Part shown: piece after piece, positions 1 through 64,000 of the stretch
How the letters are laid out: the number at the start of each line of letters is the position of its first letter
How positions within the stretch are numbered: the stretch's first letter is position 1
Assembly: GCA_008704415.1 (NCBI GenBank)
Contig: VXIS01000093.1
Location: forward strand, 1-64,000
Direction of reading: 5' to 3'
Origin: Sphaerosporella brunnea
Lineage: Eukaryota > Ascomycota > Pezizomycetes > Pezizales > Pyronemataceae
Length of the DNA stretch: 64,000 nt
Made by a program: the position numbers and the translations under genes
The notes under the pieces: model-generated
What the model saw: the letters and a program-made list of their open reading frames with translations, nothing else
Told to the model about the DNA's origin: nothing
Database searches by the model: none

Positions 1-1660
1 AAGGTACAAAAAATGGCAGAATGGGTGGAATGATGGAGAACGTCAAGCGGGTATTGATGTATTGCCCTCCCTCACCCATAACGCTCAAAGGCACGTGAGA
101 GAAGCCCCAAATTGTGAGTTTCATTTCAACCTTACAAAGACTTGTCGGTCCGAAAGAACAGGACGATGTGATGATTTCCGGAGAAATGTGCTAATTCGAC
201 GCAGTGTCGCATCGAAGGTGACGAAAACCTGCTTCTCTCCACTCCAGGAGGTTGTAGGGTAACAACATCAGCCTCGAGTGATTTCGAGTACTTACCTCAC
301 GAATTGTGTTGAGCCGTCTTTACACCTGTCCAAAGGAACCCAAAAAACACGTTCACCTGGGAAATCCACTCATCTTATGCGCAAATCATTCAGCTCTACG
401 CATGACGATTTCAGGACAAGGTGACCAAATATTTGCTCGATGTGCTGTCTGCCGTCACTTTTGTCGGCGGCTTGTCGTTCCTGCCTGCACTGCACAGCAC
501 TGATGACATTTGCTCCGCTCATTACACGTTGTGAGCCCGGCCTGCGCGCAAGTCAGTAATTAGGTGTTTTTTTATGACGAAGTGTTTAATGAGGATACTG
601 CATGAGCTGTGATTGATGGAATGAAATATCATAGGTAACTGCTGTTAAGATTGACGGCTGTTCTCAATGCTATTTATGTGTGGCACACTCGAGTAGTTGC
701 TTCGGATCCGGAAAAGAAGCAGAAGCTCGATAAAGGGCAGCTGTTCTCTCCGGCTATCCGGTGCCGGAAGCTGGCTTTTGTTTTTCCCGGTAGGCGAGGT
801 ATTCGGATGCTCAACTCCATGTAAATTGGACACAAGTGAATCACAGTCTGTCACTCATGATCGACACATTACTACTTCGTGGGGAATCTTAAGGGTGTCA
901 GACACACGCATAGGTATCGATCTCTGCCCGAGTGACGGACCCATGTGCCAACGCCTAGTCTCGGACCTAAATGGAACCAGATCAAGAGTCAAGACAAGGT
1001 ATGTAGTGTGTACTCGTACTCTAGGAAGCAGCTACCGGTCAGAAGTCGGTTTGCTTTTTGCGGTCAAGACTCGGTGATAAGCCGCGCAAGTACATGTTCT
1101 GTTGCGGGCTCGTCGCTTTCTTTCGAACGGTGTTTATTGGATGATCGAGGTGTCCACAGAAAACCCGCATCGGCACCACGGATGTCCACCAGGCACTCTT
1201 TGTCCATACCACGGCCCGGTGATCTGGAAGAATTGCTCCTGCACTCTCCCTGGCCGTGCCGTTTGTCTGTCCGTGGGAGACCATCAAGCAGAGATGCGGA
1301 TTCACCGGACACTCATTCGCCCATTACTAAGCCGTGCCCGCCAAGCGCAGCAGCTATGCGTGTGTCACGTTGATGTAGAATCCACCTCGCCGGGGTTAGC
1401 CGTGTCGTGCACAAACCCCGCACTCCTCCTCCGAAAGCAGCCCCAGGAAAAATACGCCTGCCTGTGCCTGCGTGTGACGGTTTTTCCACCACTGCACCCC
1501 CCCGGCTTGCTTTCTGATTCGACCAGAGCCTGGGATCTCTTCGTTCCGTGTGCCTGACCTTCCGCCCATCCGTGCCCGAGGTTCAGAGTCCGACCACCTT
1601 CCGTCCGCTGTCTAAGCCGTTCGTCATTGCTCCCTGGGATTCCCGACCCAGACAGTCCGG
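1..1660. other. Non-coding stretch upstream of IDP
   Basis: I see no supportable gene. The many short ORFs here overlap each other on both strands and resemble nothing I know. Bases about 178-275 differ from the mirror copy (38320-38411) by roughly ten edits, unlike the rest of the arm. The last few hundred bases are the probable promoter and 5' leader of the isocitrate dehydrogenase gene. Confidence 0.6.
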
Positions 1661-1786
1661 ATGGCATTGCCCACTTTATCTTGCAGGTGTCTCTTTCGCG
1701 GCAACCTTTACAATTACTCTCGTGTTATTCCAGTAGCATCATCTGCATACCGTACAAACTTCCTTTCTAGAGGCTTCGCATCAACA

Positions 1787-3530
1787 ATGGCTAGAGAATG
1801 TAAGTCAACGACCTCGAAACCAAATGAAACGTTGGACGAGAATGGTTGTTAATTAAGTACACGCAGTCCAGAAGATCAAGGTCAAGAATCCCGTCGTCGG
1901 TATGCCAATCTCCTCCATTCGGCCGGATGGCTCTGGGCCAGCGGTGTCGGAGCAGTGTTGACCTGTTCGGTAGAGTTGGACGGTGACGAGATGACTCGTG
2001 TCATCTGGCATTCGATCAAGGAGAAGGTTTGTCTCGGAAGCTTGGTTGTGCGCGCAGCGGAAACGAAATACTAATTGATTGCGGTGCAGTTCATCCACCC
2101 GTAAGGAAACCCTCGGCCGAACCTTTTCGTGCATTATTCCCTGGGCAGTTGGCTAAGATCGGTTTTAGTTACCTTGACATCGATCTCAAGTACTACGATT
2201 TGGTACGTGGGCATAAACCTATTCATTGGGATTTTGGCTTTGGTTCAACGGTGAACTAATGCTGGTTTAGGGATTGGAATACCGTGACAAGACCGATGAC
2301 AAGGTCACCGAAGAGGCCGCCGAGGCCATCCTGAAGTACTCTGTTGGTGTGAAGTGCGCTACCATCACTCCCGACGAGGCGCGTGTGAAGGAGTTTAATT
2401 TGAAGAAGGTAAGAAGCTTGCTGTCCTGTTACCTTCTGAGTTTATCCAACTAACTCAATGGGTAGATGTGGCTGAGCCCTAACGGAAGTCTGTTCCTAAA
2501 CAAAATCATGCAAATGAATTTCCTGATCTGACTGAAATACCAGCCATCCGTAACATCCTCGGTGGTACTGTTTTCCGCGAGCCCATTGTCATTGACTCGA
2601 TCCCCCGTCTGGTTCCTGGATGGAAGAAGCCCATCACCATCGGCCGTCATGCCCACGGTGACCAGTATAAAGCCAAGGACTTCGTCGTTCCCGGAGAGGG
2701 AACCGTTGAGCTTGTATACACCCCCAAGAGCGGAGAGCCTGAGCGCATCAAGGTCTTTGACTACAAGGGACCTGGTGTTGCCCTCGCCATGTACAACACT
2801 GACGAGTCCATCACTGGGTTCGCCCACGCTTCCTTCAAGATGGCCCTTGACCGGGGAATTCCCTTGTACATGAGCACCAAGAACACCATTCTCAAGGGCT
2901 ACGATGGACGGTTCAAGGACATCTTTCAGGAGATTTACGAGACCACCTACAAGCAGGACTTTGAGTCCAAGGGGATCTGGTACGAACACCGTCTCATCGA
3001 CGACATGGTTGCCTACATGTTGAAGAGCGAGGGTGGATACGCTATCGCAATGAAGAACTACGACGGTGACGTGCAGAGCGACATCGTTGCTCAGGGATTC
3101 GGCTCTCTGGGATTGATGACCAGTGTGTTGATCACTCCTGACGGCAAGACTTTCGAGTCCGAGGCTGGTTTGTGCCCCGAATCCGTTGCCGTTTTGTTCG
3201 ATGACTAATTTAGCTTCAGCTCACGGAACCGTCACTCGTCATTGGCGCCAGCACCAGCGGGGAGAGGAGACCTCCACCAACCCCATCGCCTCCATTTTCG
3301 CCTGGACCCGGGGTCTCATCCAGCGGGGAAAGCTCGATGGCACTCCCGAGCTGATCACCTTCGCTGAGGCTTTGGAGCAGGCCTGCATTGACACCGTCAA
3401 CAACGGTATCATGACCAAGGACTTGGCCTTGACCCAAGGAAAGACTAGCCGCGACTCCTGGGTCACGACCTCTGGCTACATGGATGCCGTTGAGAAGAGG
3501 TTGAAGGCTTTGATTGAGGCCAAGTTGTAA
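1787..3530 (+). CDS. IDP1: NADP-dependent isocitrate dehydrogenase (left copy)
   Basis: Oxidatively decarboxylates isocitrate to 2-oxoglutarate and makes NADPH. Nine exons can be joined in frame: 1787-1799, 1867-1899, 1974-2026, 2090-2100, 2169-2202, 2271-2408, 2466-2487, 2544-3167, 3220-3530. This gives 412 residues, the usual size of the cytosolic eukaryotic enzyme. Visible family blocks are [20 protein letters not shown] near the N-terminus, [32 protein letters not shown] and [25 protein letters not shown] near the C-terminus. The last three residues are AKL, which fits a PTS1 peroxisomal signal. An in-frame ATG at 1661 adds 42 residues rich in R, S and A and free of acidic residues, like a mitochondrial leader. 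In Aspergillus one idp gene serves several compartments; I infer the same here. An upstream leader exon cannot be excluded. Next gene downstream on the same strand is IFRD. Confidence 0.95.
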
Positions 3531-4191
3531 ATGGGACGGGTTAAAATCTGGGACAAGGCGTTTATGTCAAATTAATAGAAGTATATACGCACATCAGCTA
3601 TGTGTTTGTTGATACCAAGTCTTATGCGACCGATGATTGTCATTTCATGAATTAGATGTTTTCGAATTCTATAAAGCACAAATTCCAGCGTCGAGGGTGC
3701 TAGATTAACTGGATATCACTCAATGTCGAGCCTGAGATGATTCTCGTCTCGTTTTGTATCTCAACCAGTGTTGCAATGTAATCGAGAATCCCCACAGTAA
3801 TGGTGCATCCTAAAGCAAGCAGAGGACCAGAGATCTGGCTCATAGCTTAGTTGGCTGAGCTGACAGCCTGGAGGCGACAGGTTCGAATTTATGCATATGA
3901 AAGTTAGTTGTTCGGAGCATTCAGGTTCTGCAGTTTGTCGATGTAGGAACAGATACTAGACGAAAAAAAAAGTATTCGGACACCTTGTGTAACAACCCCT
4001 AACCCGCGGGTACCCCACCAAAACGCAACAGCGCAACGAAAAATCGTCGGCACAAATTCTTTATGCCGGAAGGGGTTCAACTGCTTAATTTTGAGACTTC
4101 TTGAGTGAGATTCAGAGAAGTTATTGATTTTTCGCTGCGTGGCTTGGCTGTGGGACAGGGTTCTGAGTGTCCGACTTTGCCACTTCGGGAG
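3531..4191. other. Intergenic, contains a tRNA-like patch
   Basis: This holds the 3' end of the IDP transcript and about 500 bp without a recognisable gene. The only notable item is the tRNA-like A-box/B-box pair at 3843-3890, listed separately. The right end borders the long-TIR element. Confidence 0.5.
3843..3890 (+). other. tRNA-like remnant with A box and B box
   Basis: Bases 3843-3854 (TAGCTTAGTTGG) fit the pol III A-box consensus exactly. Bases 3880-3890 (GGTTCGAATTT) fit the B box except for its last two positions. The spacing is tRNA-like. The T-stem and acceptor stem do not pair, so this is not a working tRNA gene. It may be a decayed tRNA or a tRNA-derived SINE head. A mirror copy lies at 34705-34752. 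Confidence 0.3.
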
Positions 4192-5408
4192 TAGAGTCGA
4201 TTACATAACTTTCGGACACGTGACAGGGGGTTTACACCGGCGATATCTCGACAATGAAACATCCAATTGCCATGAGACTGAAAACAAGGGAAGACCAAAT
4301 AGAGAAGAGTAGTTGAGCACAGCGAGCGATGGTTTGGAGAAGATCCTGCTTTTTTCTGGTCGTGGAGAGCGTAGTCAGCTGCAATATTGCGAGCAAAAAA
4401 CTGCGGCATTCTGTAAGATCCAGTAAGTGCGGGAACACCGACGACCCGGCTGTAAGTTGTCTAGAAAATATCTATAGATGGTTCCCAAGGATTAGAGAGC
4501 TTGGGTAAACGGTACGGAGGCATCTTGGGTGGGATAACCTCACCGCCGCCCTGACCGCCTAGCCCCCGTCCCACTCAAGCCAATTACCATCACTTTAGAG
4601 TTTTTCCGGCTTGCTAGGGCCTTGTGCCATGTTATTACGAATTTTGATGGGGCTCGCGGCAGTCGAACCGACTGATTAGCTGCGTACGAAGTCCGCTTAG
4701 GTAAGGCTTCGCCAGGCCGTCAAAATTTAGAAAATCATTCAACTGGGCTCCAGCTGCTCAGATCTCTTCTTTCAATGACTAGAAAGCGATTAGAAACACT
4801 ATAGAGCCCATGGGTGGTATCAGTGGGTTGCAACCACTATCATCCTGCGCCAAGTCGATTTTGCCCTGAGGGGTGATTGCAAAACAGCGGGATTACTGAC
4901 TGAAAGTAGATAAAATAATAGTAACAGGTCTTCTATGGACAGGAGAAGTATTTTTGGCTGTCTGCTTCACTTTATGGCGAGTTTTGAGGAAAGTGGTAGT
5001 TAGGGGCGGCTGGGCGGTCAGGGAAGCGGGGACGGCGGTGATGTTATCCCCATTCTGGATGTCCCCGGACCGTCACACAAGCTCTCTAATCCTTGAGAAC
5101 CATCTATAGATATTTTCTAGACAAGTTACAGTTGAGTTGCAAGTGCTCTCGCTCCTACACAACGTCGCAACCCCCGGCCCCAATAGTGCGGCTGACTACG
5201 CTCTCCGCGGCCAGAGAAAAGCAGGATCTTCTCTAAAACATCGCTCCCTGCACTAATCTACTCTTCTCTATTTGGTCTTCCCTTGTTTTCAGTCTTATGG
5301 CAATTGGATGTTTCGTTGTGGAGATATCGTCGGTGTAAGACCCCCCTGTCACGCTAAACCCTTTTGTCCGAAAGGGCATCGTGTCCGAAAGTTATGTAAT
5401 CGACTCTA
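4192..5408. mobile_element. Long-TIR non-autonomous DNA element (left copy)
   Basis: Both ends begin TAGAGTCGATTACATAACTT (4192 onward, and inverted up to 5408). The inverted arms continue for about 380 bp (4192-4573 against 4997-5408) at roughly 85% identity by eye, with small indels such as the extra segment near 5355-5380. The core (about 4574-4996) has no ORF of note. Shared blocks inside the arms include TCTAGAAAATATCTATAGAT and AAACAAGGGAAGACCAAATA. No clean target duplication is visible. The short word ACTTCG occurs on both flanks, but offset. A fold-back or MULE-like non-autonomous element is the best description. It separates IDP from IFRD. Confidence 0.75.
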
Positions 5409-5663
5409 GGTACTTCGCTTCACATGCACCTTGCCTTACTCTCCCCCCCGCTTCCTGCCTGTGACGTAGTTCTCACGCTGCTTCTCATCTCGCAACTCGC
5501 AACCCCTAACTATCTGCGATCCTACAAGAATACCAGCTGTTGAACAACCACCCCCCATACTTGCTTAACCATCGTCGAGCGACAACTGTACCTAAGCTCC
5601 CCACAACGACTGGTGAATCCCCTGCCTTCTATTCAAACAGCTTCAATAAACACAAATCGAGAA

Positions 5664-7122
5664 ATGTCTGAGCTTCGCCGTCAAGCTCTGACCGTCCCTG
5701 GTAGCGGAAAGACTATTTCTCGGAAAGCACGGTCCCGACAGTCCTCTGCTGCTTCTTCAAGAGTAGCATCCCGTCAAGCATCTCGTGTAAATTCCCGGGT
5801 GGGCAGTAGGGCCAATACCGACGACGAAGGCTCTTCAAGCGATGGCACGTGTTATAGGTTTGTACTCCTTTCCCTCACTTCCTCTTATTTAACCTCGCCT
5901 GCTCGTGATTCTGAGTTTTTGTTTCTCGCTAACTCAAAATGTCTAGCTTGGACTCCTTTGCTGGCAGTGCGCCGACTGTCGAGGAGGAGCTTCCCGATCC
6001 GGGCCAACATTGGAAAGAGGTGCTAGGTGACATGGTCAACCGCATCTGCGATCGCAAGAAGTCTAGCTATCTGGGTCGTGAAGAGGCACTCAGAGAATAC
6101 GCCGCCATCCTCTCGGCGAAATTCGCTAAAGAAGAGATCACTCGCAGAAAGTCCGACATCATCGCATCGTGCTTACACTCCATCAAGGCTCCGCGCACGG
6201 AAAAAGAGTCGCTTTTGGCCGCTAAAGCTCTGGCCCTCACCATCATCACGGACCCAAGCGAAGACGTTTATGATGCTGTTGCCCAAACTTTCAAGCGAGT
6301 CATCACCGACCACGATTCCCATCTACTCAAGTGTGCCCTCATTCACAACCTCAGTGCTGCTGCTTTCTATGGCGGCGCGACAACTGCGGAAACGGAGGGA
6401 ATTATGAATTACCTCCTAGATATAATTGAGTCTGACGGCCACTCTGCTGGCGCGGGTGACGATGCTGGTGTGGTCACTGCAGCTTTGGAGGAATGGGGAT
6501 TCCTCTGCACACAGCTCGAAGACGCAGAAGAGATTACCACCAACTCAATCGACGCCCTAATCGATCAGCTTGAATCCTCGGAGGTGCCGGTACAAGTTGC
6601 TGCTGGAGAAAACATTGCATTACTGTACGAGAAATCATACACGGAGGCTGAAGAGGACGAACTCGATGATGCAACTCAAGCTGGCACGAAGTGGGTCCAA
6701 CGATATAAACCTTACGGCCGGACGGAAGAACTCAAGGAAACTCTGACCGGCATGTCGAGCGGATCGCGTCGGTACCTTTCTAAAAGAAATAAAAAGACGC
6801 AACGCTCAGCGTTCGCGGATATCCTGCATTCCCTCGATGACCCTTTGAAAGGCCCCAGGTTTTCGGAGGCGTTAGACAAGGACGGCGCCGTTAGAGGTTC
6901 ACGGCTTAAGGTCCGTGTACACAAGACCGGCATTCTCAGAGTCGATAAATGGTGGAAGCTTTTGAGGGTGCAGCACTTGAAGCGACTGTTGGGAGGAGGA
7001 TTCCTGACTCATTGGACGGAGAATCCAATTATCTTTGAATCACTCAGGTATGGACCTTGGGCCTTCTGTGAGGTCCCCATGACGAGACTAATTGTCACAG
7101 TTTGTTTGTCGAGCAGTACTAG
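5664..7122 (+). CDS. IFRD-domain (interferon-related developmental regulator) protein, left copy
   Basis: Three exons join in frame: 5664-5857, 5947-7047 and 7101-7122, giving 438 residues. The start chosen is the MSELRRQAL methionine; an in-frame ATG lies 51 bp upstream. The N-terminus (to about residue 65) is a basic S/R-rich tail. It is followed by an alpha-helical IFRD repeat region (for example LGREEALREYAAILSAKFA). The C-terminal block has DKWWKL then LRVQHLKRLLGGGFLTHW, the signature of the family's C-terminal domain. IFRD proteins are linked to transcriptional and translational regulation; the fungal role is little known. The run of four T at 6960-6963 keeps the C-terminus in frame; the mirror copy has three and is frameshifted. 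IDP lies upstream on the same strand and an Emi1-like gene downstream. Confidence 0.88.
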
Positions 7123-8012
7123 ATGTCGATCTTTAATCGCGTAACGACCGGACAAAAAAAGTTGATTGCAATGTGCTTCTGTTTTTTGTTTTGTTTTTTT
7201 CTTTGGGGGCGGCCGGTTTCATTACATATCATCACATCAATCTTTAGGTTTACTTCATTTGCTTTATTTCGAAGAGTTGCATTTCATGGGGATAACGGAG
7301 TTTTTTTTTTTTTTTTTTTCACTTTGCTTGATCCTATTTTCTCTCGGGGATAAAACATCTAAAGCGGTAACATGTAGTGTAGTGGATGAGGATGAGGATG
7401 AGGTTTAAGTGGAACATCTCTCGTTCAATAATATACTTGTTTAGTTTTATGTGCTCGAGCAAGCTGAATCCATCATGACACGATGAGAAGGCGTAAGTAT
7501 GAGCGCCCAGACGTCTCCCCTTGGGGGCGCATCGATATCTTCTCAACCTCGAGCTCGGGGACTTACTCATTCATAGAGGAGCACTCGTCATTGTGACATC
7601 GGATGATGTGCAGCAAGGATGTCGTAGCGTGGTATGTAGATCGCGAAAACACACGGACTTGATCGAGAGCGCCATACTTACATATTTTGGGGACGCCTAT
7701 ACCCGGTGTGGATATAGGTACTCTCCACCAAAGATTTGTTTTCAAAAAGAACATTGATAGTGTGCTTATTTTTGCTCGATCTATCACCCATCAAACTTAG
7801 ATTCTCGAAGTTTCTGCTGGCTACGGAGAATGCAACACCCAGGTTTTAGGGACCAATGGCATTCGGGTGTGAAAAATGGAAGATTCACACTCATCACTCG
7901 ACGGGACAGGGGTATTTTGTATGTGTTAGTAAGCTCAAAATGAATGTCAGACCAACTATCATAGGCGTCCCGAACCACAATTCTCCGGCCGCGAACAACG
8001 ACGGGCGACGAA
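7123..8012. other. Intergenic between IFRD and Emi1-like genes
   Basis: No gene recognised. It contains a long T run near 7300-7319 and a short GATGAG repeat near 7386-7402, probably 3' UTR of IFRD, then the promoter region of the Emi1-like gene. The two arms differ by one base in this interval, most likely in the T run. Confidence 0.5.
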
Positions 8013-8618
8013 ATGTTCTGGAGCAAACCGCCACCACCTTCACCTTCTCCAGCCGAAAATGCAAATCCCGCGCCTCCGCCTCCGCCTCCGCTGCCCCAAA
8101 CTCGCGAAGAGCAAGCGGATTCGGAGCTCGCAGCGCTGATAGCAGAACTAGATCGCGAACACACGGAGAACGCACGCGCGACAGAGCGCAACAAACGCGT
8201 GCCCGCGGCCAACGACGACAAGACGGGCCTGCCGACAGAAATGAACTGCCTCACCGCTTTCGACGAAATGTTCTACTGCTACTCCTTCGGCGGCCAGTTC
8301 CTGAACATCTACCGCTACGGCTCCTTCCGCGACTGCTCCGAAAAGTCGGCCGATTGGAGGTTCTGCATGAAAACCAAAGTGCGCGGTGAGGTGGCTAGGC
8401 GGGTGAGTTATTTTTTGTTTCGTTTTATCCACCCTACGGGGGTAGCTGACGCGCGCCACGTCCGGAAATAGGCAATGATCTTGGCTAGGAATAAGGAGAA
8501 GGCGGCGAAGTATAAAGTCGGCAAGAGTAGTGAGGATGTGTGGAACGTCAGAAAAGAGCCGGTAAAGGACGCATTCAACGGCAATTTCGAGGACTTGAGG
8601 GATACCATATCAGGCTGA
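8013..8618 (+). CDS. EMI1: Emi1-like twin-CX9C protein (DUF3128 family), left copy
   Basis: Two exons (8013-8402 and 8472-8618) give 178 residues. The N-terminus is proline-rich (about residues 5-30). It is followed by a helical segment and then the family core TEMNCLTAFDEMFYCYSF...FRDCSEKSADWRFCM. That core holds two CX9C motifs (C-LTAFDEMFY-C and C-SEKSADWRF-C) predicted to form a helical hairpin with two disulfides. Such proteins are usually oxidised by Mia40 in the mitochondrial intermembrane space. Yeast EMI1 is named for early meiotic induction and affects mitochondrial respiration. The start is the first ATG before the proline tract; the splice keeps VARR|AMILARNKEKAAKY in frame. The molecular role is unknown. 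Confidence 0.9.
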
Positions 8619-9534
8619 GCTATGAAGTAGCTACGTATTTCTACCTGCTTTTCGACCGGCTCAAGAACTTTGTACGATAGATAGACGAAGGAACGCGTAT
8701 GCAGATTAGGAGAGTACATACTCGGGTATGGAAGCGATAATTGAAAAACTACAGGGGTTCTGAATCAGCGGGGCGAGGTCTGGAGGTCAGTACATAGTGA
8801 ACGATAAAATGCCAAGACGTCATGATGTTGACGTCGGTGAAGGCGGAATTCCAAAAGAGGAGGCCGGAGCGCCACAACGCCACTGGAGCAAGCCGCGACG
8901 ACAAACCCATCAACAAACACTTCGTTCTCAACTAAATGTCATCTAAATTGGATGTATAATGAAAGCTAATGATGTGAAGAGTTCGACTACGCGAACAGGA
9001 GGAGAATTCAATCGCTTCTTTGTGGGCTGTGCGGTATCCGTTATTTAGCGCTGATCTTCAATTGATTTTTTGTTCCACCTCGTGCATCACCTTGTGCTGT
9101 TCAGCTGTACATATTTTTTTTTCGATCAAGATCCTTTTCCGATTCGAACTTCCCATACCCGAGTGCATAGCGCATTGCGATCATGCGCAAGCTCCTTCAT
9201 CGAAGTTTTGATTGATTCCCCGCACGGACATTAAAACATTGCAGAGCAATTCCTCTGCTATTCATTGGAATTGCGTTCCCCAAAACCAAAAGACCGCCAT
9301 CCCAAATAGCCATCCAAAAAAAACCCCCCAGAAAACGTGGTATCGAACGAAAAAAAAAACCCAATATCTGGCCAACCTGACCCATGGTCGCAATACGAAA
9401 GGGAGAAATAGCAAAAGCAGAAATAACATAAACGAGCGTCAGATTGGAAGCTGAATTGTTGAAAGCAGATATCAACAGATGGCACTGTTTCCACTGTTGC
9501 TACTCCATGATGGCGCCAAATTACAGCAACTAAT
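8619..9534. other. Intergenic between convergent Emi1-like and OPY2-like genes
   Basis: About 900 bp with no recognisable gene. It is a convergent 3' region: Emi1-like ends at 8618 on plus and OPY2-like ends at 9535 on minus. It contains A-rich and C-rich short runs near 9318-9362. Nothing else is supportable. Confidence 0.5.
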
Positions 9535-11027
9535 TTACTGAAACTTCTCCAATTTGTCTACAGAGTGAGAGTCATCGAAAGGGCTGACAGTTCGTCTCGC
9601 AGGCTCCGACGTGTCAATCAACTTCGAGGAGCGCTTCCCGCCCGCAAAATTCAAGGAGAGCCTGTTATTGCCAGCCGTTGCTATATTGGAACTGTTGGAT
9701 AGCGGGATAGCTTCAAGAGTCGTGGAGTGTGCGTCAGAAAATGGCGACCCCGCCTCCATATCGGTGATACAGCTTGATATACCGCTGGAGCGCTGAGACA
9801 GAAGGGCATTGCCCCGATGGCCGGGAATCAGGTCCGACGAATCGTCAGAGTCATAATTAACAGACGAAGTGCTGTGGTTCTCGTGCTCCACATGAGATCG
9901 GCCTGGGACTACCCTTTTCTGAGCCTGTTGAATGACTTCGTCGGAGCCATTCTTGATATTCATGCGATTGAGAAACGTTGACCCGACAGAAAATGTCGGG
10001 CTGGGAGGTACAGTTTCAAGCCCCGAAGGGCCTTTGCCGCGTGCAGACTGACCGCTAGTGCTGATAAACAATGCAGGAACGGGCGGAATGGATTCGGACG
10101 ATCCCGGATTCGGTGAACTAGTGCTCGATGTTGCAATGCTGCTTCCACCCTTCACTGTGACCACCGCTGCCTTGCCCGCGCGAATGATATTTGGCTGCGA
10201 GACGACAGCGTTTCCACCATAGATTGTAGTCGCAATTGAAGATCGATTGTCCACCGTGATCATCGAACCCCGGAGTAGATCATCAGCCGCGAATTGTATG
10301 TCGATATTCGGCGAGCGAGGAAATTGGGAGCCCATGGGCGAGTCCGAATAGGGAAGAGGCGGTATGGGCGGTATCAGATGAGCGGGAGTAGTAGGACCCG
10401 AGCGGTTTGTAACTCCAGGAATATATGCGATCTGAATTACATTGGAGGCTCGAGTGCGAACTGTGGAAGCGATGGAAGCAACCGTATGTGTTGATGCCTA
10501 CAATCACATTAGCTTGGGCTGTCGATATGAAGCTTATGTTTGTCGCGGGGTAGTACTCTTGCGCTCTTCAGCATCCCAAAATCGTTTTCCTTTTCGGCTG
10601 CGGTAGCAGCCATCGACATGCGGCGCATGTTCTTCTTCGCGCGACTCCTCCAAACGAAAAATCCCAGTATCGCGAGCGCAAGCAAACCTCCAATACAGGC
10701 ACCGGCAATTGCGCCCCCTGAAATTCCTGAACCCGATGTTTTGATGTCGGTACATATCACACGAGCGCATTGGACGCAGCTCTGAGCCGTGAGTTCGCAC
10801 CGTTGGGTAGTCGAACAGTTGCAGACGGGGAGATCGGTCGGGCAGTTTTGTATGCAGCCACCGTCACGGGCGAGGATGAGCGACCCAGGAACTGATATCA
10901 CGAGTCAGCGCGAGCGTGGCGGGGGATCTAGATGATACGCACTGGCCGCTACACTCTGAGAAAGCGCGAAGTTCAACATCACCACTGTCGAGAATGTGGT
11001 TGACGACCATGCCGAAAAGCGCGCCAT
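9535..11027 (-). CDS. OPY2: OPY2-like plasma membrane anchor, left copy
   Basis: Three exons on minus (11027-10943, 10891-10557, 10497-9535) give 460 residues. Residues about 1-28 form a signal peptide. A short extracellular Cys-rich module follows, with C-x3-C-x6-C-x-C spacing and CVQCARVIC near its end. Then comes one membrane segment of small and hydrophobic residues (GAIAGACIGGLLALAILGFF), a basic RSRAKKNMRR stop-transfer, and a long disordered Ser/Pro-rich cytoplasmic tail containing ASTHTVASIASTVRTRASNV. This is the layout of OPY2, which in yeast recruits Ste50 to the membrane for HOG and filamentous-growth MAPK signalling. The cytosolic partner here is inferred. The second intron uses a GTACTA donor, chosen because it restores the conserved tail block. 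Confidence 0.88.
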
Positions 11028-12144
11028 GGTTCTAACAGTAAAGCGATAAAGAAGGCTTATGAAAGTAAAACGGATGGAAAAACGGTTTTGCGATATCGCG
11101 ATGAAACGTGAAGGGTTTGAAATGCGACAAGCGGACCGACCGGCGGCACGAAGAGAACGAATCAATCAAAGACGTGAAAGTTGAAGCTGAACGCGACGGG
11201 AAAAGAAAAAAAAAATTGACTAAAATGAATGACGTCGGGTCGGATAGTCGTGGCAGCAGCGAGGGACAAAGGAAGAGATGTCGGTGGGTGAGTGGTGATG
11301 GTGGGTGTAGTGTGGTGGACTTGGTGGTCCGGGCCCGCAGTGGTTGGATGTTTGCGGTCTATGGCGCCGAAAGGGGTTCAGTCCAAGCGTCCCTCGATGG
11401 CGAGCGACATAGAAATTCGGGTTTTTGCGGAACGACAGGATGCGTGATTTGGGGAGCGGTGATGATATTGATGTGTTTCCGTGTGTTGCTCTGTGAGTTG
11501 GTTTGGGGGGGGGCAAGAGGGAAATGTACCTGCGTCTTGATTGCAAGGAACGGTTTCATTCTTCGTACCTATTGCTACCTATGCTTGCGTGTTCTCCAAT
11601 TACAACCCTGAACGTCAGCAAATTGATTTACCAAGCTAACTTTCACTCAGCCACAGGAGGAAAGCAACCTGGACTTTTGTAGGTTGTATGTAGGAGCGAG
11701 TGAGGCTGGATGCTTGGACGTGGATAGACCTCAGGAGTTCGACCCGCTCTTTCCAATCAACCAACCTTTCCAACTACCATCGCGTCTCCACGACATTTCA
11801 TACGGCACGCTGTTGATGTACAAGTCTACAGTCGAAAGCTACTTGGTAATACTCCGGGTATCTACCTCTAGTTACTATGGAGCACATTGACAGTGTAATT
11901 ACTACCGGATACGAACGGGACTGTAGGAAACCTATCGCTACGTCTCGATCGATTTCCGATACTCCGCCGGCGATGCAATGCGGTTCAAGCAACGTCGCCC
12001 CGCGGAGGCGGGCAACGTGAACCCACTGTTTGCTAGTCGTGACCCGTAATGCTTCATCTCCATAATGCCTCGTAAACCAAACAAAGAACTGACTGCGTTT
12101 CGCCATTGGCGCGATGCAACACACGCTGTGAGTGTTTCAATGTA
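11028..12144. other. OPY2 upstream region and flank of the Tc1/mariner element
   Basis: Contains the probable OPY2 promoter (minus strand). One minus ORF at 11798-12124 (108 residues) ends a few bases from the transposon insertion. It resembles nothing I know and may be a truncated gene or chance. The G run near 11505-11513 differs by one base between the arms. Confidence 0.4.
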
Positions 12145-13475
12145 CAGTTGGGGAACTTGGGTGACGAGATGCGTCCGGTCACCGATGCCTTACAACGGGA
12201 AAACAACCAACGCTAGAACGCCAGAACGCCGGGGAAAAAAAAAAAAAAAACACCCAGCGACGTGATGGAGGGTTTATTTACAAGCGCTCAAACCTTTGTA
12301 GTTCCTCCCTTCGTCTCCAGTACGGCTTTTGCCCGGTTAGCCATACTATCTATGATACCGTGCACCTTGTCCCAATCAAGCTCCTCCCACGACCGCTGCG
12401 CCAGCTCTATGAACTCCTCCTCCTCAGTGTGGGCGCGAGTAGAGGATTGCTCATCTTCGAATCAATCTTGGCGTCAAGGAGCGGCCAGAGATTCTCGATA
12501 GGGTTGAGGTCAGGGGAGATTGGAGGCCACTCAAGGCGAGTGAGACCGTATGCCTCACAAACCTGCTGGGTCTGCTTGGACGTATGTATCTTGGCACCAT
12601 TCTCAATAGTTGGATGGTCCTCAGGACCACCAGGAAGACTGTGAGTGAATGACACCATGCATGGTTTGACGAATTCCTCAATGTATTGCGTCGAATCCAC
12701 ACCCAAACTGTCCCGCTTGTGTTTCCGCTCCTTCGGAGTTTTTTTGCGGAATATAACTAAAGGCCTGTGGGCTCCAAAGGTGATGGCGGCAGCGGAAAGT
12801 ACAAAAAAGCGTCCAGAGGTGAAAGTTGGCTGGAGATCGCGAGGCTGGAACGCCCTTGCGATACCGGGTGGACGTCGGACTAATCGTGTACGGCGAACAC
12901 AACCCAAACTCACAAGCTTCTCATCGCAGTACACCACTTTCCTCCACTATTGGACCTCCCACCTCTTACGCTTGAGGCACCAACGGTACTACTCCCTCAT
13001 CGTCGCACCCAGCCAGGTCTTTCTCCTGGCACGGCGGCAGCACCAGCGCTTGTTGAGTAGGTACCATCCCAGCACCCGGGGATTGGACCTGCTCTGCAAC
13101 GTTGGCCAAAGTCACAGACGGATTTTGCATAACAACTCTCTTGGCGTGTTGTAGATCCCTCTCCGACATCTTTTTTGGTGGTGCGGTTCGCAGGTCTTGT
13201 TTAATATTGTGCTTGGTGATCCACTGCTAGTAGATCCTCTGCGCCTGTGATCGGGACACCCCGATTTCCTTCTCAATTTGGGCGAAACTCTTGCCATCTT
13301 TTCTTTTAGAAACTACACCAATTCTCTCGTCGAGTGTCGCTTCTCTTCGCTTTCCTGTCGTTTTAACGATCGGCATGGTTGTTGTTGAGAACCGAGAGAG
13401 AATTCTGTCGCCCATCTACTTGTGATGCAACCGCGGTCGGCACCCGGCCATCTCATCACCCCAGTTCCCCGACTG
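12145..13475 (-). mobile_element. Tc1/mariner-type transposon, inactive (left copy)
   Basis: The element is 1331 bp and flanked by TA on both sides (12143-12144 and 13476-13477), the target duplication of this superfamily. The terminal inverted repeats start CAGTTGGGGAACTTGGGTGA at the left and CAGTCGGGGAACTGGGGTGA when the right end is read inward, then continue imperfectly. It carries one broken transposase on minus. A long A run (about 12236-12250) lies just inside the left end. Confidence 0.9.
12288..13376 (-). pseudogene. Tc1/mariner transposase, broken by a stop and frame changes (left copy)
   Basis: The N-terminal part starts MPIVKTTGKRREATLDERI and has a helix-turn-helix region (SFAQIEKEIGVSRSQAQRIY). 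It is cut by TAG just after RIY (13227 on minus), followed by QWITKHNIKQ in the same frame. Later segments continue in other frames. The DDE-superfamily block WPPISPDLNPIENLWPLLDAK (about 12467-12530) is present. The natural C-terminus, ending ETKGGTTKV at 12288, is in yet another frame from about 12430. The mirror copy has the same lesions, so they predate the duplication or are common to both copies. Confidence 0.85.
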
Positions 13476-13509
13476 TAATTCAAGTATTAACTGTGCACTC
13501 AGGCTAACG

Positions 13510-13860
13510 AGTGGTTGCCGAAGACGCAGTGCTATGAGTGCACTTACTACGGTCAAAACGGTACGAAAAGTACCTCCCGGCAACTTCAGCACTTGAAAGA
13601 GTATACCCCATACATGTGGCATCTGCAAGATATTGGATGCGGGGTGGAGCGGGCCGCCGGCGGGACCAATATTGGGGCAGCATCCACAGATTCTCGGCAA
13701 CTGCCTGGGGTTGCTGCCGGCTCATTGATCCGCCTCCCCACAGAAGCAATTTCCAAAAGCAATCACGGAAAAAGCAAACAAGCTTTCCTTCATACACATC
13801 AACCGCAGGGTGCTGGATCGCCACGCTGTAGGCGATGCTAGCTTCACAAACTGGCATAAA
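13510..13860 (+). pseudogene. BED-like zinc finger fragment of a hAT-type transposase
   Basis: The plus frame reads ANEWLPKTQCYECTYYG then NGTKSTSRQLQHLKEYTPYMW. This looks like the metal-binding C-x2-C plus H...(C to Y) layout of BED fingers at the N-terminus of fungal hAT transposases; the last Cys appears lost. The frame ends at 13841 without a catalytic core. It directly abuts the Tc1/mariner element (13475), suggesting the latter jumped into older transposon debris. Confidence 0.45.
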
Positions 13861-14810
13861 TGCGATGACGATACACTGTTGGAGGAGGAGTTATTGTGGC
13901 TTGAAAGGTTTGAGAACTGTGTTGTCTTTTCACCGGACTGGGTTCAGCGAGTGCCGCCGTAGTAATGTAGAGTATTTTGTGCGTTCGTGAGGTGTCTGAT
14001 AATGGCCCCGGGCCTGCGCTGTAGAATTCCTATCATGATGTCAGTCCACGGATTGCTCGGCGGTATGCGATACGTATCAATAAAAACTCGCCTTGTACGC
14101 TGCCGTACGCTACCGTTGCTGACAGCTACCAGTCCATCCCTACGGAAGTGTGAGTGATAGACTGTGACTGACGAGAGCATAGTGGCATTTTTTCGTCACG
14201 GGCCTGCATGCGCCGCTAGCATACTCAGTCTCGGCGGCCATGTGTGTGGTGTCGCTTGTATATCTATGACTATCAAGTATTAAGGCAACCGTTTTCGGAG
14301 ATCATGAATCCAGAGCCCGGCAAGAACCCGTTATCGTGTATAAATAATAGGGATCCGTTGGAACAAAAGGTTAGCTGGCTTCGCATCAATCCTCAATGCA
14401 GAACGGTACCTACTGACTGCAACCGTCTTGGCGGTGCGCAGACCTGTTGGGTTCATCGAGTGATTCACCATGATATACTAAGTTGAGAGAGCTGCATGTC
14501 GGCGAAAACCAACCTCCCTTTTCTCCCTCTATCTCTTCCTTTCTTCTTTCTCATCCAAAACAACACCACCAACCCGATAACACTTCATACTTCTCCCATT
14601 CTCATCATGCTATCGCTATCGTACACAGGCTGTTTACGTGTTGAGACCGTGGTTGAGGCGACGATGAGTAGCTGGTGGTTATGATCAACCGTACTCCGGA
14701 TTCTGTCTTGGTGCCCAGGGCCCGATGGTTCTTAAGTTGGAGACTATAGTGCGCTCATAGCCAGCTCAAGTGGTGTGCTTTGTGTTGGAATATGTGTCCT
14801 GACATAATGT
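13861..14810. other. Gene-poor stretch in transposon debris
   Basis: No gene recognised. It contains a CT-rich patch at about 14508-14570 and scattered short ORFs that look accidental. It is likely decayed repeat sequence between two hAT-type fragments. Confidence 0.4.
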
Positions 14811-16013
14811 GGGTGTGGGTAGGGGTCGATTATTACGGGTCGATTGCGTTCGTGTGGGTTAGGAAACCTAAAATATGGGCGCTTGAGAGAGGTATAAAAC
14901 TCTGTATGACACCTTCGCTGCCTGGAAAGAAGAGTCATCCGCGTTCTGCGACTCTTGAAAGTGAGATAGTAGGTGCCGGCCACGGTGTATATAAACCCCC
15001 CCCCATTCGCCGGCTTCTGCCAATAAACATACAGTTCAACATGCCTCGACAGCGCGATCCTGAGTTGCTTGCAAACTTCAAAATTCAAGGGGCACCGCCT
15101 GGAGCCAAGGTAAGCCTGAGATTTCCTACACGCTGGCATAGCTACTCTCAGTACTAACTTGAGTCAGTGTGAAAAAATGCAGTGCCGCCACTGTGGGTGG
15201 CAGGGAGTGAGGAACACAGCTCGCGCAAAAGTTCACCTGAGGGCCGAGTGTCAACAATACCGCAACTTCCTACAATTTGCTGGACGAGAAGGAGAGCTGG
15301 ACAACAAGTTTCGATCCAATCACCGTGGTTTATGGGGAGCCCAACACCATGGACGAGGCTGAAGTTGTGCGTGGGTTTATTATCAATCACTGTAAAAATC
15401 CGGAGCTAGGTCAAATAGCCAGTACCGCAGCTAGCTGTCAAGACCTTTCGTCGTCAAAGCTCGGTAGCTTGCTGCCAGTAATGCGCCAGAGCTGGCTGGA
15501 CTGGCGCTTAGTCTTCTACACACCCTTTCCAACTCAGTGCCTTCAAAGCGGTCTTTTCTACTAGAAGCCTCATCCACGACAAAAAGAGAAATCGTCTCAC
15601 TGTGGAGCACGCTGACAGGCTATCCTATACATACCTAGGTACATATCAACGGGCGAGTTCCTTCAGGGAACCACGCACTTGAGATCAAATTGAAGAGAAG
15701 GAATTACTAGATATCGAGGAGCAGCTAATGGATCTTGACTCGAAGATGAGTTGTAGGCTCTCACGCACCCATCGGGGCTCTCGCCGCCGACCTGACGTCG
15801 AAAAAGCCTAAAAAAAAAACCGAATCACAGGTATCACTCGGTCTCGGCGCGAACTTTATTTTTTCACTGCAGTTTTAAACCTTAACTCGAAACGTAAAGT
15901 AATATGATTTCGGCAAGATATGAGATCGCACCAAATCCTTATCTTATCTTATCTAGCACCCCTCTTGATCTGGTGATCTCATATCTCACTGAAATCGACC
16001 CCTAGGTGTGGGT
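14811..16013 (+). mobile_element. Internally deleted hAT-type element (left copy)
   Basis: An inverted pair GTGTGGGTAGGGGTCGA (about 14813-14829) and TCGACCCCTAGGTGTG (15995-16010) brackets N- and C-terminal transposase pieces. A related end, TCGACCCTAGTGTGGG, occurs again near 16778. A TATA-like GGTATAAAAC lies at 14891-14900 upstream of the coding piece. The ends are inferred from the shared TAGGGGTCGA core and no 8 bp target duplication was confirmed. Confidence 0.5.
15041..15800 (+). pseudogene. hAT transposase fragment: BED finger plus C-terminal dimerisation region
   Basis: The first exon MPRQRDPELLANFKIQG (15041-15109) splices over 15110-15166 to CEKMQCRHCGWQGV, then HLRAECQQYRNFL, a CxxC...HxxxC BED-type finger. 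The frame then shifts. A second piece (15277-15564) and a third after about 15560 follow. The third reads FSTRSLIHDKKRNRLTVEHAD then IEEKELLDIEEQLMDLDSK, resembling the hAT C-terminal dimerisation domain. The catalytic core of several hundred residues is absent, so this is a deletion derivative and cannot encode a working enzyme. Confidence 0.6.
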
Positions 16014-16281
16014 TCGATTAGGATAACTTTCTGGTACTCTATATAAGAATATGTAAACTTTCACGCTCTAGATTACAGCGCTGGACTCGCTGCTGGAGAA
16101 AGGTATAAAACTTTGTTTTAGTCGGACAGAAGTGTGATCATCACTGTGATGCGGCCTCAATATCAAGAAGCTTGGGGGTCCACGAGAGAGTGCCACTGAA
16201 CAAACCCAGAGGCAGGCTTGTAGCCGGTGTGCCAATATCGCAGCCGTCAAAGCCCTGTGTGGGAACTTGCAGTCGACCCTC

Positions 16282-16640
16282 TTAATCTTTGGGAAGAAAT
16301 AACAAGATCTTGCTGAGCTTGCACTCAGCCTTCTACACATTTTCTAACTCTGTTCCTTCGGAGCATTCATTTTCCACTAGAAACCTCAATCATGATAAAA
16401 AGGGAAATCGCCTTACAGCAGAGCGAGCTGACAAGCGAGCCTACATCCATGTAAACCTACGCATTCTGGAACGCTTCTTCCGCCACCTGGGACCAAGTTG
16501 AAGAAAAATAATTGATCGCAATTGAAGAGGAGTTGGTGGAACGAGAAGACGAGTTTGTGGAAGATAGCATTGGGTTCAATCTAGAGAGCGGCATGGTGGG
16601 AGTGGCGGTGCCAGCGGCGGTGGGAGCCCTGACGTTGAGA
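16282..16640 (+). pseudogene. Second hAT C-terminal fragment
   Basis: The plus frame from 16289 reads VPSEHSFSTRNLNHDKKGNR then LTAERADKRAYIHVNLRILE, the hAT dimerisation domain. It stops at 16501, with an acidic tail continuing in another frame (EEELVEREDEFVEDS). It is a relative of the fragment near 15560-15790 but not identical, so at least two hAT copies decayed here. A mirror copy lies at about 21965-22323. Confidence 0.6.
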
Positions 16641-17319
16641 AAAGTCAAAAAGAAGTGGGGAAAAAGCGCCGTCATGCTGTCTTGGCACAACTTTATTTTT
16701 TTCAGTGTAGTTTTGCCTCAAGCTATTGATTTCGGAAATGTATCAAAACGTATGGTATTATAATGTAGTATTTATCGACCCTAGTGTGGGCCGAGTGCTG
16801 GAGAGCGAGGCACTGTTGATCTGATTCGTTTGTGTTCTTATTAAGTTTTGGCCTTGGTTTCTGAAAAACCTTCCTTTTTCTCCATTGCTTCTCTGGCTGG
16901 ATGAACTCGGAAGAGGATAGTTTAACGCGTAACACCTTTCTTCCTATCAGCATCGTAGAAGAAAGTATGATTATCCCCATCAACACAGCTGTCTTTCACT
17001 AAGTTGGCGCAGGCTCTCATATCCGGGAACATCCATTGCAACTACCGAGACGCGGAGCGACGAAATATCTGAGTTCAGCTGGATGTACCTTGCCCCCCGT
17101 CCTACACTATGCAGGGGAAGTTACGCTGCACAAGCAGTTACGTACTTGCCGACTGACGCTGAACAGCGACGGGACCAGGAGAAGGTAAGCAAAAAATTCC
17201 ATGCATATGTGATGAGAATGATAAGATCACTCCGTAGTTTCTGTGGCAACCATAGTATGGTCACTCGCTCTCAAAAATTGCCGTGCAAAATAAGGTTTGA
17301 TCTCATGTGCTGTATAGAG
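16641..17319. other. Gene-poor stretch
   Basis: No gene recognised. A hAT-like end (TCGACCCTAGTGTGGG) near 16778 may be the right terminus of the second hAT fragment. Confidence 0.4.
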
Positions 17320-17544
17320 TACCGTATAAACTCGGATATAAGATACCCCCCCAGATTTGGTTAGCGGCAAATAATTGCCTTATAGGGAAACTTTTAAGCT
17401 TACAAAGGAGGGTTTTTGCTTACAAAGGAGGGTTTTTGTTTTTTACTGACTTCCTTTTGGAGACATTAACTTCCATATAAGGCAATTATTTGCCGCTAAC
17501 CAAGTCTGGGGGGGGGGGTATCTTATATCCGAGTTTATACGGTA
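17320..17544. mobile_element. 225 bp MITE with near-perfect long inverted ends (left copy)
   Basis: The ends begin TACCGTATAAACTCGGATAT and are inverted copies over about 70 bp, through ATAAGATACCCCCC and GGTTAGCGGCAAATAATTGC. The core contains a 20 bp direct repeat, CTTACAAAGGAGGGTTTTTG, twice in tandem (about 17399-17438). The C7 and G10 runs differ in length between the two ends. There is no ORF. A TA target duplication is compatible with the termini. The mirror copy is at 21061-21285. Confidence 0.8.
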
Positions 17545-18640
17545 GTTAGCGTGGCGGCGATGCGCAGCAGCGATGCGCGGCATTGTGTGGCTGGCGCGGC
17601 GGATCGCGCTTAACTACAGTAGCCTGGCCTCTTCCGCTTTTATTTATCTCATCGTTGGGTTTCTTTTCAATTTGCACTTGTAGATAGTTAGAGGTGGGGT
17701 AAACAAATAGCGTCTCACCCTCCAACACTCGATCCGCATCCACATTGTGTCAACGCACATTTCCAGAGGAACAAAAGAGGGAAAAATTCATCCAGATGCT
17801 TTTGAAAAGTGTGCTGAGCGGTCTTGGGGGAGTTTGGATGTGCCGGTGGACTCTGCATGCCACTGTATTGAAGAAACAAGTGCTTCCGAGACCAGCTTGC
17901 AAGGCCTTCAGATATATATGACTGGTAAACTCGTTTAGAGGATTTGGTTTGGTCTCCAGACGGGTGAACTTTTCCAAATGCGAATGGCTTCACTATTGGG
18001 CGACGCAAAACCGACAAGCTGATGCTAGGTGTGTGCTCTGAACCGTTCTGGCGCTTTACATTTCCTCTTTTACATCGACGTTGCCCTGTTGCCCCAACCT
18101 TTCAATGTTTACATGTATGTGCGGCCACATAAAATTGTGTTCTCCTCAACGTTTTTAGCGGGCTCTTGATAAAAATAGAAACGGGAAATCCTATTTAGCG
18201 GATTATCTCAATCTAGGTAGGGCATTCATGAGCCAGTCCCGCTCGGTGCTCGCTTTTTTCGCAAGTCGGACTCTGAGAGCAAGAATCATGCCCCGCAGCT
18301 GTTTGCACAGTACCTAACCACAGGATGCCTAGGTACCGAAAGGAAATCTGCATTCATATCCGCGCTATTCTTAGTTTTCGGCTCTATTCAAGCAAGTGTG
18401 ATACATACTTTTTTCACGGCTATATGAGTATTCGGATTGGTGCCTTGTTTTATAAACAGTTCAGTCTGTTACGCCGGATCAGCTTTTGTTGGTGGGAAGA
18501 GATACGTCGATTTGTTTGCTTTTAATCCGACTTATGTGCCTACTCCGGGTTGCAGGGACCTAGAGGAGGGAGAGAATATCTGGGATAAGGCCAGTAGGCT
18601 ATTGTCTTTGATGTATAGATAGATGCGGACGGGGCCGGGG
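17545..18640. other. Gene-poor inner end of the left arm
   Basis: Only short ORFs are present. The last, at 18437-18622 (61 residues), ends right before the palindrome's inner boundary and could be the tail of a truncated gene. I do not recognise it. Mirror copies of all these ORFs lie at 19983-21059. Confidence 0.4.
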
Positions 18641-19120
18641 TTTGGGTGGGTTTGGGTTGGGTGTGGTGTTGGTGGTGGTTGTTGTGGTTGGTGGTGTTTG
18701 TTTGGGGGTTGTTTTGTTGTGTTTGTGTTGTTTTTGGTTGTGTTTTGTTGTGTTTGCTGTTGGTGGTTTTGTCTTTTTTTTGTGTTCGTGTGTTGTTGTC
18801 TTTGTTGTTTTGTTTGTGGTTTTGTTGTTGTGTTGGGGTGGTTTGGTTGTTGGTGTGGTGATGTTTTGTTGGTGTCTGGGGTGGTGTGTGTGTTGGGTGT
18901 TGTTTTGTGTTGGTGGGTGTGTGTGTTGTGGTTGGGTTGTTGGGTTTGGTTTTTTTGTGTGGGTGTTGTGGTGGGGGGATGGGTGTGTGGGGTGCTGGTG
19001 GTGGTGTGTGGGTTATGGGGTGGGTGGTGGGTGGGTGGTGTTTGTGTGTGGTTGGGTGTGGGTTGTGGGGTTTGTGTGGTGGTGGGGGGGTTGGGTTTTG
19101 TTGTGTTGTGGGTTGGTTTG
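18641..19120. other. G/T-only tract at the palindrome centre
   Basis: I counted 3 A and 6 C in 480 bases of the plus strand; all other bases are G or T, with no fixed period. It starts exactly where the arms stop matching, after GGGGCCGGGG. Reading frames through it give only G/V/W/L/C proteins, or T/N/P/Q/H proteins on the other strand, and are not genes. It is either an irregular TG-rich array or a base-calling artefact. Confidence 0.85.
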
Positions 19121-19945
19121 AAGAGCGAGGTATTGTCCACGTGTTGACACAAGAATACTGTATCGATGTCGACACACACTGCTTACGCTCTCATACTATT
19201 CGCACTGCGGACGAAGAGTGATACACCTACGCATATACGAAGACGGAGATCACATATATACGCACGTATCCAGTGACACTTGACTCGCTATCGGCACGAG
19301 ACAAGTGTCTAGTTCCTGTAGAGAAACTGATAAGTCTTGAGCTCTACGATTCCTGTGACATGCAGGTGACGTACGTGAACTACTTTATTGGTCTTATCAA
19401 GCAAGTATAGTTATGTCGATTACATATGCTACGTATATACCGCCTAGATCAGCGTACCGAAGTCAGTTACGTCCGCAGATGACTAGAGCATATTGCAGGC
19501 ATTGGTCCAAGACCACCAATGTTATGAGTAGACCTCACACAGGACACTGTTCACGACGGTCGATTGGACGACGAGTCGAAGCCGCACATCGTAGCACAGT
19601 CAGTGGACTTAGCTAGACAGCACACAGCTAGTGCACGAGCTAGGAATACGAAGACTGCAGTGCGCAGTATCGCGAATGCAGGTCGTCAATGCACGACAAT
19701 ATATCGTGTCGATCACCGAGCCGCATCTAGTGAAGACCACGCTGTGCGAGATGATCTCAGGATACATACGATATATCTATAACAGTTAGCTGACACGGAT
19801 AGATCCTCACGCACGCGATACCCACTTGTAGACAGTATCTTCACCTAGAAGTCTCTACAGCAGGCAGCCTAGTAAGCAGATACCATACATAGATCATTCA
19901 TACAACGACCAGCACTACGATGACCTTTCGCTGAGAAGTGCGTGC
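19121..19945. other. Homopolymer-free sequence at the palindrome centre
   Basis: Across about 825 bases I find no run of four identical bases and only about four runs of three. For random sequence with equal base use about ten runs of four or more would be expected. Doublets are also scarce. No gene, repeat or known element is visible. It is flanked by the G/T tract on the left and a C-rich run (19948-19970) on the right. Confidence 0.8.
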
Positions 19946-21060
19946 CACCCCCCCCCACCCCAATACCCCGGCCCCGTCCGCTCTATCTATACATCAAAGA
20001 CAATAGCCTACTGGCCTTATCCCAGATATTCTCTCCCTCCTCTAGGTCCCTGCAACCCGGAGTAGGCACATAAGTCGGATTAAAAGCAAACAAATCGACG
20101 TATCTCTTCCCACCAACAAAAGCTGATCCGGCGTAACAGACTGAACTGTTTATAAAACAAGGCACCAATCCGAATACTCATATAGCCGTGAAAAAAGTAT
20201 GTATCACACTTGCTTGAATAGAGCCGAAAACTAAGAATAGCGCGGATATGAATGCAGATTTCCTTTCGGTACCTAGGCATCCTGTGGTTAGGTACTGTGC
20301 AAACAGCTGCGGGGCATGATTCTTGCTCTCAGAGTCCGACTTGCGAAAAAAGCGAGCACCGAGCGGGACTGGCTCATGAATGCCCTACCTAGATTGAGAT
20401 AATCCGCTAAATAGGATTTCCCGTTTCTATTTTTATCAAGAGCCCGCTAAAAACGTTGAGGAGAACACAATTTTATGTGGCCGCACATACATGTAAACAT
20501 TGAAAGGTTGGGGCAACAGGGCAACGTCGATGTAAAAGAGGAAATGTAAAGCGCCAGAACGGTTCAGAGCACACACCTAGCATCAGCTTGTCGGTTTTGC
20601 GTCGCCCAATAGTGAAGCCATTCGCATTTGGAAAAGTTCACCCGTCTGGAGACCAAACCAAATCCTCTAAACGAGTTTACCAGTCATATATATCTGAAGG
20701 CCTTGCAAGCTGGTCTCGGAAGCACTTGTTTCTTCAATACAGTGGCATGCAGAGTCCACCGGCACATCCAAACTCCCCCAAGACCGCTCAGCACACTTTT
20801 CAAAAGCATCTGGATGAATTTTTCCCTCTTTTGTTCCTCTGGAAATGTGCGTTGACACAATGTGGATGCGGATCGAGTGTTGGAGGGTGAGACGCTATTT
20901 GTTTACCCCACCTCTAACTATCTACAAGTGCAAATTGAAAAGAAACCCAACGATGAGATAAATAAAAGCGGAAGAGGCCAGGCTACTGTAGTTAAGCGCG
21001 ATCCGCCGCGCCAGCCACACAATGCCGCGCATCGCTGCTGCGCATCGCCGCCACGCTAAC

Positions 21061-21285
21061 TACCGTATAAACTCGGATATAAGATACCCCCCCCCCCAGA
21101 CTTGGTTAGCGGCAAATAATTGCCTTATATGGAAGTTAATGTCTCCAAAAGGAAGTCAGTAAAAAACAAAAACCCTCCTTTGTAAGCAAAAACCCTCCTT
21201 TGTAAGCTTAAAAGTTTCCCTATAAGGCAATTATTTGCCGCTAACCAAATCTGGGGGGGTATCTTATATCCGAGTTTATACGGTA
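21061..21285. mobile_element. 225 bp MITE (right copy)
   Basis: Mirror of 17320-17544, with the same inverted ends (TACCGTATAAACTCGG) and the same internal tandem 20 bp repeat. Confidence 0.8.
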
Positions 21286-21964
21286 CTCTATACAGCACAT
21301 GAGATCAAACCTTATTTTGCACGGCAATTTTTGAGAGCGAGTGACCATACTATGGTTGCCACAGAAACTACGGAGTGATCTTATCATTCTCATCACATAT
21401 GCATGGAATTTTTTGCTTACCTTCTCCTGGTCCCGTCGCTGTTCAGCGTCAGTCGGCAAGTACGTAACTGCTTGTGCAGCGTAACTTCCCCTGCATAGTG
21501 TAGGACGGGGGGCAAGGTACATCCAGCTGAACTCAGATATTTCGTCGCTCCGCGTCTCGGTAGTTGCAATGGATGTTCCCGGATATGAGAGCCTGCGCCA
21601 ACTTAGTGAAAGACAGCTGTGTTGATGGGGATAATCATACTTTCTTCTACGATGCTGATAGGAAGAAAGGTGTTACGCGTTAAACTATCCTCTTCCGAGT
21701 TCATCCAGCCAGAGAAGCAATGGAGAAAAAGGAAGGTTTTTCAGAAACCAAGGCCAAAACTTAATAAGAACACAAACGAATCAGATCAACAGTGCCTCGC
21801 TCTCCAGCACTCGGCCCACACTAGGGTCGATAAATACTACATTATAATACCATACGTTTTGATACATTTCCGAAATCAATAGCTTGAGGCAAAACTACAC
21901 TGAAAAAAATAAAGTTGTGCCAAGACAGCATGACGGCGCTTTTTCCCCACTTCTTTTTGACTTT

Positions 21965-22323
21965 TCTCAACGTCAGGGCTCCCACCGCCGCTGGCACCGC
22001 CACTCCCACCATGCCGCTCTCTAGATTGAACCCAATGCTATCTTCCACAAACTCGTCTTCTCGTTCCACCAACTCCTCTTCAATTGCGATCAATTATTTT
22101 TCTTCAACTTGGTCCCAGGTGGCGGAAGAAGCGTTCCAGAATGCGTAGGTTTACATGGATGTAGGCTCGCTTGTCAGCTCGCTCTGCTGTAAGGCGATTT
22201 CCCTTTTTATCATGATTGAGGTTTCTAGTGGAAAATGAATGCTCCGAAGGAACAGAGTTAGAAAATGTGTAGAAGGCTGAGTGCAAGCTCAGCAAGATCT
22301 TGTTATTTCTTCCCAAAGATTAA
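21965..22323 (-). pseudogene. hAT C-terminal fragment (right copy)
   Basis: Mirror of the fragment at 16282-16640. The dimerisation-domain frame FSTRNLNHDKKGNR is intact between stops at 22104-22316. Confidence 0.6.
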
Positions 22324-22589
22324 GAGGGTCGACTGCAAGTTCCCACACAGGGCTTTGACGGCTGCGATATTTGGCACACCGGCTACAAGCTGCCTCTGGG
22401 TTTGTTCAGTGGCACTCTCTCGTGGACCCCAAGCTTCTTGATATTGAGGCCGCATCACAGTGATGATCACACTTCTGTCCGACTAAACAAAGTTTTATAC
22501 CTTTCTCCAGCCGAGTCCAGCGCTGTAATCTAGAGTGAAAGTTTACATATTCTTATATAGAGTACCAGAAAGTTATCTAATCGAACCCA

Positions 22590-23786
22590 CACCTAGGGGT
22601 CGATTTCAGTGAGATATGAGATCACCAGATCAAGAGGGGTGCTAGATAAGATAAGATAAGGATTTGGTGCGATCTCATATCTTGCCGAAATCATATTACT
22701 TTACGTTTCGAGTTAAGGTTTAAAACTGCAGTGAAAAATAAAGTTCGCGCCGAGACCGAGTGATACCTGTGATTCGGTTTTTTTTTAGGCTTTTTCGACG
22801 TCAGGTCGGCGGCGAGAGCCCCGATGGGTGCGTGAGAGCCTACAACTCATCTTCGAGTTCAAGATCCATTAGCTGCTCCTCGATATCTAGTAATTCCTTC
22901 TCTTCAATTTGATCTCAAGTGCGTGGTTCCCTGAAGGAACTCGCCCGTTGATATGTACCTAGGTATGTATAGGATAGCCTGTCAGCGTGCTCCACAGTGA
23001 GACGATTTCTCTTTTTGTCGTGGATGAGGCTTCTAGTAGAAAAGACCGCTTTGAAGGCACTGAGTTGGAAAGGGTGTGTAGAAGACTAAGCGCCAGTCCA
23101 GCCAGCTCTGGCGCATTACTGGCAGCAAGCTACCGAGCTTTGACGACGAAAGGTCTTGACAGCTAGCTGCGGTACTGGCTATTTGACCTAGCTCCGGATT
23201 TTTACAGTGATTGATAATAAACCCACGCACAACTTCAGCCTCGTCCATGGTGTTGGGCTCCCCATAAACCACGGTGATTGGATCGAAACTTGTTGTCCAG
23301 CTCTCCTTCTCGTCCAGCAAATTGTAGGAAGTTGCGGTATTGTTGACACTCGGCCCTCAGGTGAACTTTTGCGCGAGCTGTGTTCCTCACTCCCTGCCAC
23401 CCACAGTGGCGGCACTGCATTTTTTCACACTGACTCAAGTTAGTACTGAGAGTAGCTATGCCAGCGTGTAGGAAATCTCAGGCTTACCTTGGCTCCAGGC
23501 GGTGCCCCTTGAATTTTGAAGTTTGCAAGCAACTCAGGATCGCGCTGTCGAGGCATGTTGAACTGTATGTTTATTGGCAGAAGCCGGCGAATGGGGGGGG
23601 GTTTATATACACCGTGGCCGGCACCTACTATCTCACTTTCAAGAGTCGCAGAACGCGGATGACTCTTCTTTCCAGGCAGCGAAGGTGTCATACAGAGTTT
23701 TATACCTCTCTCAAGCGCCCATATTTTAGGTTTCCTAACCCACACGAACGCAATCGACCCGTAATAATCGACCCCTACCCACACCC
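22590..23786 (-). mobile_element. Internally deleted hAT-type element (right copy)
   Basis: Mirror of 14811-16013. The coding pieces (BED finger near 23556-23235 and C-terminal region near 23320-22800) match the left copy. This copy is about 8 nt shorter over its C-terminal half because of several small indels, for example A9 instead of A10 near 22782-22790. Confidence 0.5.
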
Positions 23787-24736
23787 ACATTATGTCAGGA
23801 CACATATTCCAACACAAAGCACACCACTTGAGCTGGCTATGAGCGCACTATAGTCTCCAACTTAAGAACCATCGGGCCCTGGGCACCAAGACAGAATCCG
23901 GAGTACGGTTGATCATAACCACCAGCTACTCATCGTCGCCTCAACCACGGTCTCAACACGTAAACAGCCTGTGTACGATAGCGATAGCATGATGAGAATG
24001 GGAGAAGTATGAAGTGTTATCGGGTTGGTGGTGTTGTTTTGGATGAGAAAGAAGAAAGGAAGAGATAGAGGGAGAAAAGGGAGGTTGGTTTTCGCCGACA
24101 TGCAGCTCTCTCAACTTAGTATATCATGGTGAATCACTCGATGAACCCAACAGGTCTGCGCACCGCCAAGACGGTTGCAGTCAGTAGGTACCGTTCTGCA
24201 TTGAGGATTGATGCGAAGCCAGCTAACCTTTTGTTCCAACGGATCCCTATTATTTATACACGATAACGGGTTCTTGCCGGGCTCTGGATTCATGATCTCC
24301 GAAAACGGTTGCCTTAATACTTGATAGTCATAGATATACAAGCGACACCACACACATGGCCGCCGAGACTGAGTATGCTAGCGGCGCATGCAGGCCCGTG
24401 ACGAAAAAATGCCACTATGCTCTCGTCAGTCACAGTCTATCACTCACACTTCCGTAGGGATGGACTGGTAGCTGTCAGCAACGGTAGCGTACGGCAGCGT
24501 ACAAGGCGAGTTTTTATTGATACGTATCGCATACCGCCGAGCAATCCGTGGACTGACATCATGATAGGAATTCTACAGCGCAGGCCCGGGGCCATTATCA
24601 GACACCTCACGAACGCACAAAATACTCTACATTACTACGGCGGCACTCGCTGAACCCAGTCCGGTGAAAAGACAACACAGTTCTCAAACCTTTCAAGCCA
24701 CAATAACTCCTCCTCCAACAGTGTATCGTCATCGCA

Positions 24737-25087
24737 TTTATGCCAGTTTGTGAAGCTAGCATCGCCTACAGCGTGGCGATCCAGCACCCTGCGGTTGATG
24801 TGTATGAAGGAAAGCTTGTTTGCTTTTTCCGTGATTGCTTTTGGAAATTGCTTCTGTGGGGAGGCGGATCAATGAGCCGGCAGCAACCCCAGGCAGTTGC
24901 CGAGAATCTGTGGATGCTGCCCCAATATTGGTCCCGCCGGCGGCCCGCTCCACCCCGCATCCAATATCTTGCAGATGCCACATGTATGGGGTATACTCTT
25001 TCAAGTGCTGAAGTTGCCGGGAGGTACTTTTCGTACCGTTTTGACCGTAGTAAGTGCACTCATAGCACTGCGTCTTCGGCAACCACT
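24737..25087 (-). pseudogene. BED-like zinc finger fragment (right copy)
   Basis: Mirror of 13510-13860, with the same CYECTYYG...RQLQHLKEY frame ending without a catalytic core. Confidence 0.45.
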
Positions 25088-25121
25088 CGTTAGCCTGAGT
25101 GCACAGTTAATACTTGAATTA

Positions 25122-26452
25122 CAGTCGGGGAACTGGGGTGATGAGATGGCCGGGTGCCGACCGCGGTTGCATCACAAGTAGATGGGCGACAGAATTCTCT
25201 CTCGGTTCTCAACAACAACCATGCCGATCGTTAAAACGACAGGAAAGCGAAGAGAAGCGACACTCGACGAGAGAATTGGTGTAGTTTCTAAAAGAAAAGA
25301 TGGCAAGAGTTTCGCCCAAATTGAGAAGGAAATCGGGGTGTCCCGATCACAGGCGCAGAGGATCTACTAGCAGTGGATCACCAAGCACAATATTAAACAA
25401 GACCTGCGAACCGCACCACCAAAAAAGATGTCGGAGAGGGATCTACAACACGCCAAGAGAGTTGTTATGCAAAATCCGTCTGTGACTTTGGCCAACGTTG
25501 CAGAGCAGGTCCAATCCCCGGGTGCTGGGATGGTACCTACTCAACAAGCGCTGGTGCTGCCGCCGTGCCAGGAGAAAGACCTGGCTGGGTGCGACGATGA
25601 GGGAGTAGTACCGTTGGTGCCTCAAGCGTAAGAGGTGGGAGGTCCAATAGTGGAGGAAAGTGGTGTACTGCGATGAGAAGCTTGTGAGTTTGGGTTGTGT
25701 TCGCCGTACACGATTAGTCCGACGTCCACCCGGTATCGCAAGGGCGTTCCAGCCTCGCGATCTCCAGCCAACTTTCACCTCTGGACGCTTTTTTGTACTT
25801 TCCGCTGCCGCCATCACCTTTGGAGCCCACAGGCCTTTAGTTATATTCCGCAAAAAAACTCCGAAGGAGCGGAAACACAAGCGGGACAGTTTGGGTGTGG
25901 ATTCGACGCAATACATTGAGGAATTCGTCAAACCATGCATGGTGTCATTCACTCACAGTCTTCCTGGTGGTCCTGAGGACCATCCAACTATTGAGAATGG
26001 TGCCAAGATACATACGTCCAAGCAGACCCAGCAGGTTTGTGAGGCATACGGTCTCACTCGCCTTGAGTGGCCTCCAATCTCCCCTGACCTCAACCCTATC
26101 GAGAATCTCTGGCCGCTCCTTGACGCCAAGATTGATTCGAAGATGAGCAATCCTCTACTCGCGCCCACACTGAGGAGGAGGAGTTCATAGAGCTGGCGCA
26201 GCGGTCGTGGGAGGAGCTTGATTGGGACAAGGTGCACGGTATCATAGATAGTATGGCTAACCGGGCAAAAGCCGTACTGGAGACGAAGGGAGGAACTACA
26301 AAGGTTTGAGCGCTTGTAAATAAACCCTCCATCACGTCGCTGGGTGTTTTTTTTTTTTTTTTCCCCGGCGTTCTGGCGTTCTAGCGTTGGTTGTTTTCCC
26401 GTTGTAAGGCATCGGTGACCGGACGCATCTCGTCACCCAAGTTCCCCAACTG
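25122..26452 (+). mobile_element. Tc1/mariner-type transposon, inactive (right copy)
   Basis: Mirror of 12145-13475. TA flanks lie at 25120-25121 and 26453-26454. The ends CAGTCGGGGAACTGGGGTGA and CAGTTGGGGAACTTGGGTGA (inverted) are present. Confidence 0.9.
25221..26309 (+). pseudogene. Tc1/mariner transposase, broken (right copy)
   Basis: Mirror of 12288-13376. It has the same in-frame TAG after RIY (25368-25370), the same later frame changes and the same SPDLNPIENLW block near 26080-26115. Both copies share all visible lesions. Confidence 0.85.
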
Positions 26453-27568
26453 TACATTGAAACACTCACAGCGTGTGTTGCATCGCGCCAATGGCGAAAC
26501 GCAGTCAGTTCTTTGTTTGGTTTACGAGGCATTATGGAGATGAAGCATTACGGGTCACGACTAGCAAACAGTGGGTTCACGTTGCCCGCCTCCGCGGGGC
26601 GACGTTGCTTGAACCGCATTGCATCGCCGGCGGAGTATCGGAAATCGATCGAGACGTAGCGATAGGTTTCCTACAGTCCCGTTCGTATCCGGTAGTAATT
26701 ACACTGTCAATGTGCTCCATAGTAACTAGAGGTAGATACCCGGAGTATTACCAAGTAGCTTTCGACTGTAGACTTGTACATCAACAGCGTGCCGTATGAA
26801 ATGTCGTGGAGACGCGATGGTAGTTGGAAAGGTTGGTTGATTGGAAAGAGCGGGTCGAACTCCTGAGGTCTATCCACGTCCAAGCATCCAGCCTCACTCG
26901 CTCCTACATACAACCTACAAAAGTCCAGGTTGCTTTCCTCCTGTGGCTGAGTGAAAGTTAGCTTGGTAAATCAATTTGCTGACGTTCAGGGTTGTAATTG
27001 GAGAACACGCAAGCATAGGTAGCAATAGGTACGAAGAATGAAACCGTTCCTTGCAATCAAGACGCAGGTACATTTCCCTCTTGCCCCCCCCAAACCAACT
27101 CACAGAGCAACACACGGAAACACATCAATATCATCACCGCTCCCCAAATCACGCATCCTGTCGTTCCGCAAAAACCCGAATTTCTATGTCGCTCGCCATC
27201 GAGGGACGCTTGGACTGAACCCCTTTCGGCGCCATAGACCGCAAACATCCAACCACTGCGGGCCCGGACCACCAAGTCCACCACACTACACCCACCATCA
27301 CCACTCACCCACCGACATCTCTTCCTTTGTCCCTCGCTGCTGCCACGACTATCCGACCCGACGTCATTCATTTTAGTCAATTTTTTTTTTCTTTTCCCGT
27401 CGCGTTCAGCTTCAACTTTCACGTCTTTGATTGATTCGTTCTCTTCGTGCCGCCGGTCGGTCCGCTTGTCGCATTTCAAACCCTTCACGTTTCATCGCGA
27501 TATCGCAAAACCGTTTTTCCATCCGTTTTACTTTCATAAGCCTTCTTTATCGCTTTACTGTTAGAACC

Positions 27569-29061
27569 ATGGCGCGCTTTTCGGCATGGTCGTCAACCAC
27601 ATTCTCGACAGTGGTGATGTTGAACTTCGCGCTTTCTCAGAGTGTAGCGGCCAGTGCGTATCATCTAGATCCCCCGCCACGCTCGCGCTGACTCGTGATA
27701 TCAGTTCCTGGGTCGCTCATCCTCGCCCGTGACGGTGGCTGCATACAAAACTGCCCGACCGATCTCCCCGTCTGCAACTGTTCGACTACCCAACGGTGCG
27801 AACTCACGGCTCAGAGCTGCGTCCAATGCGCTCGTGTGATATGTACCGACATCAAAACATCGGGTTCAGGAATTTCAGGGGGCGCAATTGCCGGTGCCTG
27901 TATTGGAGGTTTGCTTGCGCTCGCGATACTGGGATTTTTCGTTTGGAGGAGTCGCGCGAAGAAGAACATGCGCCGCATGTCGATGGCTGCTACCGCAGCC
28001 GAAAAGGAAAACGATTTTGGGATGCTGAAGAGCGCAAGAGTACTACCCCGCGACAAACATAAGCTTCATATCGACAGCCCAAGCTAATGTGATTGTAGGC
28101 ATCAACACATACGGTTGCTTCCATCGCTTCCACAGTTCGCACTCGAGCCTCCAATGTAATTCAGATCGCATATATTCCTGGAGTTACAAACCGCTCGGGT
28201 CCTACTACTCCCGCTCATCTGATACCGCCCATACCGCCTCTTCCCTATTCGGACTCGCCCATGGGCTCCCAATTTCCTCGCTCGCCGAATATCGACATAC
28301 AATTCGCGGCTGATGATCTACTCCGGGGTTCGATGATCACGGTGGACAATCGATCTTCAATTGCGACTACAATCTATGGTGGAAACGCTGTCGTCTCGCA
28401 GCCAAATATCATTCGCGCGGGCAAGGCAGCGGTGGTCACAGTGAAGGGTGGAAGCAGCATTGCAACATCGAGCACTAGTTCACCGAATCCGGGATCGTCC
28501 GAATCCATTCCGCCCGTTCCTGCATTGTTTATCAGCACTAGCGGTCAGTCTGCACGCGGCAAAGGCCCTTCGGGGCTTGAAACTGTACCTCCCAGCCCGA
28601 CATTTTCTGTCGGGTCAACGTTTCTCAATCGCATGAATATCAAGAATGGCTCCGACGAAGTCATTCAACAGGCTCAGAAAAGGGTAGTCCCAGGCCGATC
28701 TCATGTGGAGCACGAGAACCACAGCACTTCGTCTGTTAATTATGACTCTGACGATTCGTCGGACCTGATTCCCGGCCATCGGGGCAATGCCCTTCTGTCT
28801 CAGCGCTCCAGCGGTATATCAAGCTGTATCACCGATATGGAGGCGGGGTCGCCATTTTCTGACGCACACTCCACGACTCTTGAAGCTATCCCGCTATCCA
28901 ACAGTTCCAATATAGCAACGGCTGGCAATAACAGGCTCTCCTTGAATTTTGCGGGCGGGAAGCGCTCCTCGAAGTTGATTGACACGTCGGAGCCTGCGAG
29001 ACGAACTGTCAGCCCTTTCGATGACTCTCACTCTGTAGACAAATTGGAGAAGTTTCAGTAA
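27569..29061 (+). CDS. OPY2: OPY2-like plasma membrane anchor (right copy)
   Basis: Exons 27569-27653, 27705-28039 and 28099-29061 encode the same 460-residue protein as the left copy: signal peptide, Cys-rich ectodomain, single membrane segment and long Ser/Pro-rich cytoplasmic tail. The segments I compared are identical to the left copy. By analogy with yeast it would tether Ste50-type adaptors for MAPK signalling. Downstream, convergent, lies the right Emi1-like copy. Confidence 0.88.
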
Positions 29062-29977
29062 ATTAGTTGCTGTAATTTGGCGCCATCATGGAGTAGCAAC
29101 AGTGGAAACAGTGCCATCTGTTGATATCTGCTTTCAACAATTCAGCTTCCAATCTGACGCTCGTTTATGTTATTTCTGCTTTTGCTATTTCTCCCTTTCG
29201 TATTGCGACCATGGGTCAGGTTGGCCAGATATTGGGTTTTTTTTTTCGTTCGATACCACGTTTTCTGGGGGGTTTTTTTTGGATGGCTATTTGGGATGGC
29301 GGTCTTTTGGTTTTGGGGAACGCAATTCCAATGAATAGCAGAGGAATTGCTCTGCAATGTTTTAATGTCCGTGCGGGGAATCAATCAAAACTTCGATGAA
29401 GGAGCTTGCGCATGATCGCAATGCGCTATGCACTCGGGTATGGGAAGTTCGAATCGGAAAAGGATCTTGATCGAAAAAAAAATATGTACAGCTGAACAGC
29501 ACAAGGTGATGCACGAGGTGGAACAAAAAATCAATTGAAGATCAGCGCTAAATAACGGATACCGCACAGCCCACAAAGAAGCGATTGAATTCTCCTCCTG
29601 TTCGCGTAGTCGAACTCTTCACATCATTAGCTTTCATTATACATCCAATTTAGATGACATTTAGTTGAGAACGAAGTGTTTGTTGATGGGTTTGTCGTCG
29701 CGGCTTGCTCCAGTGGCGTTGTGGCGCTCCGGCCTCCTCTTTTGGAATTCCGCCTTCACCGACGTCAACATCATGACGTCTTGGCATTTTATCGTTCACT
29801 ATGTACTGACCTCCAGACCTCGCCCCGCTGATTCAGAACCCCTGTAGTTTTTCAATTATCGCTTCCATACCCGAGTATGTACTCTCCTAATCTGCATACG
29901 CGTTCCTTCGTCTATCTATCGTACAAAGTTCTTGAGCCGGTCGAAAAGCAGGTAGAAATACGTAGCTACTTCATAGC

Positions 29978-30583
29978 TCAGCCTGATATGGTATCCCTCA
30001 AGTCCTCGAAATTGCCGTTGAATGCGTCCTTTACCGGCTCTTTTCTGACGTTCCACACATCCTCACTACTCTTGCCGACTTTATACTTCGCCGCCTTCTC
30101 CTTATTCCTAGCCAAGATCATTGCCTATTTCCGGACGTGGCGCGCGTCAGCTACCCCCGTAGGGTGGATAAAACGAAACAAAAAATAACTCACCCGCCTA
30201 GCCACCTCACCGCGCACTTTGGTTTTCATGCAGAACCTCCAATCGGCCGACTTTTCGGAGCAGTCGCGGAAGGAGCCGTAGCGGTAGATGTTCAGGAACT
30301 GGCCGCCGAAGGAGTAGCAGTAGAACATTTCGTCGAAAGCGGTGAGGCAGTTCATTTCTGTCGGCAGGCCCGTCTTGTCGTCGTTGGCCGCGGGCACGCG
30401 TTTGTTGCGCTCTGTCGCGCGTGCGTTCTCCGTGTGTTCGCGATCTAGTTCTGCTATCAGCGCTGCGAGCTCCGAATCCGCTTGCTCTTCGCGAGTTTGG
30501 GGCAGCGGAGGCGGAGGCGGAGGCGCGGGATTTGCATTTTCGGCTGGAGAAGGTGAAGGTGGTGGCGGTTTGCTCCAGAACAT
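29978..30583 (-). CDS. EMI1: Emi1-like twin-CX9C protein (right copy)
   Basis: Exons 30583-30194 and 30124-29978 on minus encode the same 178-residue protein with two CX9C motifs as the left copy. No difference is visible in the reading frame. A mitochondrial intermembrane-space location is inferred from the family. Confidence 0.9.
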
Positions 30584-31472
30584 TTCGTCGCCCGTCGTTG
30601 TTCGCGGCCGGAGAATTGTGGTTCGGGACGCCTATGATAGTTGGTCTGACATTCATTTTGAGCTTACTAACACATACAAAATACCCCTGTCCCGTCGAGT
30701 GATGAGTGTGAATCTTCCATTTTTCACACCCGAATGCCATTGGTCCCTAAAACCTGGGTGTTGCATTCTCCGTAGCCAGCAGAAACTTCGAGAATCTAAG
30801 TTTGATGGGTGATAGATCGAGCAAAAATAAGCACACTATCAATGTTCTTTTTGAAAACAAATCTTTGGTGGAGAGTACCTATATCCACACCGGGTATAGG
30901 CGTCCCCAAAATATGTAAGTATGGCGCTCTCGATCAAGTCCGTGTGTTTTCGCGATCTACATACCACGCTACGACATCCTTGCTGCACATCATCCGATGT
31001 CACAATGACGAGTGCTCCTCTATGAATGAGTAAGTCCCCGAGCTCGAGGTTGAGAAGATATCGATGCGCCCCCAAGGGGAGACGTCTGGGCGCTCATACT
31101 TACGCCTTCTCATCGTGTCATGATGGATTCAGCTTGCTCGAGCACATAAAACTAAACAAGTATATTATTGAACGAGAGATGTTCCACTTAAACCTCATCC
31201 TCATCCTCATCCACTACACTACATGTTACCGCTTTAGATGTTTTATCCCCGAGAGAAAATAGGATCAAGCAAAGTGAAAAAAAAAAAAAAAAAACTCCGT
31301 TATCCCCATGAAATGCAACTCTTCGAAATAAAGCAAATGAAGTAAACCTAAAGATTGATGTGATGATATGTAATGAAACCGGCCGCCCCCAAAGAAAAAA
31401 ACAAAACAAAAAACAGAAGCACATTGCAATCAACTTTTTTTGTCCGGTCGTTACGCGATTAAAGATCGACAT

Positions 31473-32930
31473 CTAGTACTGCTCGACAAACAAACTGTGA
31501 CAATTAGTCTCGTCATGGGGACCTCACAGAAGGCCCAAGGTCCATACCTGAGTGATTCAAAGATAATTGGATTCTCCGTCCAATGAGTCAGGAATCCTCC
31601 TCCCAACAGTCGCTTCAAGTGCTGCACCCTCAAAGCTTCCACCATTTATCGACTCTGAGAATGCCGGTCTTGTGTACACGGACCTTAAGCCGTGAACCTC
31701 TAACGGCGCCGTCCTTGTCTAACGCCTCCGAAAACCTGGGGCCTTTCAAAGGGTCATCGAGGGAATGCAGGATATCCGCGAACGCTGAGCGTTGCGTCTT
31801 TTTATTTCTTTTAGAAAGGTACCGACGCGATCCGCTCGACATGCCGGTCAGAGTTTCCTTGAGTTCTTCCGTCCGGCCGTAAGGTTTATATCGTTGGACC
31901 CACTTCGTGCCAGCTTGAGTTGCATCATCGAGTTCGTCCTCTTCAGCCTCCGTGTATGATTTCTCGTACAGTAATGCAATGTTTTCTCCAGCAGCAACTT
32001 GTACCGGCACCTCCGAGGATTCAAGCTGATCGATTAGGGCGTCGATTGAGTTGGTGGTAATCTCTTCTGCGTCTTCGAGCTGTGTGCAGAGGAATCCCCA
32101 TTCCTCCAAAGCTGCAGTGACCACACCAGCATCGTCACCCGCGCCAGCAGAGTGGCCGTCAGACTCAATTATATCTAGGAGGTAATTCATAATTCCCTCC
32201 GTTTCCGCAGTTGTCGCGCCGCCATAGAAAGCAGCAGCACTGAGGTTGTGAATGAGGGCACACTTGAGTAGATGGGAATCGTGGTCGGTGATGACTCGCT
32301 TGAAAGTTTGGGCAACAGCATCATAAACGTCTTCGCTTGGGTCCGTGATGATGGTGAGGGCCAGAGCTTTAGCGGCCAAAAGCGACTCTTTTTCCGTGCG
32401 CGGAGCCTTGATGGAGTGTAAGCACGATGCGATGATGTCGGACTTTCTGCGAGTGATCTCTTCTTTAGCGAATTTCGCCGAGAGGATGGCGGCGTATTCT
32501 CTGAGTGCCTCTTCACGACCCAGATAGCTAGACTTCTTGCGATCGCAGATGCGGTTGACCATGTCACCTAGCACCTCTTTCCAATGTTGGCCCGGATCGG
32601 GAAGCTCCTCCTCGACAGTCGGCGCACTGCCAGCAAAGGAGTCCAAGCTAGACATTTTGAGTTAGCGAGAAACAAAAACTCAGAATCACGAGCAGGCGAG
32701 GTTAAATAAGAGGAAGTGAGGGAAAGGAGTACAAACCTATAACACGTGCCATCGCTTGAAGAGCCTTCGTCGTCGGTATTGGCCCTACTGCCCACCCGGG
32801 AATTTACACGAGATGCTTGACGGGATGCTACTCTTGAAGAAGCAGCAGAGGACTGTCGGGACCGTGCTTTCCGAGAAATAGTCTTTCCGCTACCAGGGAC
32901 GGTCAGAGCTTGACGGCGAAGCTCAGACAT
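31473..32930 (-). CDS. IFRD-domain protein, frameshifted near the C-terminus (right copy)
   Basis: Exon 1 starts at 32930 and exon 2 at 32647. It matches the left copy up to DKWWKL, where the T run has three bases (31632-31634 on the plus strand as AAA) instead of four. The frame then ends at TGA (31630-31632). The lost tail (LRVQHLKRLLGGGF and on) is still readable in the next frame down to 31473. Family conservation of the block after DKWWKL says the four-T version is right. Either this copy is a real frameshift or the consensus dropped one base in a homopolymer. Confidence 0.8.
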
Positions 32931-33185
32931 TTCTCGATTTGTGTTTATTGAAGCTGTTTGAATAGAAGGCAGGGGATTCACCAGTCGTTGTGGGGAGCTT
33001 AGGTACAGTTGTCGCTCGACGATGGTTAAGCAAGTATGGGGGGTGGTTGTTCAACAGCTGGTATTCTTGTAGGATCGCAGATAGTTAGGGGTTGCGAGTT
33101 GCGAGATGAGAAGCAGCGTGAGAACTACGTCACAGGCAGGAAGCGGGGGGGAGAGTAAGGCAAGGTGCATGTGAAGCGAAGTACC

Positions 33186-34403
33186 TAGAGTCGATTACAT
33201 AACTTTCGGACACGATGCCCTTTCGGACAAAAGGGTTTAGCGTGACAGGGGGGTCTTACACCGACGATATCTCCACAACGAAACATCCAATTGCCATAAG
33301 ACTGAAAACAAGGGAAGACCAAATAGAGAAGAGTAGATTAGTGCAGGGAGCGATGTTTTAGAGAAGATCCTGCTTTTCTCTGGCCGCGGAGAGCGTAGTC
33401 AGCCGCACTATTGGGGGCCGGGGGTTGCGACGTTGTGTAGGAGCGAGAGCACTTGCAACTCAACTGTAACTTGTCTAGAAAATATCTATAGATGGTTCTC
33501 AAGGATTAGAGAGCTTGTGTGACGGTCCGGGGACATCCAGAATGGGGATAACATCACCGCCGTCCCCGCTTCCCTGACCGCCCAGCCGCCCCTAACTACC
33601 ACTTTCCTCAAAACTCGCCATAAAGTGAAGCAGACAGCCAAAAATACTTCTCCTGTCCATAGAAGACCTGTTACTATTATTTTATCTACTTTCAGTCAGT
33701 AATCCCGCTGTTTTGCAATCACCCCTCAGGGCAAAATCGACTTGGCGCAGGATGATAGTGGTTGCAACCCACTGATACCACCCATGGGCTCTATAGTGTT
33801 TCTAATCGCTTTCTAGTCATTGAAAGAAGAGATCTGAGCAGCTGGAGCCCAGTTGAATGATTTTCTAAATTTTGACGGCCTGGCGAAGCCTTACCTAAGC
33901 GGACTTCGTACGCAGCTAATCAGTCGGTTCGACTGCCGCGAGCCCCATCAAAATTCGTAATAACATGGCACAAGGCCCTAGCAAGCCGGAAAAACTCTAA
34001 AGTGATGGTAATTGGCTTGAGTGGGACGGGGGCTAGGCGGTCAGGGCGGCGGTGAGGTTATCCCACCCAAGATGCCTCCGTACCGTTTACCCAAGCTCTC
34101 TAATCCTTGGGAACCATCTATAGATATTTTCTAGACAACTTACAGCCGGGTCGTCGGTGTTCCCGCACTTACTGGATCTTACAGAATGCCGCAGTTTTTT
34201 GCTCGCAATATTGCAGCTGACTACGCTCTCCACGACCAGAAAAAAGCAGGATCTTCTCCAAACCATCGCTCGCTGTGCTCAACTACTCTTCTCTATTTGG
34301 TCTTCCCTTGTTTTCAGTCTCATGGCAATTGGATGTTTCATTGTCGAGATATCGCCGGTGTAAACCCCCTGTCACGTGTCCGAAAGTTATGTAATCGACT
34401 CTA
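33186..34403. mobile_element. Long-TIR non-autonomous DNA element (right copy)
   Basis: Mirror of 4192-5408, with both TAGAGTCGATTACATAACTT ends present. There is one base of net length difference from the left copy between the two ends. Confidence 0.75.
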
Positions 34404-35064
34404 CTCCCGAAGTGGCAAAGTCGGACACTCAGAACCCTGTCCCACAGCCAAGCCACGCAGCGAAAAATCAATAACTTCTCTGAATCTCACTCAAGAAGTC
34501 TCAAAATTAAGCAGTTGAACCCCTTCCGGCATAAAGAATTTGTGCCGACGATTTTTCGTTGCGCTGTTGCGTTTTGGTGGGGTACCCGCGGGTTAGGGGT
34601 TGTTACACAAGGTGTCCGAATACTTTTTTTTTCGTCTAGTATCTGTTCCTACATCGACAAACTGCAGAACCTGAATGCTCCGAACAACTAACTTTCATAT
34701 GCATAAATTCGAACCTGTCGCCTCCAGGCTGTCAGCTCAGCCAACTAAGCTATGAGCCAGATCTCTGGTCCTCTGCTTGCTTTAGGATGCACCATTACTG
34801 TGGGGATTCTCGATTACATTGCAACACTGGTTGAGATACAAAACGAGACGAGAATCATCTCAGGCTCGACATTGAGTGATATCCAGTTAATCTAGCACCC
34901 TCGACGCTGGAATTTGTGCTTTATAGAATTCGAAAACATCTAATTCATGAAATGACAATCATCGGTCGCATAAGACTTGGTATCAACAAACACATAGCTG
35001 ATGTGCGTATATACTTCTATTAATTTGACATAAACGCCTTGTCCCAGATTTTAACCCGTCCCAT

Positions 35065-36808
35065 TTACAACTTGGCCTCAATCAAAGCCTTCAACCTCTT
35101 CTCAACGGCATCCATGTAGCCAGAGGTCGTGACCCAGGAGTCGCGGCTAGTCTTTCCTTGGGTCAAGGCCAAGTCCTTGGTCATGATACCGTTGTTGACG
35201 GTGTCAATGCAGGCCTGCTCCAAAGCCTCAGCGAAGGTGATCAGCTCGGGAGTGCCATCGAGCTTTCCCCGCTGGATGAGACCCCGGGTCCAGGCGAAAA
35301 TGGAGGCGATGGGGTTGGTGGAGGTCTCCTCTCCCCGCTGGTGCTGGCGCCAATGACGAGTGACGGTTCCGTGAGCTGAAGCTAAATTAGTCATCGAACA
35401 AAACGGCAACGGATTCGGGGCACAAACCAGCCTCGGACTCGAAAGTCTTGCCGTCAGGAGTGATCAACACACTGGTCATCAATCCCAGAGAGCCGAATCC
35501 CTGAGCAACGATGTCGCTCTGCACGTCACCGTCGTAGTTCTTCATTGCGATAGCGTATCCACCCTCGCTCTTCAACATGTAGGCAACCATGTCGTCGATG
35601 AGACGGTGTTCGTACCAGATCCCCTTGGACTCAAAGTCCTGCTTGTAGGTGGTCTCGTAAATCTCCTGAAAGATGTCCTTGAACCGTCCATCGTAGCCCT
35701 TGAGAATGGTGTTCTTGGTGCTCATGTACAAGGGAATTCCCCGGTCAAGGGCCATCTTGAAGGAAGCGTGGGCGAACCCAGTGATGGACTCGTCAGTGTT
35801 GTACATGGCGAGGGCAACACCAGGTCCCTTGTAGTCAAAGACCTTGATGCGCTCAGGCTCTCCGCTCTTGGGGGTGTATACAAGCTCAACGGTTCCCTCT
35901 CCGGGAACGACGAAGTCCTTGGCTTTATACTGGTCACCGTGGGCATGACGGCCGATGGTGATGGGCTTCTTCCATCCAGGAACCAGACGGGGGATCGAGT
36001 CAATGACAATGGGCTCGCGGAAAACAGTACCACCGAGGATGTTACGGATGGCTGGTATTTCAGTCAGATCAGGAAATTCATTTGCATGATTTTGTTTAGG
36101 AACAGACTTCCGTTAGGGCTCAGCCACATCTACCCATTGAGTTAGTTGGATAAACTCAGAAGGTAACAGGACAGCAAGCTTCTTACCTTCTTCAAATTAA
36201 ACTCCTTCACACGCGCCTCGTCGGGAGTGATGGTAGCGCACTTCACACCAACAGAGTACTTCAGGATGGCCTCGGCGGCCTCTTCGGTGACCTTGTCATC
36301 GGTCTTGTCACGGTATTCCAATCCCTAAACCAGCATTAGTTCACCGTTGAACCAAAGCCAAAATCCCAATGAATAGGTTTATGCCCACGTACCAAATCGT
36401 AGTACTTGAGATCGATGTCAAGGTAACTAAAACCGATCTTAGCCAACTGCCCAGGGAATAATGCACGAAAAGGTTCGGCCGAGGGTTTCCTTACGGGTGG
36501 ATGAACTGCACCGCAATCAATTAGTATTTCGTTTCCGCTGCGCGCACAACCAAGCTTCCGAGACAAACCTTCTCCTTGATCGAATGCCAGATGACACGAG
36601 TCATCTCGTCACCGTCCAACTCTACCGAACAGGTCAACACTGCTCCGACACCGCTGGCCCAGAGCCATCCGGCCGAATGGAGGAGATTGGCATACCGACG
36701 ACGGGATTCTTGACCTTGATCTTCTGGACTGCGTGTACTTAATTAACAACCATTCTCGTCCAACGTTTCATTTGGTTTCGAGGTCGTTGACTTACATTCT
36801 CTAGCCAT
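35065..36808 (-). CDS. IDP1: NADP-dependent isocitrate dehydrogenase (right copy)
   Basis: Mirror of 1787-3530 on minus, with all nine exons and splice sites retained and the same 412-residue product ending in AKL. The in-frame upstream ATG for a mitochondrial-type leader is at 36934. Mirror offsets are constant (38595) across the gene, so no net indel separates the copies. Confidence 0.95.
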
Positions 36809-38588
36809 TGTTGATGCGAAGCCTCTAGAAAGGAAGTTTGTACGGTATGCAGATGATGCTACTGGAATAACACGAGAGTAATTGTAAAGGTTGCCGCGAA
36901 AGAGACACCTGCAAGATAAAGTGGGCAATGCCATCCGGACTGTCTGGGTCGGGAATCCCAGGGAGCAATGACGAACGGCTTAGACAGCGGACGGAAGGTG
37001 GTCGGACTCTGAACCTCGGGCACGGATGGGCGGAAGGTCAGGCACACGGAACGAAGAGATCCCAGGCTCTGGTCGAATCAGAAAGCAAGCCGGGGGGGTG
37101 CAGTGGTGGAAAAACCGTCACACGCAGGCACAGGCAGGCGTATTTTTCCTGGGGCTGCTTTCGGAGGAGGAGTGCGGGGTTTGTGCACGACACGGCTAAC
37201 CCCGGCGAGGTGGATTCTACATCAACGTGACACACGCATAGCTGCTGCGCTTGGCGGGCACGGCTTAGTAATGGGCGAATGAGTGTCCGGTGAATCCGCA
37301 TCTCTGCTTGATGGTCTCCCACGGACAGACAAACGGCACGGCCAGGGAGAGTGCAGGAGCAATTCTTCCAGATCACCGGGCCGTGGTATGGACAAAGAGT
37401 GCCTGGTGGACATCCGTGGTGCCGATGCGGGTTTTCTGTGGACACCTCGATCATCCAATAAACACCGTTCGAAAGAAAGCGACGAGCCCGCAACAGAACA
37501 TGTACTTGCGCGGCTTATCACCGAGTCTTGACCGCAAAAAGCAAACCGACTTCTGACCGGTAGCTGCTTCCTAGAGTACGAGTACACACTACATACCTTG
37601 TCTTGACTCTTGATCTGGTTCCATTTAGGTCCGAGACTAGGCGTTGGCACATGGGTCCGTCACTCGGGCAGAGATCGATACCTATGCGTGTGTCTGACAC
37701 CCTTAAGATTCCCCACGAAGTAGTAATGTGTCGATCATGAGTGACAGACTGTGATTCACTTGTGTCCAATTTACATGGAGTTGAGCATCCGAATACCTCG
37801 CCTACCGGGAAAAACAAAAGCCAGCTTCCGGCACCGGATAGCCGGAGAGAACAGCTGCCCTTTATCGAGCTTCTGCTTCTTTTCCGGATCCGAAGCAACT
37901 ACTCGAGTGTGCCACACATAAATAGCATTGAGAACAGCCGTCAATCTTAACAGCAGTTACCTATGATATTTCATTCCATCAATCACAGCTCATGCAGTAT
38001 CCTCATTAAACACTTCGTCATAAAAAAACACCTAATTACTGACTTGCGCGCAGGCCGGGCTCACAACGTGTAATGAGCGGAGCAAATGTCATCAGTGCTG
38101 TGCAGTGCAGGCAGGAACGACAAGCCGCCGACAAAAGTGACGGCAGACAGCACATCGAGCAAATATTTGGTCACCTTGTCCTGAAATCGTCATGCGTAGA
38201 GCTGAATGATTTGCGCATAAGATGAGTGGATTTCCCAGGTGAACGTGTTTTTTGGGTTCCTTTGGACAGGTGTAAAGACGGCTCAACACAATTCGTGAGG
38301 TAAGTACTCGAAATCACTCGGCTGATGTTGTTACCCTACTCTGGAGTTGGAGAGAAGCATTTTCGTCAACCTTCGATGCGACACCTCGTCGAATGTAGAC
38401 ATTTCTCCCGGAAATCATCACATCGTCCTGTTCTTTCGGACCGACAAGTCTTTGTAAGGTTGAAATGAAACTCACAATTTGGGGCTTCTCTCACGTGCCT
38501 TTGAGCGTTATGGGTGAGGGAGGGCAATACATCAATACCCGCTTGACGTTCTCCATCATTCCACCCATTCTGCCATTTTTTGTACCTT

Positions 38589-39184
38589 CTATTCTTCGGG
38601 CACAAACAGATCCCAATCCTTAATTTTGAAGCTCGCCAACACCTTATCCCGCACCGCCAATCCAACGCTCCCAAACCAGCGCTCAACAGCTCCCCCGGCA
38701 CACCATTCAACCCCCCCTCCCCCCCCCAGTGCCGCAACTGAACTCTAACATGCTCCACATTCAAAAACGGCACATTGACCGTGATGACAATATCCGTCTT
38801 TTGCTGTTCCAACCTCATAACAGTAACCAAGATCACCGTAAATAGGGACTCGAGACCGTCCCAACTATAGAGTATGCCTTGACACCAGGAAGGTTTGGAA
38901 GCGAAATAGACGTGGTGGTGAACACCTTCTTGCTAATCCGACAACGCAATGTCATCCCGGTGCACAGCGACGGCGGCAGAATCGGAGGAAGGATCGGAGG
39001 CGGGTGCCACCCGCTCGCAGATGTCGACGATGATGCTGATGTCCGTGTCGTATGTGCGCGATACGTACACTGGTTGCGTGTTGAGAACTTCGCGCAGAAT
39101 TGGCTGGCGTCTTCGATGTTGCGCGGTGATTGTGCCGCCGAGGAGGTCGGTCTCTATGGTCGGGATGTCGGCGGAGGCTGTCAT
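38589..39184 (-). pseudogene. MOG1: MOG1-like (Ran guanine nucleotide release factor) gene with frame breaks
   Basis: Mog1 binds Ran and helps nuclear import. Family blocks are visible on minus but in changing frames: IPTIETDLLGGTITA; NIEDASQF; REVLNTQPVYVS...SIIVDICERV; KVFTTTSISLPNLPGVKAYS; ILVTVMRLEQQKTDIVITVN then VPF; and finally AVERWFGSVGLAV then FKIKDWDLFVPEE with TAG at 38589-38591. Frame changes fall near 39100, 38935, 38845 and in the G8-A-G7 run near 38715-38730. No intron of normal size fits these gaps. Either the gene is decaying or this stretch has several one-base consensus errors. It lies just outside the part of the palindrome that can be seen and is divergent from PRE2. Confidence 0.65.
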
Positions 39185-39608
39185 GGTGATGTGCACAGTG
39201 GCTTTGTGGGAGGTGGTTGTGATGCCTTGCGGGGTCGTGACGTGGGGCAAGGTGGGACGCGCTTTATGATGGCGCTGACGCCTGTGCACGTGATCGCGAT
39301 GGGTGACTCTTTCATCCTTCCCTGCACATGAACTGCTGCTGTGATTCCGAGTCATTCGGCGCTGTCATGGCAGCTGATGCACGAGTCCCTTCAGCTTCGG
39401 CATCAACCATCCATTCATGCTGATGGAAGAATACTAAAGGCCAAGCCCATAACAAACCACACAAAGCAAGAAGGAAGTCATACCGAGTGACATGCAATGA
39501 AAACATCACAAAACCTAATTCGTACATACTGCTGCTCGTTGCTTCACCAAGGTGAAGGTGAACTCCAAACCTCACCTCCCCAAACCACCTTCAACCCACG
39601 CACACACC

Positions 39609-40648
39609 ATGGACACCCTCGTTGCGCGTTACACCTCACCTCACGATGGCTTCTTCGATGACTTTGAGGAGGAGCAGCAGCAGCTCACGACCAAGCCCAG
39701 CCGCGACCACAACTTCTCTCTTCCACCGATCGCGCAAGTGAGTTAAGAACCAACACCAACCCCAAGCTTCCTTCCCCGTAAGCTGACCCTCGTAGCCCTC
39801 CGCCTTCCTCCGCGCAGTCACCGACGACCACAAGAACCCCGAATGTCCCATCAAACTCGCGCACGGCACGACCACGCTCGCCTTCCGTTTCAAGGAGGGA
39901 ATAATCGTAGCCACGGATTCGCGGGCTACAGCTGGGAACTGGATCGCCTCTCAGACGGTGAAGAAGGTGATTGAGATCAAGTAACCCAATCCAACCCCTA
40001 CCATCACCCCACCCCCGACCAAAAAAGGATCAACCCCACTAACCCCCACAGTGACAAAATGCTGGGCACCATGGCCGGCGGCGCCGCAGACTGTCAATTC
40101 TGGCTGAACTATCTGGGCATGGAATGCCGCCTGCACGAACTGCGCCACAAACGGCGCATCACCGTTGCCGCCGCCTCAAAGATCCTCGCCAACATCGTCT
40201 ACAGCTACAAAGGCATGGGCCTGTCGATGGGAACCATGATCGCCGGCGTGACGGCGCAGGAAGGCCCTGCGCTGTATTACGTCGACTCTGACGGCACCCG
40301 GCTACAGGGTGACCTCTTCTGTGTCGGTTCCGGTCAGACCTTCGCCTACGGTGTGTTGGATCGGGAGTATAGCTATGATCTGAGCACTGAGGAAGCTCTG
40401 GCGCTGGGTTCGAGGAGTATTCTGGCTGCTACTCACAGAGTGAGTTTTTCCTAGATTGTGGTGTGGGTTTGATGCGGTGATAGGGTGCTGATAACGTCTT
40501 GTAGGATGCCTACTCCGGTGGTTCGATAAACCTCTACCACGTCAAGGAGGAGGGATGGGTTAAGCACGGCTTCACCGACACTCACCCCGTCTTCTGGAAG
40601 ACAAAGCTGGAGAAGGGAGAGTTTTCAAATGTCAGCACGGACTTCTAG
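39609..40648 (+). CDS. PRE2: 20S proteasome subunit beta type-5 (chymotrypsin-like)
   Basis: Four exons (39609-39737, 39796-39980, 40052-40439, 40505-40648) give 281 residues. The propeptide ends at HGTTTLAF, where the Thr after Gly is the N-terminal catalytic nucleophile of the mature subunit. The conserved ATDSRATAG loop, the VKKVIEIN core with Lys, and [13 protein letters not shown] follow, then [12 protein letters not shown] and the C-terminal [13 protein letters not shown], all typical of beta-5. It works in the 20S core of the 26S proteasome in cytosol and nucleus. The length agrees with yeast Pre2 (287). About 420 bp separate it from the divergent MOG1-like gene, probably a shared promoter region. 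Confidence 0.95.
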
Positions 40649-41391
40649 ATGGGTTGCTATATTGCTTCATGATGTGTAGGACGGACGACACGCTTTTTAA
40701 TGAAATAAAGCAAAGAAACTAGACCTGCACCTGGCACATGGAATAAAAGATCAAGTTCGATCTGGTGACTTCGTGCCCATCAATTCTAGTCAATTGCAAA
40801 AACTCGTATGTTAAGATACACCCAAAGCCTACTCCCTCATCCCCGCAGAGGAATTGTGGTGAGGCGTTCAGGTAGGTGAAGGTTAGTTGATTAGGAGGAA
40901 GCGAGGGTGGAGCCTCGACTCGCACCTATGTACAACCCTATACCGCATAAACCCAGAAGCAAGAGACTCGACGGCGCGAAAAGAGTATTAGGAAAAGGAG
41001 TGAGGTGGTGGTGGAATGCACTGCCTGATTCGCAGATTTTATGCAGTGGTGTGCAGGTCAACCGGCAGCCGAGATCTCAAAACGCGCGACCGTGACCGGC
41101 AACGGCGCCGCAACACACTCGGGAAGTAAAATTTCACTCGGCTCCCGGTGCACATTGCTATTTTTCGCCCACACCTCACGCCTTTTCCTACTACTCTTTT
41201 CGCGCCGTCGAGTCTCTTGCTTCTGGGTTTATGCGGTATACAACCCTATATACAACCCTACAGAAATATCATGTAAACCCAATATACGCCAGATTGTTGA
41301 AAAGAAAACATAAACACGCATGCCCTATGCTATGGCGCTTTTTTGGAAAGAAAAAAGAAAAAAAAGATTCGGGAAAGCTCCACGAAAGTGT
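40649..41391. other. Convergent intergenic region
   Basis: About 740 bp between PRE2 (ending 40648, plus) and C1-THF synthase (ending 41392, minus). No gene recognised. Both 3' UTRs should lie here. The phrase TATACAACCCTA occurs near 41237 and a related ACAACCCTATA near 40932 and 41252. Confidence 0.5.
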
Positions 41392-44300
41392 CTAGAACAG
41401 TCCATCGATCTCACCAGTCACCAGATCAACGTCGACATTGAGATATCCGGGAGCAGTAGGCAGACCTGGGATCGTCTGGATGTCGGCCGCCTTTGCGTAG
41501 AAGTAACCGGCACCAGAGGACATCTTCACGTCCCGAATGGGTACGATGAAGCCAGTGGGTGCACCCTTGAGGTTCTGGTCGTGAGAAAGAGAGTATTGGG
41601 TCTATCGTTTCACAGTCAGTTAGCTTATCTGATCAGCAAATCGAACGGGAAAGCGATCCCACCTTAGCGATGCAGACAGGCAGGTGTCCGAAGCCCTGGC
41701 GGGTGTACGTCTCCACCTGAGATTTCGCGAGCTCGCTCAACTCGATTCCAGCAGCGCCGTACATCTCCTTAGCAATGGCCTCCATCTTCTGCTCGATCGA
41801 CAAATTTGCACCGTAGAGGAGCTTGAAGTCCTTGGGACTCTTGCAAGCCTTGATGACTCCCTCAGCGAGCTCGACGGCTCCCTTACCACCCTCAGCCCAG
41901 TGATTGGCGGGGATAGCATCCTCAGCTCCGGCCTTGACAGCCTCCTCCTTAATGACCTGGATCTCCGCCTCGGTATCCGTGGAGAACTTGTTGATAGCCA
42001 CAACCACAGGAACACCATAGAACTTGGCATTCTGGATCTGCTTGGCAAGGTTGACGCAGCCCTTGCGGAGCAGATCGACGTTCTCAGTGCGGTACTCCTC
42101 AGGGAGCGGTGCTCCAGCCGCGACAGGTGCTCCACCTCCGTGAACCTTCAAAGCACGGACCGTGGCAACAATGACCACACAGTCGGGAGCAAGTCCGCTG
42201 GAGCGGCACTTGATGTTGAAAAAGCGCTCACCACCCATGGTGAAGTCGAATCCGGCCTCGGTAACAACATAGCCAGTCTTCTCTTCGTGGTTCTCCTCAG
42301 GCTCAGTACCGGCGAGCTTCAGGGCGATCTTGTCAGCCAGGACGGATGATGCTCCTATACTGATGTTGGCAAAAGGTCCGGCATGGACGAAGACAGGAGT
42401 GCCCTCCAGAGTCTGCATCACATTAGGCTTGATAGCATCCTTCATCAAAGCCGTCAACGCCCCACCAGCGCCAATGTCATCGCAGGTGATGGGGTCTCCC
42501 CGCTTGCCAGTAGCAACAACCATGCGTCCGAGACTGACATACAACATCAACATGGAATTGATGACGAAAGGTGGACAAACTTACCGTTCACGCATGTCCT
42601 CCAGACTGTTCGACAGAGCCAAAACAGCCATACACTCACTGGCAACAGAGATATCGAAACCAGTCACACGGCTCTGGCCCTTCTCCGTGGGGGCCTGCCC
42701 AACGGTAACCTGCCTGAGGTGGCGATCGTTGACGTCCAGAACACGACGCCACGTGATGGTCTCCGGATCGATATCCAATCTGGCGAAGCGGTTGATCTCT
42801 TCATCGGTAAGGGTGTCGGGGTCGGTCTTGTCGATTCCCAGCTTCTTCAAACGCCGGAGCATTACGGGAGCAAACTGGCGTTTGCCGTTCTTCTTCGGCA
42901 CCAGACGGCTGTAGAGGGCCTTGTCCTTCTGGGTGTTCTCATGGAACATTCGAGTGTCAATAGCGGCAGCAAGCAAGTTGTTTGCAGCGGTAATGGCATG
43001 GATATCGCCAGTCAAATGCATGTTGAACTCATCCATGGGAATGACCTGACTGTATCCTCCTCCTGCAGCGCCCCCCTTGATACCAAAGGTAGGCCCCTGC
43101 GACGGCTGCCGAACATTGGCGAAAGCAATCTTACCAAGGTGAGCGCCAAGTGCCTGGGTCAATCCCATGGTGGTGGTGGACTTGCCCTCACCCAGAGGAG
43201 TTGGCGTAATACCGCCCACAAGCACATACTTTCCGTCTTTCCTGTGTTCCAATCGCTTCAAGATGTCCAAGTTGACCTTGGCCTTGTAAGCTCCAAACAA
43301 CTCGAGTTCCTTGTCCGTGATGCCTAACTCCTGCGCAATGACCTTGATGTTCTTCGGGTGCTGAGCCCTAGAGATGGCAATGTCGCTAGGGACAGGATTC
43401 AGGCACTTGAGAGGGAGAGGGGTGATGCTTCTCTTGCCCATGTTCTCGTAGTGACGGTTGGCAGAAGCGATGACATTCTCCAGTAGCATTGCGACGGTCA
43501 TTGGACCAACTCCTCCCGGGACGGGTGTGATCAATGATGCCACATCTTTAGCGGATTCGTAGTCGACATCTCCGACCAGACGCTCGCCGGACTTTCGGGT
43601 CTCATCCTTGACGTAGTTGGTTCCAACGTCAATAACCACTGCACCAGGCTTCAACCAGTCGCCCTTAACAAACTGGGCCTTTCCGATTGCGGAGACCAAG
43701 ATGTCCGCAGTCTTGACGATCTCTGGAAGGTTTTTGGTGCGAGAATGGCATACGGTGACCGTTGCGTCTGCGTTCTTCAAAAGATACGAAACCGGAGATC
43801 CAACAATGTCGCTTCGGCCCAAGACGACCGCGTGCTTTCCATTGGGATTAACGCCGGCCTCCTTCAACAAGACCATAACACCCTTCGGCGTGCAGGGAGT
43901 GAACAGTGGCTCGCCGCCACGCTTTGCCAGCTCTCCGATGTTTAGGGCTCCGAAACCATCGACATCCTTGGACTCAGCAACAGCAGCAGTGATAACGGTC
44001 TCCGAGATGTGCTTCGGCAGGGGGAGCTGAACGAGGACACCGTGGATGGAGGGGTTACTGTTGATGTCGTCCAGCTTTTCGAGCAACTATTGTGCACCAA
44101 CCAGGTCTTCATTAGCCTATCCGCCCACCCGCAATCTGTCCAGCAATCGAGAGATTCAAATGCGTACCTCGACCTCGGTTATGTCCTCCGGTAGTTTGAC
44201 AAGGTCACAGTTGATGTTGGCCTGTGAGACGGTTCTTTTTAGCACGTGTGAATCCACCCCGCACCCCGCACGGCATCGTCAAAACTAACCTCCTGGGCCG

Positions 44301-44972
44301 CCTTCAATTTCATGCGTACATAGGTGCCTGTAACCCCCGCATTTTGGTCAGAATAACAGCGCGTCAAAGCAGCCGCAATTGTAGGCGACATAAGATGGTA
44401 ACGTACTGGAATCAGATCTGTTTCCAACTGCAAATCCCATTCAGGTTAGCAAAAGTGTGAAAAAAAAAAAAAAAAAAAAAAAAAAAATAAGAAAAAAAAT
44501 TGAGGGAATCGATAGAGTCGCAGAAAAACAGACAGATAAGCCATGAAGAGAGGAAAGAAAATAATTACGAACCTTGAACAATAGTCAACGAAGGCTTGAA
44601 CCTGGGGTTGACCTTCTGCTTCTCTGCGATTTCCTTGTTGATACTCTCTCTGATGGCCTTTGCGATGGCGGTACCGTCAATCTTTTCGGCGACCATGGTT
44701 GAAGAAGAGAAAGAGCGATGAACAGGAGGAGTAACTTGAAGACGCGAGCTACCGGTGGTTCGCCTTATAGTCGCGGCTAACGAAAGTGCAGCTGAAGAAA
44801 ACCTCGGGCCGTGGCGAAGGGTCCGATACACAATGGCGGGGCGAGTCGAGTTAATATGGGAGCGGTGGACGGGCAAATGAGGGGCTGCGGTGGTACACCA
44901 CGACGACGCAAGGCGAGCCTGTGACCCGCAGGGACGCGCGACGCGTTTAGAGGCAGCTAATATGATTTTCAT
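41392..44972 (-). CDS. ADE3: Trifunctional C1-tetrahydrofolate synthase
   Basis: Interconverts one-carbon folates: methylene-THF dehydrogenase, methenyl-THF cyclohydrolase and formate-THF ligase. Exons from the inner start: 44696-44573, a 21 bp mini-exon near 44430-44410, a 38 bp exon ending near 44291, a 54 bp exon near 44220-44167, 44086-42585, 42533-41663 and 41601-41392. They join in frame to 939 residues, the family's usual size. Visible are [30 protein letters not shown] (dehydrogenase/cyclohydrolase) and [20 protein letters not shown], the nucleotide-binding signature of the ligase. An in-frame ATG at 44972 adds 92 residues rich in R, S, A and T with no acidic residue, like a mitochondrial leader. 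So cytosolic and mitochondrial forms may come from alternative starts. Which start is used cannot be read from the DNA. Confidence 0.95.
44460..44487. repeat. Poly-A run inside an intron of C1-THF synthase
   Basis: A run of about 28 A lies on the plus strand (poly-T on the coding strand), in the intron between the first exon and the 21 bp mini-exon. It is close to the acceptor and probably acts as a polypyrimidine tract. Confidence 0.8.
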
Positions 44973-45852
44973 ACACGGTAATTGGTTACTCTGTCCGGTA
45001 ACAAACGCGGCCAGAGGGGATGAGGGGATTGGCGGATGGGAATTGGAATAACTGAAAAAAAATCACCAGAACGGCAATAATAAGGACTGATCGAAAGAAA
45101 TATCCAATAGCTTATTTAGTGCTTACCCGGCTGCGTTTTTTGAGTGACAAACAGAATCGAATCCGCTAATTCAGCTGGCTGAAGATTCTTCTTTGTGGCT
45201 CACGCCCCGGTGTGGCTTGTCCACAACAGCGCCTCTCCCACTTATCGACCGCAACACGCGAATCCGACATATTGTCGCACAGCTACCTAGGCGACTTCGG
45301 ACAGCAATTGCAAGGCCGCAGCCAACTGGAGGTTGCAGCGAGATGACACATCGGAGGATGTTAGAGTGCGAGAGTGTATTGTGTATTCAAGAGAGAAAAG
45401 GAGAAAGAGCGAGCGTCCAGCGCTATCTACCGCCGCTGAGTCGCATAAGGAGGCAGCTCCAATGTAGGGGGCTTATCACGAAGTTGCAGGAGTGACGGGA
45501 CAGTGAGTCAACCCTACCGCGTCATGTATTCATGATTAAGAGTAGATACGGATCGCATACTGGGTTGGGTCAACTTGCAAACCGTGTGCGGTTCACCATA
45601 GGCAAATGCCATCCACAAAGGAAAAACAGAGAAAAAAAAAGTTGTATATGCCGAACGCCGCACAGGAGGCACACTCCCTTTTCCGTTTCCAACCCAACCA
45701 GCAGAACCCAGTAAAACAACAAAGAGCGTTGTGTCGTAACACACATCAACAACAAGGCCCTCACGGATTCCCAGGAAATCTAAAAAAAAGAACCCAACGC
45801 TAAAACGGACAAACAGTGGGGAACCGATGAGCAGCAAAGCACAGTCAGTTTC
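44973..45852. other. Intergenic upstream of C1-THF synthase
   Basis: About 880 bp holding the C1-THF synthase promoter and the MBF1 3' UTR (both minus). Short ORFs only. Nothing further recognised. Confidence 0.5.
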
Positions 45853-46458
45853 TCACTTCTTCTTAGCAGGTCCCAGCGGAGAGCCGATGTCTATAGTAAC
45901 ATATAATTAGCATTCGGAAGAATGAAACACGCCAGAAAGAGGCAAATAGAAAGAGTTCCTCACCTTTGCCACGTAGCTTGACACCGAGCGCGCGCTCCAG
46001 CTTCGCGAGCACCTGCTGGTTAGGCACAGCGCGACCGGACTCGTAGTCGTTGATGACGGAAGGCTTCTCGTTGACCTTGGTGGCCAAATCCTTCTGGGTC
46101 ATCGGCGGCTCCTTCGCCAGACGGGCCTTCGACATAGCCTTTCCGACGTTCTGGTCAACCTTCTTCGGCGGCGCAACATCGTTTTCTCGGTCGACCTTGG
46201 TGAGTCTCTGGCCGTCGGTAGACTGGACCTGGTTGCCAGTGGCGTACTGGAGACAATATCAGCATAAACATTCACGATGGAGGAGAAGCCGGCATTAAAA
46301 AAAAATCTTCATACCTTTTTCTCGGTGCCGATGATGGCGCCAGCTCTGCGAGCAGCGTTGATCTCGGCCTGCGTACGGGCGACAGTAGGACGGATTGCTC
46401 CACCACCGGGGCGGACGGCCTTGCCGATCTTGGTAACGGAATCCCACTCGTCGGACAT
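45853..46458 (-). CDS. MBF1: Multiprotein-bridging factor 1
   Basis: Three exons (46458-46315, 46246-45964, 45890-45853) give 154 residues, matching the family length. The N-terminal MBF1 domain starts [20 protein letters not shown]. The C-terminal Cro/C1-type helix-turn-helix runs about residues 85-140: [20 protein letters not shown] then [20 protein letters not shown]. It ends with a lysine-rich tail (GPAKKK). MBF1 links TBP to bZIP activators such as Gcn4 and in yeast also guards reading-frame maintenance at stalled ribosomes. A tandem neighbour on minus is the mutase-family gene. Confidence 0.95.
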
Positions 46459-46874
46459 GATGATGATGTTGATGCGAGTTAGGTTGTGGTAGTGAAGGTG
46501 ATGATTAGCGAGGGCTGGCCGGTGGTAGCGACGAGGTGTTGTTCTTGGAATGAAGGTTGTTGTAAAGTGAACAAAGGACAGTGGCGGGAGGTGCTTAAGA
46601 GTTGAAGCTGGTGAGCTGTTGAACAAGTTAAAAGGGTAGTTCGGAGGCGGGGGCTTGGCGCTATGAATCACTTCGAGTCCCGGGGCTGGATGGCACAGTC
46701 AGCGCTCCAGATCATCGACAGATTTCCACAGCCTTCTCTTTCTGCCACCTGGCGAACAATATGTATCAACCTCGCCACATCTTTTTTCAACTGATCGAAA
46801 CAGTTTCTACCTACAAGAATGCATGCGAACGAACAAGAGGGGTATCAATTTTTTCAACAATTTTGCCGGCCATT
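46459..46874. other. MBF1 upstream region
   Basis: About 415 bp between MBF1 and the stop of the mutase-family gene upstream of it (both minus). It should contain the MBF1 promoter. No ORF of interest. Confidence 0.5.
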
Positions 46875-48079
46875 CTAGACCTTGACGCAGCACGACTTAT
46901 ACACTTCATTCCCAACCTCAACAGTACAGTATTCCACCTTCACAACAACTGGAATTACTTCGCCGGTATTCATAGCGAACTTTCTGTGGCCAATCACCTC
47001 CAGAATGGAAGTTATTGACCCGCCGTGAGCGCTGATGGTGATGTAGGTGCTCTGGTCGTTCTCCAAAATTTCCCGCAGAGTTTCACCCAAGCGCACCGTT
47101 CTCTCCGCATTGCTTTCCCGCACATCAGCAACCCAGAGCTTGTCGTTCTCCGTGAATCCCTCTTCAAACTCGAACTCTGGAAACGTCTCGTGGAGATACG
47201 TTTTGGAACTTCTCCGGTCACAAGTGTGCACGCCGAGAGTCTCGCGGAGTTTCTGCTTGCCACATTAGAGCTGGGGACGGGGAAGCAGGCATGGACCGAC
47301 CTCTTTAATCGTAGGATCTGGGGCTCCCTTATCCAGCGTTATACCGCTCCAGGTGATCTCAAGCGTATTCGAAGCACGTCTGTCTGTTGGTCAGTACACC
47401 AAATGCGAAACGATACAAGGACTGAAGAATATACTGCAAGGGCGATGAATAGAAAGATTGAGGAAGTGGCATCCCCAGGGCTAGCTGGGACTTCCAAGCA
47501 GCATTTGCATTCTCAGCTTCCTGGATGCCCTGGTCGGTGAGCTTTGCATCCGCCTATACCGCACCGAAATATTAGCTGTTTGGCAGTCGTGTGTTTCTAC
47601 AGTAGAATACCCACCCAGACTATCGTTCCATTTCCATCAAGTTTCGACCAGTACGACTTTCACCAGGTCAGTGGTGGACTCAGTGCCAGCATAATGAACA
47701 TGAACCACCACGTACATTCCAAAGCTCGGTGCCATAGTACACTTCTGCCACGTTATGAAATCCCTGGCCATGGCGCGCCAAAAACAGCACCCGATAGCTT
47801 GTGTGCTTGGAGGCATCTCTATTCATCGCAGCGAGAGCGTGCTTGAACCTATCCCACCGTGGCACCGGCGTTGCATCCTTCTCCCAAAGCTCATCACACT
47901 CAACCGGGAATTCCTCCAGCAGCCCAAAATTGCTTTTGATCTGGCCCTTCCATCAGCGCACGATCCGGGTGCACAGCACAAGTTACGAGTTTACATGCAT
48001 AATCAAAAGTCTTTGGATCCGTCTCCGGCAAGTCTTGAGCAAAGAATCCCGGGACGTTGGTGAGTTTGCAGGTGCTCAT
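46875..48079 (-). CDS. Phosphoglycerate-mutase-family (histidine phosphatase) protein
   Basis: On minus, exon pieces read MSTCKLTNVPGFFAQDLPET (from 48079), then NFGLLEEFPVECDELWEKD and YRVLFLARHGQGFHNVAE (to 47716). Next come YWSKLDGNGTIVW (near 47660-47618), DAKLTDQGIQEAENANAAWK (near 47550), and a last exon with MHTCDRRSSKTYLHETFPEF and ISAHGGSITSILEVIG, ending at 46875. RHG carries the phospho-accepting histidine of the superfamily and SAHGG the second conserved histidine. Fungal members of this kind act on small phosphorylated substrates that are usually unknown. The join between the first and second pieces is uncertain by one base, and intron ends in the middle are approximate. Confidence 0.8.
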
Positions 48080-49418
48080 CGTACGTTGGGCGCCCATAAC
48101 AACGATTGCGAAGCGGAGGAACAGAAGACGAAGAACGGTTGACCTTGCGAACAGATGCATATACAACACATGCGTATACGTAACGTGGCGCAGCGGAGGA
48201 CCTCACTTGAGGAAGGATTGTGTAGATACTCTTTGTTGGGGGAGTTTTCAAAGCTTATAGGGTCGTGGACTTGCTGCCGAGATTGGGAACAGGAGTACGA
48301 AGGGCATTGGCTGCGCACCCTCCTTCGCTGCATAACTGCCTGTGCGCAGGGTAGGTAAAAACAAAAGTCAGTTCGGACCTAGGTACACACTGCAGGACAA
48401 GGGTATTGTGGTTTCATTTATTATCACTCGGTATCGTCATGGCATCATCTTCCATCACTACCTTACAATTCCAGATATAAGGCGGCCTTATTCCAATGTC
48501 GGAATTGTCAAGGCTAAGGGTTAGGTTAGGGTTAGGTTTATCCTGCCGCCCATTGACATTAATATTCGCTGTCGAATCAACTTCAGTGCAAACGCCATCG
48601 ATCAAACATACAACGTTATGACAATGATCATGAGTGAGAGCTTGCATTTGTTTTGTCGCGATCTTCCCGAGTATGTTACCCCACCGAACTTCTGTGCACT
48701 GATGCCTGATGCGTTTATGGGACTATCATAGCCGCACTAACTTTCCCGGTGACATCGTATGTAGCGATCCCGCCTCGCTACCAATCATTCGATTTGGAGA
48801 CGGTGCGAGACGAGATCCAGCCCAGGCAGAGGAGTATGCTTCACGTACCTACTAAGTAGCTTTAACTATATGTAAGGGAACCTTGATTATCACTTTGATA
48901 TCCGTTCATTACTCGTATAAGGTCTACCGCAGCATTAACCGCCAATGAATCATGTTCATAAAATCCTTCTCATCCCGCCCCGTAATCCAAAAGATTGACA
49001 TCCAAAAACACCCCCCATCGCCCACAGCCCCCCGATGGAAATAACGAAAAGCACAAAGGTTACAAAGAACAAAAACCAAGCAGAAAGAAGGCAAGCCTCA
49101 CTCATATGGCGCAAATGTGTATAACCCCTCAAAACAAAAAACAAACAGTCCCAAAGCTCGCGACTACCGTTCCAATATTTCATGAATGGCCTGGTATGAA
49201 AATGACAATGGCAGAAGCAGAAAACGAAAAAGGAAACGAAAAAGAAATAAATAATAACTCGCTCCATTCATACATCCCATCAAACCCAAGAAAAACCAAG
49301 AGAATGCAACCATACAAAGGTATCAGGTATTATCTCCGCTTACCAAACAAAAATCATGAAGGAGGTCAAAACATTACGCGCACGGTCGTTACTAGACATC
49401 AATCGTAGACTTTTTTTT
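48080..49418. other. Intergenic with a short telomere-like motif
   Basis: About 1.3 kb without a gene I can support. It holds the mutase-family promoter, the 3' UTR of the large gene to the right, and the TTAGGG-like string at 48516-48540. Confidence 0.5.
48516..48540 (+). repeat. Short interstitial telomere-like repeat
   Basis: The plus strand reads AAGGGTTAGGTTAGGGTTAGG and on into TTTA: about three and a half units of TTAGGG with one G dropped in the middle. Filamentous ascomycetes use TTAGGG telomeres. It may be an interstitial relic or a telobox-like regulatory site in the promoter of the mutase-family gene. Confidence 0.6.
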
Positions 49419-52400
49419 TCAGCGGTATGCCCCCGCGGGAGAATCGTGATCAGTTCCTCCGTTGCCAAAGGTTTCTGACAGCGAGAATCAGTTTTCATCA
49501 CCACTGAGCCACAAGTCTGGAGAAGGTGTATACCCACCATTGGTGGCTTGCGAGGTTTGATGCCTGTGGCGCCTCTCCTTGTTGCTAGCACTAGAGAGGG
49601 GTCGGGGGCCATTCAACCGAGAAGCGGTAGAGGGAGTTCGCCCGGAGATCGAAGGCTGCATTTTCATCAGAATATAATCAATGTTGCTGGCGCAGGAAAA
49701 CGTACACCTTCATCGGAGAGCAATTCTCTTGACTTCTTCTTCTGTTCCTTCCTCTCTCTACGTCTCTGCTTTTCCTCTTCGGTCCGCTCTTTCTTCGGCT
49801 TCCGAATCTTTTCCCCGTTTTCATCACGTTCCCTGTGCTTCCTGTGCTTCCTGGTGCTGCTGCTGTCGCCATCAAGACTAGCCCCGTCTTCGGCAACCTT
49901 GGGTGGGCGAGGAGGAGGAGCGGCAGTGCCATTGAGTTGGGCTTGATGCTGGGCGTAGGCGTCTTGAGCCAGTGGGGACAGCAGTTTGCCATTTTGGAAA
50001 CCACCGGGCCCAAGTGGGGGGTAGTTTCCGAGACTTGACACCGAGCCATTTAGTGAAGAGCTGGGCAAAAATCCGCCACCTTCTGCAGCAAGTTGTTGGG
50101 CCTGCTGCTCCAGCTGGTGATTGTATGTCATGCGGGGTCGTGGATGTTGAATATCCAACGAGATTCTGTGTGAGTGATTAATCGGTGCATCGGTATCACG
50201 CGATGAAGGGGGCACCAACGGTGACCCAGCTCTCTCAGTGCGTTGGCCGTCGGAATCAAAAGGTGATTGGTGGAGGTCCGCTTGGGTTCCCTTCGCAGCT
50301 TCCGTCTCCCAAAAGTTGAAGTCGGGCTGAGAACGCGATGCCTCCGAGCCATCCTGGTTGTTTTTGCCTTTGAATATTTTCCCCAGACCCGTTGATGCGG
50401 TGGTCTCCGACCAGCGAGATATCCTGGGAAAGAGTGAAGACGATCCCGACTCCCGTTTTGCATGCTTTTCACTTGATTTGCTGTTGACTGCAGGGATTTT
50501 CGGCTCGGGAGGTGCGTCGAACGGTAGAGAGTCGACTCTAGCCTCTCTTGGGGAATTCATGACTGAATCTTCCTGAATCGGCGAGATGTGAGTTCCCTGG
50601 TGATGGTCGAATCCCTTGCTGCTAGGTTGCCGCGGGGCACCCGCGTTGGTGAAGTTTCCATTCGGTACAGTGCTGTTCACAGCAGCAGCTGATGGGCCAG
50701 CCTCGTTCGGTTCTTGGGCGCTGCGCATCTGGTCAATGGTGCCTATGCTTTGGCTATGCAACAGGCTATGTTGGTAAAGCTGCTGTCCATCCTTCAGGCC
50801 CTCGACTTCCCCTAGCAATCTGCAGAGCCTAAAAAAGAAAAAAGAAAAAATGTTAACCAATCACTCGTGCGAGCACGAGGTTGTCAAACTTACATTTCTT
50901 CGATTCTCTCCAAATCCTTCGAGCTTCCCATGCTCAATCCCTTCAGTGCCCTCTTGAAAACACTGGCCCTCTTTGCACGGCCCTCCTCCTCAACTTCGCG
51001 ATCTTCATCTGATTTGGAGTAGCGTGGTCGGCGGGGAGCAGAGGGTGGTGGGGGTCGGGGACCTTGGATCAACTTCTGTACACTGCGTTCTGTGTTTTGA
51101 TCGACATCGCTGACTATGCCTTGCCGTTGCTCTGCAAGAGCTCGCTTCATATCTTCGAAAGAGTTTCGCATTTCTGCAGCGCTACGAACCAAGGTGACCA
51201 AAATTTCGGTGTCGCGGGCGTTTCGTTGTGCATCGCGGACGGTGAGCTGTAAGCGAAGTCAGAATGAGAGTCAACCCCTATTGAAACGAACGTACATGTT
51301 CCATCAAAGCGACGATATCCTTCGACTCGATCCTGTCCATACCTCTACCGGTCGCGCTATCGTAAAGCGGAGAGGGCATGCCGTGGGAATTTCCGCTTGC
51401 CATTCTGTTGCGTTGGGAGCTGTGGTAGAAGTCTGGGTCTGAGAGCATGTCGTCGAGAGCACGCATTCCCGCGTCGCCACGGGCGCCATGGATAGGAGAC
51501 GCAGAGCCTGGTGAGCCCATTGGATTGGCTGCCGAGATATAGCCTTCATCCCCAGCACGAGGGCTTGCAAGACCAGAAATTGGACGAGGAGATATCGAGG
51601 GTTGCCGCATGTCTCCACCGAGGTCGACGTTCAAGCCACGGTCGCTGAGATTTACGCCGAAATCGTTAGCAGCCATTTCCCAGCTGTGCGTGTGATGGCC
51701 GATCGGTCCCTGGATAATCGAAGGATTGGTGTTGATCTCGTCGTCATCCTCCTCGATGTCGTGGACAAAGTCGGGCATCGGATCGCCGGGAATTGGCATC
51801 GCGTTAGCAGAGAGTTGGGGCCGACTGTTCGGTCGGTTGTTGTAAGAAAGGGCTGAGCCGACGTTGGAAGGTTCAAGTACAGAAGCAACAGCTGAGTGTG
51901 CAGCAAGGACGGGGGTTGAACGCATGGATGGGTTGGCGCCGAGATCGAATACTTGGTGGCCGGTGTCTACATCCTTGGCGAGCCGCCGGGGCTGCTGCTC
52001 GCTGTAGGCGGTTGCCGTGGAAACGTGGTACACCTCCTGACTCATATCCTGGAAACCACCAGGGTTCAGCAACGCCTGTTCCTGTTGGCGTTCGCGCCGT
52101 TCCGCCAAAAACTCGTTCATCGCGCGGGACGAGGAAGTCGCAGAGGCGGCGTCGTTCTGTCGGCGGTTCTTTTCTTCTTTTCGCTCCTTCGCGAGCACCG
52201 ACGTCCCCGCCACGCTCATGTCCTGCAGTGAGACTTCGGAGTAGCCTGTGCCTTCCATGTCCTTATTATGGTTGAGCGAAGAAACGCTGGCCCGGCCATC
52301 GTCATCATCGTGATGGTTAATTTCGGAGGGGTCAATGAGACTAGCGATGCTCGGGCCCGCTGCGCCAGCCTTAGTGACATGGGTCTGGCCAGTCGCAGAA

Positions 52401-54108
52401 GGATCCGACAGGAGCGAGGAAGCGCCGCCTATTTCTGAGCCGCTCAAGTTCAGCTCGCTCAGCTCGGGGAACAACTCTGATTTGGGGGCGTTTGGAGGCG
52501 GTGTGGTACCGCTTTTCGGCATCCCAGTGGGCTTCATGGGATAAGGCAGCCCAGACTTGGCCGTGAGAATTGAAGCCCTAGTCTCGGCATACGTCCCTGG
52601 AGAGTCTGCGCGGAAGGGTGCATCAGGCATGTGAACCCGTTCATCTCCAATTGCTGGCAGCGCCCCCACGAGTGATACACCTTCGCCGGATTCGGAATGG
52701 AGGGGCGATTGCGGCAGGCCGAAGCCAGGCGCTCTCTGAAGGATCTCTTCCTGTTGGATACAATTTATTCAGATCAGATGATTTGTTTACGAGAGGGGGG
52801 TTGGTGAATTACCTCTGTGGCTTTATCTGTCTCCTTGTCATCTCCAGCTATCACCATGCCCAGGCCAGGGCTCTTATCGGCATCCGGTGACAAGACAACC
52901 TTCGGCTTTCCTACGTCGGGCATACTCGAAGCGCGTCCCGGTCCCTTGATAGAGAGGCCGCGCTCCAAAGTTGCACCCGGGACCTGCAGAGCAGCTGATT
53001 TCTGCTGCTTGGCTTTCATCTCCTCGATTTCGGGCAAGAGCAATTCCCTAATAGTGCCTCGAATGAGCTCGACGAGAGCCCGATCAGTTCCGTTTGTGCG
53101 TGAGATGGCGGAGCCATCGTCGCCCTCGATTTGAGCAGCCTTCCGACGAGCCCTCGCTTTCTCTGCAGCAATCTCATCGATGATTCCGTCTCTGCTTCGA
53201 CTTCGACTGCGATCGCGAGGAGGTTTCAAGCTTTCCTTTTGTTCCTTAGGATTTTGAACCCTTGCAAGCTCGTCTCTGACAGCCTGCTCAATTCTCTCCT
53301 TATCGGTCCGGTTGGACATGTTGATTCGTTCCCGACTCAGACTTCGGCTCTTCCTTCGTCCAAGTCCTCCCCCCCGGAGACCGGGAGGCCGCTCTTCGTA
53401 GATATCGCTCTCCCGACTGACACTGCGACTTCTCGAGTGCTTTGAGTTTTTAACTTCCGCCCCAAAGTGTGAATCGCTGGCTCTGTTCCTGGAGGCAGTT
53501 CGACGTCGCCGCCGACGCTCCGCATCAACGTCCCTTGGGCTAAGTATCGACCTCGGACTGCCGGCCTCGCGAATAACGGTGACGTTGACCGGCCCGCGCT
53601 CAAAGTTGGAGTCGTCTCCTCCAGAAGTTATAGATGACAAGGTTGATTGATCTCCAGAGTAAGACCGCGGAGGGGGTACTTGCCCCAAAGTCAACCGGTC
53701 CTCTCCAGTGTGCGGAGCAAGCTGTATCCTGTGCGTGTGCGTAGGTCGCCGCTTGTCGCCGCTGCCAACTTCAGAAATCTCCACTCCATTGCCGTCTGCC
53801 GACTGATTGACGCGATGACGCCTTGCCGCGGACGGTGTGACCTTAACTCTAACGCTGGGCTGACGCCCTGAAGTACCAGAACCCCCTTTGGCGTTCTCAA
53901 AATATTCTATCAAGAGCGAAGTGTTCGTGCCATGGCTCAGCACGCTCCCATCGTCCCGGCTGTCCCTTTTCCTGCGCTGGCGTCGGTCCGTCTGTATGGT
54001 GACTGATCGACCATCGTCTGGAATGGAGTAGCTCGTCCGATCCGTTCGCTTAGAAAGGTCGGTAAAGCCGCCCTCCGACCCGACCACCGACGGCTCCGGT
54101 ACACCCAT
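49419..54108 (-). CDS. Large, mostly disordered protein of unknown function (1466 residues)
   Basis: Six exons on minus join in frame: 54108-52813, 52750-51296, 51246-50894, 50828-49706, 49655-49538 and 49474-49419. The N-terminus holds a block that looks conserved (TSLLIEYFENAKG, then QPSVRVKVTPSAARR). It is followed by SR-rich stretches (SRSRSVSRES, RSRSRSRDG). Residues near 360 include a helical LVELIRGTIRELLLPEIEEM. A helical, coiled-coil-prone region follows exon 3's start (TVRDAQRNARDTEILVTLVR through MRNSFEDMKRALAEQRQG). The C-terminus is a highly charged EEEKQRRRERKEQKKKSREL. The rest is Ser/Pro/Gly-rich. I recognise no catalytic domain. It could be a scaffold of the cell cortex or nucleus, but that is a guess. 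Confidence 0.75.
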
Positions 54109-55880
54109 GAGAGATTCTCGGTGCGAATCGCAATCGAATGCAATCGACTAAGAGGGGCAAGGCCAGAGCCGAGCTCGAGCAGAAGTTTCCGGTCGTCGGA
54201 ATTTTAAATCGCGCTGGGTCTGCACAGCAGTTTCGCAACTGAGCTGAGCTTCGATGAGATTCGGGTATGGGGCCAAAGACCAGGCGTTGTTTGCAAAGCC
54301 GATGTTTCCAGCGAGAGGGAGTGCCAGAAGAGATCGGTGAGAAAATCTGATCAGCTGCAGGTCGACAAAACAAAGCGATTACAGGAAGCAGCGAGAGCGA
54401 TAGAATGAAGATGGCGATGAAAGAGAAGTGAGAATGTGAGCAGACTATTCGAGGATGTGGGGTATTTCTTTTTTTTTTTTTTTTTTTTCTGGAAGGAGCA
54501 ACAGATGCGTTGGTTCGTTGGCCGGCCGAATTATCAAGTATCGAACGGAAGGGGTGTGCACGATGAGTTGGTTTGCAGAAGCAACGATTGGGGGAGGGTG
54601 GGATGGTTGATGGGGTTGCCGCGAGCTGTTTGCACCTGTGTGTAAAAGCCGTGGGTGAGATTATGAGGAGAGAAGAGGGGATTGAATGTGAAGTACACTA
54701 CCTGATGCTTTCTATTGTGGCGAGGAATAACGTGGTGTGGGCGAGCAGAGATCTAGAAGTGTTACTATGCGGTGAATTCAGGTAGACAGCTGCTTTGGTG
54801 CTCAGGCAGCAGATCAAGAGTGGAGCGGCGCGAAGGGAGCAATAGGTACATACTCTGCAGGGGGTGGCAGGCGGCGCTGTCAGGTACCAACGCACAGTTT
54901 GGAGTGACGCGGCGAGAGGAGTTGGAAGAGGAAAGACGCAGAAAAAGTTCCTAATCCCCGGAACATACGCAGCCCGACGCACGCGCTGTGATTGGGGAGT
55001 GGGGAGGGGGATGAGGGGGATGAGGGGGAGGCAGCGAGAGGCAAAAATCGGGAGGCGCAGGGGGGTGCGAATGCTCTTCTTCTCTCCGCCAACAAAGGCG
55101 CAAACGCCCCATCAGTATCTGCACAGCCCAGCGCTCGAAGGGCGGCGGTCCACCTGCCTACAAGATAAAATATGCAGGCATGCACATAGCTAAGTATGTC
55201 TGTAGATACTTCCATGTGCAGCGTACCTGGCTAGATAGATACCTGGATCTAGCGCTGGCCAGGATGTAAGTACGCATACTCTACAGCCGCAAAGTGCATA
55301 CATGCATGTCTGGTACCTACCTGATATTCTCGATATTCAAACGCCCGGGCACGATCAGAATAGTAGTGGTATTGTGAAGCCGACGTGCATAATCTCATCC
55401 ATCGAAAGTTGCACGATACGTCGGTCCAGGCTGATTTTTTTTATCCAATATTCAAGCGGTGAGGGAAGCGGGGAAGAGTGGTGATACGTTGCGCGGATGT
55501 TTGCTGCTGCACTTCAACAGCTCAGTTGTTCGACCAATCATGTGCGACACTCCATTTGAATCATGCTGGCTCACTCATTCGCTCCTTCACAAGCCATCAC
55601 TGATGTCGTCGGTGTGTGGAAGACGTGAAGTACCTTGTATGCAGAACTGAATGTTGGTGGTTAAGTGATGGAATTGAAGTGCTGGTCTGTCTCGACAGCC
55701 ATGCCATGACACTCCTCGCGGTGGATGTCCCCCTTCAACACCACTTCGACGACTCAGCGCATTCTCGTCAGGGCTTAATGCCCCGATGTCTCGACGACCC
55801 CGTCCGGCGCCCTCTCTCCGGCTCAGGACCGCCTTCTCTCTCCCTTCGCTTCTGCTGGCGTCCTTCGACACAACCTCAAC
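54109..55880. other. Long divergent intergenic region
   Basis: About 1.77 kb between the large minus gene and the 597-residue plus gene, so it should hold both promoters. A T run lies near 54470-54490 and a G-rich patch near 54995-55060. No supported gene; the ORFs here have no sensible composition. Confidence 0.5.
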
Positions 55881-57727
55881 ATGGATCCCACTATGACTCC
55901 CGAGCCCGGTGGCAGAAAGCACGCAATTCCAATCGAGTTCACCGACGAAGACCACTCGGTGGAGGGCAGGAGAAACGGAAAGATCGAGCCTCCCCCTGTA
56001 CCTCCATCAACTGGTTCCGCTTTCCTCTCAACCCTGCAGCACCAGCGGAACGACCTGAGCGAGGAGGACGTCGAATATCTGAACCGTCACAAGATCACTC
56101 AATCGCTAGCGGAACGGATACTCGGCCGCATGAAAATGGATTCCTCGATGGCCGAAGATTTCGAACCTGAGAAAGTACCGAACCATCCGGAACTTACTGG
56201 GGATGCTTCGAGCTGTAGCGAGTCGTCTCTGCTAGGTCTGAAGAGCCGCCAAAACTCCGCGGAGCTTGCGAGACTTAGTGCCACGGAAGGACAGAAGAAG
56301 CTCCATGGGTTGAAAGGTGTTTAATTCCTTGTTGGTGGCTGTTGCTTTTGGCTGACTTGATCAACGTAGGGGAAACTTCAAGCACAGCAGACTCTTTCAA
56401 CATTGAAGACTCTCCAAGAAAACTTCGACCGAAGCTCCTGATTGAACTACCGCTGGCAGGTCTGCCGACATCCTCCGCAATGGATGATTACTCTAGGAGC
56501 CCTCCAGCTGAAGCTGATGTGGAATATCGTGGCATTTCCCTTGATGGCATGGAGCCAGAAGAACTCAACCTCTCTAACCAAGAGATCGAGGGGTTACTGG
56601 ACACAATGCTACCCCACCATCAGGTCGAATACGAGCATGATCTGGAAGAAATCGAGAGGGAGAAAAAATTGTCACGTCAGTCCTCGACATCAAGCAGAGG
56701 GAGTAGGAGGATTTTGAGGCCAAAAGACTTCGATGGAAGCTCGCCAGCGACTGAAGAAGTCATCAGGAGCCCAAACTTCCAGAGATATACGGGCAGGATC
56801 AGCGATAGGCGTAGACTGAGCTATGGATCCACCACTGGTGACTCCTCCGGCTCGGAAACCCCTTCTACCACCTCTCCCTACACCGAACAAATCCCGAAGG
56901 GAAAGGCTGTTAGAATTCTCACCACCATTCACAACAAGGATCGCGAGGAAATCATCAACGGTATAGCTGATCGTCTGATTAAGGCTGGTAGGAACCGGAG
57001 CTTGAGTGGACCACCGACTATGGAGGGATTTGGTGTTCTGGATCGATCCTCAAGCTTCAAGACCCCACCAACTGGCACTTCCTTTGCGACCATATTCACG
57101 GTAGAAATCCCACGGGGTAACTTCAAGGCTCCCCTTACGAGATTGGGTCGACCACTGATCCCTGTTGGAGTTACCACCAACAAGTATACGGCAGTTGCGA
57201 CTTACCATCCGTCCTATCGTCATCTGGTCGTTGATCTCATGGACTATTGTTTCTGCCCAGCCGGATTCGACAGCACTCTGCACGTTGATCTGGTTTATCT
57301 TCAGAACATCGGATATCTGCCGACCTACCACACCTGGCCCGTTCAAGAGTATGCTGCCAAGCGCTATGAGGTTGCTCCTGAATGGTCACTGTGCACCAAC
57401 AATGCAGACGGTCTAGACATCCTCTTCGTTTCCGACCTAGATGTCATGACTCAACGCATTGCTACCTGCATGTTCAGGGCCTATGAGGGACGCACAATGT
57501 CAAAGGCTGCGCACGCGAGGTATCTGGACAGCATCGCGGATGGATGCGTAGACGTGGTGGAGGCGGAGCTGACGTGCATGACTACGAGCCTCGATCGTGT
57601 GCCCACCCATGGAACTGTCAGTGTGGATTACCATAGTAGTGCTGCCATGGACTGGATCCCCCTCACTGCACATCCTAGCCACCAGCTACCACACTCTCGG
57701 GATGGGATGCCCATTAGGCTCTCGTGA
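55881..57727 (+). CDS. Protein of unknown function, disordered N-half and folded C-half
   Basis: Two exons (55881-56316 and 56370-57727) give 597 residues. The N-terminal half is charged and Ser-rich, with two acidic helical patches (NDLSEEDVEYLNRHKITQSL; EIEGLLDTMLPHHQVEYEHD). From about residue 370 the composition becomes that of a folded domain: ATIFTVEIPRGNFKAPLTRL, then TAVATYHPSYRHLVVDLMDY then CFCPAGFDSTLHVDLVYLQN, ending before a short tail. I do not recognise the domain. The first ATG after the upstream stop region is taken as start. A TMEM234-like gene follows on the same strand. Confidence 0.75.
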
Positions 57728-57870
57728 AAATGTTGCTTTGATATCCTGTTTCCACGTTCGTCATGTTTGCTAGATAATACCAGCTTACACGATATCCTGG
57801 TTTAGATTTGGCTGTTTTTTTCAAATGTTGATGGGTGTGTCAAGTTGCTTGGCTTACGGTGTTTCCTGCT

Positions 57871-57904
<34 letters not shown>

Positions 57905-58151
57905 GATTCAGGCGAACGGCAATAGCAATGGAGAATATTTTATAACACCTTTGGCCATGTTCCGAAATTATTGAATACTTTGCGTTGTTTCATTGCAAAG
58001 AAGTCAAAAAGAATGGTAGAGGTACACTGGATGATATCTCATGAAGTTGCATCGACGTTGGTCGGAGCGCGTTGTTCTCCTGGTGCGTTTTACTCTAGTG
58101 AGTCTCCAACTGTCAAAGCAACCACCACCTCCACGCCGATCCGTCTACACC
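57728..58151. other. Intergenic with a long T run
   Basis: About 420 bp. It contains a T run of about 29 (57871-57899), likely 3' UTR of the unknown gene, followed by the promoter of the TMEM234-like gene. Confidence 0.6.
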
Positions 58152-58690
58152 ATGTCCCAAGTACCCGCCGAAGACCCAGGAATACTCCGCTGGACACTAG
58201 GATTCCTACTCGTCGGAATAGCCTGGTACGTATTATCGCCGAAACGCCGTCCTCAGGAGAGAAAGAGAGATAGATAGAGAGAGACAGAGAGCATCCAAGC
58301 AGAGTAGAGTACTGAAGCACACAGCGCGCGCGCTCGCATAGGGGGCTGACCAACCCTTTCATCCGCAAAGCGGCGCTCACGTACACGCCGACGGCGTGGA
58401 GGCCGACTCGGAATCCGGCCAAGCGGGTTCTGCAGAGGGGCTACGACCTGCTGCGGCATCCCAGCTATGCCGTGCCGCTGACCATAAACCTTACCGGCAG
58501 CGTGTGGTTCTTCCTGCTGATCGGCCGCGCCGAGCTGAGCCTTACCGTGCCCATCGTCAATTCGCTCGCGTTCCTGTTTACGGTGCTGGGAGACTGGTGG
58601 GCCGATGGGAAGGTTGTGACCTGGGACACGTGGGCTGGTATTGCGCTGGTTTGTGGCGGCATTGCGTTGTGCGTGAGTAGTAAGAGCTAG
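58152..58690 (+). CDS. TMEM234-family small membrane protein
   Basis: Two exons (58152-58225 and 58342-58690) give 140 residues. Residues about 10-30 hold a first membrane segment (LGFLLVGIAWGLTNPFIRKA), with the GLTNPF motif typical of EamA-like halves. Further hydrophobic segments are INLTGSVWFFLLIGRAELSL, VNSLAFLFTVLGDWWADG and WAGIALVCGGIALCVSS. This matches the four-helix TMEM234 layout, a single-repeat relative of drug/metabolite transporters. The substrate is unknown. The splice W|G is fixed by frame. The start chosen is the ATG just before SQVPAEDPG; an upstream in-frame ATG exists. Confidence 0.8.
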
Positions 58691-58866
58691 ATGGACGGTG
58701 TGGCTTGCGGGCTTCCTTTTTGCTTTGCTTTCATGTTTACTAAATATACATATCCCAATATCCGTCTACAACGCCCATGAACGCCAAATAAAATGTACTT
58801 AGTACATGTAGGTACAGAACGTTTACCAAAAAAAAAAAGATTCACTCTTCCAGCACAATACCGTCA

Positions 58867-60627
58867 TCACCAGATGACCGGCTCTGAACTGACAGTATCG
58901 ATAGAAGTCAGAAGCTTGGCCATTTTCACAATCGTCCGGATTCCCTCTTCGGCCACCTTCCAATGTAGTTTAACTGCCTCCATATCTTCCGCCTTGTGCT
59001 TATGTCCCCTGTGGTCGAACGATGCCTTTTCCTCTCGAGCAGCGATTCCGGCCTCGGCCGCATCCTCGAGCTCCTGGTTCCAGTACAGCATTTCGGACCG
59101 CAGTAGCAAATTTAACAATGTCTCCAACAAGATGGCAACCTTGGCGTTGTCCACCACCGACGGCGAGTTAGCCGGGTATGGCAAAAACCTGCGCACCATC
59201 ACCTCCTGATTTATGCCCCAGTTATCCTCTTTCTTGGCTGGCGGGGCGTTGGCGGAAAGACATGCCTCGAGAACGAACTGAGCTAACGTGCACCGATGTC
59301 CCGCAGGAGCGACGATGAAGGGGGAGACAAAGAGCTTGAAGGACTCGAGGGAGAAGGGTAGGATGTATTGCGCGTATTCGTGGTACAAGGTAGGAGCTGA
59401 AGTATACTGCTCCCGCGTAGAAACATCCGCGATCTGGATGGTGCTGTCAGCAATGCGGGATGTTGAGGTGTAACAAAGCGGGATAATACCAAGGAGAGGA
59501 AACGAGTTCTGAGCTGGATGGCTTGTATGCCGCCCCATTCACGCCCTATACTCGCTTCTCCAATATCTTCGGCATCCTCCATCTGGATGTCTTCATCTTC
59601 AACAGAGTCTGAATCCTCATCTTCTTCCACTGGCTTCTTGACGACCTGCTTCTTTTTCTTTGTTGTCTTCTTTGCCCCTTCGCCCGGCTTTTTGCGGTTG
59701 AAGTCATCATTGTCATCATCATCATCATCGTATTTGGCCATTAACCCACCGAGATTTCCAAGGGTTTTGCTCTTCGGACGCCGCGGAAGCAACTCGTCGT
59801 CCCACACCATGTGGAACTCATTCGCTCCCGATCCCGTGCCCGTGGCAAGGATGGCCCTGATCATCCGGCGATATCCACCGGTGCCTTGCGTGTCGGGAAG
59901 CAATTTCACGATCATGCTTTCACGCAGAACAGAGTCAAATCTATGGCCGCCCTCATCATAGCTCTGCACCCTCTGGACCCAGTCCCGTTCCAGGGCCAGC
60001 AGAAGGCAGTCGAGTAGATTTCTCCACCAGGTCCAGCGCGCAGGGTGTTGCGTGGAGCACATAAATGCCCAGCCCACGACCCCCCACAGATCTTCCACTC
60101 GCGAAAACAAGCTCTCTTCATTTGCCAGCTCTCCAGAGAGATTGTCCCCAGAGCTTACCGGGGAGTGCTCCTTCTTTGCGCGCCGACGCTCGGCGCGTCC
60201 GCCGTGGTTGAACACCCACACTGCGCCCACGTCCGCGTTCGTGGGCCCTATTATCTCGATGATCCGCCGCATGCAGATGTAGGCATCGTGGGGAGCTGTC
60301 GAGGGGGCTACGCCTTTACGCGACTGGGAGGTGTAGTATGGGTGCACCATCAGCGTCGTGAGCAACCGCAGTAACGTGGCGGGCGGCATCAAGGCGGGTG
60401 TAGGCGGGTCGCTAGACATTCCGGCAAAGAGGACGGCGTTGAGGAGTTCGATTGCTTGCTCATCTGTATTTCGTGGCGTAGGCTGCCGCGTTAGCATTGG
60501 CGAAGAAGTTTAGAAGGTGTGGCGGACTAACGGAGGTTTTCTTCGAAAGAGACCCGGATTCGCTCCAGAAGTGTGTATTGGAGCGCTGCAACTGGCCGAT
60601 AGCATTTTGCAGGTGAGGTTGTTGTTT

Positions 60628-60659
<32 letters not shown>

Positions 60660-60750
60660 GATGATGATGCTGCGGGGGAAGACATTCTGCGTCTACTGTT
60701 GCGCTATGGTGGAGGGGAGGGCGACGCGGAGCGGGAGTACTACCTGGCAT
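58867..60750 (-). CDS. Unknown protein with polyQ and acidic/basic tracts
   Basis: The C-terminal exon (59433-58867) splices cleanly to 59490 and upward (RFLSL|IADVSTREQYTSAP). The main exon starts with LLTRQPTPRNTDEQAIELLN near 60500. It contains helical blocks such as VEDLWGVVGWAFMCS and WTWWRNLLDCLLLALERDWV, then an acidic DDDDDDNDDF run and a basic KKTTKKKKQVVKK run. An upstream piece from 60750 has an 11-Gln run and joins through a GTTAGT...TACAG intron whose exact acceptor I cannot fix. Helix-rich composition and charged linkers recall nuclear proteins, but I do not recognise the family. Confidence 0.65.
60631..60668. repeat. Trinucleotide repeat (GTT)n(GAT)n encoding polyQ/His
   Basis: Nine GTT units from about 60632 followed by GAT units. 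On minus this encodes Gln and His near the N-terminus of the unknown protein. Such repeats are often length-variable between strains. Confidence 0.85.
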
Positions 60751-61755
60751 GCTAAAGACATCGCGTGGGGGCTACATCCTTACATGGCCACTCTAGAGTA
60801 GAGTTGACTCGAAGCCTCGAAGCTTCAAGTCGACAGACGGAATTCACCACCCAATATGTAACCAGGTCACACTCGAATACTCACTCACTCGACTGAAGAC
60901 GAAAAATGGCAACAGCAACTGAATAAACAACGCGAGCAGTCTCGAGCCTTGTCAAGCACCAGGAGACTGGCACTATGTTCCTCTAGCCGAACCACCGTCA
61001 GAATAGAGTGGAGTACGGCAGCACGGTACATGCCGGTACTCACATACAGGTAGAGTAGTTACATGTAGCATCGCAAAGTCCAGACCGCCCAACAAACCCG
61101 ATGGCTGCAAAGGGAAAATACATTGGTTTCCACATTTCGGTCGACGAACAGTTGTTTGAGTCGGTGCGAATGCAAGTATCGGCCTTTTTGCATCTGCGGA
61201 CATCCATCCATCACACTGGTTCGGGATGGAGAGAAGCACCGAAGTCGGCCATGGTCGTCACTCGGCGCCGCGACATGTGACTTGGCTGCCTTCCGATCGA
61301 AGCTGGCAATTCAGTGGGGAAACAAGTCGGTGCGTGCAACTCTTATCTTGACCGTGGATCAACAACACGAGCAAGGACAGGTGAACACCTCAAGCAAGAA
61401 GCAGCGACACACTGCAAGCCTGCAATCCTGCAATCCTGCAATCCTTCATGACATCAATGATTCAGCCGTGAAAAAGCAACTCAGCACGTTCCGCCCACAG
61501 AATCTGTGAATCATTCATTCACCCCAGCTCCCTTACTTTTTTTGGTTGTTGTGCAAAGCAACAGCTGGCATGTCGGGGCAAAGGTCCGTGTTGGCAGTCC
61601 TTTGATGTGTTCCAACTTCATGCCACGTTGAAGGGCATTTCATCTCAAGCGTAATGCGGCTGTGCAGCAAAGAGACGTGAAACGGACAATGGAACAGAAA
61701 CAACACCAGGCAGCCCACGAATCAGTCACTGCCTATGATGAAACCCGGGCACATT

Positions 61756-61821
61756 CGTCCACCCATTCATCCATCCATTTATCCATCCATTCATCCATCC
61801 ATCCATCCATTCATTCATTCA
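61756..61821. repeat. (CATC/CATT)n microsatellite
   Basis: Imperfect tetranucleotide repeat, units CATC and CATT, over about 66 bp. Confidence 0.85.
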
Positions 61822-62457
61822 TGTTGATGTGCATCTAATCTCGATCATCTTATCTGACGCTGCCAGCGCGCTCAGTTCAGTTTTGGTATGACGAATTCCA
61901 ACTCCCGCCAAAGCCTCTCCATCAACCTTCTTCAACCCACCGAAACCAACCATCAACAACCGCCAACCCGCTACCTCTTCCACCTCCACCACCACCTCCT
62001 CCTCCTCCTCCTCCTCCGCCCTACACCCAGAAAGAAAGAAAAAACGAAGACCCCATCCCCCCGCAAACACCTAACCCGCCTATCATCCCCCACCTCCTCC
62101 AAGCCCCACATCTGCCGCTGTCCCGCAACTCTCTCGCCCCCCCCCCAAAAAAAAAAAAAAAAACTGTCCGCCGTCCCTCCTTCTCAATTGTTCGCGTACC
62201 GCCACATCGACCTTCCTACCCTCCTTCCTCCAAGTCGACCCTCTGTCTCCTTGTACAAGTCCAAAATATCATTCGCCACCCTTCTCCCACTACCTCCAAC
62301 TCACTTCGACGCTTCATCTCCTGGCGACTTGACGAAACCTGTCCTTCACCTAACGTGCCGCGGACGGCCCACGCCCCCTCCCATCCGCATACATTTTTGC
62401 TTTTGCTTTCCTTTCATTTTCTGACCTCTCCGGCCTTGAATTTGTCGTATCTGTGGA

Positions 62458-62467
62458 TATATAAAAG
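62458..62467 (+). promoter_or_regulatory. TATA box upstream of the Btz-domain gene
   Basis: TATATAAAAG on plus, 225 bp before the ATG at 62692, in an otherwise CT-rich leader. This fits a core promoter with a 5' UTR of roughly 190 nt. Confidence 0.55.
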
Positions 62468-62691
62468 GGAACCATCTGCCACATCCTCCATAAAAAAGTT
62501 TTCTGTTTCTAGCCTCCATTTCCTCTAGTAACTTCAGTAAAACCGCCTAGTTTTATCGAATTTCAAAACCGGCCGGACATCTGCGCTTGTCGTGTAGTCA
62601 TAATTCAGGCCTTCACACCTTGTTATCAGCGCTCACACCATCGCTCTCGCCACTCATTTGATCTCAATATATTCGTCAGACGTCATACGTA

Positions 62692-64000
62692 ATGCCCGCC
62701 GCCGCCGCCGCCGCCGCCCAGACACCCTCCATTGCGGTTCCCGCGGCCAAAGCTCCGCGCCGAAAGACCGCGCATCTTCCCCGCCGCCGCCGCGCTGGCC
62801 ACAAACACGAGGAGGATGACGCCGAGACGGTAGCGACGGATGAATCCTATACCAATGATTCCGGTTTAAGCGAGGACGATGGTTTCAGTGAGGACGAGAC
62901 GGACGAGGAGTATGAAGATGCGTCGGATGGAGAAGGAAGGAGAGAGATAGAGGAAAAGCAGTCGCACAGAGTACTGAATGGGGGTTCTCAGCGAAGAACG
63001 GACACGGATCTGATGAAGAACGGTATTGGGGCCGGGGGAGCGGAGCACGAGGAGGTGGACTTCGAAGACATGGGAAATGCGCCGCCAGCTAGTGGGAGGG
63101 TGGTGAGCGTGGAGGTCAGAGAAAATCCCACCCCGCGCGTGGCAGCAGTGGTTGCAGCGGAACCTCAGGCGCAGGTGCGGGAAGAGTCCAAGAAAGCGGA
63201 AACACCATACGAACGCAAGCGGAAGGAGCATGAACAGTACAGGAAGAAACGCGCCGAGGACCCTAGCTTTGTGCCCAAGAGAGGGAGATTCTTCATGCAC
63301 GATCACCGGTACGACGGCACAGGGAGCAACGGCTTCAAGCCATTTGGGCCAGGTGGTAGAGGACGCGGCGGTCGTTTTGGGTACAATGCCCACTCTGTTT
63401 ATGGGGGAAAATCACGAACTGATGGTGTTTCCAGTGATTTTCAAGGACATCAACAGCAACCGCCGCCACCTGAACTTGCCGGGGAGTGGCCGCATGACAT
63501 GCACGAGCAGATTGAGACAGAGGAGGAGGAGGAGCAGCCGCCGAATCAGAGCCGGACAGTTGCTGCCCCAGCTTCGACTCAATCCCAGCAGTCCCAGCAA
63601 AACCAAGGTTACGTCAACAATAACTCCTTTGCCGCTGGCCGTCAACGAGCACCGGACCAGCCTCGAAGCTTCGGTCGGACCCTTCACAAGGGAACTGTCC
63701 AAATCCAAGTCAACCTGCCCGGCATGAAGGCACCCATAACCTTCAGTGAAGTGCCATGCAAGGTGTACACACGTTTGCCTTTCCACCGGCCGCCTCTCCG
63801 CAGGGACAAACCCGTGCGGATTGCCCTTCCGGATGCCCCTGTCCGCTACATCTACCCGAACGTGCAACGGTCATTTATTTTCATACCTAGAGCAATGCGA
63901 CCAGGCGGTTCAGGGTATATCAGAGGCACCGCGGGACGAGGAAGAGGGGGCTATCCGACCGGCAACCGAAGCTTCTATGGTGGAGGTTCAACCGTTTACT
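62692..64000 (+). CDS. Btz-domain (CASC3/Barentsz-like, eIF4AIII-binding) protein, 3' end cut by the window
   Basis: The plus frame is open from ATG 62692 to the window end (436 codons and one base), with no stop. It starts with a nine-residue Ala run coded by GCC repeats, then a basic patch and a long acidic region (DESYTNDSGLSEDDGFSEDE). Residues about 168-225 form the Btz domain: TPYERKRKEHEQYRKKRAED then PSFVPKRGRFFMHDHRYDGT, followed by GFKPFG and RGRGGRFG. The conserved aromatic and basic residues that clamp eIF4AIII are present. Later parts are Gln/Pro-rich and RGG-rich. By family this is an exon-junction-complex or mRNP component that acts on spliced mRNA. Confidence 0.88.
   Translation, partial: MPAAAAAAAQTPSIAVPAAKAPRRKTAHLPRRRRAGHKHEEDDAETVATDESYTNDSGLSEDDGFSEDETDEEYEDASDGEGRREIEEKQSHRVLNGGSQRRTDTDLMKNGIGAGGAEHEEVDFEDMGNAPPASGRVVSVEVRENPTPRVAAVVAAEPQAQVREESKKAETPYERKRKEHEQYRKKRAEDPSFVPKRGRFFMHDHRYDGTGSNGFKPFGPGGRGRGGRFGYNAHSVYGGKSRTDGVSSDFQGHQQQPPPPELAGEWPHDMHEQIETEEEEEQPPNQSRTVAAPASTQSQQSQQNQGYVNNNSFAAGRQRAPDQPRSFGRTLHKGTVQIQVNLPGMKAPITFSEVPCKVYTRLPFHRPPLRRDKPVRIALPDAPVRYIYPNVQRSFIFIPRAMRPGGSGYIRGTAGRGRGGYPTGNRSFYGGGSTVY

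Follow-up and report, generated by a model that had tools for sequence, protein, structure and literature searches.

The inverted repeat that opens this window (the whole stretch of DNA analysed, 64,000 nucleotides of Sphaerosporella brunnea) is, with high confidence, a technical fold-back at the end of a contig that was carried into the assembly, and we count a palindrome made during DNA amplification as one form of it. An artefact is the most likely origin because the palindrome takes up the extreme end of the contig and turns around a noise-like centre. The original prediction, made from the letters, had kept two explanations live, such an artefact and a very recent breakage-fusion type duplication; our analysis lent support to the first, through the position at the contig end, the noise-like centre, the indel-only differences between the arms and three sister fold-backs in the same assembly, while the second gained none beyond the near-identity of the arms.

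Extent of the palindrome and sequence at its turn

When the arms were compared by blastn, window bases 1-18650 proved to be the reverse complement of 38588-19954 (99.80% identity over 18,659 columns, with 4 mismatches and 33 gap positions); this was the sole long inverted match, and 18.6 kb of inverted sequence at such identity cannot be due to chance. The continuous reverse-complement relation read earlier from the letters is thereby borne out, as is the drift of its mirror sum by 16, from 38589 at base 1 to 38605 (18640+19965). Position 38588, which had been given as the outer limit of the palindrome, is no demonstrated edge of a duplication and merely mirrors contig base 1, since the left arm runs to the contig end: the window comprises bases 1-64000 of contig C634 (141,791 b), one of 640 contigs in an assembly of 50,565,648 b, and its left arm reaches contig base 1 while the right arm joins the remaining contig (103 kb more). 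Flanking sequence is present to the right of the right arm, and the left arm stops at contig base 1. One arm reads as the reverse strand of the locus in the other, with nothing beyond it on the far side, which is the arrangement of a fold-back. A genome search with 1 kb of the right arm (36000-37000), which sampled one place in the arm, matched the two arms and no third copy.

Some features of the neighbouring sequence deserve mention in their own right. A 2.2 kb repeat (window 38530-40718), which starts within the right arm 58 b short of its outer edge, matches contig C316 (34750-36975) at 87% identity; the repeat's edge may be where the contig broke. C316 was considered as an allelic copy of the locus and rejected, as this 87% segment is all that blastn found in common between it and the first 84 kb of C634. 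A sub-threshold match to Mog1 (20.3 bits, cut-off 27.4) belongs to a frame that crosses the right arm's outer edge (38366-38836), and a C1-tetrahydrofolate synthase-type gene (41633-44086) is divided between two open frames, a split that could stem from an intron or from a consensus indel.

The arms are separated by a spacer of ~1.3 kb made up of two blocks (Table 1), and its composition lies outside that of all other windows tested in the 64-kb window. The G+T content of the first block compares with a maximum of 63.5% in 1232 other overlapping windows of 479 b, and every one of the 609 other overlapping windows compared with the second block contains a run longer than 3; adjacent bases are equal at 11.7% of positions in that block, against a minimum of 20.8% in the same 609 windows. 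Milder cases were found in one 400-b window of contig C633 (from 4801), where the adjacent-equal fraction is 0.168 (0.117 in the 823-b block), and in C316, which has a single G/T run of 41 b and a single A/C run of 42 b; mild forms of such composition thus occur in ordinary sequence. A genome search with 19100-22100 returned no match to the 823-b block among the 40 of 163 candidates scored, and the matches listed outside the arms' own copies fall on two dispersed arm repeats (from query position 1952). Phage records held no match to this block either, Rfam (gathering threshold) and ARAGORN found nothing in the window, and there are 0 copies of TTAGGG or CCCTAA in 18641-19960, so no telomere repeat stands at the turn. 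On composition and on the lack of a match among the scored candidates, the test of a biological spacer between the arms came out against one. Low-quality or unmappable sequence is common, though not required, at the turn of a fold-back, and 18651-19953 fits that description by composition and run length; judged by its composition, the centre is probably basecalling noise.

Table 1. Positions of the arms, centre and genes in the window, and of the fold-backs in other contigs of the assembly
Feature	Contig	Position	Strand	Remarks
Left arm	C634	1..18650	+	Contig base 1 to turn; taken as folded-back copy
Right arm	C634	19954..38588	-	Continuous with rest of contig
Scrambled patch near contig tip	C634	179..274	+	21 of 42 columns differing between arms (MAFFT)
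Iso_dh (isocitrate/isopropylmalate dehydrogenase-type)	C634	2483..3527	+	Pfam; left copy, two overlapping open frames
IFRD, left copy	C634	5933..7144	+	Pfam; frame agrees with protein P0001
IFRD, right copy	C634	31630..32655	-	Frame broken; one T fewer in run than in left arm
PANTS-like domain frame, left copy	C634	7965..8468	+	Pfam
320-aa frame without Pfam match and sub-threshold Opy2 frame, left copy	C634	9538..10904	-	
DDE_3 transposase fragment, left copy	C634	12410..12946	-	Pfam; mirror 25660-26190
G/T block, noise-like	C634	18641..19119	+	479 b, 98.1% G+T
Homopolymer-depleted noise-like block	C634	19120..19942	+	823 b, longest run 3
Fold-back	C440 (24,517 b)	1-887 vs 24483-23592		99.0%
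Fold-back	C440	888-22817 on itself		85.4%, 886 mismatches, 2494 gaps
Fold-back	C596 (10,548 b)	1-6363 on itself		86.4%, 350 mismatches, 554 gaps
Fold-back	C3 (135,720 b)	525-13626 on itself		94.9%, 132 mismatches, 548 gaps

One point that counts against an artefact is that no convincing adapter was found in the centre, although fold-backs do not require a retained adapter. This search used three adapter sequences, on both strands, against four fold-back centres (the window, C596, C440 and C3), i.e., 24 tests with 200 shuffles each. The smallest numbers of shuffles scoring as high came from the window (6/200, ONT top, minus strand), C596 (2, ONT top, minus; 6, PacBio, plus) and C440 (6/200, ONT bottom, plus); among 24 tests these are counted neither as matches nor as evidence either way.

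Differences between the arms and the genes they carry

A MAFFT alignment of the arms has 42 differing columns, 21 at 179-274, 17 at 275-18639 and 4 at 18640-18651. The 17 columns of the long middle part are all indels, with 0 substitutions; they form 15 events, 12 of which (counted from the MAFFT listing) change the length of a run by one, and with runs collapsed two differences are left in 275-18623. In 14 of these 17 columns it is the right arm that lacks the base. Substitution columns are confined to the scrambled patch (190-247) and the inner edge (18643 and 18651), and the earlier statement that the arms display no C-to-T asymmetry therefore holds. An old duplication would be expected to carry substitutions, and an indel-only pattern is that expected of long-read consensus error.

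The arms had been described as carrying four intact-looking genes twice. The count is about right for host genes, based on a Pfam scan of 29 of the 38 stop-to-stop frames of the left arm (IFRD being scanned from its ATG), which also gave the sub-threshold Opy2 match at 10512-10904; intactness fails for IFRD, which is broken in the right arm, where it measures 341 aa against 401 aa in the left. Protein P0001 was predicted from short contigs, of no more than 1,854 b, that belong to a different source, which we assume to be independent of this assembly; it is identical to the left-arm IFRD over 92% of the query, including residues past the shift. Because P0001 matches the left arm beyond the shift, the right-arm frameshift is most likely a consensus error. 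This probable error sits in the arm that is joined to the rest of the contig, a point against an artefact; polishing must have acted on both arms. The best named relatives of the IFRD protein are those of Geopyxis carbonaria (70%), Morchella sextelata (67%), Tuber brumale (60%) and Pyronema domesticum (60%), on which basis we take the DNA to come from an ascomycete of pezizomycete type.

Each arm also contains repeats of its own. A self-complementary element of ~225 b (window 17320-17544 and 21061-21285) has many copies in the genome, which make up most of the 85 matches listed, and is probably a short inverted-repeat transposable element. In addition, blastn identified in each arm (4219-5353 and 33241-34376) an inverted repeat pair of ~350 b (79%) lying ~440 b apart.

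Fold-backs in other contigs of the assembly

Long fold-backs were present in three of 14 other contigs (C440, C596 and C3), in each case at or no more than 525 b from the contig end, with at most 10 kb of one end read for most of the 14, so that longer fold-backs would escape. TTAGGG repeats led to the choice of six of these contigs, including C440 and C596; one was taken for its match to the window, and seven, C3 included, regardless of content. Gaps outnumber mismatches in all three fold-backs, the main parts of which are 85-95% alike; the arms in the window, at 99.8%, are closer than these, which again requires that both were polished. TTAGGG repeats stand at the tips of other contigs, and C440 and C596 turn in or beside such repeats, their G-rich side noisy and their C-rich side cleaner. 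In C3 the centre is clean, and ~20 b separate the arms.

Two further results count against an artefact. None of the centres of C440, C596 and C3 was flagged for noise of the window's type (G/T and run-poor blocks), and, among the matches listed, none of 12 random contig starts had an opposite-strand second copy in its own contig. These 12 were searched in full or nearly so, from 60 starts drawn and 20 fetched; 83 b of a 13th contig start had no listed match, and the pieces of C70 and C638 are dispersed repeats, with 40 candidates scored out of 281 and 1139, respectively, where a diverged mate could be missed. As none of the 12 showed a mate, fold-backs seem to affect a minority of contig ends.

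Origin of the palindrome and its consequences

In the technical reading that we prefer, a long read from a fragment of nuclear DNA would have reached, near base 19954, the point where its molecule ended and, after a noisy stretch, continued into the complementary strand, as nanopore complement follow-on would allow; an equivalent fold-back made during library preparation is the alternative to this step. The assembler would then have retained the folded-back part as the end of C634, and polishing by reads mapping to both arms would have rendered these near-identical. A read passing into the complement at the end of a molecule would turn at telomere repeats, as in C440 and C596. We infer the platform (nanopore), the noise as a product of basecalling, the behaviour of the assembler and the polishing, and likewise the exact origin, be it complement follow-on or a chimera of library preparation or amplification.

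Two published accounts describe comparable artefacts. Nanopore sequencing may pass from the first strand into its complement and so generate fake palindromic reads, of which about two thirds in rDNA cases lose quality abruptly near the turn (PMC8559705). According to PMC12870357, fold-backs make up ~0.55-0.6% of ONT gDNA reads, no systemic fold-backs are reported for three PacBio samples, and assembly graphs are said to be liable to tangling by fold-backs. The same account gives one example whose arms lie ~2 kb apart with unmapped sequence in between, notes that more than 11 b intervene in typically fewer than half of fold-back reads, and describes the intervening sequence in K562 samples as enriched in simple repeats. 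Its authors favour library preparation over basecalling as the likely source, and eight cDNA reads that they inspected had no notable signal difference around the breakpoint; these views and observations do not favour a stall picture for the turn. The palindrome in the window resembles the ONT gDNA fold-back reads of both accounts, as they are described there, in being a near-perfect inverted copy of a locus with one turning point, and differs from them in that it is known from an assembled contig, not from a raw read, and in that no adapter was found.

A smaller part of our confidence in a technical origin, and an unlikely one on its own, goes to a palindrome of amplification, in which DNA would have been amplified before sequencing (e.g., by phi29) and a self-primed strand would have yielded an inverted chimera, to be read faithfully afterwards. 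PMC6218980 and PMC13265396 report palindromic reads from DNA that had undergone whole-genome amplification, and the MDA palindromes described there are, like the one in the window, chimeras that hold inverted copies of a single locus and cause difficulty in long-read assembly. The clean C3 centre is what a chimera made as DNA would be expected to have, and it has the look of a junction copied as DNA. The window's centre, noise-like over 1.3 kb, does not; a clean short junction is absent there, and amplification leaves unexplained both this centre and the turns at telomere repeats in C440 and C596.

We regard as very improbable a real, recent inverted duplication of the breakage-fusion type at this chromosomal place. 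Long near-identical arms without RIP-like changes would be seen in a very young duplication as well; against it stand the noise-like centre, the extension of an arm to contig base 1, differences that are indels and mostly run lengths, a frameshift contradicted by P0001 and the sister fold-backs in the same assembly. A true event would have to be an inverted duplication in a filamentous ascomycete that is very young, spans 18.6 kb or more, comprises housekeeping genes, is free of RIP and has a 1.3 kb spacer unreadable to sequencers; to this we give hardly any credence. The least probable of all is a natural hairpin end or a palindromic extrachromosomal element: an inverted arm that ends a contig could resemble a hairpin terminus, but these arms hold ordinary nuclear-type genes (Iso_dh, IFRD) and go on into 103 kb more of contig, and TTAGGG stands at the tips of other contigs and not in the centre of the window.

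Where contig ends fold back (C634, C440, C596 and C3), the gene counts, duplications and repeat content of this assembly are inflated, and a false recent duplication could be mistaken for evidence on RIP or on chromosome breakage. The assembly needs cleaning of its fold-backs, and the palindrome is chiefly a warning.
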